Part shown: in pieces, positions 1-64,000 of the stretch
How positions within the stretch are numbered: the stretch's first letter is position 1
Layout: each line of letters begins with the position of its first letter
Assembly: GCA_030295235.1 (NCBI GenBank)
Contig: AP026127.1
Location: forward strand, 870,501 to 934,500
Origin: Fistulifera solaris
Taxonomy: Eukaryota > Bacillariophyta > Bacillariophyceae > Naviculales > Stauroneidaceae
Direction of reading: 5' to 3'
DNA length: 64,000 nucleotides
Translations under genes and position numbers: made by a program
The notes under the pieces: model-generated
Told to the model about the DNA's origin: nothing
Databases searched by the model: none
What the model saw: only the letters and a program-made list of their open reading frames with translations

Positions 1-1
1 G

Positions 2-688
2 AGACGTCGTGATGTGCGTAAAGCGTTGCATGTAGAGGAAGCTCCCACGACAGAATGGCCAGAATCTGGTGTCGGCTTTGATTACACAAAGGAATACGAT
101 GCGTGCAATTGGGATGGTGATGCCATTGTCGGCCCGAGTATGATCGAATTTTATCGGAACATTGCTCCGCGTCTTCAAACCACATTGGTGTACAATGGTG
201 ATACAGATCCGTGTGTTTCGTACGAAGGCACACGGACCGCCATTCTCCGCGTGGGCTTTGCCGAACTCGACGGAGGCAGTTACCGTCCCTGGTTCTACAA
301 TCAGAGTGCGACAACTCTGCAAGTACTCGCCGAAAAGGCCCCATTGTTTGGTCCTGACCTCATGGCTCAGTCGGTGGGAGCCCAATTCGGAGGAGAAGTA
401 GTCAACTACGAACACGGTCTCTCCTTTCTGACGGTACACGGCTCGGGTCACATGGTGCCCCAGTTCCGTCCACAGGCGGCCTTGCACATGCTGCAAAAGC
501 TCTTGACGGGAGACGATTTGGCGCCGCTGATGCCTACGAATGCCACTCTGCAACAAATGAGTGCCGCCGAATTCTCGGAATCAATGAATGCGTGGACCGA
601 GTTGGCCATGTCGGCTCCGTATATTTACGATTCTTCAGCTCTGTATCGTCCGGTTCGGAGTCAAGAGGCTATGGTGCAAGTACAGTAA
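2..688 (+). CDS. Serine carboxypeptidase (peptidase S10), C-terminal part
   Basis: Only the last ~228 codons are inside the window; the frame is open to the left edge, so the 5' part and the catalytic serine lie outside. Seen: RRDVRKALHV near the left edge, the Asp-bearing block NGDTDPCVSYEGT and the His-bearing block GSGHMVPQFRPQAAL, in the order and spacing of S10 carboxypeptidases. S10 enzymes remove C-terminal residues from peptides in the secretory or vacuolar system; some relatives are acyltransferases. No usable start codon is visible, and a GTG at 14 is simply internal. The stop at 686-688 is followed by a short AT-rich gap and a convergent gene. Confidence 0.88.
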   Translation, partial: RRRDVRKALHVEEAPTTEWPESGVGFDYTKEYDACNWDGDAIVGPSMIEFYRNIAPRLQTTLVYNGDTDPCVSYEGTRTAILRVGFAELDGGSYRPWFYNQSATTLQVLAEKAPLFGPDLMAQSVGAQFGGEVVNYEHGLSFLTVHGSGHMVPQFRPQAALHMLQKLLTGDDLAPLMPTNATLQQMSAAEFSESMNAWTELAMSAPYIYDSSALYRPVRSQEAMVQVQ

Positions 689-787
689 CGAAATAAGATT
701 TATTAACGGTCACCGCAAGCGTAGGTTTCTGTAAAGAATTTGCTGCGGAAAAGCTTCGTTTCTATAGGTTACTATGAACAGTTGTGT

Positions 788-1072
788 TTACTTGGCGAGA
801 AGGAAAAACAGAGGAAGAAGGAGAGCAATGGCAATAGAACCCAAGTAAGCCGCATTCCGGAATACCGCCGGATTCAATTTTTCTTCTTTCAAGTCCTCCT
901 CCTTGACTTTCACTTTGAGATGAAGCATCGTAGTCGAAGAAAAAGGCGACGAACTTGTTTTCGTCATGGGTGACGACGAGGTCGAAAGAGCAGCATATTT
1001 GGGCGCAACGACGAATGCTTGAGCGTTCGAAGCAATCAAAGCGAGAAGCACTAAAGCGAGGAAACGATTCAT
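788..1072 (-). CDS. Small plastid-targeted membrane protein, function unknown
   Basis: A 94-residue protein starting at the ATG at 1072; the in-frame codons further upstream add a polar extension that would spoil the signal peptide. Residues 1-19 form a signal peptide (MNRFLALVLLALIASNAQAF) with Phe after the predicted cut, the diatom bipartite plastid targeting signature. A Ser/Thr-rich transit-like stretch follows, then a charged Lys/Glu segment, and one hydrophobic helix at the C-terminus (about residues 73-91) ending in Ala-Lys. I infer a single-pass plastid, possibly thylakoid, membrane protein. No family recognised. Convergent with the carboxypeptidase gene. Confidence 0.6.
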   Translation of the reverse strand: MNRFLALVLLALIASNAQAFVVAPKYAALSTSSSPMTKTSSSPFSSTTMLHLKVKVKEEDLKEEKLNPAVFRNAAYLGSIAIALLLPLFFLLAK

Positions 1073-1540
1073 GATAGACTGAGGTTGACGATTGCTAATT
1101 ATCAACAAGAATGGAGAAGGATAGAAATGGGGCGCTTGTGTCTTTTTCGGAGGGAATTTGTGCGGTGCGAAAAAGGGTGAGTCAGTTCCGTTCGGATCAC
1201 GTCATCTTTTATTATACTCCGTTAATAAATTTAGACAGACCGCTAAGACGAAAGACCAGAATTTACTTAATCTATCTGGTACCGGTATCAGATATGGTAA
1301 GTGATACAATACTTGTACTGTACTCCGTGAAGATTTTGAGTAGTGACTGTTGCATTTTAGTCATGAGTCGTCCTCATGAGTAGAGGTCGTTTCAGCCGAG
1401 TTGCAACCAACGCATTGTTTGTTCTTCATAGTAGGAAAACAAAACTTGCGTTTAATTCAAAGATTTATCCCTAAGCAATATTTGCACTGCATGTCTTCAC
1501 GATTTATGTGAATTCCTGTGCGATCGTTGTCGTCGGGTTT

Positions 1541-1594
1541 ACTATAGGCCTGAGTGTTGGTTTAGGCAAAGCACGACTGCATTATTTCAGTCAT
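1541..1594 (+). repeat. Dispersed ~54-bp repeat, copy 1
   Basis: Begins ACTATAGGCC, continues with a TTGG-containing spacer, and ends with the hairpin CGACTGCATTATTTCAGTCA. The same order (ACTATAGGCC, ATTGGTTC spacer, CACGACTGTAATTTAGTCA) occurs at 19951-20002 in the same orientation. Confidence 0.6.
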
Positions 1595-1643
1595 GACACC
1601 GCTTACGTCGACTATAGCTTCAATGTGTTGTCCGTTTTTTATA

Positions 1644-1663
1644 CGACTGCATTTCAGTCATGA
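1644..1663 (+). repeat. GACTGCATTTCAGTC hairpin motif
   Basis: CGACTGCATTTCAGTCATGA. The inner 18 bases recur exactly, in reverse complement, at 50193-50210. The stem is GACTG/CAGTC around a 5-base loop, followed by a palindromic TCATGA. It could be a bZIP-type regulatory site or the end of a small mobile element. Confidence 0.5.
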
Positions 1664-1968
1664 GTCACATTTCGAATGTGACTTCAGACTCCTTACCTAT
1701 CATAACGTTTTGAACGATCAATAGTAATCCATGATACGATTATCTTTTCGTACCAATTAAATTGCCGCTTGGTTTTTTACGGCGAAAAGCGGTGCGGGTT
1801 GTGCTCATCCACAGTTACTACATAGACCCAAATCGCATGACACGGACGACTGACAGTACCTTTTGGGTCGAAAACAACAGCGCAACACGGTGACGATGAT
1901 GCTCTAGCCATAAGTTGCTATCATGCGTTGTACTTGATTTCTCTGTTGCTCCTTATTCTATTGAAAAA

Positions 1969-4185
1969 ATGAACGACTCGAGCAATCTTTTGTTGTCAAG
2001 TTTGTCCGAAAATGCAATCAGCCATTCCGGAAATGCCCGGCAAGTGAGCGATGGAGACGATGGTCAAGAACAGCTGTCGCACGATCTTTCCATGTTTTTG
2101 GCCAATCCTTCGTTGCGTGCTGCTCTTGCGGATGGATCTCTTGATTTAACGAGTTATTCGGATCAAGTAGAAAAGGAGATGCACGAATTAGAAACCAAGT
2201 GCATTGAAGCGTATCGTAGTAAAGCCGACGAAATTTCATCGATGCGCGCCGATCTGGACACTTGTCAATCCGTTCTGAGCCAACTTCAAGAAATGTTATT
2301 AGGTTTCAAAGCAGATTTGGGTGGGTTATCTGGTGAAATTCGACAATTACAAGAAAAGAGCAGAACGTTGGATGTGCAGCTCAAAAATAGAAAGTTAGCG
2401 GAACACGGGTTGCGAGAGTTTTTAGAACACATTGTCATTGCCCCGTCCGTGGCTCACACGATTACCACAGGACGGGTGAACCCTACATTCGTTCAGTGCG
2501 TACAAGAACTCAATCAGATCTACCGTGATACGCACAACAACTCAAAACCTCAGCCGTGGTCCGCGAATCGCGCCCCGGGTGAGACCACCGCCGGTAAAGA
2601 AATGCAAGAACAAGTTCGCACGTTGCGTTTGTTGGCGGCGGCCCGCACACGAGAGTATTTTCTGGAACAAATGGCGCTGTTGCGTCGTCCTCAGACTAAC
2701 GTCCGTATGATTCAAGTGCACGGTTTGGTGAAATATGCCGCACTGCAGGATTTTCTGGAAGAAGCCAGTCCCCCGTTCGCCACGGAAGTGTTCAATGTGT
2801 ACGTCGAGTCGATGAGCAAAACGTTGCAGCAGCTATTTCGAACGTATCAAGCACAACTTCTCCAGCTCGATTCTACCAAAACTTCAGCGACTCGTCAAGA
2901 CGTCATTGCGATTGACGATCAACTCTTGAGAGACTCTCTTACAACGCGCGCCAAGAAACGAGTCGATGTCTTTTGTTTGGGAAAACGAGCGTCGGACTGC
3001 CTGGGCGATATGGACTCTCATCAACCCATCTTGGCGCATGTAGCACTCGCGGAGAATATCAAATATCCTTATGAGCGCTTGTTCCGCTCCTTGTTGGGTC
3101 ATCTCGTGGATGCTGTGACAAACGAACATGTTTTTTGTCGTCAGTTTTTCAAGCGCGACGCCTTTCAACTTCTGTTTAACGGAACATTCTCGCTTTTACT
3201 GGAACAATTGGAGAACTATTTGTTTGGATGTCATGATGCATTGTGCTTGCTTTTGATGATCAAGGTCACGCATTCCTACAAACGACTGGCGAGAAGCCGC
3301 ACCATTCATTCGCTCGATTCGTTCTTTGATCAGTGCACCAAATTGCTCTGGCCTCGTCTCAAAATCATCATGGAGGCGAATTTGAGAAGTTTGAAACAAG
3401 CGACCGCGGCAAAGCTTGGCGGTGTTGAATTGCATGCCCACTACATGTCTCGACGATTCGCCGAGTTTACCTGCAGCATTCTTCTTATTTTGCAGAATAC
3501 CAAGCAAGCACCGCGCCCTGGCTCTGGAAGCGGCACGACGGACGTTTTAACTCCTAGTAAAGCAATGAGGTCGACATCTTCCGTCTCGGGAAGCTCTTTT
3601 ACACCTGGCGCTACCGATGAGTTGGCCTCGATGAGTGCTGGTGAGAAACTATTGGAAGACTTGTCGGAAATGATTGATGAGTTTATCGCTTTGTTGGATC
3701 GTCTATCCGACGAACACGCATCGCAAACGAAGAAAACGGTTTTTGTCATCAATAACCTGGATCAAGTCGTATCCGTATTCCAGGAGCGTCGCGTTGTAGG
3801 AAAAGAATTTAACAAATTCGTTGAGCATCTCATGACCCAACGAGAAAACTTCGTCGATACTGAGCTTCTCGCAACGGGATTTTCCAACATGATAGCATTT
3901 GTTCAGCAGACAGAGGCTGATTTTGCGAGTAAGAGTGGCACAGGCGTAGAATGTGAGGTAAATGCGCAGGAAGTAGAGGCGCTTGTGTTGAGTTTTGCTT
4001 CTAGCTGGAAGAGCAACATAGAACTTATTAATCGGGACGTGCTATCCTACTTTTCTAACTTCCGCAATGGCATGGAGATTCTGAAACAAGTGTTGACCCA
4101 GCTCCTTCTGTACTATACTCGGTTTCAAGATTTGATTCGCAAAGTTTGGAAAAATAAACTTCCTCCTTTTGCAAGGATTTGGTAG
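1969..4185 (+). CDS. VPS52: Vps52/Sac2 family subunit of the GARP/EARP tethering complex
   Basis: A 738-residue single-exon protein from the ATG at 1969 (context AAAAAATGA); upstream in-frame codons have no ATG. Residues ~30-160 are coiled-coil rich (YSDQVEKEMHELETKC, FKADLGGLSGEIRQLQ), followed by the long helical Vps52 body including VHGLVKYAALQDFLEE and LRSLLGHLVDAVTNEH. GARP (Vps51-54) tethers endosome-derived vesicles to the trans-Golgi network. The length is close to animal and plant homologues. The C-terminus is a plausible natural end, with the stop directly after LPPFARIW. No frameshift is seen here, in contrast to many neighbours. Confidence 0.88.
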   Translation: MNDSSNLLLSSLSENAISHSGNARQVSDGDDGQEQLSHDLSMFLANPSLRAALADGSLDLTSYSDQVEKEMHELETKCIEAYRSKADEISSMRADLDTCQSVLSQLQEMLLGFKADLGGLSGEIRQLQEKSRTLDVQLKNRKLAEHGLREFLEHIVIAPSVAHTITTGRVNPTFVQCVQELNQIYRDTHNNSKPQPWSANRAPGETTAGKEMQEQVRTLRLLAAARTREYFLEQMALLRRPQTNVRMIQVHGLVKYAALQDFLEEASPPFATEVFNVYVESMSKTLQQLFRTYQAQLLQLDSTKTSATRQDVIAIDDQLLRDSLTTRAKKRVDVFCLGKRASDCLGDMDSHQPILAHVALAENIKYPYERLFRSLLGHLVDAVTNEHVFCRQFFKRDAFQLLFNGTFSLLLEQLENYLFGCHDALCLLLMIKVTHSYKRLARSRTIHSLDSFFDQCTKLLWPRLKIIMEANLRSLKQATAAKLGGVELHAHYMSRRFAEFTCSILLILQNTKQAPRPGSGSGTTDVLTPSKAMRSTSSVSGSSFTPGATDELASMSAGEKLLEDLSEMIDEFIALLDRLSDEHASQTKKTVFVINNLDQVVSVFQERRVVGKEFNKFVEHLMTQRENFVDTELLATGFSNMIAFVQQTEADFASKSGTGVECEVNAQEVEALVLSFASSWKSNIELINRDVLSYFSNFRNGMEILKQVLTQLLLYYTRFQDLIRKVWKNKLPPFARIW

Positions 4186-4632
4186 CAACGTCTGTGATCT
4201 TGGCGGAAATCAAGAAGTATGCGCTTGCTATTTGATACGATGGTAGACTGTTTCCATACATGATATTTCCGTAAGAGTGTAGCTTTTTGAAAACCTACAT
4301 TGCTAGTCGATGCCAATCTAATGATATCACTAATAGGGCCAGGCGCATCTCCATCACAATCATTCTTCCAGGTGGGAGTAGTAAGCCTCGTTTCTTGTGC
4401 TGCATGTACGTTCTCTCTTTAGCACGCTATGATGATTCGATCCGTCGTCAGTTTCTTTCGTAGTCAATGGGAGAGAACCAGAACTTTTGCAATCGGATCT
4501 TTGGCAACCACGAATGTCAGCCATCTCGCTTACGTAGGGATCAATTCCATTGATAGAGCAGATATATTTTTGCAACACTAAGATACCTCAGTTGCGCACA
4601 TAACATCAAGAGTTGCAGAATATACGAGTAAC
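4186..4632. other. Intergenic, nothing recognised
   Basis: AT-rich spacer with only short antisense ORFs that show no codon bias or motif. It probably contains the VPS52 3' UTR. Confidence 0.5.
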
Positions 4633-5285
4633 TTATAAGCAGGGTCTAGAAGGCGGCGGTGACGCATTGAGCGAATCCAAATGATCCACAAACAAAGCGT
4701 AAACTTCATTGAACTGATCCGCGACATCCGCATCTTTGATAATCATTGGTAATTCGCTTTCGACCTCATACCCGCTCGGTAACCAGGCAGTCGGCGAAAC
4801 GTTTCCGACCTTGAAAGGAGCATCATCTTCCTTATCAAAAGGACCCCTCGATGTGATAAATGCAAGGCAGCCCATTTACGACCGCCCGACAACCACACAG
4901 GTGTTTCCGAAGTGCACAGCACATGTAAATAAAGCTCAATCGCTCAACGCGGCCCGACAGAAGTCCGCCGTTTGGGAAGTCGAGAGACTAGATACCCGTA
5001 CGGAAACATACTTTTTAATCATTCATCGCTTTCGAAGGTCGATTTTCTGCTGGTCCTAAACAACAATATCTCGAAATCCAGCTTTGATAATCTTGAGACA
5101 GATCAGCCCGAAACGGTATGCTCCCACCCCGCCAAATAAGAAGGTCCATCCTCGAACCGTACTTTACGTGATGACCTTTGCTTCACCACCCCGAAGTGTA
5201 GCAGTAAATTTGGAGACACCGACGAGGCATTGCGCATGTAGTACGTAGTACCATCTGCGCACGAAGGGTGTAGAAGATATTCCAT
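4633..5285 (-). pseudogene. Decayed gene of unknown family
   Basis: Two protein-like segments lie on the minus strand, 60 codons (5285-5103, with HPSCADGTTYYMRNASSV and KVRFEDGPSYLAGWE) and 80 codons (4875-4633, with GNVSPTAWLPSGYEVE and DADVADQFNEVYALF). Reading the second frame upstream gives a further protein-like stretch (ALFTCAVHFGNTCVVVGRS) separated from it by an in-frame TAA, with a TGA before that. At least two stops and one frame change interrupt the sequence, and these are not all homopolymer slips, so real decay is more likely than consensus error. I cannot name the family. Confidence 0.4.
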
Positions 5286-5390
5286 GCAACAAGTAATTGA
5301 GTTTTTTTTTACCGGCGACGAGGAGCCTTGCTTAGAAGTGCTTTATTATTTATAGAAAAGTGTTGCGGCCATGGTCGTGTGCTTTGATCT

Positions 5391-5595
5391 GTGCAGGTGA
5401 AAATACAACGCTCCCACATTTTCTGGACGGGAGAAAGCACACGCCCACATTTTCTGGACACGTCAAAAAGTACCCCCACAATTTCTGGAGACGTGAGAAA
5501 GCACACCCCCACATTTTCTGGACACGTGAAAAAGCACAGGCCCACATTTTTTGGACACGTAAAAAAAGCACTCGCCCACATTTTCTGGACTGCAC
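5391..5595 (+). repeat. Palindrome array 1 (31-34 bp period)
   Basis: Six copies of CCCACATTTTCTGG start at 5413, 5444, 5475, 5508, 5541 and 5575. They are separated by GACACGTGAAAAAGCAC-type spacers. The left flank carries GTGAAAATACAAC, the same spacer found in arrays 2 and 3, so this is a half-unit version of the same family. The minus strand is open in more than one frame through the array, which creates spurious ORFs. Confidence 0.85.
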
Positions 5596-5897
5596 AATGC
5601 ACACCGTTTCTATACGGCGCCGCGTTCGACTTTTTCTTGGTGCGTTTCGCGTTTCATAGTCTAGTTTATTATTGCTGCTTCAGCGCATTTAAGAATCGCA
5701 AGGATACTAACTTCATACTGCGAAGAAAGAAAGGAAGAGGCGTAGAAGCGGAGGAGTGAAGGTACTTGTTGATGCTATCGTGAGCGCCGCCCGCTGTAAG
5801 GGCTCATTTTGAGATAGTGGAGTGGCCTTGAGGATCACTCCTTATCCTGGTTTCTGCTCCTTTGCATGTTGGGCACCGAAAGACTTCACAGGACAAG

Positions 5898-7389
5898 ATG
5901 ACTGAGACCCCAAGCAGAAAACGACAAAAAGTAGTTTCCGCGTCGGAAGATCAGAGTGTTTTTGCGAAACTTATCGAGTGGATGAGATCCAGAGACAGCG
6001 AAATTTGTGATGCGCTACGCTTTAACGAAACGACAAGAGATCTATACGTTGATTCATTCATCAAAGAAGGCTTTACTCTGATGAGACTTTCCAAACAAGT
6101 TATCATTAGCCGTCATTATTTGATTCCAAATTGTTTTATAGAAATCGCGCAACAAGCAAGTAAGGAAAGTACGGCTTCGCAGCAGCGAGCGGAACACGAA
6201 GAGGACATTGCTCTGGCACTTTATTTAGCCAACAGAGAGGATGCAATAAAACCTTATCTTGATATATTACCGTCATGCATGGACCAGAATCTCCCGGTCA
6301 CATGGACTCCGGAAGAACGAGCGCTGCGTCTTCGTGGATCGCCCGTCTTGAAGGAAATCGAAATTCGCGTGCGAAAAGACTTTGAAGACTACAACAACAT
6401 TGCCGACTTTCTGGCTTGTAACCAACACCTTTTAAAGTGCCCTAGCAAAGAGGTTTTCAGTAATGCCTTGGCGTGGGTCCGGAGCCGTGCTTTCGGTATG
6501 GATGGCGAGCTTCGGACTGACTCTGGTGACGCTGTACCGGCAATGATGCCTCTTCTGGATTTGTGCAACCATGCCCGAGGAAGTACTGTTTCAAAAAATG
6601 TTTCATACAGCTATGAGGGAGGGGTGTGTCGTTGTGAAAGCAGTTAGAGACATTTCCCCAGGTGAAATACTGCGGATTACGTACGGAGCCCTTCCAAATT
6701 CTCTGCTGTTAATGAACTACGGGTTTTGTCTGGAAGAAAACTATGAGCCAGATGGATCGTCGAATGACATATTGGCGTTTGAACCGATTGCTGGAGGAGC
6801 ACTGGTTATCGATTTGCGGACTGGTCCGAAGAGTTACACATACTCGAAGCTGGTGCAGGCTGTAGAATGTTATATTGCTGGTGATGAAGAAGATCATAGC
6901 GAAAACGCGATTGGAGAGGATAGCGAGTCCAATTCATATCACCTTCTTGAAGACGATGAGAAGGATATTGATGGAGCTATGCTTTATTCAGCCTGTGGTG
7001 ACGATGAACGTTGTTCATCTCCCTGCGACAATGACCTCTCTTTGGAATGCGAAGCATTGAAAAATCTCGAAACTAGATTGCTGTCCCTTTTACGTAATTA
7101 CAAGCTTGAGAAAGTTGAACGGGTTACTGCTTTTGATTCTCAGTTGGCCGAAAATACTCAGAATAGATTTTCATCTATATTGACACGATCAGAAATGCGA
7201 ACCATCAGCTTCTTTCTTCAGGCTGCACGGCGTATTATATCAATGCTTGGGTTCAAAGCAGACGATTTGCATTACAATTCTTACGGGTTGAGTAGCAACC
7301 TAGACTGCCCAAACCTCAATAAGCAAATGGAGGAGCTGGTTGATGTTTACATGCGTATCCGGCATCCGGATATAATTTTGCTGCGATAA
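5898..7389 (+). CDS. SET-domain lysine methyltransferase (Rubisco-LSMT/SETD3-like), one frameshift
   Basis: About 496 residues when read across one extra base in the GGGG run at 6621-6624. The first frame carries residues 1-~240: a helical insert (YLDILPSCM, WTPEERALRLRGSP) and the SET signature MMPLLDLCNHARGS. The second continues with VVVKAVRDISPGEILRITYG and LLLMNYGFCLEENY. Dropping one G joins the two exactly at the SET core, with no residues missing. The family methylates lysine (or His, as in SETD3) on non-histone proteins using S-adenosylmethionine. The start at 5898 has A at -3; an upstream ATG at 5862 would add 12 residues. The C-terminal part resembles the Rubisco-LSMT substrate-binding domain, with an acidic insert (~residues 330-385). 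Confidence 0.78.
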
Positions 7390-7913
7390 CGGTGCCCTTC
7401 GAGGTAATACGCATTGATGTGTATCGACGAAGCCAATGTTGATTTCAAAAACACTACGACAATGATAGCCAGCTCATCTATTCGCTATCCCGTGTTACGT
7501 AAGCCTTTTCACTTCGCAGTCAATCGTTGAAATCTGTGTACAGTTGTGGCTGGACGCCAAATTTCTGACTGGTGAACGATGTGCTGACTTGGGGTAAGGT
7601 GGTTGAAAATGGTTTGGCATCGAGGCATGTAGCGTACGCATAGGCTGCAATAACACCAAGAAGGCCCGTGACTTCTACTACGCTAGAGCCAATAGGCTAC
7701 GAAACCGATGTTGGTTCATGTTGTACGCCATTGTTTTGGCAATGACGAGTGAGCTCTTGTCGTATTTGCCGGTGAAATAAATGAGCAACTAATATGGAAG
7801 ACTGGACGAACACTCATTCTCTGCTTTCGTTGGCACAGAAACAAGGTAAAGTAAAGAACCTATTCACAAGTCGCATACACCGTTCTATTAGAACCATTAG
7901 TAGATCCGATCAT
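7390..7913. other. Intergenic between convergent genes
   Basis: Holds the 3' ends of the SET gene and the giant minus-strand gene. A 64-codon ORF on the plus strand (7794-7988) runs into the antisense of the latter and has no coding signature. Confidence 0.5.
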
Positions 7914-10900
7914 CTACACCACCAAATACTTCGTAGCCTCAAGAAAGAAGGAACTCTTTTTCCGCAAAACGCTTTGACAAAAGAATAGGGCAAAGATCGT
8001 CTGTCGAGAAATCGTTCCGGGCAATGTCCCATCACAGCGCAAATGCAACCGCTGAATAATGTTCGAAAACTGAGCGCAATCTTCACTTGTTGCAAAGAAG
8101 GATAGGTTCCTCGGGAATTCAATCACTACATCCTTGAACAAATTTTCCTGCTCAAGCGATGTCAGTATACCAATCGGTTGGTTATTCAACTTCAACAAAA
8201 CCCCCACGATGTCCGAGCAGTCTTCGAGATCATGGCACCACGTTGATAGAAGCATGCCGATGAGCTCGAGACTAGCTGACACAGTCCACACCGAAGCTAA
8301 GAGCATGGTGTCCATTATGGAAAGCAAAGTGTCACGTTTCGACTCGGCGCTCTGTAGTGACGTCAATGTCGCAAACATTTGATGGAGAAGCCTCAAGTTG
8401 CCTATCTCCACAGAGTGGAAAGAGTTAAGAGATGCCAAACGCTGAATTAGCCAAGACTGATAATGCTTTACAAGAGCTTGTCTCTTTGTTGCACAAAAGC
8501 GGCCATCGACGCTTATTAGTTGTAAGAACACAAATGCGCGAAAACTTTCTTCGGCCAGTGAAGATTTCGTATCTCTTACGGACAGAGACAAGATCGTTGA
8601 GCCCTCCAACGTTGCTAGTGGTATCGATTGAACGCAACGGACAAAAGAAGTTGACAAAGCAATGCAGCCGTCTGTGGCAATTGAACCGTCGCTGAAATGT
8701 TCAGCGATGATACTCTCATAGCATTCCCTACAAAGATAATCACATACAATTTGTTTGCCTTTTGATGATAACCCTGCTTCAGCAAGCAAGCGGCACATGG
8801 TATCAAGAAACAGAATTGCCATGGCTCGCGAACCTGTTGCAGGATGAATGCAGAGCTGCCAAATGTTTCTGGTTGCACTTCCTAATGCTGAGATAGAGAT
8901 CCTTGGTAATATTTTGTCAAGCTCTTTGATGTACGAATTGCGAGCAGATTCATCAGCGATAATGTGATGCCATGTATCCGGCGATGAAGCGGAAATGCGA
9001 GTAGCGAGATCAACAAATTCGCGACCATCCTGCAGTACACTCCGCCGGCCATGTATCTGGGAACGTAGCAAAGTGATCCCCGCTTCTCCACTCCACCTTC
9101 CATCTTGTAATATTTTCTGTACAGTGCCTTTCGCAAATTCTCCAGGAAGTGAAATACTACCAAGCGCAATTAAGGATAGATTGAGTCTTGTGCTGTCATG
9201 AGTAATTGAGTAGCTGCGCTCCAAAAGGGTAAAAATACCCTCTGAAAGTGTGCCCAGCTGCGGCCGAGATGAGATTGTAATGTCTTTTGCGCGTTGGTCA
9301 ATTAAGTTTTTATCGGAGGGCTTTGAGGTTATGTTGATCTTCGACAAGGATTCATTACCGAATATTTCTGGCTGGACCGACGCTAGCATACCCAACAAAA
9401 TCATGCCCATGCTAGAGTAAATACTTCCGTCGCCTACTTTTGAAGCAGTTACCAGAGTTTCAGTTACACTCTGGACATCGGCCTCCGTGTTTCTCGTGTG
9501 GATACGAGGAATGTCGGAAAATGGGGTCACTCCGAGAGCAGGCATCGAACAGATAGACAGGACGCATGCGAGCAGCGATGTTGCGCGCCCATGGTCATCG
9601 AACGAATCGGTATTTTCAACGATTCTGTTGCCAGAGGATTTAGAAGTGATGAGTGCCTCAGGTTTCGCATAAAAAATGTAAATAATGTCTCCTAAACCGT
9701 CCGATTTGACAGGTGACTCATCAACTCGGCCTTTTAAAATACTGGCATACTCGTTGTACATGAGATCGAATTCAGCATTGCCGATAAGCTGATGTTTATC
9801 ACAGTGCCACAAAATAGATCCCAATGCAATACCCTTACCACTCATCCATTCAAAAGAATCAAAGAGGTGAAACAAAGCAACGAGCAAGTTTCCGTCAAAG
9901 ACCCCAAGAGATGGCAGACCATTGGACGAACTGACGAATAGAGAGCGAGCGATGCCACGCTTAGCTTCTAATACCGATAAAGAACTCGATCCAAGGCGCT
10001 GCAACGATACCAATAGATCTGGCGTTGCATGTCCTGCCTTGATGCAAGCGAGTAAACTTGTCGTTACGTATCCACCATCCTCAAAACATGAAAGCAGTTC
10101 TTCTACTATGAATGCTGCTGCTTTCGAGGTTAACGTTGTCATTTCATCAATGGACAATCTGGGACATTCGCCTTTTGAAACCAATTCCACTGTCTGGGAA
10201 ATAATAGAAACACCAAAGTATGCACCGAAATCTTGTTGTCCACTGAAACCACGGACAGAGTGTTCTAAAATGTCAAGCAATTCGACAGCTTTACGGAACT
10301 CGCCGAGGTGTATGTATACTGCCCCGCACAACCCCAAGCAAATCTTGCCGATTGATTCGTTCTGAAATTCATTTGCCTGGAATGAGGCGAGAGTTTCATC
10401 TGCGACAGCTTCAAGTTCCGATCTTAGTCCCTCGTATGATGGCCCGCTTTCAGAAACAGAGACTGCTAACGATGTCAAGGAAACAAACATTGCATCAGGG
10501 CTAACAAATATTTCATTCCAACCTCTAATTTCACTCAAGAGCGACGATGGAGTTTCAGTTGCGAGACGTAGGCAGAGTCCTGAAATTCGCAAAAAGCCCT
10601 TCACAGCAAAAACCAGAATCAAAGGATCAGAATTTTCTATGCATGCATCAGCGTTGTCTCGCAATATCGTCAACTGTGTTCCATCGGAAGCCCAAAGTAG
10701 CGCAATTGCGTATTCACTAGAACCTTGAGTCGGTCGAAGACTCGTTAACAAAGAAAACGATGGGAGCGCATCTCGGAGCTTCCGTTCGCGGCCAAGTTCG
10801 TCCTTGAATGCTCCACCACCTCTCCGCGGAGAGCTTCGTTTCTGCCAAAAACTAGCACCTAGTACATCTTCCTCAAATGACATTATTTTGCTCGCTAGCT

Positions 10901-13300
10901 CGGTAAGTGGATGGGCTGTGTGACTGTCTCTTCTTTCTAATGGCAGACATTCCATGCCTTCCATTACAAGCTCTTGAAGTTGAAGGTATCTATTAGCACC
11001 AGTACTTTTTATGTTTTCTTCCGTTTCGTCAATTACTTCGGTGTTTCGCTTCACATCGTCTTCCTCAACTTCCAATGAATATAGTGAGTAGCGATTTAGC
11101 GATTCAAAAATATGAAACAAGCAAGTATCCATGCCACTCATTCGCATTTCCATGGCCTTTTTTACAAGTACACCCCCAAGGTACAGAAGAGTATCAATTG
11201 ATTGTCTGACCTGAATTCCTACGTTACCCTTGTCATCCCCCTCACTCTCGTCGTCATCGGTCTCGCCATCGCCCAAAAGCAAACACAGGGCCTCCAAGAT
11301 TGGCATAGGCAGTCCAATTAACTTATCACGATCGGCAATGTGGCATAGCTTTTTATTCAAAACCTTGATAACCAGCGGGAACTCGAGTTCTCGGTTGAGA
11401 GTTAAATAGTGAAGGCTCATAATGGCATAATGCCTCAGTAGAACAAAAATGGGTGAATTTTCGTCTTCCGTCAAAAGATGCTGAACCCACCCAATAACAT
11501 CAGCGACATCTCTTATGCAATCATCCTTGGCAAGATCGCAAATACTGGCAGCGACGGCCAGTCGAATCTCAGGATCTTTGTCGTAAATGAACAAGCCCAA
11601 AGAATCAATTACACGCCGATACATTTTCTTGTTTGTCCGGCAAATACTGGGATACAAGCGCAAGACCGCTATTCGTAACTCTATGGAGCCACCATCTTGT
11701 ACCCACTGCGAGCCAAAGAATGACCAAATTTGCTGCGCACAGTGTGGGTCTATGACAAGTGGACCCGCCATGAACTCTAAGAGATGCAGAAGCTGTAGGC
11801 CATCACACGCCTGTGCAGCATTCTGCACTAACTGTAAGTGTACGGGAAGAAAGGTGATTCCCAAATGAGGGTAAGCCTGAATCAGTCGTTCAAGGAAGCG
11901 GTACCACTTGCGTTGCTCGGAGAGAACCGACAAATGCGAAATCGCCACAAGAAGTAGCGCTAGCTGCATCTCCGAAGATAGATTCGTCACACTTGTCAAA
12001 TCCGCGGAAAAAACAAGTTTTCCTAGCACAGATTGATCGCCCTCCAGAAGACGTGCTCTGATACTGGATGAATCGGTGATATCTTCGGTAGACGTGTCGA
12101 CTGGAATCGCTTGTAGAGCACTTAAGTGGCAAGCTGGATCATGCAAATATATGCATGCCATTCCCTCTAAAAGCGACCTGACCATAGGTATGGACGCATT
12201 CAATCGTGGGACCGTCCAGTGCACCAACAAGTCCAGAAGTGATTTTCGTTCCTCTGCCAAATGCGTTTTATGCAGAACAGTGCACCACTGTAATACAGCC
12301 AAGGGATCCAAAGGAACCAACGCATTGCCTGGCGAATTTCTCAAAAGTGCTACCCAATCGACAAGTACATCATAGACAGGCTTCCATGTAAAGGGACACC
12401 AACTTGACCGTTCGTGGCTTTGCTTGACTTTGTCTCTCAGAAGCGGTACAATTTCACATAAAAGTACATCGCTCCATTGAACTAATGCAAGTGTATCTTT
12501 CTCGTCCATGCCGTCGTAATCGTTATCATCGTCGAAAGCAATGGCGGCTTGTGCTAACAGGACCGTTTCGATGAACCAAGATTGCATCAACAACACTTGG
12601 CGATGATTGTCTTTCACCATGAGAATCACCCGCAATACCCGAATCAACCATTCAAGCAATTTGATTTGGTGGTTCAAAGACTCATTGACCCACACAGACC
12701 ACAGTGTTCTCCACAATTGCTGCAATACCATAGACTGCTCCTCAAATGTATGTTCCGACTGCGACAAGAATGTGACCGCGAGCAGTGGCGACAATAGAGC
12801 TGGCATGCGAATAGCGTTTTCCCGTACCAGAGGCATCATTTCACGAACCAGTACGGCCCGCGATGACGGCAGTTCGAGACGTCGGTAGGTTTCCAAAAGC
12901 ACCAGCGCCGTCTCTTGTATGGCCGGAAGATGATGAACGATGTTTTTCGCATAAGCGCGTGCACACGCCGCAAAACAGGCCGATTCTTCCAACACTGTCA
13001 TTCCCGTTGTCAGCAATGAAAGGCACTCTTTTGTATTCATGTTCTCGAAAAGGCATAGGCAATGGAAGGATGCAAGTCCGGTCGCGAGAGTGTCTCCAAA
13101 ATGGTAGCTTCCGGTAGATTATCGTTCGAGCTAGTGAATTCACAGCATGCTTGTGCCAAGGAGCGTCCGAGAGAAGCCGCTACCGCGTGCGGCATTCGTT
13201 GTTGTTGCGGTTGTGTGAATTGTCGTTGACATTGCTGCAGCAAAGATTGTATGCGTTGCTCTTTCTTCTTGGCGTCACTGGTTTGAGACGAAACAGGCAT
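7914..13300 (-). CDS. Giant HEAT/armadillo-like protein, focadhesin-like
   Basis: A continuous 1,708-codon frame (13040-7914) plus an ~88-codon N-terminal frame from the ATG at 13300 (MPVSSQTSDAKKKEQRI, Gln-rich). The two are joined by one missing base at the AAAA run 13048-13051 (TTTT on the coding strand). The protein is almost entirely helical Leu/Ala-rich repeats, with an acidic insert near DGETDDDESEGDD. The block IELRIAVLRLYPSICR, preceded by QIWSFFGSQW, resembles the DUF3730 part of focadhesin (KIAA1797), and size and overall make-up fit. Human focadhesin is about 1,800 residues and is linked to focal adhesions and SKI-complex stability; a role in an alga is unknown. Assignment by eye only; any large HEAT scaffold remains possible. 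A longer start at 13414 lies inside a dispersed repeat and is rejected. Confidence 0.6.
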
Positions 13301-13442
13301 AGTGCGATTATTCGACTGTTGTTTCTGTCGAATCTTGTACAATGACACGAGTGATTCATGTCGAAGAAAGAAAGAAAGAATGGCAATGATCGATGCAGAA
13401 GAGACGCAAAACATTTTTGACGTGTGCGGTGTGATCGAACTA

Positions 13443-13530
13443 ACACAATATCCGGGTGCCCCCTCTGTCGATAAATTTCCCTACGAGAGCTACGTATAAT
13501 TACGTAGAGATTCGACGCATTGTATCATGC
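13443..13530 (+). repeat. CTACGT-hairpin dispersed repeat, copy 1
   Basis: Contains ATATCCGGGTGCCCCCTCTG, GATAAATTTCCCTACGAG and the hairpin GCTACGTATAATTACGTAG. The similarity extends left into GAGACGCAAAAC at 13401 and right into a TATTGCT..GATACGAATAA tract. Confidence 0.8.
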
Positions 13531-13663
13531 GTTCCGTCAACCTTTATTTTTTATAAAATTGAACGCGTTTATTGCTCCCTGATACGAATAAAATACGGTG
13601 GACAAGGAAACGTTGACATCTGATTGCTGTGGATTGAATAAATGGATGATGTCAAATTGTTCC

Positions 13664-13741
13664 ATAATCCGGGTACCCCTACAGAGATAAATTTCCTACG
13701 GCGGCTACGTAAAATACACGTAGACACTAGAAGCGTCGTAT
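13664..13741 (+). repeat. CTACGT-hairpin dispersed repeat, copy 2
   Basis: Same order of blocks (ATAATCCGGGTACCCCT, GATAAATTTCCTACG, GCTACGTAAAATACACGTAG), followed by the AAGCGTCGTAT tail and a TTATTGCTTC tract. Confidence 0.8.
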
Positions 13742-13870
13742 CTTTCTACTCTTTCATGTTTTAATGTCAAATATTGACATCGATTATTGCTTCACGGCTC
13801 GCACAAGCGATATTGGACAAAAAGTTGACAATGGTGTGCAAGAGACGCGAATAATGGTGTGAGCGAAATT

Positions 13871-13952
13871 ACACAATATCCGGGTACCCCTCTGTCGATA
13901 AATTTCCTTACGAGAGCTACGTGAAATCTACGTAGACATTAAAAGCGTTGTG
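13871..13952 (+). repeat. CTACGT-hairpin dispersed repeat, copy 3
   Basis: ACACAATATCCGGGTACCCC, GATAAATTTCCTTACGAG, GCTACGTGAAATCTACGTAG and AAAAGCGTTGT. GAGACGCGAATAA lies 41 bp upstream, echoing the GAGACGCAAAAC flank of copies 1 and 4. Confidence 0.8.
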
Positions 13953-14294
13953 TATTGAATAGCAGGTGGATGGCGTTTGTTGTCTATTGCCACGAAATGT
14001 TATGGATGTGATGATGGTATTGGAGAAAGTGACGGGATCGAAACCGTAGTACCTTGTATCTCTAGTTCCAAGTCAGGTTACGACTACGACAACCGGTCAC
14101 GAGTGTCGTCGCCACGAGACAAGAACGACGTACGTACAAAGTGCCTTGCAAGAGGGTCATTACTTGTATCCCGCCCGCCCTTACTTTCTGATTGTTCTCT
14201 CAAGAACATCACCATACCTACAACCCATAAACTTTCAACTCGTTTCGAACTCGTTTCGTTGACGCTATCATCGTCGCCATTGAGCATCAAAAAC

Positions 14295-14312
14295 ATGCCA
14301 CTCGGCCGCTGA
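14295..14312 (+). promoter_or_regulatory. Five-codon upstream ORF before the glycosyltransferase start
   Basis: ATG CCA CTC GGC CGC TGA ends two bases before the main ATG at 14315. Context AACATGC. It could dampen initiation by reinitiation, or may only mean that transcription starts downstream of it. Confidence 0.3.
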
Positions 14313-14314
14313 TC

Positions 14315-15592
14315 ATGCCGGGCCATCTTCGTTGTCAGTTTCGCGGAGTTTACCTGTTGCTTTTTCTCTTGATAGAACAACAATGGCGTGCCATCTTGAA
14401 GCACTCGTCGACAACAGAAGTCTCAAACACCCCACAAGCGACACTTCATTCGAAGCGTACTGTAGCGACAACGACACGATTCGCATACGCCTTTTTGGTT
14501 GCCGGCTGTGATCCGGCTCGTCCAGCGTATCGTCCGTTTCTTTCCAATATCGCCGTCGCCACACGTCTCTTAGCCCAGCACGGCAGCCAAGCCGAAGTCA
14601 TTGTATTGGTGCAAATGGATTTTCGATCACCATACGAGACATTGCCCGAAAATGACCTATTCTTGCTGCTATCATCGTCCTCCTTACGGGTCCATATACA
14701 CTACATTCCGAAAACCCCCTTCCAAAGTTATTATCGAACGCAGTTCGACAAATTCCGTATCCTCAACTTTACACAATACGACCAAGGTATCTTGTTCATG
14801 GACGCCGATGTCATGCCTTTGACCAATCTGGATTATTTGTTTTCCTTGTCGACTACGGATGATCGAATAAAAGACAATTGGGTCGTCGCTGGACCCATCG
14901 CACCGGCCAATGGTGGATTCTTCTTGTTGCGACCAACGCCCGGTGCCTTTGAACGAGTTGCCGCCCTATTACGTGAACAAACAACTTCGCACAATCGTAC
15001 GAGGTTATTTGATTCCATCCAAGGATGGGGACACGCCGTGGGACCGTCGGATTATTGGGAAACGCGTACGGGGAAACGCGGCCGTGAATGGACGTTTTAT
15101 GCGGCCCACGCGGACCAAGGGTTTTTGTATCATTGGGTCAAATACGAACAGAAGAATGTCACCATTGTAGTCGGAGCAACGGTTCAGAACTGGGGATGTT
15201 GCGATGAACATGGTCAAGTGCAACTGGAAAGCACATTTCCTTTACGAGACTTTGACCTTCATTCGACGAATCATACTGTTTCATGGCAGCGCAAACCTCC
15301 TCCGACATGTTGGTCCGTACCCAGAAAAGAATGTCTGCCCATATATGGCGATTTCATCCATTTTGGTGGTAAACGTAAACCGTGGATGAAACCTCCACCC
15401 TCCAACCTTACTCGAGCCACGCAATGGGACTCTCCCAATCATTTATGGTACCGGACCTTCTGGGAAATCAATTCGGAACTAGGACTCAACTTGACAGCCA
15501 GTGAGTGGTTAACTCCAGAAGATCCTCCTCTGGGATTGAAGCCGGGCAAGCGACAGGCTTTTCAGGGTCCACCAATTGAGTTGTCAAGATAA
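14315..15592 (+). CDS. Type II membrane glycosyltransferase, GT8/glycogenin-like
   Basis: 425 residues, single exon. An N-terminal hydrophobic anchor (GVYLLLFLLI, ~residues 11-20) is followed by a stem and a catalytic domain from ~residue 50: AYAFLVAGCDPARPAYRPFL, then LNFTQYDQGILFMDADVMPL with the metal-binding D-x-D at ~163-165, then NGGFFLLRP, and a C-terminal HFGGKRKPWMKPP block typical of GT8 (HxxGxxKPW). The family transfers glucose, galactose or GalA from UDP-sugars with retention of configuration; in diatoms, Golgi glycan or polysaccharide synthesis is likely. It has many potential N-glycosylation sites (NHT, NLT), consistent with a lumenal domain. Acceptor cannot be told from sequence. 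Confidence 0.85.
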   Translation: MPGHLRCQFRGVYLLLFLLIEQQWRAILKHSSTTEVSNTPQATLHSKRTVATTTRFAYAFLVAGCDPARPAYRPFLSNIAVATRLLAQHGSQAEVIVLVQMDFRSPYETLPENDLFLLLSSSSLRVHIHYIPKTPFQSYYRTQFDKFRILNFTQYDQGILFMDADVMPLTNLDYLFSLSTTDDRIKDNWVVAGPIAPANGGFFLLRPTPGAFERVAALLREQTTSHNRTRLFDSIQGWGHAVGPSDYWETRTGKRGREWTFYAAHADQGFLYHWVKYEQKNVTIVVGATVQNWGCCDEHGQVQLESTFPLRDFDLHSTNHTVSWQRKPPPTCWSVPRKECLPIYGDFIHFGGKRKPWMKPPPSNLTRATQWDSPNHLWYRTFWEINSELGLNLTASEWLTPEDPPLGLKPGKRQAFQGPPIELSR

Positions 15593-15867
15593 CGGATTCC
15601 GGAGAAAGACCGTCTGAAGCTAAGTTTGGGTCCTTCTTGCGTTCATTTCAATGCTACATCAGCGCCAATATCGAGCAAAGAGATACATGGACAATAGTGA
15701 AGCATAGTTTAGGCAATTCTTACTTTGAAAGGGCATAGATACTACCCTTGTAATTCATCTTTAGTTGTTCGGGACTGAAATGAATATGAGTCACAGAAAA
15801 AGTAATCTACACTTCACGGTATAGTAATTTTTGACGCGCTTTTTCAGAATGCAATCGACGCTAGTTC

Positions 15868-15964
15868 ATTGCTAAGGCCTCCGTCAAAATCGATAAGGCT
15901 CATACAATTCACAAATTGCTAAGGCCTCCATCAAAATTGATAAGGCTCAGCATACAATTCACAA
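15868..15964 (+). repeat. Tandem duplication, two ~48-bp units
   Basis: ATTGCTAAGGCCTCC-(G/A)TCAAAAT-CGATAAGGCTC / TGATAAGGCTC, followed by CATACAATTCACAAA in both units. The copies differ by a few substitutions and a 2-base indel. Confidence 0.8.
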
Positions 15965-16017
15965 AAGATCTTTGTGATTGGAAGCGCGCTCATTGCTTGA
16001 CGTGTAAATTCCCCTGA

Positions 16018-16235
16018 CCCAGATTTCCTGGGAACGTGAACATACAACCGGTCCAGATTTTCTGGACCTGTGTAAATACCACAGACCCAGATTTCCTGGG
16101 AACGTGAAGATAAAGCAGGTCCAGATTTTCTGGAGCAGAGTAAGTACCACACGCCCAGATTTCTTGGGAACGTGAAAATACAACTGGTCCAGATTTTCTG
16201 GACCAGGCAAATACCACACCCCAAAGATTTCCTGG
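16018..16235 (+). repeat. Palindrome array 2 (68-bp period, alternating A and B palindromes)
   Basis: Palindrome A (CCCAGATTTCCTGGG) starts at 16018, 16086 and 16154, with a degenerate copy near 16222. Palindrome B (GGTCCAGATTTTCTGGACC) starts at 16050, 16118 and 16186. Each series has a period of exactly 68 bp. Spacers are AACGTGAAAATACAAC-like after A and TGTAAATACCACA-like after B. Confidence 0.9.
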
Positions 16236-16500
16236 AGGAGACCACTCGCCCGCTGATTTCAACGCGTCAAAACAACTTTTTCATTCCTTCGTAAGATATT
16301 CGATGATCAGTTTTCAAATTTATTACGATCTTATTACGCAATCATAACCTTACACCACGTAAGGTGGGAAGCGCCGTAAACGAAATTCGTAGCGACTGGG
16401 ATCAACGAGACAGAAAAGAAGAAGCGCGCAAAAGTCTTGCTATTTCGAGAGCCGTCCGATCTGAGGCGCCTCTGTATTATACTACCAGGTACTCCGTACA

Positions 16501-17721
16501 ATGCATTCTTACGACGGAGATAGCAGCAATGAGCACGGGCAGCAAAAATACCGCTGTTGGCACCATTTGAAAAGCAACTGGGGCATTTTAATTTTCGGGC
16601 AAGCTGTCTGTTTGCTGGGCTCTGTGACGGGCGCCACACAATCGCAGTTGTCGCTGCAATGCCACTGGTCGGCGCCCGGTTTTTCCGTATTTTTGTTCTA
16701 TTCGTGTTTGACATTCTTCTTAATTCCGCTGTATTACCAACAGAAGAAGCAACATGTGCGATTGGAAACACACGACAGTAATGACAACGATGATGACGAC
16801 GCGAACGAGGATCCGACGATCGAAGCAGCCCAAGACACCATATCACCAGAGAATGCTCCAGCCGTCGGTGTTTATTTGTTCTTGAACACCATTTGGCTAC
16901 AAGCTCCACCGTGGTTCTATCTGATTATGGGAAGTTTGGATGTATCCGCCAGCTTTTGTATTGTTTCCGCTTTTTCGTTGACGAACATTACCTCAGTGTC
17001 GTTACTGACGGCTTTATCGATACCGACCACGATGGTTTTGTCGTGCTTCTTCTTGAAACGGCGGTACCAATTGTGGCATTATGTCGGTGTAGCTCTGTGT
17101 CTGTTTGGTATTGTCTGTCGTGTCGGGCAAGATTGGAAACAAGATCATCAGCAAATTGAAGAAGAGGCAGCCACCACCTATCCCCACAAATTCTGGGGAG
17201 ATGTCATGGCATGTATGGGCGGTGTGTTCTTTGGCATTAACAATGTGCTAGGCGAAGTGGCAGTCCAACGACTGGGAGGGCCGTTGGAGTTTCTGGGCAT
17301 GATGGGGTTCTTTGCTGCAATATTGGCGTTTATTTACTCTATGGTGATGGAACGCGACGAGATCCGGGCATTCTTTGTAGAGAGCAGGGATATTTGTCCG
17401 GCTCAAACATCGACTCTTCTTCTCTTGGCGTACGTAGCGACCAATGTGTTGGGATATTATGGAGGAGCTCATTTCTTGCGAATATCCGAAGCTACCTTCT
17501 TCAACCTCAGCTTTCAAACGGGCAGTTTGTGGTCGGTTGTGTTTTCGATTGTCGGGCAACACATTTATCCCGACCCATTGTTTTATGTATCGCTCGTGAT
17601 TACAGTCTCGGGGGTTGTTGTCTACGAGATGGCGAATAAATCTCGTCGAGAATCTCACAGTATTGCTGGACCATCATCCCCAGAAGCGACATCTAGTATT
17701 CATCTTCGGGAACTATCTTGA
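16501..17721 (+). CDS. SLC35F-like drug/metabolite-superfamily transporter
   Basis: 406 residues, single exon, about ten hydrophobic segments. First: WGILIFGQAVCLLGSVTGA. A ~45-residue acidic loop (SNDNDDDDANEDPTIE) follows TM2. Then YLIMGSLDVSASFCIVSAF, SVSLLTALSIPTTMVLS, YVGVALCLFGIVCRVG, GDVMACMGGVFFGINNVLGE, FLGMMGFFAAILAFIYS and SLVITVSGVVVYE. These match SLC35F1/F2/F6-type proteins (Pfam SLC35F) in size and block order. Relatives move nucleotide sugars, queuine or thiamine-like compounds; the substrate is not deducible. The start ATG at 16501 follows TACTCCGTAC directly. Confidence 0.82.
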   Translation: MHSYDGDSSNEHGQQKYRCWHHLKSNWGILIFGQAVCLLGSVTGATQSQLSLQCHWSAPGFSVFLFYSCLTFFLIPLYYQQKKQHVRLETHDSNDNDDDDANEDPTIEAAQDTISPENAPAVGVYLFLNTIWLQAPPWFYLIMGSLDVSASFCIVSAFSLTNITSVSLLTALSIPTTMVLSCFFLKRRYQLWHYVGVALCLFGIVCRVGQDWKQDHQQIEEEAATTYPHKFWGDVMACMGGVFFGINNVLGEVAVQRLGGPLEFLGMMGFFAAILAFIYSMVMERDEIRAFFVESRDICPAQTSTLLLLAYVATNVLGYYGGAHFLRISEATFFNLSFQTGSLWSVVFSIVGQHIYPDPLFYVSLVITVSGVVVYEMANKSRRESHSIAGPSSPEATSSIHLRELS

Positions 17722-17817
17722 AATCATTAATAGATTACGCACCTGACGCATATATAGAGTACATATTAATAACTAACATGGAGTAGAGTAGTTTACATTA
17801 GCAAGAGACGCGTCTTC

Positions 17818-19894
17818 TTACTGCTGCTCCCAAACAACATGGGAAATGCAGCATGCGCCGTCTTTCCGATTGACATTAGCCCTGACGTTTAAGTCCACCA
17901 CTAGTCCAACAGGGTTATCCTTCTGAGCAGAAGGATTCGCTACTAGTCTATCTTTATCATCGGAAGAAAGAGAACTGCCATCGGTTTTTTGGACTTGCGA
18001 CAGTCGAGTGATTTGTGCACCAGGTGGAATACCGACATGCACACAGGTTTGGCGTTTGAGATATTCAGCGGCACCTTGGACCATCACCGGCGCAGTCACT
18101 TTCACTCCGCCAACTGTGTACTCAACGTCCTTGTCTAAACGACAAGCATGCTCGCTGCGCTTTTCGTTGGCTTCGCACAAAATAAGTTCGCTAAACCAGT
18201 GCTGAGCGTCGGTATCATCAGCGGTATGTCCATGGTCATCGTGAAGCAACGATGAAGCTTCTGATATCGGCAACCAAAAGCGCAGTGTCCCTGACTCGGG
18301 AATTCCATAAAGTGCTGTTTTCAAATCCACATAGCCTAAGCCGCCACATTGTTCGACTTTAATTTTCGTTTCGCGTTCGACACTGGATAAATCCATGACC
18401 CAACCCGCTTGATAGGCTTCATCGCTTCGTTGCTGCATGATATTGTCCGCTGTAATGCCAGGAGACAGACCGGATACAACAATGGAAGGTAATACTTTAT
18501 CGTGATCGGTTGCTGGCAAAAGTTGGTCCGACATGAGAGTTCTTTCATGACGTAGTGGTTCGAGTCGGTTTCCGATGGGTGACCAAATAGTAAGTGATTC
18601 ACGGCATCGCTGTTGTTAAGTAGTTTTGACATGGGTTTGGGAAAGGAAGTTGTAGCGACAGCACTGGTCATCGACTTCGTACTTTGGTAATTCGTCCTCC
18701 AGTTGACATCGGTGGCCATTATGCGTTGTGCTTCTTCCACAGCTTGAGCGAAATACATGGCCATCATCCACCCCAGCCACTCATGTTCCATCTTTTTGGG
18801 ATGCCAGTTGCCGCGACCGGGGCATTTGCTCGGTGCCCCGAATTCTTGCCAGTTTCGAAATCCGGGTGGTTTCTGTGAGTCGTCCTTCGTAGCATCGAGT
18901 AAGGTTGCATCTTGTACCGCATGTTTGGCCATTCCGACGCACATGGCGTCGGAAATCAGCCCTGCTCGGCATATGCTTGAACTAACGAGCACCGTTTGGG
19001 ATCCGTGTCTAACAATATCACCATAGGTTTTTGTTGTTTCAGTTGATGCTGACTTTGTCGTAAATAGCTTTCAAGGACAGCTGCACCACGACCTTCATTC
19101 ATACTAAAATCCCAGCTGATGACATGTGGGTCACTGCCTAGAAAATGCTCGAAACAAAATCCGTACGGGAAGGACGGAATCCCTCCAATGGCGGAGTTTC
19201 GTACCGTCACCTTGGTCTGAAAGAGCTTCTGCAAGATAGGTTCAAGTAAATTTCCCAAAATAAACGGATACGACTGATGATAATAATTGCCCCGTCCGAC
19301 TGTGACGGAATATCCCGCAAAGGACAAGACAAACGGCGTTTGTTGGGCGGCCGCGGTCAATATTCTTCGCGCAGTGGCTTGTACAGACCCGTAGGCTTGT
19401 ACACCTCGTCGAAACATATCTTCTGAATCCTCGCGGCCTCCGTAGCGACGATAAAATTCGTTGCGTAAAGCTTGTACGGTCTCCCATGACGACGCCGTCG
19501 GGTGTTCTTGTTGTGTGCTTTGTGACACTATTTCTTGATGCAATTCTTCCAGTTGAGTCATTGCGGAGGTTTTACCTCCAGGACGTATTATTACTGCTTC
19601 ATCGTGGTCTATTAGAGTCCAGAAGAGACCGACACAGCCCAGCAAGCCGAGGGTTATAATGACGGAATGAAAAATTGGTCTCCGTTTTGTAGCTGTCAAT
19701 GACCTCCGTGTACCGCCAGACAAGGGGGCGCGAATCGTCTTCTTCCGCATCATTTTTTCTCGCTTTAGAAGCTCTTTGTCTTGCACTTCATGAACACACA
19801 ACAACGGTAACAGACACTCAAATAAAACAAATGCGACGAGGAAAAATGAAATGACTGTTTGTCGTCTCGCATCTCGCATCTTAACAGGTATCAT
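17818..19894 (-). CDS. Golgi-type membrane protein with SGNH-hydrolase-like domain, two frameshifts
   Basis: Three overlapping minus-strand frames make one ~690-residue protein. Frame 1 (19894-18956): hydrophobic N-terminus, a second TM (SVIITLGLLGCVGLFWTLI) and SGNH-like blocks FVLSFAGYSVTVGRGN and VRNSAIGGIPSFPYGF. Frame 2 continues AEQG with LISDAMCVGMAKHAV and WHPKKMEHEWLGWMMAMYFA. Frame 3 carries LPSIVVSGL, VEQCGGLGYVDLKTALYG, LILCEANEKRSEHAC and the tail GACCISHVVWEQQ. The joins need one added base in the CCC run 18960-18962 and one in the AAAA run 18518-18521 (plus-strand letters). This arrangement recurs in a diatom-expanded family whose substrate is unknown. The start may instead be a later Met just before the second TM. 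Confidence 0.65.
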
Positions 19895-19950
19895 TCGCGA
19901 CGCCGAATCAAATACCGCTTTACTACGTTAACCTTGATACTACGATACTT

Positions 19951-20002
19951 ACTATAGGCCGAACTATTGGTTCAACTTAACCACGACTGTAATTTAGTCA
20001 CA
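19951..20002 (+). repeat. Dispersed ~54-bp repeat, copy 2
   Basis: Counterpart of 1541-1594: ACTATAGGCC, ATTGGTTC, then CACGACTGTAATTTAGTCA. It ends near the first satellite unit. Confidence 0.6.
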
Positions 20003-20071
20003 AATACGCAAGTTTCGTACGTCAAAAATGTACGAAGCCCTACGCTACGAAACCGCGGTTAGGAACGGTCC

Positions 20072-20750
20072 TGACGGTGATGCTATGCAATATTATCATC
20101 ATTCAAAATAACGCAATGTATCGTTTCTTGGATACGAAAAGCTTTCGCATCGATGATGGGCAAATTCACTATAGGATCAAAGTGATGGTTTACCCTATCC
20201 TTGACTGAACTTGAGTCACGATCGAAATACGAAAATAAATACGGAGTAATGAAACGGCAACAATGAAGTCCACAAATGCTAGCATTAAGTGTATGATCAA
20301 TTGTATTGGTATTGACGGTGATGTTACAAAATATAATCATCATTCAAAACGTAATGTATCGTTTCTTGGATCCGAAAAGCTTTCGCATCGATTACCGGCA
20401 AATTCACTACAAGTATAGGATCAAAGTGATGGTTTACGCTATCCTTGACTGAACTTGAGTCACGATCGAAATACGAAAATAGATGAAACGGCAACAATGA
20501 ACTCCACAAATGCTAGCATTAAATGAATGATCAATTGTATTGGTATTGACGGTGATGTTACGAAATATCATCATCATCATTCAAAACGCAATGTATCGTT
20601 CCTTGGATCCGAAAAGCTTTCGCATCGATTACCGGCAAATTCACTACAAGTATAGGATCAAAGTGATGGTTTACGCTATCCTTGACTGAACTTGAGTCAC
20701 GATCGAAATACGAAAATAAATGAAACGGCAACAATGAACTCCACAAATGC
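20072..20750 (+). repeat. Satellite, three ~237-bp units
   Basis: Units begin TGACGGTGATG at 20072, 20313 and 20547. Each contains CAATGTATCGTTTCTTGGAT, AAAGCTTTCGCATCGAT, GGATCAAAGTGATGGTTTAC and GAAACGGCAACAATGAA. Unit 1 differs from unit 3 by a 10-base insertion at 20241-20250 with identical flanks. Short minus-strand ORFs of 61-86 codons in each unit are by-products of the repeat. Confidence 0.92.
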
Positions 20751-20880
20751 TGTTGAAAATACTACTCGGAGTAACGTACTGTGGAATCGAACCACAGAGC
20801 CAACCCAATCACGTCGTATTTCTACCCCGATCCATGATATATAAGCCACTCTGATTGACGTCCAGACCCTCAATCTGACA
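20751..20880 (-). repeat. Inserted ~130-bp repeat with Pol III B-box-like T-arm, copy 1
   Basis: The minus strand reads CTGTGGTTCGATTCCACAG (20779-20797), a perfect T-arm-like hairpin containing the Pol III B-box consensus GGTTCGANTCC. It is followed downstream by TTTT, a Pol III stop. No matching acceptor or D-arm is found, so it is not an intact tRNA. It looks like a tRNA-derived SINE end. Confidence 0.5.
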
Positions 20881-21036
20881 TCCTCCCTGGCCTTATACTA
20901 CTATCATGATCGTACTGTTTTTGCCCTTCAGCCTCCTCACTTGAGACCGCTTCAAGCCCTATTCTTTTATCCTCCCGGCTTCACAGGAGTCGGCAACAAA
21001 CTCACTCCGCCAGGGTTCGAACCCTGTGCGTTACCA
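20881..21036 (+). repeat. Spacer with opposite-oriented B-box-like palindrome
   Basis: Contains CAGGGTTCGAACCCTG (21011-21026) followed by TGCGTTACCA. The end resembles that of the flanking minus-strand copies (CAGTACGTTAC) in the opposite orientation, so this may be a second, inverted SINE-like end. Confidence 0.35.
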
Positions 21037-21157
21037 TGTTGAAAATACTAACGTACTGTGGAATCGAACCACAGAGCCAACCCAATCACGTCGTATTTCT
21101 ACCCCGATCCATGATATATAAGCCACTCTGATTGACGTCCAGACCCTCAATCTGACA
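21037..21157 (-). repeat. Inserted ~121-bp repeat with Pol III B-box-like T-arm, copy 2
   Basis: Nearly identical to 20751-20880, with the B box at 21060-21070. It differs by lacking the 9-base ACTCGGAGT present in copy 1. Confidence 0.5.
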
Positions 21158-21305
21158 AAATGCTAGCATTAATTAAGTGTATGATCAATTGTATTGGTAT
21201 TGACGGTGATGTTACGAAATATCATCATTATCATTCAAAACGTAATGTATCGTTTCTTGGATTCGAAAAGCTTTCGCATCGATGATGGGCAAATTCACTA
21301 CAGGA
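21158..21305 (+). repeat. Partial fourth satellite unit
   Basis: Resumes at AATGCTAGCATTAA and TGACGGTGATG (21200), runs through AAAGCTTTCGCATCGATGAT, and breaks off after GGACAAAAGTG. The composite 20751-21157 therefore interrupts a longer tandem array. Confidence 0.85.
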
Positions 21306-21519
21306 CAAAAGTGTGTTTCGGTGCTGCTAAACCCAGAACGAAATTTCTCCTAAAAAACTAAGCGGCGAATTAAAGATGAAAAAGGTTAAAAACTTAGTAG
21401 ACTGAAGAGTATTAGGAATTGAAAAGACCAATGTCAGCAAAATCCTACTACCAAACCAGCCAGAAAAAAGAAAATGTATGCGTGCGTGAGAATAGCATCA
21501 GAACTCTTGTCACCAAATC

Positions 21520-22426
21520 TTAATCATTCCAGCACTTTCCCGTGGGATAGATGACATTGAGACTGGATTGAGCGGCCATGAAGCCAAGAGATGTGGAAGT
21601 ACCGGCAATCGCACACCCAACGAGATCGGGTGTTCCGTCTTGAATGCCGACGACATCCAACAAGAAATTCTGTTCCGGTAGGTAAGCTGCGTCCGTTCCG
21701 ACAAAGAAACCTGTAGCTCCTCCAATGGCGACCGACAGACTGGCATCATTCTTGCTGTTCGCATACGTGGGCTCTTCAATGCCCTCCAACGCCCCCGAAA
21801 GGAGCGTTCGGGCGACACGCAATCCACCGTAGAATGCTACACCACAGCCAATCCAGGTCCCCAAGAAGACTTGTTGAAAAGGCAAGTTGGCTCCTTGCAA
21901 CGCATTGACAATGGGTTGCCATGCCGTCCCCGGAACAAAAGGCCGCCGAACCGAGCAAGATTCCCGTATGCAGTTCGTTGGTGAGATTCAAGCCCGAATC
22001 TTTCGTCAGAGCTTTTTTGGCCGAATAGTACGTCATATGACCCAAGCAGACACCGACGGCATCGCCCAGACCCGTCGATAGGGCGAAATTCAACGAATCT
22101 CCCGCAAATCCTTGTTGCGCCGCAACGATGCTCGCCGTTTGCCAGCCAAAGCCGGCGGGAAAGATTTTACTGACGGTTACTTCGGCCGTGACAATGAAGC
22201 GATCGACGAGGGAACTTCGAGTGACCGTTACGGGAGCAGCGGAAGAATCAATGACTTGCGATGCTTTCGGAACACTGCTGTGGACTTGGCGGCGGGAGAG
22301 TTTGTTCGCCTTACTATCGGCTTCCTCCTTTTTCGAAGGACGAATCGCACACGACGAAACGGGACGAATCGCCAGGAAGCGAGGAGGCACTGTCAAAGTG
22401 CGACGTGTAATCGATGAGACGAGCAT
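21520..22426 (-). CDS. Mitochondrial multi-pass membrane protein, family unknown, one frameshift
   Basis: About 300 residues from the ATG at 22426. The N-terminus (MLVSSITRRTLTVPPRFLA) is Arg/Ser-rich and lacks acids, as in mitochondrial presequences. The mature part has four or more Gly/Ala-rich membrane segments: GWQTASIVAAQQGFAGDSLN, TGLGDAVGVCLGHMTYYSA, FLGTWIGCGVAFYGGLRVA and LSVAIGGATGFFVGTDAAY. The frame breaks at the CCCC run 21928-21931; removing one base gives LGSAAFCSGTAWQPIVNAL and continues directly into NLPFQQVFLG. The gene is divergent from the next one, sharing a ~500-bp promoter region. I do not recognise a named family. Confidence 0.65.
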
Positions 22427-22930
22427 GTTATTAGCGTGTTTAGTAATGAAAGAGATTCGATGAGTGATGTTTGCAACAGACAAGAGAGGGGTCTTTTTCT
22501 CCTTGCTTTCAAGTCACATTTTTTGCGGGCAAACGAAAAAAGAATTGTTTCGTCTTGATGACGACGGAAGTTGCAGTCTTGCTTCCTTTCTCATTCCAAG
22601 AAGTTTGAAAAGAACTGTGCGCTTAAAGTGTACACAAGAAAATGACACACGCCACGTCGATCTCGTGATTCAGCAGTCATGAGTAGCCTGCGAATTCTCA
22701 ATTCCGATCCATTCAGTACCAGTGAAAACACGTTTGGACGTCATGTTAACACCTAGGTACACTTTGAGACAGTGTACGCACATCCACAAGACTTACGTCA
22801 TCGGATCAACATCGGATCGGAACAAAAAAATGAAGCCGTCAAGCACCACTGGCCACTGGCTGCGTTTTCTGTTTTCTCATTATTCTCTATTTCTTACATC
22901 ATCCACGAAATACCCTTCATCAGCATCACA

Positions 22931-23431
22931 ATGCTTTCCTTCACGGCTCGAAAGCACACTCGCCGTGTCTTGGCTCGTTCGGCACGCTTTCTTTCGTCGG
23001 GCGCGACCAATGCCGAACAGCCCAGTCTTCTGCAACACGTTTATGTCCATCACGTCAGCCAAACCGTCCTCCAGCATATGCAAGACAAACAATCGGCTTG
23101 GCTTTGTCGTCATGGACTGGATCGCGGACTGCAATTGGCTTCGAATGGGACGTTTTGTTTGTCCTTCCCTTCGCGACCGGGTTATGACGCCGATCGAGTG
23201 TGGACATGGTACGATCCGGTGCAGAAGCAGCACTGGCTGTCGGTGTATCGGCATCACAAAATCATCGGTCGTTTTCTTCTGTTCGACAGTCGTAATACTC
23301 TGCAAACAAATCAACCTCTTGTTATCATGGATGAAATGCGACGACAAATTGGTGATACGGTCGATCACATGATTACTTACATCGATGAGCATGACCGTAA
23401 AAGGGACAATGGTGGACAGGAAAACAAATGA
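22931..23431 (+). CDS. Small mitochondrial protein, unknown function
   Basis: 166 residues from the ATG at 22931 (context CACAATGC). The presequence-like start MLSFTARKHTRRVLARSARF is followed by a soluble domain with HVYVHHVSQTVLQHMQD, WLCRHGLDRGLQLASNGTF, WTWYDPVQKQHWLSVYRHHK and a charged tail (IDEHDRKRDNGGQENK). The frame is open further upstream, but that part reads as 5' leader. No known domain recognised. Divergent from the mitochondrial membrane protein gene at 22426. Confidence 0.6.
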   Translation: MLSFTARKHTRRVLARSARFLSSGATNAEQPSLLQHVYVHHVSQTVLQHMQDKQSAWLCRHGLDRGLQLASNGTFCLSFPSRPGYDADRVWTWYDPVQKQHWLSVYRHHKIIGRFLLFDSRNTLQTNQPLVIMDEMRRQIGDTVDHMITYIDEHDRKRDNGGQENK

Positions 23432-23983
23432 AGAAGTTAGACAAGCAAATGAATTCTACTTTCCCAAGGCCCTCTTCGATCGACGATCAATCACTAAAGG
23501 GCAGAACTTACGCTGCAATTTTTGCGTCTCACAATCGTCGACAAGATCGGAAACTGGTTCGTTCAACCGCCATTCTATATTTACTTGGCCGAAGAGCGAG
23601 CGTAAATGACGAGTTTTAGAAGCGGCGTATCTCAAAGTGATCGAAGAAAGGGGAGAGGAAAGAGGTTTACTTGGCTGTTGCTTCTATCTGATCACTTGGT
23701 AGCACCCAACTCGTACTTACCACAATCTCCGTTTTGACGAAAACAACGCAGAAGAACGCATACAGTTCTCGTTGGAGAGTAGACTTTGCCGACCCGCCAG
23801 TTACGTGTACAAAAACACAACAATGCGCTTCAAAAGTTATCTTTTCCAGGTGTTGGTGAAGGGCGCAGCTGATGGTTATATAAACAAGTGCGACGTTGCA
23901 GAAATATCGCTTCTACAGCTCTATCACGTTCCGTCGAATAGAGTAAAATTTGTTTCAGCTATGGTTATACGTATATTTGAACA
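23432..23983. other. Intergenic between convergent genes
   Basis: No motif, repeat or coding signal found; short ORFs only. Confidence 0.5.
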
Positions 23984-26900
23984 TTACAACTTTTCTTTCG
24001 AAGCCCCACGTGTCAAGCGACTGGAAGCTCGAGCCACAAGATCTTCCTGACTCTTCTCGCTCAAATCGCCGTCCTCGTCATCGATCTGCTTTTCGACTTC
24101 CGCAAGAAAACCCTCATCATCGGACAAGGTGTCGCTGCGGAACATGCGTGAACGTAACGGGACATTGTCGGCATCTTGGATGTCATCCAAGCGTACCTGG
24201 TGATTGGCGTACTCCGCCGTGTACTTTTCAACCAGCTTCTCGACAACTTGGTGACCTTGAGCTTCCCACTCGGCGCGGTTCTTCTGGGCGTAGTTTAAGT
24301 ACTCGTCACTGGAAACACCAAAGACGCCGCATTCCTTCAACTTTTTGGCCAAGGGGATGATGTAGAAATCGAAGAAGCCGATCTCGCCATTGTACCAGAA
24401 CTCGGACGGGTCCTTCTCGGAACGTCCGTTGCGCCACGCATCGTACATTTCATGGAATAGACGTTCGTTCCACTTGCGGTAGATGTGCCAATGCTGCATG
24501 GTATGCGCGATATCGGAAGCTTGAATCAAGTGCTCGATGACGATCGTAGCCTTGCGGTTGTTGTTCTCGCGAGAATCGACCTGATTCTCTTCCGCAAAAG
24601 CTTTCTCCCAGCGTGCATTACGAAGCGCCTTGAGCTCCTTATCGACAATGTCGGTTGCCATAACGGAATTGACCACGAGCTCACGGAAGTGACGCATCTC
24701 TTCATCGGTCTCGCAAATCAAGTGACGGAGGTCTGTGTAATTCTTGTGCATCAGCAAGTCCCATGCAATGTCGACAGAGTTCTGCTCCGCAACCGACTTT
24801 CCGTCATATATTTTGGCGACTTCCGCGCCCTCCTTGACCAGTTGAGCATTGGGAACACCCGAATGGTCCGTATCGTGGATAAGCGCGGCAAATACACAAG
24901 CAAACTGGGTCAATGGGTCCGACGTAATGCCATAAGTGTGATCGTGAAGAGTAGCCGCATGGTCATGGTTGTTCGCGTTCTTCGAGTTCACATCAGGAGC
25001 GATGATTCGGCTGAGGAGTTTCACCACAGACATGGTAACGTGCGATGCATGCTCAAAGTTGTGGAATGGGTTGTCGCGATAGAAAGTTGCAACCAGCATC
25101 ACGTAGTCACGGAGTTGCTTCTGTGCCGCTTCTCCGAGATCGATACTTTGAGGATCCTCCTGGTACTGGGCAGCCAGCGGGTCGTATTCCGGGAGTTCGA
25201 TGATCTCTTTGACTTCGTCAATTACAGTGCCACCAGACTTTATTTCGAGTTTAGCTGGCGTACTACTCGACACTGTTCCTTTCAGCCTCTTGGTGGCATT
25301 GCGATGCGCAACAATCTGGCGAAGGAGACGAGCAAGCACGTCCGAGTTCCAGTCCACCAAGCGTCGCAGCTTGTCCTCGTCCATATCAGCTTTACTTTTG
25401 GCCTTCTCTTCTTTCTTGGCCGCCTTCTCTTGCTCCATTCTCTTGGCTTCTGTCGGACTGATGCTTTCTTCGGTTTGGCCATCCGATGCACTTGAACCAG
25501 TGGGGGCGATGGACGGAGCCTTAACTTCGAGCCAGTATGTTTGCATATCCCCCTTGACTTTTGTCCTGATAACATCTTCTCTTTTCTTGAGCCAGTGTCC
25601 CTTCCCAGCAGCTTCAAGAAGACTGGCGGTTTCGGTAGAAAGGTGAATGCGATTTCTTGAGCCAGAACTTTCGATCTTCGATGCTGTATTGACCGTGTCA
25701 CCGAACAGCTGGAACCGAGACTTGTCACCACGCAATACACCCGCGGTAACAGGTCCACTATGCAGTCCGATCCGCATAGAAAGATCACCTGTATCAGGTC
25801 CAAGTGTCAGCTCGAGTTTCTTGGTTAGATCATTCATCCTGTGGAGACAGTCACGAGCAAAGCGAGCCATGACCACAGCATGGTCCTTACGAGCCTCGGG
25901 AAGGCCAGCAACTGCGACGTAACAATCACCAACTGTTTCGACCTTGAAGACCCGTCGGCTGCGCGCAATCTCGTCGAATGCATGGTACACAGTCTCAAGG
26001 AGTGAGAAGACTTGCGTTGGTTCTCGCACACTGGACCATGCAGTGAAGCCTGTAAAAATGAAATGTCAAAAATGAGTCGATTGCTAGGTTTGCGGATATT
26101 CTGGTCCAAATTGCAGCAGTGTACGCACCAACGATATCTGCAAACTGCGCACGCGAGAAATCAGTAATGGTTATTCAAGGGTGAGTCGACTGTGTTGTAA
26201 GTTGATGAGTCTGCTTCGAAGGTTATACAAGCAACGTACCATGACTGTCGCGTCGGGGAAGAGATCGGCAATGGGCTTGCTGTCGAACGCAGAGTTTCCG
26301 TTTTCGAGGACGTTGTCATCTTGAACAAAATCTTTGAGCTGGGCCTTAGCGCCAAATCCGAAACCCCTCTTGTGTTGTCTATCACCTTCATCTTGCTCTT
26401 CGGCGTCCTTCAAGATCCTGTCACGGACATTCGCCGGAAAGAGGGCTGTGACAATTTTATTTGTGCGGCGAGCAGCTTCCATTACCTTTCGTTGACGGAG
26501 AAGCACGAAGTAGTCATACAGAAGAAAGACTAGAGCCGTGAAAACGAAAACAGACACAACGACGACTGTGTAAACGACGGGTTTGTTTGAGTGATATTCC
26601 TCCTCGAAGATCGAAGTTGGGTATACATGAATCATGTAGTTGCAGCTTTCTTCAGTATGCGCCGATATTGAATGATCACCAAATTCAACCGCAAAGCCCA
26701 TGTAATCATAGTCGGGGTCATGGTGGTCTCCGTACCCAACAAAAGTAGCGACTGGTCCGTTGATACTGTAAGTGAAATGCTGATTACATGTGTTCTCCAT
26801 CACAATGTCGATGCCATTCACTCCCTCCGGAATCATGTCCAAGAGGAGCTGATCAAATGGTAAGACAGTGATTAGGGAAGCAACAATGTCCTCCGACTTG

Positions 26901-27878
26901 TAGCTTCCGTTGTTGTCAACAAACGATCCGAACACCGGGTGAAGGACGTAAGTGTGAGGGTGCTCAGAGTCATCTTCAATAGCACCCTCGTAAATGAACG
27001 ACAAATCAGTGGCTTCGGAAAAGACGGGCTGAACACTGTTCCACATGGTACTGAACAAGCGCTGAAGAATTGGGTGCGACAGAATGTCGTAGTTCACAAT
27101 TTGTGTGTCATGAGGGGCAGGGCTTTGCTGCCATATGGGAGCAAAGTAGTTCACACCACCGAGATTGGTGCCTTCACTGTTTTGAACAACACTAGTTCCT
27201 GAGTCACCTTCGGCGAAACGCCAAAGGAAATCTTCGATTGAATCGCTTTTCTCTTCAGTGTTATCGGTGAGCTCGCGCTCCATGGCAACAGCTAGGCCCT
27301 CGTCGATCCATTCTTCATTCTGCTGAGCGTAAATCTCCCATTCCTGCTTCTGATCCGCACGAACCAGAGGAGCAAGGGAGACTTGCAAAGACTTTGACAA
27401 GATATTGTTATGGAATCCTCGAAGTTCAAAATCTGGAACGGTTACATCAGGCCACACAGCTGATGAGCTAAGCGCAAAGGTGGTGATAGCAACTGAGAGA
27501 CTATTTGCAGCTGCGAGCGCGCTATTGGCTTCTTGGTTTATAATATCGACAATTTCAACTGCGTATTCTCCAAACTGAAAAGCGACGATAGTGTTAGCGA
27601 CACCATAATGGAATGTTTTCTCATAGTTAGAAATACTGAAGACTTACCTGTGTCTCGAAGTCGTCTTCCTCCTGGTTTCTTGCAAATACGAAAGTAAGGC
27701 TTCCAACAAGTACGGCTGCAACAAAGATGACACCAGCCACAATATATTTGGACCGGGTTACGCGTCGCGTCTCAGACCTTGCAAATGACGACGACCCTGT
27801 ACTGGCATGTGAGACGGAAAGCTCACCAGTTTCCATGCTTTTGGTATTCATATCATCATCTTCATCGTGAAAAGTCAT
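23984..27878 (-). CDS. Receptor-type class III nucleotide cyclase fused to a cyclic-nucleotide phosphodiesterase
   Basis: Four exons: 27878-27648, 27574-26240, 26144-26129 (16 nt) and 26049-23984; introns of 73, 95 and 79 nt, all GT-AG. Total 1,215 residues. Order: cytosolic N-terminus; TM1 (~44-68); extracytosolic sensor domain (~80-405); TM2 (~409-437, PVVYTVVVVSVFVFTALVFL); short linker (TNKIVTALFPANVRDRIL); cyclase domain from ~523 with metal-binding Asp in FADIVGFTAW and VETVGDCYVAV, and FQLFGDTVNTASKIES; a Lys/Glu-rich coiled linker; then a PDE domain with FHNFEHASHV (~859) and ALIHDTDHSG (~921), the HNxxH and HDxxH metal sites. It should both make and degrade cAMP or cGMP at the plasma membrane. 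The substrate-selecting pair is Glu (KVETVGD) with Gln (FQLFG), neither the classic GC nor AC pair. The usual transition-state Arg in NTASR is Lys. Confidence 0.9.
26129..26144 (-). other. 16-nt microexon of the cyclase-PDE gene
   Basis: TTTGCAGATATCGTTG sits between GCGCAG and GTGCGT. With its neighbours it restores the cyclase motif M-FADIVG-FTAW and the frame (16 + 2066 = 694 codons). Skipping it would delete the first metal-binding Asp and shift the frame. Confidence 0.88.
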
Positions 27879-28896
27879 GGTTGATCAAAGATGCAAAGCT
27901 TTGTTTATTCTTTCCGATGCAGTGGTCTAATGAAAAGGAAGGGAAAAAACAAAAATGTGTGAGAAGAAGTTGCCAACCGTTTGTCGGGGATGCAAAACGA
28001 AGAGACGATGCATTACCAGTACCAGGTATTTTCGTGACCTTTGTGCCAGCGAAAGAAGACCCAAGGAACCTTCAAAGAAGCTTACTTTAGAGTTCATTGT
28101 AGTTTATGACCAAATAGTGTCTCATGTTTTAGATGATGGAAATAAGAGTTGCCACAACGAAAAATCGAAGGGTAAGTTGCTATATTCACTTATAGTACAA
28201 AAAATAGAAATTCTGTTGAAGTACGGAGTCGCGAAGGCCGAGACTACTAAAGTTCCAAGTTTTTCCAACTTCCAATTTCTAAGAAAGAAGGATGAAGAAC
28301 GAGCACGATCGTAAACTGAGAACTGAGACTTCCCCCAAACTCATTTTATTAGTCGCAACGTGGTCTCACACTTAAATAGAAAACAAGAATACGACTTTAC
28401 GACGTTTGATCCATAGAATCCGCAAATGAATTCGCATTTTGACCCTCGAATTTTTGGTCCTGTTTCCTGTTGCTCGTGTCTCGTGTCTCGTCTCTGATTT
28501 GTGATTTTCCCATTTCCGACTAACAAAAATACCTCTTTCTGTACGTAGAGTCTGGAGTAAAAGAAGGGGAAGGAAGCATCTCCTTCTCCGTTCTCCGGCT
28601 ATTGTTGGTCGTTGGCCAATGGCACACATGGAAGAGGACAGAGGACTCGTCGCGACAAAAGACTAGAGACATCGAACAGAACTAGAGTGAAGGTAAACTT
28701 AAATCTGTTCTCCATCTTCACTAAAAAACAACTATGGAGTATCAGGAATTAGGTGCGAAAAAGACATTCTAAGCAGCAGAGCTTCACTTTTTAGTCGTCT
28801 GCCAAGTTCCAAGCATAATGCCTCAAAGACGAATAAGCGCTTTGTAGCCACTGCAGGTCATTCCTAGCATTTAGCCGACTTTTGATTGACTCGACT
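27879..28896. other. Intergenic, nothing recognised
   Basis: Promoter region of the cyclase gene and 3' flank of the dioxygenase gene. TACCAGGTA lies at 28020-28028 and GTACGGAGT near 28221. ORFs of 61-119 codons have no protein-like composition. Confidence 0.5.
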
Positions 28897-29778
28897 TCAC
28901 TCAAACAAATAACCGGATATAGCAAAGTCTCCATTTCCAGCCTGTCGGTCGTATATGATTTGAGGCGATCCTCCAGCGGCGGCCGTAACCAACAATGGCA
29001 TAAGATGCTCTTCTCGTGGATGCGCGAAACGAGCCGATGGAGCATTCTTCCAATCACGTAACTTTTCCACTGGGTTTGCCATTACAGCGTCTTTCAGCCA
29101 GTTGTTGAAGTCGTTGGATTTCTTATACGACGCTTCGTCTGGATTGCGCATCGCATCGAAATTGTGGAATGCAAAACCGGAGCCTAGCAGTAGTACGCCT
29201 AACAAATAACGACAGGGTGAGTTTCTTGAAATCGACGCACTTGCTTTTTGCCGTTTATATCATGACGTACCTTGGTCTTGTAATGGAGCCAATGCATTGC
29301 CGAGTGCGAGATGAATATCGGGAGATAACGAGCTGTGCAAGGATACACAAACCACGGGAATATCGGCATCCGGATACATGAGCATGAGAGGAACGAAAGC
29401 GCCGTGATCAAGTCCACGTTTCGCATCCAGTTGGCTTTCAATACCTTTTTCCGAAAGGAGATTTTGAATTTGTCGAGCGAGCTCTGGATTTCCGGGTGCT
29501 GGGTATTTGAATTCATACGTTTCGGGCGGGAACCCATAGTAATCAAAGTACATGCTCGGCTTGGCGGAGGACGTGATCGCAATCGGGTTGGCTTCGTGGT
29601 GTGCGGAAATCACCACGATCGCACGCGGCTTTTCGGTGATGTATTTTGTGACACTTTCCTGCAAGTGATGGGCGATCATGGGCTGTCGCCCCATCAGAGG
29701 CATGGGGCCACCGCCGTGATTTACAAATAGAGCAGGCATTCTCATCATTGGTTCATTTAATGAGCAGACTTCTGACAT
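28897..29778 (-). CDS. LigB/DODA-type extradiol ring-cleavage dioxygenase
   Basis: Two exons, 29778-29271 and 29198-28897, with a 72-nt GT-AG intron; 269 residues, the usual family length (260-275). Metal-ligand blocks: LFVNHGGGPMPLM, VVISAHHEANP, RGLDHGAFVPLMLMYPDA and HPREEHLMPLLVTAAAGG. The family uses Fe(II) (Zn(II) in some homologues) to cleave catechols such as 4,5-DOPA or ring-opened phenolics in the cytosol. The splice gives LQDQG-VLLLGSGFAFHNF, as in homologues. I chose the ATG at 29778 (ACCATGT); the frame stays open to 29910, but that extension is basic and non-conserved. Confidence 0.88.
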
Positions 29779-30246
29779 GGTAACTGCGATATCGACAATA
29801 GATGAAATGACAAGCAGCTTTTTCGTTTTGTTTTCCTCTTGTTTCGAACGTGTCGCAGGTTTTTCCGGCCTCACTTCCAATTGCATCCAAGATGTTCTAC
29901 GTAGTAGCATTCGTTATTCGATGTCATAGTATGAGTGCCGGTAAGGCACAATGTCTGTTTCGTGGATAGGGATAGCCGTTACTTCACACGCTACAGTATG
30001 AACAAAATCTCCTCCGAAATGATTATTCTTTGCCCGCGCCTGATGCTTTCCCTTTTTGCACAAGAAGATCACACTTGCTGTTGACACATTCCTATTGCCG
30101 TTGTGAATGGTAAATGAATGATTCACACATCCACCAAATAATGACTGCTTCCAACAAAAGATCTGTTACAGGTCACTGAGCTGATGGCTTATAAAATTAT
30201 GCTGCTCGTTGCAATCACTCATCGCTGCAATCAAAAGACTACGACA
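29779..30246. other. Divergent promoter region
   Basis: Lies between the dioxygenase and the first repeat-type paralogue. No repeat or motif stands out. Confidence 0.45.
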
Positions 30247-31868
30247 ATGAACGGTCCTCTACTCGAACTCATTTCCAAGGAAAACATGACGCCGCGACAA
30301 AAGGCGCTCCTCCCGGCTATCTACAGAGGCAGACTGCCAATGTACAGGTTGTTGCGGGAGCCGACACATCTGGATGAATTCGATTGGGAGAACAATCAAA
30401 ACGCGATGCTGTGGTTCGAAAACGGATCGCTTCTTTGTTGGTACCGGGCCGCTTCGTTCTTCGAAGAGCACGATTACTGTTTTATGATCTCTGATGCGGA
30501 CGAATCATCGCATAAGTTCTTTCTCGAGTGCGCTGTTCATGGCGAATCGGAAGCCAAGATTCTAGAAACCGTCACGTTCCTGTGGTCACTCCAACAACTG
30601 GAAGGAAGTCGGACACGGTTGACCGTTTCGCAGTCATCGGTGGACGACGCGGATTACGAGTTTAATTTTGCTACACTTCAACCCGAACAACTCGCCCGTA
30701 TCCTTGACGCGAATCCGTCGCGCCGATTCTTTTTAGTCAGGGACTTTGGAGCCCGGAGCAAGCCGTCGTTCTCACATCGCGCCCGAACACTACAGATCTG
30801 TGCATTATTGACGGCTGCTTTGAAAATGTCGCATTTGCATTCGAAGACGATGGAACGGCCTTTGTACGCGAGTTGGAAAAGCGGAAGTCATCTTTCGGTA
30901 CTCTCTGCATCGACGTGGACGAAGGCAAGATTCCCTTTAGCCGGACGAACTTTCGACGTCTGTTTGAACTCGATGTAATTGACAAGCTCGAAATCGGTAT
31001 TCTTGTCAAGGAATTAGTACTACTTCCCTTCTCCGCAAAGGCCAAAGCTGTATCTTACAAGATTCGCTCCGACTCTATGCAGCCAACAGAGTTCGAAGCA
31101 CTTGAAATTGTACCCAAAGATCTTCACATCAAATTCTACGTGGATGCCGCGGATAAGGAATGGGATGCGCTTCCGATTGCATTCCTGAATCGAGTGACTG
31201 CACTTGGCGACTTCGAGAAACTGTCCTTTCTAATCTTTCGACGGGGTCAGGGTCGGCAGCGGTTCCATGCCAAGAAAGTGGAACAAGTCGCGAAAGCGTT
31301 GCTTCGTGCCATCAATGCCAATCCGAACTTGCAGTATCTGAATGTGGGTTCCACCCTCTATGAAGACCCGAAGAGCTGCCTTCATTGGGACGTGCAGCCT
31401 CTTTTCAATGCCGTTGCAGCACACCCGGGCATCAAAACGCTGGTCGTGGGAGACTATCCGTCGGGCAATGATCCAGCAAACTATTCCTTGCTCGAAGCAT
31501 TGCTCTCGCGCAACCGGAACCTTGTTGTTCTGGATCGTAAATGCAATAGGATCTCGAATGGAACAAGCGTCGACAAGCTGTACGCACTGAACGCCTTTTA
31601 CAATGGATCGGCTGCATTTGGGAAAGAGGCGGCAACCCTGCGTCAATCGCTGGTAGGGACGACAATGGTTGAAAGCGCATCGCGCAACTTCCAGTACACT
31701 TCTTTGTTGCTGTCAAAGAATACAGATGTCCTCTATGATTTGATGCAATGTTTGAATTTAGAGGATCTCGTTGCTTTGTCGGAGCAGACTGAGGTGCTTG
31801 CTGCTATTTCTCGCGAACCGACCGAACGCAAAACCAAAAAGACGCGGACAGGAAAGGAGAGTGCATAA
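30247..31868 (+). CDS. Repeat-type (LRR-like) diatom family protein, paralogue 1, one frameshift
   Basis: About 540 residues across two frames, joined by one missing base in the TTTTT run at 30730-30734. The first frame has YRLLREPTHLDEFDW and LARILDANPSRRF; the second has SPEQAVVLTSRP, then LCIDVDEGKIPFSRTNF, LQYLNVGST, IKTLVVGDY, LVVLDRKCN and the end block YALNAFYNGSAA..LVGTTMVESASRNFQ. Regular L-x-x-L-x-L strands suggest a leucine-rich-repeat-like solenoid. The gene at 34031-35476 has the same block order. Homologues appear to be a multi-copy diatom family of unknown role. The C-terminus is Lys/Arg rich (TKKTRTGKESA). The ATG at 30247 has a good context (GACAATGA). Confidence 0.7.
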
Positions 31869-32228
31869 ATAATAAAATACTTTTTCTGTTTTTCAGACAT
31901 TCGAAGGTTTGTATAAAATATAAATCCTTGCCATTAGCCGTCGGATAGACAAACTACGAATATTTCCAGTTCGTCGAGGCGGTGCTGTCATAATACCCCC
32001 TCCCTGCTTGAATTTGTTGATTCCGAGACTCCTGCCATTTCCCTCTGTAGTAACAACCAGTTTCGTATATTGCACGAAGCGCTTTCGGGTATCAGCAGCA
32101 TCCTTTCAAACTATTATGAAGGCTTTGTGCTTCTGCGGCGTGCTAGTAATCTCTCCAATGCGTAGCGATTTACATCCTGCACTCCTTTTTCAGCTTATCT
32201 CTTTAGCTTGGTACAATTTTATTCGGAA
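31869..32228. other. Intergenic between convergent genes
   Basis: AT-rich, with only non-coding short ORFs. Confidence 0.45.
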
Positions 32229-32987
32229 TCACAAGTCATTACTCTCAATCCGTTCTTCGCAGACCACAAGCTCCGACTCGCCATCATTTGTAAGCATTTC
32301 ATAAACAGCGGAAACGATTATTGTGCCGTCAAGTCTATCATTAGGAATTCGGAGAGTATCAGCGATCAAATCCCCCGCGGCAGCTGCAGCAATGATCTCT
32401 ATCCCTCCATTTTGCGATAACCTCTCTATAAACACCAGCACCAAATCTGTTTGCGAAAAGGAAACATGCGAACCTTCGCTACTTTTAGTAATCACAGGAC
32501 GTTTGTCGAGTGGAAAAGAATCGCGTCGTGCAGAGGCTAAGTCCGAGTAGATAATTTGATGCCAAGCATCCGGCAGTTGTGGAAGCTCCCCTACATTAGT
32601 ATCAGGTAACGGAGTCTCGTCATTTGAAGTTGATTCACTTGGTTGACTATCTAAACAGACTCGAAAGGCATCAAACAATTTCGCACAGTCTTCGGTAATC
32701 TCGTCTTCCGATCGGCCGCTACCGGCAGCTTCCTCGGTACGATTATACCATGCGTAGAATGTTTCTTTACACGGACCTTGACCGAACTGCTGACATAACG
32801 GACAGTCGTTGTGTTGAGAACCTGAATCATCATCGCTTCGCGATCGACGCTGTTGCATGGACTGGTGAGCTAACCAGGAACTTGCAACAGCAAAGCGTGC
32901 CGCAACAAGCTGATTGCGATTCTGCGTCTTAAAAGTGACCCCGGATATTGACCTCGTTAATCTTACTAAACTTTGCCTTCTTGCCAT
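32229..32987 (-). CDS. GCK-domain protein, probably mitochondrial
   Basis: 252 residues. The N-terminus (MARRQSLVRLTRSISGVTF) looks like a mitochondrial presequence. Residues ~62-115 match the plant-type GCK domain: CPLCQQFGQGPCKETFYAWY, then ITEDCAKLFDAFRVCLD, with a C-x9-C pair in the second helix. The first helix has Arg where the partner Cys is expected (GPCKETFYAWYNR), so one disulphide is missing. The rest (~140 residues) is acidic and Ser-rich with no recognised domain. GCK proteins resemble twin-CX9C proteins, but their function is poorly known. A dispersed hairpin repeat lies 63 bp upstream. Confidence 0.68.
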   Translation of the reverse strand: MARRQSLVRLTRSISGVTFKTQNRNQLVAARFAVASSWLAHQSMQQRRSRSDDDSGSQHNDCPLCQQFGQGPCKETFYAWYNRTEEAAGSGRSEDEITEDCAKLFDAFRVCLDSQPSESTSNDETPLPDTNVGELPQLPDAWHQIIYSDLASARRDSFPLDKRPVITKSSEGSHVSFSQTDLVLVFIERLSQNGGIEIIAAAAAGDLIADTLRIPNDRLDGTIIVSAVYEMLTNDGESELVVCEERIESNDL

Positions 32988-33049
32988 CTTCTAAAAGTTT
33001 TGTCGAGGATAATAATGCGATGAGACGCAAAACAAAAATAATAATTCGA

Positions 33050-33129
33050 CTCAATATCCGGGTACCCCCTCTGTCGATAAATTTCCCTACGGGGCTACGT
33101 GAAATTCACGTAGACGCTCGAAGCACAGT
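33050..33129 (+). repeat. CTACGT-hairpin dispersed repeat, copy 4
   Basis: CAATATCCGGGTACCCCCTC, GATAAATTTCCCTACGG and the perfect hairpin CTACGTGAAATTCACGTAG, with GAGACGCAAAAC 28 bp upstream and a CATTGCTTTCGATACGAATA tract downstream. Confidence 0.85.
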
Positions 33130-33264
33130 AATTCTCCTCTTTTCTATAGTTTCATTTCAAGTATCGCTTTCTCATTGCTTTCGATACGAATAAGCTATCT
33201 TTTTTTATAGAACGAGCGAAGATTGGAACAAAAGAAACCCCAAAATCGGTATGGTAATCTTAGA

Positions 33265-33325
33265 ACCTTCGTCGGTGAATTTCCCTACGGGCGGCTACGT
33301 GCAAACCACGTAGACTTTCGAATTT
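33265..33325 (+). repeat. CTACGT-hairpin dispersed repeat, copy 5 (partial)
   Basis: GGTGAATTTCCCTACGGG and GCTACGTGCAAACCACGTAG followed by ACTTTCGAA. It lacks the CCGGGTACCCC part. Confidence 0.7.
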
Positions 33326-33402
33326 CAAATAGATTGAAGATACCCTGGTAACAATCCGCGTGGATTTTCGAGTGCTGCTGAAGGACCTTAGCAAACCACA
33401 CC

Positions 33403-33744
33403 CCCAGATTCCCTGGGAACTTGAAAATACAACGTGTAAACCCATCCCCCAGATTTTCTGGCAACGTGAAATTGCGACAGGTCCAGAATTTCTGGACCAA
33501 CAGTAATACCACCTCACCAGATTTCCTGGGAACGTGAGAATACAACTGGTCCAGATTTTCTGGACCAGTGTAAATACCACATCCCCAGATTTCCTGGGAA
33601 CGTTTTTAAAAAAAAATAGAACTGGTCCACATTTTCTGGACCAATGCAAATACCACAACCGCCCAGATTTCCTGGGAACGTGAAAATACAGCAGGTCCAG
33701 ATTTTCTGGACCACGTGTAAACCCATTCGCCCAGATTTCCTGGG
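33403..33744 (+). repeat. Palindrome array 3 (68-bp period, alternating A and B palindromes)
   Basis: A palindromes (CCCAGATTTCCTGGG type) start at 33403, 33448, 33516, 33584, 33662 and 33730. B palindromes (GGTCCAGATTTTCTGGACC type) start at 33480, 33548, 33624 and 33694. The basic period is 68 bp; the step from 33584 to 33662 is 78 because of an A-rich insertion near 33604. Spacers are as in array 2. Confidence 0.92.
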
Positions 33745-33815
33745 AACGTGAAGATACGCAACTGGTCCATTTGTCATCTATATTGCCGTGCCATTCTATT
33801 TATAATAGCGCGCTG

Positions 33816-33818
<3 letters not shown>

Positions 33819-33846
<28 letters not shown>
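33819..33846. repeat. (GT)14 microsatellite
   Basis: Fourteen GT units ending at GTCACG. Confidence 0.95.
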
Positions 33847-33847
33847 C

Positions 33848-33965
33848 ACGTCGGTCCCGGTTGTTCAGTCCCGGGTGTGACGCTATCCCCGGGGATCGAG
33901 CCTCCCGCTTGCGGGAAGGGCGAGAACGAAAAAAGCCCTGCAGGGGCTAGACGCCGAAGGCGGCT
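33848..33965 (+). other. Cluster of GC-rich hairpins
   Basis: Back-to-back inverted repeats: TCCCGGTTG..TCCCGGG, CCCGC-TT-GCGGG, AGCCCTGCAGGGGCT and CGCC-GAA-GGCG. It is more GC-rich than its surroundings and ends 65 bp before the next start codon. Confidence 0.5.
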
Positions 33966-34030
33966 AGTAATAATAAGGTTACGGAGTATAGCAACTATCG
34001 CTTACTTTCCATTTCGTTAAAGTTCTTGAC

Positions 34031-35476
34031 ATGACAAAGGATAGCGACTTTGACTCTTTATTTGAAGAGGTGTCATTGTCCTGCTTCAATCTCGGACAAG
34101 ATGTTGCACTTGATGATGCGTCGTCACCGACCTACAAATTATTGCGTGAACCAAGCAGTCTCGACAGATTCTCAAGCATAAGCGTCAAATGGTTATTTGG
34201 AGGGATAACGGTACGCGTACGTATGTATCAACGCGAGCGCTCAATAATTTTCGTCCTGACAGTGAGCAACGATACGTGTCACTGACACTGGATGACGAAG
34301 GCTTCGATTTGACCATTGTCGGAAGCACGGACGATGTCATATCACAAACGGCTGCATTCTTCATCAGCTTGATGCGACCACCGACAAACATTTCCGGCCT
34401 TTCAATCAGCAATGAGTTCTATGACCACCACCCTTTCAATTTTGGTGCTGCTGGTTGTCGGTGCTTGGTGGATTTGTTCGAGACACTCCCATCTCTTCAA
34501 GTGACGTTTCAAAATCTTACACTAAGCGCAGCGCAATCTAATGTTTTGGCAACCAGATTGCGTCCCATAGACATGACCATTTGGGACAGCAACTTTGCAG
34601 ATGGAGGGAATGCATTTGTCAGCGCGCTCCAGGGCCGCGGATCGCCATTCGGTTCGCTAACCTTTCAGTGTGACGGACGGGACTTCATAGACATAGATGA
34701 TGACATCTTCAAGCGTTTGCTAGAAGTCGACACGATACAGCATTTACATCTGCCCTACCAGTATGTCGACCGAAATCATGAACTCATTCTTGCTCCTTTT
34801 TCGGCAAAGGTGGAATCTCTCAATTACTACATTTGGTCTGATGACATCACCGCAGCCGATTTGGAATCCTTGGTGATTCATACTTCAAAGCTTTCTCTGC
34901 CTATATGTTGCAATTTTTCCGACTGATTTTATCCTCACGTTTTGGCGACGGATCGCATCCTTGGGCCATTTTGTGGAGCTGGAAATTGAAATGTTGAATA
35001 AAATTGATATACCTGATTGTGTTGTGTTAGAAATCATCAATGCTGCACTTGCAAACAAAAAGTTGAGGTTTCTTAGTTTGTGGGATTCTGACGTGGATTG
35101 GGCTCCACATTTGAGATCGCTTCTTCACGGTCTGAAAGATCACCAAGAACTTCGTACCCTCCGAATAAGTGTGGATGACGAAAGAGCTTTCGGTCACCAA
35201 TTTACCTACTTGATTGACTTTCTATCGCATCATAGGAACATCACAGTGGTCGACCTACGTGGGGATCCTTATTCAGACGGTCTTCTTGTGGAGAAGATCT
35301 ATTCTTTGAACCGCTTTTACAGGGGCTCGGCAAGTCTTGCTGTGAAGCCACCATTGGAGCGTCCAATGCTAGTGGCAGCAGCTTTGACGGAAAGCGCATC
35401 AAACGATTTTCAGCGCTCTGCTCTCTTGCTCTCAAACCACCTCGACGCCTTGAACTACTCCACATTGCTCGATTAG
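34031..35476 (+). CDS. Repeat-type (LRR-like) diatom family protein, paralogue 2, two frameshifts
   Basis: About 481 residues in three frames. The N-terminal frame has YKLLREPSSLDRF. One missing base at the AAA run 34187-34189 leads to VIWRDNGTRTYVSTR, VDLFETLPSLQ and ISGLSISNEFYDHHPF. One extra base in the TTTTT run 34914-34918 leads to ILTFWRRIASLGHFVELEIE, LRFLSLWDSD and the end block YSLNRFYRGSAS..LVAAALTESASNDFQ. Every block has a counterpart in the gene at 30247-31868, so I treat the breaks as consensus errors, although a recently dying paralogue is possible. Function unknown. It sits directly after array 3 and the GC-rich hairpins. Confidence 0.62.
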
Positions 35477-35663
35477 ATGAGATGGATGACAGCGTTTCTT
35501 CAAACTTCAAACAAATGGAGAAGGATTCAGCCGATTCGCACCGCGAAGGGGAATTTAAATATACCATCGTGAGAGATGTGCATACTCTAGGTCAAGCTGA
35601 CTTTCTTCCTTATTTGACCTAACAACACAAACTTTTTACAAGACGTCCTCTCATTTTTATAAA

Positions 35664-37424
35664 TTAACATTGTGTTTTGAATTGCTCCGTTACTTCGCTT
35701 TGATTCCAGCCAAAAATTGTATCGACAAGTTCCGTCGCTAACGAGTTCACCACCGGTCTTCCTGCCTTATTCAAATAAGTGCTGACAGGATCTCGGCTAA
35801 ACGCTACGATCATGTTATGCCCTCGAGGCCAGCGTAATATTTCCTCTCCGAATAAAGGATGTGTCGACAAGGCGGCGGCAAGGTCACTCGATGAGACCAC
35901 ATTTCCCTTTTGTTTTAGCAAATTGACGGGATCGCTCTGTCTCTCACTGCCCGAAGTAACATTTTCCTTGTCTTCCTGCTCTACAGTTTCCAACGTATCA
36001 GATTCATCTGTACTGGCTGTTCTATTTTTCGGATCAAAACGGTCGGAAGCGATATCTTCGGGACGGAAGGCAAGGAAATGCTTGGAATCATATTCCGCAC
36101 ATCGATGAACACCTTTTTCCACCCAAGAGAATCCAAAGATCGCGACATTTCAACGAGGTCGTCATTTTCGTCGTCGCTCACCGAGTGATTGAAGTCTTTA
36201 TCGACCAAGTGCTGAGCAGGTGTATGTAAAGTTGCAATGACAAGCCCGTTGTCATCGACTACCAGTTTGTCGGCATCATCACCTTCTTCTACGAAATGAT
36301 GCGGGTAAGAGGATGATTCCGATAGAAAAGCCGCCGTTCTTACTGGCACTGGAAAATCGGTGGCGTAGGCATTTGCGTAGGCAATTCGTTTGCGAAACGC
36401 TCGGAGTGGTCGCAAGAATTCGTCGGTTGTGGCCATGCGCTTCAACAAGTCGTTCACCCGAAATAGATCTCTGCCTGTCTCACCCAACGCATGAGCAACA
36501 CCGATTTCTGCCGTGCGAGGAATGGGTAGAAATGTATGACCGGCAATACCTAGATGAGGCGTTGCGGTGGTGCAGAACACGTTAAAATGCAAAGCATATT
36601 TGCCGTCGAGAATGAGTACGGAGGACGTGTTATTCTTTGGGTTACACCATGCGCTTAACTTGGCGATGGCATAACGAGAATATATTCCTCCAAGACTGTT
36701 GCCTATTATTGATATTGTAACGTTCTGTAGATTGTCGGGTGAAGCGAAAGGACGCCTCTTGCTCATTTCTTCGCGTATTGTTGTAATCATCTCTTCGACG
36801 AGTCGCTCTCCACCGTTCGCAACGCCGTCATCTGTTTTCCGCTCATTGCAGACTACCGCATGAACCACGAGTTCGTGTACGGCACTCTCGACTTCCGCGG
36901 CCCGTTCCCCTGCCGTCAAATTACTCATGCGTTTGATCCTTTCTCGTTTTCGTTTCCTTTTGACTTCTTTGGCCACGCGTTCCATTTTATGCTGCAAATA
37001 ACTCAAATCACGCGAATACCCCCCGATGCCCGTGTACGAGAAAGCAAAAATGTGTGACCGTCGGTCTCTGTTCGGGAGAAGAAAACTCACTACTTTCGGA
37101 AAAATCACTATCCTCTTCGTCATCTTCGCCCGTAGAAGCATATACATCATCCTCGTCGTTCTCGTCTTCTTCGTCTACCAACGAAAATGGCGGAGCCAGA
37201 TCTTTCCACCAATCCTCACTACTCAATGTAGAGCTTCGTAATATGGAGACACGTTGTTGTGATTTCGTCAGAACGAATTGGGAAAACCAAGTCATGCCCG
37301 TGACGCTGTGACTGGTCCCCATATACAAACCCAACAGCAATAGAAACACCATGATGGCGATATTGTTGGAACACACGGCGTTGATAGAGTCGGTTTGGTA
37401 CCAACTCAAAAGAAACGTGTCCAT
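35664..37424 (-). CDS. DUF676-type putative serine esterase/lipase, two frameshifts
   Basis: About 585 residues. Frame 1 (from the ATG at 37424): N-terminal TM (NIAIMVFLLLLGLYMG), acidic linker, then THFCFLVHGHRG, the oxyanion/first-strand block of the alpha/beta hydrolase. One extra base in the CCCCCC run 37019-37024 separates it from YSRDLSYLQHKM. Frame 2 carries ISIIGNSLGGIYSRYAIA (nucleophile elbow GNSLGG), FCTTATPHLGI and LGWKKVFIDVR. Frame 3 has the C-terminal WPRGHNMIVAFSRDP and LNKAGRPVVNSLATELVD, reached by one missing base, best placed at the TTTTT run 36025-36029. The family includes lipid-droplet and membrane lipases such as yeast Rog1; the substrate is unknown. The exact second join is uncertain because the region is low in conservation. 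Confidence 0.7.
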
Positions 37425-38001
37425 AAATAATATGCAGATCGAAGAGACCGTGTGCTCAAAGTCGTTATTAGTGCCTGTTTGTCTTTTTCTTTCGTAAAAG
37501 CAAGTCCTTCGACGATGTGCTGTAAGTAAGGGGCCGAATACGATGAATAGAAGTGTACGGAAACGAAACAAAGTAAACACAAGAGAAGAAGAATGACACC
37601 TTCGAACGATTGCTTATTGCAGCGTGTTATTATTCGATCGTTTGGGACCGTTGAGCGCAAGCGCCATGTTGATTGCGAGCGAGAAAAATCGACAGAAATG
37701 GAACTCGGCGAAAAAATAATTCGACACCACGGGACAACAGTAATACTGGTAAGTTCTATAGACTAGTCGGCACCAAAGAACACTATCATCAGACCCGTTC
37801 CGACAAAATTCTGACACGTTCCACGTATGTGAGTCATGTCACGGGACGAAGGACAGACCGCGCACATCACTCGCGTTATTTTTTCGCATCACCAAAATGA
37901 AAATCATCACAACCAATCGGCTCATTGTTCGCTTCTTTTTGGATTCATAATTACCCTTTTATCAACAAAATAAAGCTTTGATAGAACAGAACTTCACCAA
38001 A
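37425..38001. other. Divergent promoter region
   Basis: Between the lipase and cytochrome c synthase genes. The short ORFs here have no coding character. Confidence 0.45.
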
Positions 38002-39461
38002 ATGGGATCCGGATTGTCGAAACACGAAGACGAAATCAAAACGCCTGCGACAAAGAAAGGAACGGTGGAAGATGCCGATCGTACTACCACGAATCCATCC
38101 GACAACGAGGAAAGCAAATGCCCTATGAAATTAAGTGACGGTTCTTACCGTTATGATTGGGGAGCCCTGTTTCGCAAAGATTTTCCTCATGGTCCGAATG
38201 GGAGTCGTCCGATTGCACCGTCCGATCCAGCCACACAAACGTCGACGCCAGAAAATACGACATCGGGCTGTCCGGTTAAACATCAAGAATACAATGTATA
38301 CTCTCAACCTCTTGATCCTACCAACAACATGCCCAAAGTTGCAAATCAATTACCTGCTCCGAATCAGACGAGACCGATCTCTACCGAGCGTGTGGCTAGT
38401 TCCATTCTCAAGGTACGTGAAAAGACTTTTGAACTATTGTGATAGATTGTAAGACGACATTTACTCACCGATTCTTTTTATCAGGGAGGAGCCAAAGAAG
38501 GGACGACATGGACGTACCCGTCTCCACAAATGTTCTACAATGCTCTAGCACGAAAGGGAAAATTAAGTGAAGAGAACGAAGAGGAGGAAATGATGGAAGT
38601 TGTGGTGGCTTTGCACAATGATATGAACGAAAAGTCGTGGAAAAAGGTATTGCAATGGGAAGCTGTAGTTGCCGACAAAGACGAGGATGCGGTTGCCAAA
38701 GAAACCAAGCTACTTAAATTTCAGGGACGACCGTCCGATTTGAGTCCTAAAGCATGGTTCAAACATTATCTGCTGGGACATCCTTTACCGTTTGATCGAC
38801 ACGATTGGGTTGTATTGCGTCCCGATGGTAGTACCGCGAGATATATTTTGGACTATTACTACAACGAACTAGATGAGTCAGTAAGCAACGCCTCCAGCTC
38901 CAGCCCATCGTCTTCGCAGACATTGTTGGTCGATGTTCGTCCCGCTTTGGATGGCATTGCTCCGCTATGGCACCGCTGTGCCTTTATGCCATGGGCTCGT
39001 CATATTTCACAATCTACTTCATTTACTCCGTTACCCATGTTGCCGACAAGTGGTCTGAAATCGCAAGTCAGTGAATCTGTACAGGTATGGCAAAGCATTC
39101 AGGCTTCGGTAGCGCAATCAAAGTCGGGTCAGCCCTCTGGGAATGCGATTTCGTCCATTAGCGAACAAGAAGCACGAAGGCTGGTCGAAGAGTTTTCCGC
39201 AGCCACGCAAAATGCCAGAAACAGCGCACTGCGCTGAATCAGTGTACTTCCGAAGAAGAATGCACTCGCGCTACTATGGATTTGACCATTGGAATGGGCC
39301 AGATTCTTTGTCCGCTGCAGCATCAAACATTACTCCAGGTGTTGCAGCAGAACGACGACTTTACCATCGAAGCAGCTTTAGAACGGGTTAGTGAATGCGT
39401 CACTTTGAAGAGCCAGCAGCATGCGGTGGCGAAACAACAGCATCCGAAGCTATTTTCGTAG
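38002..39461 (+). CDS. HCCS: Holocytochrome c synthase (cytochrome c heme lyase) with Cys-rich C-terminal extension, one frameshift
   Basis: Exons 38002-38412 and 38485-39461; the 72-nt intron is GT-AG and preserves the phase. The N-terminus has heme-regulatory Cys-Pro motifs (CPMKLSDG, CPVKH). The catalytic part has GTTWTYPSPQMFYNALARKG, HNDMNEKSWKKVLQWE (with the heme-ligating His), PFDRHDWVVLRPDG and LLVDVRPALD. It attaches heme to cytochrome c in the mitochondrial intermembrane space. As written, the frame stops at 39237. Adding one base to the AAAA run 39209-39212 opens a further ~75 codons, giving a C-x9-C pair and CTRATMDLTIGMGQILCPLQ. I take this as the true C-terminus (~460 residues). 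Animal and yeast enzymes lack such a tail. Confidence 0.85.
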
Positions 39462-39860
39462 GATGTGAAAGTAACAAAGTTCTAGACACTTGCTGAAGCA
39501 GATATCAAGATCCGTTCCTCCTATTGTGTCCATCCTGGTTCCTGTCGCTTCTTCACATTTCATTCATTTGCAAGTATCGGATACCTTCCTGCTTCCTGTA
39601 TCTCTTCATCCATCCCAATTTTCCCTTAGCTTTGCGAAGTATCTTACCGGTATTCAATCAATTCAAAAACTAAACAAAAATTCGCAGAGTGCGGTACAGA
39701 GTACAGAACAACCGGACAATTTCAAGATGTTCCAGGAACTCGTCTTGGATGTTCCTGGCTCGGAGGATTTTGCTCACCTTTTTACAACACAACAATCCTT
39801 TCTTTATTCTCACAAAAGACAAACCAGTCAAGCGAAACGTAAAGACAAAAGCGACTTAAC
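39462..39860. other. Intergenic / 5' leader of the ABC gene
   Basis: A 124-codon ORF (39490-39864) overlaps the ABC start by ATGA, but its composition (Ser/Phe/Gln rich, no motif) does not look coding. TACCGGTA lies at 39645-39652. Confidence 0.4.
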
Positions 39861-41305
39861 ATGACATTAACCGTGGTCGTCGGGAGTTCTGGGTCCGGAA
39901 AGACAACCTTCTTGAATGATGTTCACAAGTCGCACAAGTGCATCTACATTCGCCAGTATCACAACATCCGACCGTATGTAACGGTTAGCAAGATCCCAAA
40001 CTTTGATCCGACTCGTCTACCCTTCTGGGATATCTATGAACGCGAAGGAACTGCCGCAACGATCAAAGCTGGTGGAACAATGGCAGGAGAGTTTACGGCC
40101 GGTCTTTCTGGAGGACAACGAAAACTACTACTCTTTGAATTGGTGGCTCAGCGCGTTGCTTCTCAAAGCAATCTTTTGATTGTACTGGATGAACCGTTCG
40201 CAGGTGTCACCGACGACTTTGTGCCTTTCATTGTTAAGCGCTTAAACGAGATGAGACAGAACCACGAAATTCTGTTGGTCACAAACGATCATGTCGACAC
40301 ACTCAAAGAAATGGCCGACAACACCATCACCGTCAGCGCGATCGACCGCACCAAAGTTCAAGTGAACAAAATCGAGGGCGTTAGTCGGGAGAAAACCATT
40401 CTTGCCCTAGCGATTGGAGACGCTTATGAGTACAAGGGCTCTTGGGACGATCTCCGATTCTTTTTGGACGTTGAAGTGTTCAACAACGGTGCATTACTCG
40501 GTGTGGCGATGTTCACACTTTTGTCTTCGGTCTCTTCCTTGCTACGTTCTGGGATTCGAAAGAAGAAAACGCCCCGCTAGTTCTGGTGGCTGGTGGTATA
40601 GTTGCGTACTTCTGTTTGAATCCTTACTTGTTGTCGCTTGCTGACTGGCGCAATTTTATGGGCGAAGAAGCTGAGGCTCTTTTACACGCCTCGAAGGACA
40701 TGAACAACTTCTTAAAGTCTTCGTTGACCATGCTCTTGATCTTGATTGTCTCAGTGGTACAATTTGGAATTACAAATGCAGTGATCAATGGACTTGAGAG
40801 CTCTTCCTTCTGGGTCGCCATGTTGATGGATAGCGCTAGCATGACATTTCCCTTCATTTGCTTCGGTCTTTATACAAAGCTTCCATTCCAGGCCGTTGAG
40901 ATCATTGCGAGCATGCCCTTCTTATTCATGATCTTCTTTTCTACGACATTCTCACCCGGGTCTGGTGTCGCTATCTTGAAGGAGTTGCGTTACTTGTTTG
41001 CAAGGTTCTACTTTTGGTGCATGATCCCGGGAATTCGCGATGACATGGAGAATTGTCCCAGCACCGACGAAAAGAACTTGCTGTACATGATTTTATCGGC
41101 TTTGATTGGTGTGGTGCTATTCTTGGCCGTCATGGGCATCAGCTCTTTGATGCGCAGCAAGAAAAACAAGAAAATGAGCTCGAAGAAAAATGCTTTGAAG
41201 GACGACGAGTTCCGTGATTTGCAGATTGAACTCTACGGTGAAAAGGCCATGGATATTCAGAGCACGAACCATTCTACGAGCTCGAAGAAAACCGAGGGTG
41301 TCTAA
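39861..41305 (+). CDS. ABCG-like half transporter with minimal N-terminus, one frameshift
   Basis: About 481 residues: an ATP-binding domain followed by a six-helix membrane domain, the ABCG (reverse) order. Walker A is at residues ~8-15 (GSSGSGKTT), the signature FTAGLSGGQRKLLLFEL, and Walker B LLIVLDEPFAG, followed by the H-loop LVTNDH. Helices include LVLVAGGIVAYFCL, LTMLLILIVSVVQFGI and LLYMILSALIGVVLFLAV. The frame breaks at the TTTT run 40519-40522; one added T gives FVFGLFLATFWDSKEE, a helix leading into the second frame. The N-terminus is unusually short: there are only 7 residues before Walker A, where ABCG proteins have dozens. The NBD-TMD linker is also compact. Substrate unknown. 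The C-terminus is Lys/Ser rich. Confidence 0.72.
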
Positions 41306-41908
41306 GACGAAGAGGAACTGTAGAAACACCACATTGCATGTTTCAAAAGGAGGTTTATATCACGTGGTCGGACATATGTTTACAAATTTTCAACACTCCT
41401 AGTAATATATAAAATTCAACAAAAATTAATCTCTGTTGCTGTTATTTATCTACCTTAGGTTGCCTGTGTTGGCGTATACAATCATACTCTAGTAAAGCCA
41501 ACTCATGACTCCTCGCTTGCAAACGCGACCTACACGTCCGTCAACCGTTGTAGATGTTGCCGCCTCTTTTGCCATACTAATTACTCCAGAGTATTTAGTA
41601 CCGGTACCTGGTAGTCTGGTAAGAAGAGAGGCGTTGGATCTTCGTGGAGTTCCGATTCTGGAGAACACAAAGATCGTCCGCAACTGCACCAAATAAATAA
41701 TTCGAACAATCGGATCGCAATCGTATTGGCTGCGGCCTCCAGTTTCTCATTGAGGGCTGTTTGTGTTCATTTTGCATGAACTTTGTTCTCCGTTCGTTAA
41801 AACGAAACAAGAATAGACATTCAGGGAACGGAGGCAAATAAGTTTGAATTCTGTGTAAAACGAGCGTGATAATTGGACGAGAAATTACGCTCATCAATTT
41901 TAAACACA
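41306..41908. other. Intergenic
   Basis: Contains adjacent TACCGGTA and TACCTGGTA (41600-41614). Two antiparallel 60-70-codon ORFs at 41489-41696 mirror each other and have no recognised motif. Confidence 0.45.
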
Positions 41909-42826
41909 ATGAAGCGCTTGTCATGCTTACTATTGTCGTTCATTGGGATTATTGATGGCTTTATAATTTTGCCTGACCAATCTTCTGCTTTTTCGAGCCT
42001 CTCCGGAGTGTCGCGGCAGCCTTTTGCGACCAATTCGCGCTCCCTTCGGTCACAACTCAGGGCGACGGCAGACTTCGATGCACCCGAATCTCGCAATAAT
42101 GACTCTCTCGACAACACTGAAAAGATCGAAATGGCACGCGGTCTCCCCGATCAAAAGCCGAAAAAAGGAGGAGGAGGGCTCGGTGGCTACGATCCTTACG
42201 AAGATCTGCGAGGCAGCGAAATTGACGTCGGAGATCCGCAAATTAAGTTGAAAGAGAAAGAACGTAGCGTGACGTCGATTTTGGCTGAACTAGCCGCGAT
42301 TCAACAACAAGGACCTCAGAAATACTGCATTTTGGGAACTCGACATTGCAGCTATCTCCACCAACAGATTATTGAATTGCTGTAAGTGACTGCAAAGTGA
42401 CCGATCTGTATTCACTGTGTTGCTATTCTTTCGATACCTCACATGATTTTCATTACTAGGGCGTATGCACTTGTTTTGTCTGGCAATCACGTGTATACAT
42501 CCGGCGCGGGAGGGACAAACGCTGCTACAATTAAGGGTGCTTTACGGGCGGAGCGACCGGACTTGTTGACGGTAGTTATTCCCCAATCTATGAGTCGGCA
42601 AACAAAAGAATCACAGGAGTTGCTGAAAGAAGTAGAAGATGTGATCGCCATGCCACAAAACGATGATTTGTCGCTGGATGTGGCTAGTAAAATCTGCAAC
42701 TCGTATTTGTTGAGTTTGACAGACCAGTTAATCAGCTTTGCATTTCATGAAAGTAACACGGTCATTGAAGCGACGAAAGAGGCGAAGAAGCTCAACAAAT
42801 TGGTCACGGTACTGTTTCTTGACTGA
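41909..42826 (+). CDS. Plastid-targeted DprA/LOG-like Rossmann protein
   Basis: Exons 41909-42381 and 42460-42826 with a 78-nt GT-AG intron; 279 residues. The presequence MKRLSCLLLSFIGIIDGF is a signal peptide ending in Gly|Phe, followed by a Ser/Arg transit peptide: the plastid route. The mature part has a Gly-rich linker, a conserved helix (VTSILAELAAIQQQGPQKYC) and the nucleotide-binding core ILGTRHCSYLHQQIIELL-AYALVLSGNHVYTSGAGGTNA, then GALRAERPDLLTVVIPQSM and LISFAFHESNTVIEA. It matches plant and algal proteins annotated as DNA recombination-mediator protein A-like. Whether it binds DNA or acts as a LOG-type nucleotide enzyme in the plastid is not known. The start has ACACAATGA. Confidence 0.82.
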
Positions 42827-43616
42827 CCTGGTCATCTTCGCCCTCGCGCTCTCATTTAATTGGAAGGCCTCTCATCGCTTTTGTCAACACCGTGACATTT
42901 CTCGAAACCTCTGACCATTTTACAGGAAAGGTACATCCATAAACTAGAACTTTTGGCTAAATTTAATTTGTAATCGTCTTCGTCAAACTAGTTTGTCGTC
43001 GTTACAATCGTAGCCTAGATTTTGAAGAAGAAATAAGGCGATGGAACGACACGCTCACTCACAACGCAAAGAGATCAAGAGCCTTTCTCCGCGAACTATG
43101 AATCCAATTTCGTATCCTCCTTGAAAAATTGATCTAGGAGATAAAATAATTCTACTGAAACCTTGATTTCGTTCTAATTATAACTAGGTGTAATAAAGGA
43201 TAAGGGCAAGGAAGGGTATTAGACTAGTCTGAGGTACGGAGTAATAGCGAAAAATAGCAACCTTAGACGAGAAAACGTCGTATGGGTACCTAGAATCTCT
43301 TTATAACGTATACTGAATATTCTTTCTATATTTTTTATATTGTTCACTTGTTTTTTACTTATTACACACCCACATGTTCTGTACTTTCCCACGCCGGCAG
43401 AGTTTCACTTCTGTTTTGAATTTTGTGGCGATCGCGAATAATAATCGCGATCGTCGATGCGATCCTTTCCATTTTGCGCATTGAATTGTTCTTGCATTGA
43501 TGTTCTTTTGAACGATCATCCTCTCCATTTCCTTTCGCAATTCTTACTAAACCTCACCGTGAAAAGATTATTTGATCCCTAACGCCGTACACGAAAGGCA
43601 ACGAATCGAAGAAACC
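42827..43616. other. Intergenic
   Basis: AT-rich. TACGGAGTA is at 43235-43243, and a perfect inverted repeat of CGATCGCGA with TCGCGATCG surrounds AATAATAA near 43429-43454. Confidence 0.5.
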
Positions 43617-44514
43617 ATGTTTTCTAGTCGTCCCATGACCATGCTGCACTCGAGCCAAATCGTCAACGATGAAAACGCGACAGCGCTCAACAAGGCAACG
43701 TCTGCTGCTACTAAAGATTCATCGTTGACAGTACACAAGACTCCGGCAGGAGCGAAATCGCGACGCGCTTTTGGTGATATTTCCAACAAACGTCCCCAAA
43801 AACATCTTGAAAAGAAGGAGATGACGTCGTGTGGAAATCAGCAGCAGCAGTTCCACGAACACCCGCAGCTGCAGTGACGAAGAAATCCAGCAAAAAGTCT
43901 ACCAAAAAGACGTCAGTGCGCTTATTTTCCAATCCAGACACGAAACGAGGGGTGACATTTGCGGAAGATAAAGTGGAGAGTATCAAAGTCCCTTCTACCC
44001 TGCCCGCTGCCGTCTCCGGAGAGAATGAAACACTAGAGAAGCGTGCTTATGAAGACGACGACACTTACGATGAGCCGGAGAAGCCTTTGGGTCGCACCTA
44101 TCAGCAGCAGTGGGAGAATGGCGACCATGATGACGACGAAACCGTGTTGTCACTGGAAGGCGTCTACGACATTGCCAAGAGGTGGAAGGAATTCGACGAG
44201 AAAATCAATTCACTACAGCCATCGTACGAAGACGAGTTTCAAAAACATATAGCCGACTTCGATCGAGAACTAGAAGAGTTCGCAAAACAAGAAGGTACGT
44301 TGAATTTCTTTCGTTATAACGTGCAATTGCCCGGATATCAATGTATCTGAATCAAAAACTCAACCACTTTCCTGACAGCATCTTGCTTCGATGTTCTTCC
44401 ATCCCCTGATGAGTCCGCCCTTTGTCGTTTCTCAATGAGTTGGAAGATGACTTAGACATATTCGGTGCTGCCGACACCTCGGCTCCGACAAATTTAGAGA
44501 TCTCATTTGACTGA
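43617..44514 (+). CDS. Possible cell-cycle protein (securin/sororin-like motifs), two frameshifts, one intron
   Basis: About 270 residues. Start at the ATG 43617 (ACCATGT). The N-terminal frame carries LTVHKTPAGAKSRRAFGDIS; the K-TP and RRAFGDISN blocks resemble those of securins and other APC/C substrates. One missing base at the AAAA run 43810-43813 leads to KSAAAVPRTPAAAVTKKSSK, RGVTFAEDKVESI and a helical acidic part (WKEFDEKINSLQPSYEDEF). A GT-AG intron from about 44294 to 44378 joins AKQE to ASCFDVLPSPDE. A further missing base near 44418-44423 leads to the tail FLNELEDDLDIFGAADTSAP. The overall plan (basic, motif-rich N-terminus and acidic C-terminus) fits securin, but there is no strong homology. 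Treat as a hypothesis. Confidence 0.5.
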
Positions 44515-46271
44515 ACATAAAGCGAAGAGGACGGAGTTGGCTGACGTGCACAATATTTGCTTTCCAGATCATTTTGTTGTTACTAGAAACCTTTTTAGAT
44601 CTTTGTAGACGACACTTGACGACTTTGAGTGGTTATTTATTTTCATTCGATGTTGCATCACTACACCTTCCGACTTAATTTTAGGGAAGAAGCGTTGCAG
44701 GAAATAGGAATTAGAGAACACAGCATTATCTATCCCATAAAGTTATGGTATTACCCTCGGCCCTAAGCAGCTGCCTTATCTTTGCGCGAATACGGTGCGA
44801 TATGTAGCACTTGAGATGGTGATAATCATGGAGGACATTCTGCCGATGTATTTCAAAATGACAGATACCAGGTAAAAAACCTACATGCGGGAAAGATCAT
44901 TGCTGTGTCTCGTCGAGCGCGAATTGCCACTGACACTTAGTGCACCGGATGCAAATTCATCTTTCCGAGCGCCACCTAAGCGGTTGAAGACGAAGAAGTA
45001 TCAGAACTTGGATTCAACAATGCAGCTGACTAACTTGAATCGCCCTATTTCACAGCACGAGAAACATCTGCAGCTTGATGTTGAAGACAGGACGAGCAGA
45101 AAAAGGAGTTTGTGTCTGCGAGCTTTAAAATCCCAAAAGATCAGCCCTGAATATCTTCCTGTCTCGTAAACCCCTGCCGTCGAAAATCTCGGGAAGAAAT
45201 CTTTGCTGCTGATTCTCTCTGACCCGTAAAACAATTTTTGGTGTCCGAGAATCAGAGGATTTGATGTTTAACGTTGTGAAGTATCCACAATATTCGTAGT
45301 CAAACCCGGATTGCATCGAACAAAGACGCTAATGACTAAAGCGTTTCACAGCCGGTGGTGATTTATGACGGGATTGGCAGACGATTTCCGAGAAGCTGCG
45401 TCGTCACCAAACGCGAAGGTCATGCCCTTTTGTGGGCTAACAAATCGTAAATTCAAAAGTAGGAATTGACCGATACCTTGGCGAATTGAAAGCGTCGATT
45501 AGGCAGGTGACGATCTAATCATCAACAGCCGCAGCCTGATACTCAAAGGTTTGCATTTACTTAGACCATCAAGATCTAAGTCCAGTAAAGCACCGGTCAG
45601 CACCGCGTGAGAGTTCAGATCAAAAACGCCTTACCGATAAATCTCCCCGAAACTAGCTCTTTACATTCGGCTACCTCTCCGCAGCTAAGACACTAGCCTC
45701 TTTGATCCTAGAAACAAACCTCTAAGCCGTGAAGCTCCATTCGTAGCACGTACTGCAAAGCTGACGACCGCGATCAAGCGAAGCCAATCGCCATCACGGT
45801 CGAAAAGGATCAATGGTATTTTTGATCGAACACTGTCCGTTCTGTGGTTCCCAGCCTATCTCAATTCAGCTAGCGTATTGGTTTCATCGTGCTGTAATTG
45901 ATGTTCGTCCTTCTAAAGTCGTGGCTTTAGCTGTATGAGGTACATGTTCGATCGCCGACCGCGCAAGTAAGTTCGTGCATTTTCTGTGGCATTTATTTCA
46001 TGAAGCAGCGCGTTTGAGCAGCCTCTGATCCGCCGAAGAACATCAATCAGTTCTATTTAGTCGGTAGTATTGAAGAATAGCGTTGACATTTCAAGAATGA
46101 AAAGTGAATGCACCGAATGAACAATAATGATCACATCAACCGCCGAACCGATCCTTGGGGCGGATAACACAGCTGGGGCCACATCTCCCGGCTTCCGGTC
46201 CCTTCCTCAAGACATTGTCTTATTCAATCAGATTTTGTTTCATTACGGTAGCTATTATTATTCAATGTGGA
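44515..46271. other. Long intergenic region without a recognised gene
   Basis: No frame longer than ~95 codons. The ORF at 44885-45169 is Lys/Arg/Ser rich with no motif. A 41-codon ORF at 45814 contains EHCPFCGSQP but stops quickly. TACCAGGTA is at 44866-44874. It could be degraded transposon DNA, but I see no reverse transcriptase, integrase or LTR signature. Confidence 0.45.
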
Positions 46272-46798
46272 GTCAGGGCATTTCCTATAAGAAGCAAGAT
46301 GATTATTTAAGCTGCAGAGTTGCGCGATAAAGCAAAGTGAAGCCTTTCGGCCGATTTTGCCTTACAATCCCCTTGCAAAAGTTACGGATTTCACTTAGTA
46401 GTAAGACATTCCTCAGATGGATTATATTTAGCTTTCGAAAACCATTATCGTACTATCGTCGATTGTGTATGCGGAAAACCATAAAGTGACGCCGGTTCCC
46501 TCCAAGTCATTAAGGTTATTCAACTTTTAAATCAGATAACCTTAATAAATTGATCAAAAACATATCCCTTTATGGTTTTCTGTCTACACATTCGACGATA
46601 GCAAGAAATTGGTTTTCGAAAGCTAAATATAATCCATCTGAGGAATGTCTTACTTACTAAGTGAAATCCGTAACTTTTGCAAGGGGATTGTATTGTAAGG
46701 CAAAATCGGCCGAAAGGCTTCATTTCGCTTTATCGCGCAACTCTGTAGCTTCAATCATTTTGTTTCTTACCAGTATACTCCGTAGGAAATGCCCTGGC
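46272..46798. repeat. Foldback element: ~220-bp inverted repeat with ~80-bp loop
   Basis: The left arm 46272-46488 and the reverse complement of the right arm 46568-46798 match closely end to end, sharing blocks such as GAGTTGCGCGATAAAGC, AAGCCTTTCGGCCGATTTTG and TTTAGCTTTCGAAAACCA. The loop contains a smaller hairpin (TTAAGGTTAT..ATAACCTTAA). The right arm carries an extra 13 bases that include TACTCCGTA (46776-46784). It has no coding capacity of its own, resembling a foldback/MITE-type element. It ends 141 bp before the GPN2 start. Confidence 0.9.
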
Positions 46799-46939
46799 TT
46801 TACGCTTGCTTTTTTTTTAAAAACAAAATTTAAAAAGATCTGGTCTCGCGCCTCTATCGCAGCAATCACTTTTCCGCAGCAAATCGAGACTGCTCTTAAC
46901 ATTCGCTACATAAATCACGCGCACACGCATGATCCGAAT

Positions 46940-48021
46940 ATGACGTCTTCTTCCAAGAACGCCATACTCTACGGACAAGTCGTGGTGGGTCCTCCTGGTG
47001 CAGGAAAAACGACCTATTGCAATGGTATGCAACAATATTTACGTCTGCTGCAACGCAATGCGTGGGTGATGAATATGGATCCGGCGAATGATCCGGGTGA
47101 TTTGTACGAAACGATATTTGATGTACGACACGACATGGTAGATTTATCGGTTGTGATGGACGAAATGGAACTAGGACCGAACGGTGGGTTGATGTATTGC
47201 ATGGAATATATGGAGCAACATGTCACAGATATTGTGAATTATGTACGGAAACGACAGCAGCAAGAGCAAGAGAGCGAATCGAAAACGAAGGATAATCCTC
47301 TTTACTTGCTTTTGGATTTTCCGGGACAAGTTGAATTGTATACGCATTCGACATGTGTCCAGAAATTGTTATCGCAGTTGCAAAAACAGTTGAATTTACG
47401 ATTAACGTTGGTGCAACTCATCGATTCGCAATTTTGTTATCAGGCGTCGTCCTTCCTATCGGCGGCATTACTCGGGACAACGGCAATGTTGCGGATGGAG
47501 TTGCCTACAGTGAGCGTATGGACGAAATGGATTTGTTGCGAGGCAATGATTTGCCTATGCCGTGGGAATTCTTCACAGAGTGTTTTGATTTGGAACGATT
47601 GATTCCATTTCTCGATCACACGAACATGAACAAGAATGGACACGAAGAAGATTATGATAACATTGAAGACGACGAGAGACATAACGCCGTTTGGGAAGAT
47701 CCCGACTATCAAGCAGCACGGCGACGTCGGAAGGAATCCAAACTCAATCGCAAATATACCAAATTGCACGAAGTCATGGCAGAAGTTGTTGAGGATTTCG
47801 GATTACTGAACTTTACACCTTTGGATATACAGGATGCTACACTTGTGGGGCGGGTCCTGGCCAAAGTTGATCAGTGCAATGGCTACGTATATACACAACA
47901 ATCGATCCCAGAAGATATGTTCCAGTGCGCGGCGGCGTCATCGAACTATACAGGGGAAGCACAACTGCAAATACGGGAACGCATTCATTCGTCGCCGCCA
48001 TCTTCAAATCAGCAGCCCTAA
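46940..48021 (+). CDS. GPN2: GPN-loop GTPase 2, one frameshift
   Basis: About 360 residues from the ATG at 46940 (MTSSSKNAILYGQVVVG). P-loop GPPGAGKTTYC, conserved NMDPANDPGDLYETIFDVR, GPN loop LGPNGGLMYCMEYM and DFPGQVELYTH. After LVQLIDSQFC and MELPTVSVWTK, one missing base in the AAA run 47525-47527 leads to MDLLRGNDLPMPWEFFTECF, giving the conserved TK-MDL guanine-recognition block, and then FGLLNFTPLDIQDATLVGRV and KVDQCNGYVY. GPN2 works with GPN1/GPN3 in cytoplasmic assembly and nuclear import of RNA polymerase II. A Gln/Glu-rich insert (QQQEQESESK) precedes the DFPGQ block. Convergent with DMAP1; the stops are 88 bp apart. Confidence 0.9.
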
Positions 48022-48109
48022 TGCACACACACGCGTAGCAAAAACATTGTTCAATTAATAGGTTTCATGTATACATAGGATAAGACACATGTTTTCCAGT
48101 TCTAAAATG

Positions 48110-49841
48110 TTATTCCTTCTTGGGAGAGTTCTCCTTTTGAGTCGTGACAGCAGGTGCCGCTGCTGCTGGTGGCGCCTTTGGGGCAACACTTGTTGACACA
48201 GACGAGGTCTCCTTTGTAGTACCTGGTTTTGCTTTCTTTTTGGGTTTAGTGTTTATGGTGGAAGCAACATCACCTGATGATGGAGCCGCGTTAGGAAGAG
48301 CAGGCGGTGCATCTTCTGACTTTCGTTTGCGTTTCGCAGCAGGTTTCTTTGTCTTGGCGTCGATACTCGATGTTGCCGTCGATGCTGTTGGTGCGCCCGT
48401 AGACGCTGCTGTCGTACTGGAGGAGGATGCTGTCGCAGCCGGCTTTTGGCCGCCGGCTTGGATCCGGTAGCAGTTTTGCTGACTGGTGCTTTCGCTTTGC
48501 CCGGTGCTGCCGCGGCCGCAGTAGCAGCTGGAGCCGCCGGTGCTTTCGTCACTGGCTTGGGTCGTGGTGCCGGAGGAGGGGCAATACCCAACAGAGTCTC
48601 TTCGTCCACCACGCGAATATTACCGCCCATTTTGGCCAGTTTGAGTCGCCGAGCACGCAGCACACCTTCTCTTTGGATCACTTGTTTCTCCAATAACAGC
48701 CACGTCAGTGCGTCTCGACGGACCGTATCCATCAAATCACACGCCCGTTTCGTTGCAATCACAGTAGATGGCACATTCATTTCCGCCAAGAGAGCCTCCA
48801 TACGAGCCACCAGCGCTTTGGAAATGCCTGTTTCACCACCAGTAGCGGGTAATACCAGTCGAGCTGATTGCAAATAAGGAACACCGGGCACTGGTGTCGG
48901 AGCCGTGGTCGCCATAGCTTGATCCACCTGTTGCACGGCCACTTCGGGAGCCGGAATAGGCGTTGCTGCCCGTGAAGCTGCCGTCCCATTCGCTGCCACG
49001 ACATGCGCGCCACGCTTCTTTAGTTTGCGCAATTGTGTCTCTACCTGCTTAAGTTCATTCCGTAACGCCAATTCTTCCGCTTCTTCTTCCTTGGTTCGAT
49101 TCCACAATGCCTCCCAATGCGCGCGTCGTTCTTTTCGTACGCCAAATCAAAGACTTTATTACTCGTTCCGGTCCCTAAATGCTGCATGAGCGGCTGGTGT
49201 TGCGGATCCGAAGACGCCAAAGAACGAGCCGCCGCTGTTTCCAGCAATAATTTCGGATCTTCGGCATTACTATCGGCTGCAACGGCTTCCAAGGCTTTCG
49301 TTTCCAGCGCCGCTTCGTGCGACACGCGGCGCTGTAACAATTTTGCCGCAACGGTATAAAAGCGATGTTGCAAGTCTTCGACGGGCCGCGGAGGACACAC
49401 GGCACACCAACGATCATGAATGACGGGCCATCGCAATTCAAATATGCGAGCGTATTCCATCAAAGTGTCAGTTTCACTTTGCGACCAGTCTTCTGATGTC
49501 AACCACGCTTTGTATTCCTCTATTGTGTATTGTACTGGATCTAAATGAATATCAAAACGAGCGTATGGATAATCCGGGTATTCGACATTCGCCCGGACCC
49601 AGTGGTTCAAAAGAAGCCCGTCCGGGCGACTCGACGATGAAAACGGCGCCCAGGTCCATTTTCGCGCCGGCTTGTGTGGATTGATTTGTCTATTACCTAT
49701 TCTAACAAATGTTGGGACTGTTGTTGGGAGTTCGGTGGCAGATCCGGTGAGATCCGAGTGAGGCTTGGGTAGAAGAGGTTTGTTGTTGCCGATTGGTTGC
49801 GGGGCACTTTTCACGCCCAATATTTCCGCTATGTCGGTCAT
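48110..49841 (-). CDS. DMAP1: DMAP1/SWC4/EAF2 chromatin-complex subunit, two frameshifts
   Basis: About 577 residues. The N-terminal frame (49841) has MTDIAEILGVKSAP, RKWTWAPFSSSSRPDGLLL, HWVRANVEYPDYPYARF and the SANT-like YTIEEYKAWLTSEDWSQSET, typical of SWC4/DMAP1. One missing base at the TTTT run 49132-49135 (plus-strand letters) leads to HWEALWNRTKEEEAEELALR, LNVPSTVIATKRACDLM-like helices and VVDEETLLGIAPPPAPRPKP. A second missing base at 48444-48447 changes an Arg/Gln tail with an early stop into a Lys/Ala/Pro tail ending QKENSPKKE at 48110. That low-complexity basic tail is more plausible, but this second correction is less certain. The protein links the NuA4 acetyltransferase and SWR1 H2A.Z exchange complexes. 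Confidence 0.85.
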
Positions 49842-50714
49842 TGCGAAAAATAGTTTTGCTTAAAACTCTCTCCGTCTATGTATAGATAAAAAGATTAGAG
49901 AGCATTGACGTTCTTCGATGCTTTATTGTTGTTGTGCAATAAAGCAACAGGTGCAAAAATAAGCACCGCCGCCGTCGAGATCGCGCCGCGTGATTTTCTT
50001 AGTTGGACCGTCCGCCATCCGTATGACATCATCATCAATCTAATTTTCTTTCAATCCATAGCCATTTTAGCATCGATTTGAGTGCTACAGAAAGACATTT
50101 GTATTCTAATGAGAGTTTTTACCAATTTAAACAGAGTCGATGAAATTTATAGAGGAGTTTGGCTCGGCAAAACGCACGTGTTAATAATGGTTCATGACTG
50201 AAATGCAGTCTTGGTAGAGTTGATACTTTAGACTCCGTAGTAGTTGTTGGAGATAATGATCGGCAAGGCTTTTCGACATCATGATTCGATTCATTCATTT
50301 CAAAATGCTTCTGAAGACTATGGTTGCAGTGGGGCTGCATGGGAAGATAATTGATTCCGGACTGCAATTTAGCCGTGGCCAAATACGGACAACACTTTGA
50401 GCCTATAGTAATTTCGGACGACAATCATCCGCAAGGATTTCCGACATCATGAATCGCTTCTTGCATTGCAAAATGATGCTGATGATAAGGATTACTAAAA
50501 TATCGACAAACAACTTCATTTTAAAGAAGAAAAATGTCTTACCAAGCTAGCAGAACGAACAAATACATTTACCAGGTAGCGGGTAGTCGGGCTCGGAAGA
50601 ATATCTCTTACAAATCCGGGATCATGCTGATGTTAACGTATTGATAAGCAATTAAATTATCGGGCTTTGAATCATTTCTGTTTTAGCTTCGCTATCAGTA
50701 GCTAACAATCGTCT
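49842..50714. other. Intergenic with diverged direct duplication
   Basis: Holds an exact reverse-complement copy of the GACTGCATTTCAGTC hairpin motif (50193-50210), a diverged ~68-bp direct repeat (50255-50322 and 50423-50490) and TACCAGGTA at 50570-50578. No gene recognised. Confidence 0.6.
50255..50490 (+). repeat. Diverged direct repeat, two ~68-bp copies
   Basis: AATGATCGGCAAGG..CGACATCATGATTCG..CAAAATGCT and AATCATCCGCAAGG..CGACATCATGAATCG..CAAAATGAT lie 168 bp apart in the same orientation. They may be remnants of a larger tandem duplication. Confidence 0.6.
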
Positions 50715-51191
50715 TTATATGCCATATTTCAATTTCATAGTCAACAATCCTTGTTGTCCCAGCAATATTTCATTCACAAACGTAAAGAATCCCAACCACA
50801 CAATCGGCGTAATGTCCACTCCAAAGGCCGGAGGTACCACCCCTTTATAGCCCGCAACAAGGGCTCGGTCGGTACTGCCACGATAATCCAGGGAAACTCA
50901 CTCACTTTGGTGTTCGGATACCACGACAAGACCACCCGAGCCAACATGGCAAACGATAAAAAAATTCAAAAAGGGTCCGAGAAAATCGGCGGTAGGCTGT
51001 ACCCAGGCTTCGGTAGCTGCCGTCAAGAGCGACGACGAGGAAGAAAACAAGAGATCGGTCGTGGCGGAATCGGGGAGTGCCTGTCGGGTCGTCGTTGTGG
51101 CGAAGGAGCACGGGGGCAACGTGAAGGCCGTGGCACACGAAAGCCATGTAAGCAGGCAGAAACCGATCTTCTTGATTGAAGGTGAGTTCAT
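50715..51191 (-). CDS. Plastid YGGT/Ycf19-like membrane protein, two frameshifts
   Basis: About 159 residues. The presequence MNSPSIKKIGFCLLTWLSCA ends in TAF, the plastid signal. One extra base in the A7 run 50958-50964 and one missing base in the CCCC run 50840-50843 (plus-strand letters) interrupt the gene. Corrected, the mature part reads ADFLGPFLNFLSFAMLARVV, LSWYPNTKVSEFPW, PTEPLLRAIKGVVPPAFGVD and TPIVWLGFFTFVNEILLG. These are the two-helix blocks of the YGGT family (Ycf19, CCB3 and bacterial YggT). Members act in thylakoid or cytochrome b6f biogenesis and in membrane organisation. The corrected frame shows no further stops down to 50715. Confidence 0.8.
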
Positions 51192-51676
51192 GTTTGTGAA
51201 TAAATCAGTGATGATTCAATGTTTGCCGTATTTCATTACACTTCGTCATGTTTGATGATTGATGATGATTTTGCAAGGCAACGTTTGTTTTTGCGTTGAC
51301 GCTTCAGCATCGTCGGCCGAAGTTTTGCAAACGTGGAAGATTCCGGATTCCGTTTCGGTTTCATTGACAATCCGACCACGTAAGTCTACTTCGCATTGTA
51401 TAGTCACACACGTTTTCACACTTTTCGTATGCCCTTCGGACTTCGGAAGCGGGATTTCCTACTTTATACGGTACACATTCAGATGATCTAATCCGTGTTC
51501 TACGTGGCTTAGCCACGGTGGCTTGTGGCGGAGAACATTCGCTACAAAATAATTGCGCAGAGCTCGCACCTTCGCAAAAGAGGCACAATTGCTGTTTTGG
51601 TTTTTTAGCTCGTCCCCATTGTAGTTCTTGCAAACTCCATGTTAATACCTTTCCGAGTATTTCGACTTGCAGCACA
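51192..51676. other. Intergenic / divergent promoter region
   Basis: Between the YGGT gene and the GPCR gene. A 75-codon ORF at 51259 has no start context or motif; possible splice-like GTAAGT occurs at 51380 but no exon partner was found. Confidence 0.4.
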
Positions 51677-53738
51677 ATGAACTCGTTTCTCTATTGCAGC
51701 CGATTTAAACTGCTTTGGCTGATGATGGCTATTGCAATCACGCGGAGCTATGGTCAACAAACGGCGGACTCGAATGTCTCTGCATCAACACAACAATCAT
51801 CGAAACCCCTCAAGTTCGGTATGATCAGTGGAGGATCCTCTTTCTTTATACCCATTGGAGAGGGATGGTTGGCTGCTTGCGAGAAATTGGGGGTCGAATG
51901 CTACTATGAGGCTCACAACGCTACATTGTGGCCGGAACAGGAAGGCGAATGTGATTTCCGTAGCTATCTAGCCGACCAATGGATTGCCGAAAAGTTTGAC
52001 GGTATCGCCTTTAAAGGATGCGGAAATTGGACAATCATGACCGATGTCGTGAACAAAATCATTGATAACGGGATTCCCGTTGTTACATTTGATCATGACG
52101 TCGAAAACACTACCCGCACGGCTTACATCGGCACCGATCAAGTATTTATGGGACAAACGCAAGCGCGCTTGTTGCGTCAACTGCGTCCCGATGGAGGCAA
52201 GTACGTTGTTATCTGCCGCAAAGATGGTCGTTACGAAGGATTCATACAAGAGATATCTCGGTACAATAACAACAAAGACAAGGCAAGCTGGTACCAAGCG
52301 TTCGAATTTGACCGGGACGATCAGAACTATACGCTCGAGTACGAGATAGGCCTCGAATATGGAGCGGATGTCTTCATCTTTCAGTGCCAAACCCCCATGA
52401 AAGACGAAAATTGGACTTACTTTGCTGCCGACATGCGTGCCAGAAATGTCACTTTAATCGGAGTAGATGGAAGTGATTGGCAAATTGATTACTTGAACAA
52501 GCGAAGCGTTGACGGTTTGATCGGTCAACTTCCGTTTGAAATTGGATCGAAATCTATTCAAGTACTCTATGATACTGTTATGCAACGAAAAGCGCAACAA
52601 GAAATCCTGTCTACAAATCTTGTTTCCTACAATCTCATTCCAGCGGACTTGCCCCCGTTGAATGTCGACAACAATTTGATTGGAAATCTCGTCTACATTG
52701 GTTACACATGCTTTGCTTTGATTGCCTTCTCGGTCTTTGTGTGCGTAGCATGGACAATCCAACACCGCAAAGATCTCGTCGTCCGAGCGGCTCAGCCTTT
52801 TTTTCTCTTCATGGTGGCTGGAGGTGTGCTCATCTTGGCTAGCGCCTTGATCCCTTTGACATTCGACGATAATGGCGAAGCGGACTCATTAACTTCAAGA
52901 CAAGCAGCCACCATTTGTATGAGTGTACCGTGGCTGGTTTTTACCGGTTTCACGGTTGCCTTTTCGGCGCTCTTTTCCAAGACGTGGCGGATCAACCGCC
53001 TATTTTTCTCCAAAGTACGAATGGCACGCATGCAAGTTACGGAAAAGGATGTTCTTGCGCCATTTGTGGTGTTGCTCTCCAGTAACATGATTGTCCTTGT
53101 CTGCTGGACGGCCATTGATCCTCTTACTTATACACGACACGAAAACGAAGGGCTGGACTACTGGAATCGTGTCATCTCTACGTATGGCGTGTGCAAGTCC
53201 GACACTGCCTTGGCCTTCTTGTCTCCACTGGCAGCGATAAATCTTGGAGTCGTGGCGATTGCTTGCTGGCAAGCTTATCAAGCCCGAGCCATCAAGTCAG
53301 AGTTCGCCGAGGCCAAGTATATTGCTCTTGCGGTATTTTCTCTCTTTCAAGCTTTCTTTACTGGTGTTCCTGTTTTGATTGTTGTAAGGAACATGCCGGA
53401 AGCTTATTACATTCTCCCTGACCATGATGGTTTTCATTCTTTGCATGGCTATATTGCTCTTGATCTTTCTGCCTAAAATCTTTATCCAAAGAAAGTACGC
53501 AGGCTTAAGCGAGGAAGAGCAGAGAAAGATGTTGCACGATACCATTCGAAAACACGGTAGTTCTGACTTTGGCTATCAGCCCCAGCGGGGCCATGCGCAG
53601 CAATCGAGCTCCGTCCGAAGCCCCCAACCCTCCGACGAAACCAAAGAGACGATCGCGGGTGAAACAGGGTCGGATCGATATGATGAGAAGGACAAGTTCG
53701 TTCATAACTCTCCCATCAAACGCCGCAACTCGTTGTAA
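51677..53738 (+). CDS. Class C (GABA-B-like) GPCR with periplasmic-binding-protein ectodomain, one frameshift
   Basis: About 686 residues. Signal peptide MNSFLYCSRFKLLWLMMAIA; ligand-binding domain ~40-320 of the PBP1/sugar-binding type (KFGMISGGSSFFIPIGEGW, GIPVVTFDHDVENTTRTAYI, TDQVFMGQTQARLLRQL, LIGVDGSDWQIDYL); then seven helices from ~337 (YIGYTCFALIAFSVFVCVAW, QPFFLFMVAGGVLILASALI, FTGFTVAFSALFSKTWR, VLLSSNMIVLVCWTAIDP, LAFLSPLAAINLGVVAIACW, YIALAVFSLFQAFFTG). The frame breaks just before helix 7; one surplus base near the CCC at 53416-53418 separates it from MMVFILCMAILLLIFLPKIF. The cytosolic tail is polar with KRRNS at the end. It lacks the Cys-rich domain of glutamate receptors, as in GABA-B. 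Diatoms have several such receptors; the ligand is unknown. Confidence 0.85.
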
Positions 53739-54146
53739 GGTTGGTTAGATCATTCGATCTATAACGCCGAGAAGGACAGTCAGCTCAGGCACAACTCTTG
53801 AATAGTGGGCGGGCATCGTTTACTGCCCGCTGTTGCGGCGACACAAAACGGACTATCTGCTGCGTATCGATAGTTCGATATGTTAGGGTCTCGAGTCGTT
53901 GCTGCGCCGCGATCGCATCTTGTGAATGTGAGAACTGAACTCAAGTCTTTAACGCTTCCTGGCGAAGCTTTCCTAATTGCACCTGCTTGATCAACAACAA
54001 AGATCTTCTACCAAAAAAACTGCTTATATATATCAAATTGTGGTATTATCATTATAAACAAGATTAGTAAACAAAAGTACTTGCAAAGTCATGCAGTTCT
54101 ATGTAATATACAAAATAGGGAATCACCAAGAAAAGGTAGACCCTAT
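53739..54146. other. Intergenic between convergent genes
   Basis: AT-rich 3' flanks; no repeats or motifs recognised. Confidence 0.45.
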
Positions 54147-54599
54147 TCAGCAACACCGTGCCATATTTACAGGTGATACAATGGGGGCAAACGGTGGCTG
54201 ATGTCTGGAGTGTAACGGAAGCTTGTGTTCCGCGAGAAGAGACAATTTGTTCAAAGGGAGAGTTGTGGTGGTGGCAGAAGCGTCGAGAGCTGACAAGTCA
54301 CCCGAAAAGGCTTTCGATCGCTTGAGACCAGAGTGAATGTCCGATCGGATTCGTTTTCGTGACATCATTTGAGGAGGAAGAATGGAAATTTCGTTTTCCT
54401 CGTCTACCGGCCATGCGAGAGAAGGGAAAGACTCGCTTTTCTCATCATCGATGGAGTCGAACACGCTCCCAAAATCAAAAACAGCGTCCAACGCGAGATC
54501 AGAAAAGCGATCTGGTGTTCGACGTCTTTTCAAACTGCTTTCCAATGCCTCTGTAGCAGGCCCGGAGCATTCAAAGAAGCTGCTAGAAGGATGATTCAT
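54147..54599 (-). CDS. Small Ser-rich protein with basic clusters, unknown
   Basis: 150 residues from the ATG at 54599. Basic clusters (LKRRRTPDR, MSRKRIRSD, GLKRSK) suggest nuclear localisation. A central acidic/hydrophobic stretch (LALDAVFDFGSVFDSIDDE) looks like a short activation or docking segment. No domain recognised. Codon make-up is coding-like, and the plus-strand frames across the same bases are poorer. Confidence 0.5.
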   Translation of the reverse strand: MNHPSSSFFECSGPATEALESSLKRRRTPDRFSDLALDAVFDFGSVFDSIDDEKSESFPSLAWPVDEENEISILPPQMMSRKRIRSDIHSGLKRSKAFSGDLSALDASATTTTLPLNKLSLLAEHKLPLHSRHQPPFAPIVSPVNMARCC

Positions 54600-55081
54600 C
54601 GCGTTGCAAGGCAAAGATATGATTATCCGGTTTGATTATTATGAACTCTGTGATCGTTCGTTTCGGATCCAAAAGGAAGGCAAAATGGCCCTTCGACCAG
54701 ATCAGTCGTCGTTCGCTGCGCCACGCCACCTCTCATTCATTCAAGGAACAGAACGATTGTCCGTATCCGGTACTCACGTTCGCGATGACGCTACTTCGAG
54801 TAACCTCGAAGTGTACTGCGGAACCCCGACTTCATTCATTCCTCAACGCATCTGTTAGCTGTTCGGAACAGGGAATGCGAAGAAGCATTCATTGGTGGCA
54901 ACGTGGCAACATTTTACGAAAGCGAACGTTGTGGCAAGGATAGAGCGAGTACGTTGCCACAAGTTGAGTGCGCACGAGTGTTGTGCTCATTGTACATTGT
55001 ATACGAGGTCTTCGACGTTCGACGCGCCCTTCAACCATAAAGTTGAACTTTATGGGGGAGGAAGAAAGGGAATAAAGAATG
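54600..55081. other. Intergenic
   Basis: Nothing clear. An imperfect hairpin GAATGCGAAGAAGCATTC lies at 54871-54888. Short plus-strand ORFs lack coding character. Confidence 0.45.
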
Positions 55082-55555
55082 TCAGTATCTACTCCGGAGT
55101 AAGACGCTGCGGTGAGCGGCGATGACGACGCCAACTCTAGAGAGGAAATACAACGGGGCTAAAAGCTTGTACCTGGTACGATACCCTTCAGGGCAAATAA
55201 CACGGCCAGCGTCGTCGTATGGATGGCCGCAGCCAAATTCGCTGTTGTGTAATTGAAAGCCACACTTTACGCACTTGTATCGGTTGCGAAGTTCAAATTT
55301 GTTTTGACATCGCGGATGTCCGAGATCACAATAACCTTTTTTTACGTTGCCCGCTTGGTCATCAGTGGGCGCTTCCTCGGATGTAGGCGCTTCAAACATC
55401 ACTTCCTTTGACGGGGCTGCCTTCTTCGGCTTTCCCTTTGCGGTCGGAGCTTTGGTTTTCACCGTTGCGGCCGTCTTTGTCTTGTTATTCACCGACTTCG
55501 CATTCCCTTTCGTGGGATGGCCTGTCACAGGATGTTTCCCAACTCTTTCCGACAT
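55082..55555 (-). CDS. Lys/Ala-rich protein with Cys-rich putative zinc-binding domain
   Basis: 157 residues. N-terminal ~60 residues are Lys/Thr/Pro/Ala rich and disordered (KAPTAKGKPKKAAPSKE). A Cys/His cluster follows: CDLGHPRC, then YKCVKCGFQLHNSEFGCGHP, with Cys-x2-Cys and His residues that could hold one or two zinc ions. The last ~30 residues are hydrophobic/basic. No named family recognised. TACTCCGGAGTA (55090-55101) lies inside the final codons as annotated, so the true stop might be earlier and this end is uncertain. Confidence 0.5.
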   Translation of the reverse strand: MSERVGKHPVTGHPTKGNAKSVNNKTKTAATVKTKAPTAKGKPKKAAPSKEVMFEAPTSEEAPTDDQAGNVKKGYCDLGHPRCQNKFELRNRYKCVKCGFQLHNSEFGCGHPYDDAGRVICPEGYRTRYKLLAPLYFLSRVGVVIAAHRSVLLRSRY

Positions 55556-56227
55556 TTTCTTGACCGGCGGGGCTTTAAATGCAGCACCACAAACAATTTG
55601 CTGTTGTTATCCGAGCAAAGGCTGGTTGGAAGAACGAGCGGGGGTGGCAATTAAGAGAGCAAGCCAACATGGAAATAGGGACGAAAAATTTTGCGTTGTT
55701 TTTTTGTTAGGATGCATTCGTGAACGATCGAAAATCGTCCGTGTGCAAGACTCCCAACGATGTGCAACGATGTGCATAATTCTAAATAATTGATGAGTTT
55801 TGCTATTTTCATCGAGCCGGTGCACACCAAAAATGACCGACAGGCGCGCATTTTCCGGGTTAGTTCGAAAAATATGTGCAAATGTGCTGCACATGTGCAG
55901 TGATAAGAACAACCCTTAATTTGAGGCGCAGCGATCGGGCGATTTTTTAAAAAAAAAAAAAAAAAGAAAAAATAAAACGAATGATCAATGATTAATGTGT
56001 GCATTCTTTGTTCTTTGTGCAGCTTTTCCGATTAAACTGCTCATGACTCGAACATCTCAGTCGTGGACGAACTGATATACACTTTGGACTTATAGCCGTA
56101 TCGACGCCATCGACGAAAAAAGAGATCGCAAAGAGCAAAAGGAAAAGATGCGACGAGATGCGGCAGAAAACATGAGTTGAGAAAACAACAAAATGAATCA
56201 TCTTTACTTTGAAAATGCGTGAGAAGC
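55556..56227. other. Divergent promoter region
   Basis: Contains a run of 17-18 A at ~55947 and alternating TGTGCA words (55839-55905). No gene recognised; minus-strand ORFs here are composed of poly-Phe and promoter sequence. Confidence 0.5.
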
Positions 56228-58032
56228 ATGGAAGCGCCATATCCGACAAGCGAGCCTACTTTGGTTAATGATACTCGAACGACAGCGCTTGATATCGCGG
56301 AAGAGGAACACGAATATGACGCCGTGACGGCTGTATTGATCAATGTGACGTTAATTAGTTGCTTGTTGCTAGCTTATTATGTGAAACGATTCCGAATATA
56401 CTCGCTTCCGGAATCGGCGGGAGCACTACTGATAGGCGTACTTGTTGGTGGAATAGCGAGGCTTTGTACCAACAAGCTTGTTCTTTTCGAATTTGTAAGT
56501 ATCAACCGAAAAAATGTGTGCCTTGTATTGACTGCGCCTCCTCGTGTCTCAGTTTTCTTTGCCTGCAGTCATCGGAGGTATTCTTCTTTGTACTTTTACC
56601 GCCAATAATCTTTGAAGCGGGATACTCGTTAAAGCGCAAAGATTTCTTTGAAAACATTGGTGCAATCACCTTGTACGCCATGCTCGGGACGATGATTTCC
56701 ACATTCGTCGTCGGCGGACTCTGTTATTACTCAGCTATCCTGGGGATCATACCAGATATCGATAAAGAAAACCCAATGGAAGCTTTGTTGTTCGGAGCGC
56801 TCATTAGCGCGGTCGACCCCGTTGCAACTCTCTCGATTATGGGAAATACCCATTTGAAATGTGATCCGCTGCTTTATAGTCTGGTATTTGGTGAATCTGT
56901 CCTCAATGACGCTGTCGCCATTTCACTGTTCAAGGTGTTTGCGAAATACTACAAACCGACAGGACCGGACCTGTCACAATCCGAAATTCCTGCCGCTTTG
57001 GGGTCGTTCCTTTCTGTCTCTCTCTTCTCCGTTTTCGTGGGTGTCGGGCTTGGGCTTGTTGCGAGCTATCTGTACAAGCACACCGATTTGTCAGACTATC
57101 CTCATTTGGAGACCTCGTTGCTATTTTGCTTTTGCTACCTGTGTTACGCCACGTCGGAGGCGGTGGGGTTGTCGGGAATCATGAGCTTATTCTTTCAAGG
57201 GATGGTTTTGTCGCATTACAACTCTTACAATCTATCGCCGACCGCACACGTTGCATCCGAGCACATTTTTTCGACCTTGGCAACTGTTGCTGAAACTGTC
57301 GTTTTCCTTTACATGGGGATGTCACTTTTTACTGCACGTTTCAGCAAGTACAACGTGCTCTTTTCGCTATTAGCGCTGGTCTTTTGCCTCATTGGCCGCG
57401 CCTTGAACATATTTCCACTTTCTTGGCTGGCCAATCTATGCCGTCAAAATCCCTTGAATCCTGGTGAGAGTAGTGGCGGTCGTCATATCTCATTTTCAAT
57501 GCAATGTGTGCTTTGCTTCGCGGGGTTGAGAGGTGCCATTGCTTTCGCGCTAGCTTCAGGTATGCCTGGTCCAAATAGAGAAGTTTACGCAACAGCCACA
57601 CTATTCATTTGCATATTCACGACGGTCGTTTGCGGAGGCCTTACCGACACAGTTCTAACCTATTTCGACATGAAGCAGTCTAGCTCTATGTCCTCTGATG
57701 ATGATGACAATGACAGCAATGACGCTATCAGCACAAACCGTTTGACTTACAGTCCACATAATGGCAACTCTACAAACAACCTTGTTCATCATCTACCTCT
57801 GGCTCGTCGGACTAGCATCAAAGTGTACAATGGTGCAAAGAAGGCGTGGAAGCAATTCGAAAACGATTTTCTAAAACCCAATTTTGGAGGACGCTCGCAT
57901 GTAGAATCCGGGACGCATCCTTATCGAGAAGGCGGTGCCAACGGCCGTGGGAATTATGAGCTGGGCTTCTTGAATACTAGTGACGGTGACGACGAGGAAG
58001 AATCTGATCGACAGTATGATGATTCTGAGTGA
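56228..58032 (+). CDS. Na+/H+ exchanger (NHE/NHX, SLC9A6-9-like)
   Basis: Exons 56228-56494 and 56569-58032 with a 74-nt GT-AG intron; 576 residues. The N-terminal helix is VLINVTLISCLLLAYYVKRF. Across the splice, LFEF-SSEVFFFVLLPPIIFEAGY forms the canonical amiloride-site motif. The ion-binding region is GESVLNDAVAISLFKVF. Later blocks are ASEAVGLSGIMSLFFQGMVL-like (seen as YATSEAVGLSGIMSLFFQG), ETVVFLYMGMSLF and GLRGAIAFALASGMP. The cytosolic tail is acidic and Ser/Asn rich. Closest in feel to endosomal NHE6/7/9 and plant NHX5/6, so pH control of Golgi/endosome compartments is likely. A start at 56219 (three codons earlier) is equally possible. Confidence 0.92.
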
Positions 58033-58106
58033 AGGAGAAAGCCGTAACAGGTACAGGGTCCACAATACAAATTTTTTATAACTATTCGGAGTTTCTTTAA
58101 GCTTTT

Positions 58107-60037
58107 TCATTGCTCAGTTTGAATTACGTTTCGCCAAGCTTGTGGAAACATCTCATCAGGTATTCGAATATCATGACGAAAGGCATTCGTGAGAAAAATA
58201 TCAGAAGTATAAGGCTTGTCTACAAATCGAATCGCTTGTCGTGGCAAATGTTCCTCGAGGTGATTGATAAGGAGGCTGTCGTCATCAGGGTCTGGTTCTT
58301 TCATGACAACAGTATATCTTAGCTGACCTTCAATTCGTTCAACACGCATGATTTCACAAGGAAGCAATTCGTCTCGATGGGAGCGAAGATAGTCATCGAT
58401 TGTGTTGTTTGCCGCAAACACTTCCCAATCGTCATTATCGAGAAACACTTTTTCACATTTAACTTCCACGTTCGCAGGGTATCTGGGGGACTCGATCTGA
58501 TCAAACTCGGTGTAAAGTCGGCTTCGCTTGTCTGCATTCAGTTGTCTAGCCGATGTATAATTGGCAAAATCATCGCGATGATCCTCAACGTGTTGTTGCC
58601 ATTTCACCAAATGTTCTTGCCATGCTTGCTCCCATTCTTCTCCATAGTCAAGATATATCTCTTCTCCTGATTGAATGTCTCGCAACGCCACTAGCTCGAA
58701 AGCCAGCTTGGCTGTCGCATTCGTGTCGAGCTCTTCAATGGAACGCTCCAATAGTTCCGGCATGTGGTTGCCGCGTTGTGGATCCGCCCAACGCAATTTG
58801 ACATTAGCTTTCGTTGCATTGTGGTTGATGTAGTTGACCATGGGACCGTATGGACAAAGTAACAATGTGCTTTCGCCATGTCCATAACAATAGTTCATTA
58901 GTATCTGTTGACCCAAAAGACCCTTCGATCGACTAGGCCTGCGCTGCTTGGATCGTGTTTCTAGTTGGTACATGTTGAGTCGACCGCGATCCGATATGTG
59001 AATAAGGGGCACGTGCGCGACGACAGTGTCCGCGGGAAGAAAGCGAGAGGCAAAGGCCCCGCGACCCGCTTGTGCCAATTCAGATGGACCTGCCTTCAGA
59101 TGGTCACCGCACGTTCCGTGTTCTTCGATCCATTCCAATGATCGGGTACTTTGAAGCCTTCGTAAGCTCTGTAGACTCATCTTTTCAGCGTTTCCAGTTC
59201 ATCCGGGTCGTCGTGGTGGAACGCTCCCAGGATCCTTGAACCGTCGAATTTATTGTTGCGAATGAATACATCCCAGAGCTCCTTTGCCACATCTTCGGGT
59301 AAAACTTGTTGTTTGTCAACCTGGATTAGTTTTCGGAAGCTTCGAAACAGTTGATTCGCTTTTTTAAGATCTTTGAAGAGAGGAACAGTTTTCATCTGAG
59401 GCCGAGTTTCAAACCAATTTTCTCCATAACTAACAAAGAACTCTTGACCAGCCGAAATGTCCCGTTTTGCCACCGAGAGACGATTCCCATACATCGAAAA
59501 GCCACCTAAGCCGGGATCTTTTGAACGATGCAGGGAAGCTGTTTCGTCGTACGGCACTGGCGAGTATTCTTCGACATTGAAAATGCCCAAGAAGGAGTTG
59601 GCGGCCGCTCCAAAGCCCGGAGACGCCACATTGACGTGTCCGTAACCCTCATGATCCATTTGCAATGATTCTGCGTCCCAGGTGTATTCATCCCATAAGA
59701 AATTCCATTTCTCTGGACTGTATTCTCGCGCGTGACTTTCAATGTCAATGATGGGGATGACGACATCACCATACTCTTGCAACAGGTCACCCTTTCGGAA
59801 ATCTCTACCAGCGTACATACCCAAACCAGCGCCGGGGATGGTCGACGGGGCTAACCAGATGCCGCACTCGGAATTTGGGTTTGAAGGAAGAGGCACTGTT
59901 TCTTCCGAGATGCCTGCTTCGATAAGTGCATCTTGAGCCAGGGATCGAGTCGATGCGGCGTATTCAATCGATGATGCGTGAACGATGGCGAAGGCTCCCG
60001 CAACAAGAGTGAGCCACATTTTTAAGCTTGGCATCAT
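58107..60037 (-). CDS. Double SET-domain protein, secretory or plastid route, one frameshift
   Basis: About 643 residues when one base is added to the TTTT run 59182-59185; otherwise it is two ORFs overlapping by ATGA. N-terminus: signal peptide MMPSLKMWLTLVAGAFAIVH. First SET-like unit: IWLAPSTIPGAGLGMYAGRD, WDEYTWDAESLQMDHEGYGH, ASPGFGAAANSFLGIFNVEE and GQEFFVSYGENWF. Second unit: EWIEEHGTCGDHLKAGPSEL, QAGRGAFASRFLP, LLLCPYGPMVNYINHNATKA (the NHN motif) and GEEIYLDYGEEW. The C-terminal ~150 residues have no recognised fold. Diatom homologues carry both units in one chain, which supports the join. A secreted or plastid SET protein is unusual; the substrate is unknown. Confidence 0.8.
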
Positions 60038-60786
60038 TCACTGATAATTCGAGAGATAACGAATTACAGTGCAACAGTTGTATTCTTTGACTTTGCTTTC
60101 GAAATTATTCGGTGGCAATTCCGAACAACAACTTTTGGAACGGATCAATCATCTACACAAATGTATCGAGACTATAATTTTCAACGGTTACTACCGGTAC
60201 CCAGCATAGTTTCTACTTAGTCACATCTTGTCCCAGTGTCGTTCCGCTTTAGCAGGGCTTCGATTATTCAGTCATGAGGAGGAGTCATGAATCATTATGT
60301 ACTCGTTGAGCCAATAGACCCATTCAACTACAAGGAAGGAGATCAAAACGTAACTTTTTTTAAAGATCGATAGAAATGCTATTCATGTTGGATTCATGAG
60401 CTTTAGACATACCCTTACTTAATTCTTTGAATACTGGTAGCCCAACGCGTCGAACACACCACGTACCCGGTAGCACTTGCCCGCAAGTATACAAGAAGGT
60501 GACGGTGAATGCTTTTGATTCCTTTGCGGCTTCATTTACTTCTCACTTTGTGAATTAACGTATCCTGTGCTGGAAACAAGTCCGTTTTCCGTTCAAAATG
60601 GTGGCTTTTTTCTCTGATGCAAAATAGAAATATTACAGAATAGTAAGTATTGACTCATAATAGATTAATTTCTTAGGCTTCTCTATTCACAACAACTGCA
60701 TATCCAAACAAATAATAGGAGTAGCAGTCAAGGCACATGATGCCAGATTGCCAAACAGGATCGCAGTACGAGCGATTTTAGCGAGT
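60038..60786. other. Intergenic
   Basis: Contains TACCGGTA (60192-60199) and a CAGTCATGAGGAGGAGTCATGA block (60269-60290) related to the hairpin motifs at 1.3-1.7 kb. No gene recognised. Confidence 0.5.
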
Positions 60787-61407
60787 TTATGAGGAGGCAA
60801 GAGGTGCAACAATTGCGGCTCTCTCTTCGGAAGATTGCGACCACGATTGTAACAGTGATGAATCTACGTCGAAGTCATTGGACTTCGTAGGTAAATTCAG
60901 CATATCCATGTATTTTGTGTTCGCTTGTTCAACCTCCACCAAGACCTCATTCACCTCTTCAGAGGATCGTGCTCCCCACGAGCGCAAAAGTGCGTTTGGT
61001 TTTGGTTCAGTAGCCGTTTCATCCACGAAATTTACCACCGAGGATGCTATTGTAGTGGATGGAGATGATTGCGGCGGGGAAGATTGCGCTCCTGCTAGCA
61101 AGTTCGTGTCCCGGCATGCAGATTGGTCATTGATAAGCGCAGAGCTCGCTTTCCACGAACGCAGCAATGCGTGCTGTCGTGATGCAGGCGTCTCCGTCTC
61201 TAATGATTCCGGCGCTGACGATACGGGGGAGGATTCAGAGGACGCTGATAGCGAAGATTCAACCGCTACGTAGGAAGCCGCATCCGAGTCCGTTTCGCGT
61301 GACACCTCGGATAGTTGCTTCAACCGCTCTTCTTCCTTTTCCTCTCGTCGTCGTTTCTCCCAAACCTTGTATCCGACAACAGCAACAGGTATCAAGAATA
61401 AAACCAT
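60787..61407 (-). CDS. Membrane-anchored protein with LLRSW repeats
   Basis: 206 residues. One N-terminal helix (MVLFLIPVAVVGYKVW) followed by a charged stretch (EKRRREEKEEERL) gives a tail facing the cytosol or stroma. The rest is Ser/Glu-rich and disordered, with three spaced copies of a short motif: HALLRSWKASS, NALLRSWGARSSEE and SLLQSWSQSSEE. The repeated L-L-R/Q-S-W-x-x-S-S looks like a linear binding motif. No family recognised. Confidence 0.6.
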   Translation of the reverse strand: MVLFLIPVAVVGYKVWEKRRREEKEEERLKQLSEVSRETDSDAASYVAVESSLSASSESSPVSSAPESLETETPASRQHALLRSWKASSALINDQSACRDTNLLAGAQSSPPQSSPSTTIASSVVNFVDETATEPKPNALLRSWGARSSEEVNEVLVEVEQANTKYMDMLNLPTKSNDFDVDSSLLQSWSQSSEERAAIVAPLASS

Positions 61408-61966
61408 ATTGTTTATATTCTTTGTTCAATGAAGACTTCGCAGCACAGAAGAAAAAAAGGCACTTTGTCGTTGAGATGATGGAAAAGACCGTGTCGTTCG
61501 CTGATGACGGCGCGGAACTTTTTTCGAAGACTTTTCGAACAAGGCGAACTTGTTTCGGAAATGCAGCTGGTTAAGAATACATAGGAAACGCGGTACCCGT
61601 TGTTCCTGTCCGAGACCTAATGACCGAAATTGCTCCTACTGTTTCTACTTCACGTATCACGTATTTAAGACATCACGGTCTTGCCCTATCTATGTATTGA
61701 TGTCTGTCTGTGCTGAAATGTAGGAGCTCGAAAAAACCATCCGAGTTCGTGAGAATACCGCTCAGCTATGCTTAGGATACTCATTTTACTACAGCAGAAT
61801 CCGTGTCCGAAATAATAAGAAACAAATGGCGGCGAAACTCATGTGTGCTATTGTCATGTTGTTGCATCTTCAAGTGCAGCAAGAATTCATTCCATTGAAA
61901 GAACTATCTCTGCGTTGAGGTGGAATTAAACTTGCTGAAGTCAAGCGAAGGAGAGTATTAAATCCA
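61408..61966. other. Divergent promoter region
   Basis: No repeat or gene recognised. Confidence 0.45.
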
Positions 61967-63058
61967 ATGCCTCAATATCTGCGAGTACGTCGTCGACGAA
62001 ATGCGTCTACAGCAGCTATGCTTCGTCTCGAAGGACTCATGGACCCAGACGCTGTCAACAACAAGAGGAACAGGGATATTTCGCGAGAAGAAGAAGCCTT
62101 TTCCGGAATGAATTTGTCGGAGGATAGTCAAACTGAGAGTTGCGTTGATTCTTCTGAAGCATCTCTTCCGCAACGGAAAAAGATGAAACGGAGCGCCATT
62201 TGGCGTCACGTAGAATCGACGACGACAGTGCCATCTCCGACGAATGTGCAATTCATTGATGCCGTACTGGAAGATGACGAAATCGCTACTTCCAAGCGAC
62301 GAAGGACGAGTCAAAAGCTTACTTTGATCGACACGAGCACTATCAGTAGTTTCGCCCCCGTTGAAACAACTAAGAAATCATCATATAAAGTACTCAATCC
62401 ACTGGAACGTATGGTTGATGATTCGTTGAAAGAGGTAATTGCTGGCTCGAAGTCGGCATATGTACACTGGAACTGGTGTCGGAATGATAGCAACTTCCTG
62501 AACGATCGCGCGAAGTACATACAGTGGTGTGGACAAGGGAATTTATTGCATGCATGTGCACTTTGGAATAACACGGAGACTGCTAGTGAATTGCTGATGT
62601 GGGCTGCTGCGCAAGGTTCGGTAGAAATGTTAACCCAAGCTGTTGACGCGGAAGGGAACATCCCGTACAGAACAGCTCAACTGGTAGGACACGACGCCGT
62701 TGCCGACGTGATCGCATCATTTGGTGGGGACGACGATTATGTGTACGATGTTTACTGTTTAGACGAAAGCCCTCCCGATGATGACGACAGCAATCTCTCA
62801 TCATTAGCAGAAAATCCTGAGCAAGTAAAACTCTGTCATTTGGAAAACGGGGTTGGGTACTGGGACGAAAAAGGTGAATTAGTTGTAGAAATTCCAGCGC
62901 CCGAAACTGGTTTTCGTCCCATTGACCAAGACGATGGAGACGAAGACTCGAACAGTGAAAACTGGGATGGGAACGACTATCCTGATGACGAAGAGTCGGA
63001 GGATAGCGACGAAGAAGACGATGGTACCTTTCGCAATGCAGCAGCAGATTGGTCTTGA
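61967..63058 (+). CDS. Ankyrin-repeat protein with Iwr1-like C-terminal domain
   Basis: 363 residues, single exon. N-terminal ~110 residues basic and disordered, with probable NLS (RKKMKR, SKRRRTSQK). Residues ~180-255 form an ankyrin-like pair (NLLHACALWNNTETASELLM, GSVEMLTQAVDAEGNIPYRT, AQLVGHDAVADVI). Residues ~258-350 match the Iwr1/SLC7A6OS pattern: DDYVYDVYCLDESP, GYWDEKGELVVE, then NSENWDGNDYPDDEESEDSD. Iwr1 escorts assembled RNA polymerase II into the nucleus. The ankyrin segment in front of an Iwr1 box is not the textbook arrangement. Confidence 0.68.
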   Translation: MPQYLRVRRRRNASTAAMLRLEGLMDPDAVNNKRNRDISREEEAFSGMNLSEDSQTESCVDSSEASLPQRKKMKRSAIWRHVESTTTVPSPTNVQFIDAVLEDDEIATSKRRRTSQKLTLIDTSTISSFAPVETTKKSSYKVLNPLERMVDDSLKEVIAGSKSAYVHWNWCRNDSNFLNDRAKYIQWCGQGNLLHACALWNNTETASELLMWAAAQGSVEMLTQAVDAEGNIPYRTAQLVGHDAVADVIASFGGDDDYVYDVYCLDESPPDDDDSNLSSLAENPEQVKLCHLENGVGYWDEKGELVVEIPAPETGFRPIDQDDGDEDSNSENWDGNDYPDDEESEDSDEEDDGTFRNAAADWS

Positions 63059-63142
63059 AGTACAGTGGGTGTGAAGGCAAGTTGCATTTGTGTATCTGCC
63101 GGTTAACCTGGTAGCGTGGTTTTACATTAGCAATGCCTTTCT

Positions 63143-64000
63143 TTACCAATTCTCCATGACTGCAACACAGTCGCCAACCGTCGCGGCCCCTCCTGTTAAT
63201 CGTTGCGCCATTTCTGTGACTTGTGGACGATTAGTACGTAGCAATAGATCGGCTTCGGCGTAGGCCCATTGAAGTAAATCCTCTCGTTCTTTTGGATTGT
63301 TTCTCCACCAGAGATCGGGACTGTTGGCTAGTTCTGGTAATTCTTCCAAACGATCCAAAAAACCAGCTGCCTCCCGGGGATCTGACATGATTAACTGAGG
63401 GTAGAAAGCACTTTCCATTGCCACTGGCGCCATGAGCCATACCAACATACGTAAAATTCCCGAACTGGTGAGGAGTGAGTCGACCGGACTGTCTTCTTGA
63501 ATGGATTCAACGACGAGCACGGAACTTTCGTATGCGTTTGGTCGAAACGCAAAGCAGGGTAGTCCGAGAACATAAGCAGCGTATAAAGCGGCCGCTTCGC
63601 ATCTCGATTCACGTTCGGCGTCTACGGTCAGCAGCCGTGTCAAGCCCCGTACAACGTTTCCCGTCCACTTTCCTGAACCCAGTCCCAAGGGAAGCGTGTC
63701 TTTCGCAGGCAATTTCCAATCATCCTTATCCATTTCTTTGGCAGCCCACTGCGTTGCTTGGGTGAGAATATCATAGAAATTATCAACAACACCAACCGAA
63801 ATCGCTCCCCACAATAAAACATTCGTTAGTGGCGTAATATCGCTCATACCCAACACGTTCGTGGTAGTGCAAACCGCAAGAAACGTCCCAAATGACAACG
63901 CTGCCGTTGTTTCTTCAACACGATTATCGGATGGTACGGCATCGACACTTTGCAATCGTTCTCGCCGAGTTTTGACAGTGCCGTCGGGGCATTTTACCGT
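63143..64000 (-). CDS. Conserved protein of unknown function, 5' end outside the window
   Basis: The frame is open to the right edge, so the N-terminus is missing; 285 codons are visible. It reads KTRRERLQSVDAVP, ALSFGTFLAVCTTTNVLGMS, LTNVLLWGAISVGVVDNFYD, then a long helical part with LYAAYVLGLPCFAFRPNA, SSGILRMLVWLMAPVAMESA and ends ATVGDCVAVMENW. Two hydrophobic segments near the start may be membrane helices. No named family recognised. Convergent with the ankyrin-Iwr1 gene. Confidence 0.6.
   Translation of the reverse strand, partial: TVKCPDGTVKTRRERLQSVDAVPSDNRVEETTAALSFGTFLAVCTTTNVLGMSDITPLTNVLLWGAISVGVVDNFYDILTQATQWAAKEMDKDDWKLPAKDTLPLGLGSGKWTGNVVRGLTRLLTVDAERESRCEAAALYAAYVLGLPCFAFRPNAYESSVLVVESIQEDSPVDSLLTSSGILRMLVWLMAPVAMESAFYPQLIMSDPREAAGFLDRLEELPELANSPDLWWRNNPKEREDLLQWAYAEADLLLRTNRPQVTEMAQRLTGGAATVGDCVAVMENW

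Follow-up and report, generated by a model that had tools for sequence, protein, structure and literature searches.

Why should so many reading frames be interrupted by a single base in one stretch of the Fistulifera solaris genome? The stretch in question (hereafter the window) covers 64,000 nt, from base 870,501 to base 934,500 of contig C7, with a GC content of about 46%. An initial annotation, made from the letters alone, had listed 21 single-base, frame-breaking shifts there, in 18 genes by its count and nearly all assignable to homopolymers, and had proposed an uncorrected long-read consensus as their source. We conclude that the 21 breaks are almost certainly errors of the assembled consensus, with nanopore base calling or polishing as the probable origin, and are not present in the chromosome.

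The genome analysed comprises 61 contigs and 51.7 Mb. In the available part of PMC12159174, a table gives 62 sequences and 52 Mb for an F. solaris assembly, and Fsolaris_ONT_v03reference, GCA_030295235.1, appears among the references; judging by this agreement in size and by the ONT in the public name, the source assembly is probably a nanopore one. F. solaris is termed allodiploid in the available part of PMC13276009 (2026), and the 23-mers of two guide RNAs given there, gAPT3 and gDDE1, each have two exact matches in the genome: on C38 and C39 for the gAPT3 target, and on C7 and C8 for the gDDE1 target, which lies in dde. A segment of C8, from about 779,585 to 840,200, is colinear with the window (77-90% identity per block). 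This single homoeologue served as internal control, and the placement of the breaks depends on it.

Reading frames were inferred for each copy with an HMM, from the mismatches to the homoeologue at third codon positions and from stop codons; very short introns and frame breaks look the same to this model. Each site was also checked by alignment, and ORFs were paired between the copies (whole-ORF correspondence). A frame test on short windows (±75 bases) was dropped, being unclear or contrary at 18960, 34187, 34914, 37019 and 48444; the whole-ORF correspondence that replaced it resolves all of these save 37019, where C8 also has two ORFs. The survey was extended by a further 40 kb of C7, for an aligned length between C7 and C8 of about 85 kb, and 50 fragments of the window were scanned with Pfam. 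The listed sites are as follows.

6621..6624, + strand: extra base, in a gene called SET by the initial annotation; shared with C8; neither fragment has a Pfam match
13048..13051, - strand: break close to the beginning of a long gene, which has a weak match to PDS5 (E = 8.6e-4, below the Pfam cut-off)
18518..18521, - strand: missing base; shared with C8
18960..18962, - strand: missing base; single C8 ORF across
21928..21931, - strand: extra base; C8 frame unbroken here
30730..30734, + strand: missing base; single C8 ORF across
34165..34189, + strand: missing base, set at 34187 by the initial annotation and at about 34165, outside the run, by the homoeologue; single C8 ORF across
34914..34918, + strand: extra base, adjoining a length difference between the copies; single C8 ORF across
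36025..36029, - strand: missing base (T5, against T6 in C8), in a gene for a DUF676 esterase; single C8 ORF across
37019..37024, - strand: extra base, in the DUF676 gene; C8 broken by another event 27 bases away
39209..39212, + strand: missing base, downstream of a cytochrome c heme lyase domain; shared with C8
40519..40522, + strand: missing base, in a gene for an ABC-type ATPase; shared with C8
43810..43813, + strand: missing base; single C8 ORF across
44418..44423, + strand: missing base; single C8 ORF across
47525..47527, + strand: missing base, inside the GPN-loop GTPase (GPN2) domain; single C8 ORF across
48444..48447, - strand: missing base, in the low-complexity tail of a DMAP1-like gene; single C8 ORF across (the short-window test disagreed)
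49132..49135, - strand: missing base, in the DMAP1-like gene; single C8 ORF across
50840..50848, + strand: missing base, in an AA pair according to the homoeologue and not in C4; single C8 ORF across
50958..50964, + strand: extra base, in A7; single C8 ORF across
53416..53418, + strand: extra base, in a receptor gene, after the 7tm_3 domain; single C8 ORF across
59182..59185, - strand: missing base, or an ATGA stop/start overlap, between two SET domains; shared with C8

All 21 sites proved to be frame switches in the written sequence of the window. An HMM switch lies near 18 of them, and the other three (34187, 43810 and 44418) are visible instead by alignment and ORF correspondence. Three more HMM switches were not counted as breaks: 23421 and 42825, which are weak and at segment ends, and 27643, which is intron-like. 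The switch directions, in the alignments and in the HMM, bear out the proposed division into 15 missing and 6 extra bases, the latter at 6621, 21928, 34914, 37019, 50958 and 53416. The placement of the sites in homopolymers stands above chance, save for two that the homoeologue contradicts: 34187, where it puts the break some 22 bases upstream and not in A3, and 50840, where the C4 run had been named.

It had also been claimed that correction restores a known motif exactly at the break in GPN2, HCCS, DMAP1, YGGT and the SET proteins. Pfam supports the presence in the window of a GPN-loop GTPase, a cytochrome c heme lyase, a DMAP1-like SANT domain, a DUF676 esterase and an ABC-type ATPase, and also of two SET domains, a 7tm_3 receptor, a cyclase/phosphodiesterase fusion, LigB, Vps52 and others. 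Pfam also supports the claim for GPN2, in which the domain is split by the break: positions 1-165 of ATP_bind_1 are matched in one frame and positions 173-239 in the next, the second match having an E value of 0.0077, below the Pfam cut-off. This is the only match that bridges a listed site. Those of the heme lyase, DMAP1 and SET genes stop short of the break, and for YGGT no match was found at E ≤ 0.01 among the 50 fragments; for these Pfam lends the claim no support.

The frame of C8 is continuous across 14 of the 21 sites. Thirteen are spanned by whole-ORF correspondence (18960, 30730, 34187, 34914, 36025, 43810, 44418, 47525, 48444, 49132, 50840, 50958 and 53416); the fourteenth, 21928, was recognized by alignment and HMM, ORF matching having paired only its downstream piece. 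Five breaks (6621, 18518, 39209, 40519 and 59182) are identical in both homoeologues, four with a missing base and one with an extra base. At 37019 both copies are broken, by different events that the gaps in the alignment set 27 bases apart, and at 13048 the C8 ORF is open across the site, yet about 15 codons there may be scrambled.

An unbroken sister frame is also what would be seen if the breaks were real frameshifts, in genes of which one homoeologue has been decaying since hybridisation. Allopolyploids are expected to lose one of their two copies, and pseudogenisation of a homoeologue would likewise leave one of two copies looking broken. The numbers of breaks are, however, similar in the two copies: 34 HMM switches in C7 and 39 in C8, counts that include false calls at introns and gene ends, for about 67 kb called coding per copy. 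Neither copy stands out, the breaks peculiar to C8 being about equally numerous. Nor do the genes look decayed. In-frame stops are few within called coding segments (3 in 22,693 codons for C7, 5 in 22,255 for C8), and the third-position share of mismatches is the same beside the breaks, on both sides, as overall (0.69-0.70 versus 0.69); there is some circularity in both measures, as constrained segments are what the HMM selects and a stop costs it a penalty, though a smaller one than a frame switch. Within this limit, the called segments of both copies show no relaxed codon constraint and no accumulation of nonsense substitutions alongside the frameshifts.

The position of the breaks speaks against decay as well. 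The 104 kb of C7 and the partner segment of C8 hold 57 switches that occur in one copy only (private switches). Of these, 38 were placeable as single-base breaks, and the remaining 19 (complex, two-base, unaligned or of poor fit) were left out. The placed breaks comprise 27 deletions and 11 insertions, a deletion excess also seen at the listed sites (15 versus 6 of 21). Written runs of at least three bases hold 35 of the 38 (null expectation, 20.7%) and runs of at least five bases hold 17 (null, 1.6%), so that single-base indels are concentrated in homopolymers, with 34187 and 50840 as exceptions. For the deletions taken separately, 25 of 27 fall in runs of at least three versus 20.7% for the null (P = 1.7e-15), which was obtained from 1500 simulated random deletions put through the identical placement procedure. 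The sequence context matters too: for deletions in A/T runs, read on the T strand, the run is preceded by C in 19 cases out of 23 against a background of 39% (P = 2.7e-5), the 23 including one at C8 112547 that had been dropped from the placed set for poor fit. In tables of T-run length by flanking base, long runs were not strongly depleted after C, so that the context bias rests on the 23 deletions. Finally, some genes have both copies broken, in different places: this is the case at 37019 and for the CCT genes on C25/C26 and C3/C4. Decay of one homoeologue per gene is therefore a very improbable explanation.

The breaks common to both copies call for separate treatment. Comparison of the HMM paths labelled eight C7 switches as shared, i.e. 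within 45 bases of a C8 switch, and by a hand estimate about two of the eight could be that close by chance. Six were kept: the five listed above and a sixth, at position 83472, in the extended C7 stretch. The label of 37019 was withdrawn, the alignment having revealed two separate events, and 4163 was set aside as a gene-end effect. At the six kept sites the copies are without a nearby length difference, and the identical stretches around shared sites (12-64 bases) are not longer than background (median 21).

Such sites could be genuine, with both parent species as their source, and be read through programmed ribosomal frameshifting or, for 59182, through a stop/start overlap. Both homoeologues carry the identical break and both frames are constrained, and two overlapping, codon-constrained frames are what programmed frameshifting also displays; at 59182 the ATGA needed for an overlap is present. 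Against this, the five window sites differ in sequence and direction and no common slippery heptamer was seen at them by eye, and similar shortening of A/T runs occurs at private sites. A comparable shared break, in dde, is moreover contradicted by published sequence. We compared 25 distinct oligonucleotides from the available part of PMC13276009 with the apt and dde loci of the assembly: 24 match one or both homoeologues exactly. The exception is gDDE2, published with a T6 run for both dde homoeologues where the assembly has T5 in both, and both dde frames break at this run. In the available text of PMC13276009, large dde deletions are reported for 14 of 27 clones with gDDE1 and for 16 of 27 with gDDE2: the second guide evidently works. 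This shows that a break written alike in both homoeologues can be an assembly error. That the five shared breaks of the window reflect frameshifting or, at 59182, an overlap is accordingly most unlikely, and we give no more credit to the notion that some among 6621, 18518, 39209, 40519, 59182 and 83472 are real, derive from both parents and are read by frameshifting or re-initiation.

In the C8 copy of dde, another T-run, a little upstream of the shared one, also differs in length from C7: T4 in C8, T5 in C7 (L028, about 1560-1570).

That the listed sites are short introns taken for frame breaks is extremely improbable: the window does have two intron-like interruptions, in the LigB gene (29199-29270) and near 27643, but neither was on the initial list, and at the listed sites both frames meet within a few dozen bases.

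The consensus-error reading is thus supported by the continuous C8 frames at 14 of 21 sites, by the homopolymer signature and by gDDE2. Counting against it are the five shared breaks, the ordinary length of the identical stretches around shared sites, the two breaks placed off the run (34187 and 50840), the fact that A5 and G6 runs in other oligonucleotides of PMC13276009, as far as its available part goes, are written correctly in the assembly, and the location of the gDDE2 run, which is on the same contig pair C7/C8 but about 242 kb beyond the window. Identity of five breaks out of 21 in C8 requires a systematic rather than a random error, and part of the errors appear indeed to be systematic and common to both homoeologues, a point that goes beyond the initial annotation.

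The most likely sequence of events is that nanopore base calling mis-measures the length of short homopolymers, usually by one base too few, and that the consensus is then left incompletely corrected, the fault lying presumably with base calling or with polishing. The same cause probably acts at every site, both copies being misread alike where the break is shared, and in the living cell the genes would be read in one frame. For long-read drafts, deletions that follow runs of four to five bases, mostly A/T, are on record in the available part of PMC12007338. Likewise, the nanopore drafts described there (Kastor, PMC12007338), as far as that part goes, resemble the window in having single-base indels, mostly deletions, in short and mostly A/T runs, with genes split as a result. 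They differ from the present case, which concerns a eukaryotic allodiploid with a sister chromosome as control and with breaks common to both copies.

Genes in pieces are also found elsewhere in the genome. A Cpn60_TCP1 search revealed chaperonin genes in adjoining pieces, in different frames, on C1, C3, C4, C15, C25 and C26, and one open frame each on C2, C4 (another gene) and C16. Judging by the numbers of the contigs and the positions on them, the latter are the apparent partners of C1, C3 and C15. Splitting also affects HSP70 genes in places, though the gaps between some pieces could be introns. On C60 and C61 (e.g. C60:153446-155125 and C61:74055-75730), HSP70 and Cpn60 copies lie near one another in several pieces, some with stops; these are perhaps the plastid dnaK and groEL, in which case error would be heavy even at high copy number.

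In the window, 43,115 bp were called coding; 21 breaks amount to about one per 2 kb, so that a 2-kb gene carries one on average. An annotation built on the present reference would contain split genes, spurious introns or supposed pseudogenes, and the loss of genes from a subgenome would be overestimated. Since some breaks are common to both homoeologues, checking one copy against the other misses part of them. The 2025 re-annotation of F. solaris has 26,808 genes, according to the available part of its source; an earlier count gave 9007 pairs plus 2441 single genes (20,455 summed), and split genes may contribute to the gap between the two totals. The biological interest of the breaks is low; their practical relevance for annotators is real.

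Other features of the window were noted in passing. Rfam and tRNA scans of it returned no match. From 58107 to 60037, two SET domains lie in adjacent frames with an ATGA overlap in both homoeologues, and the pair is perhaps one tandem-SET protein. A GT-AG intron of about 72 bases is likely at 29199-29270, in the LigB-type dioxygenase gene, with boundaries also present in C8. The gene at 23985-27880 joins a nucleotide cyclase and a phosphodiesterase; besides its homoeologue, it has a further copy at C8:846510-850409 (85% identity). A diatom receptor gene with periplasmic-binding-protein-like and 7tm_3 domains occupies 51557-53737. Finally, a satellite-like unit with a spacing of about 425 bases is present at 13427-13950 and in tandem on many contigs: apart from the window itself and the flank of the homoeologue, the 111 matches listed for a query of 1001 bases are mostly to the satellite unit, at 72-85% identity.
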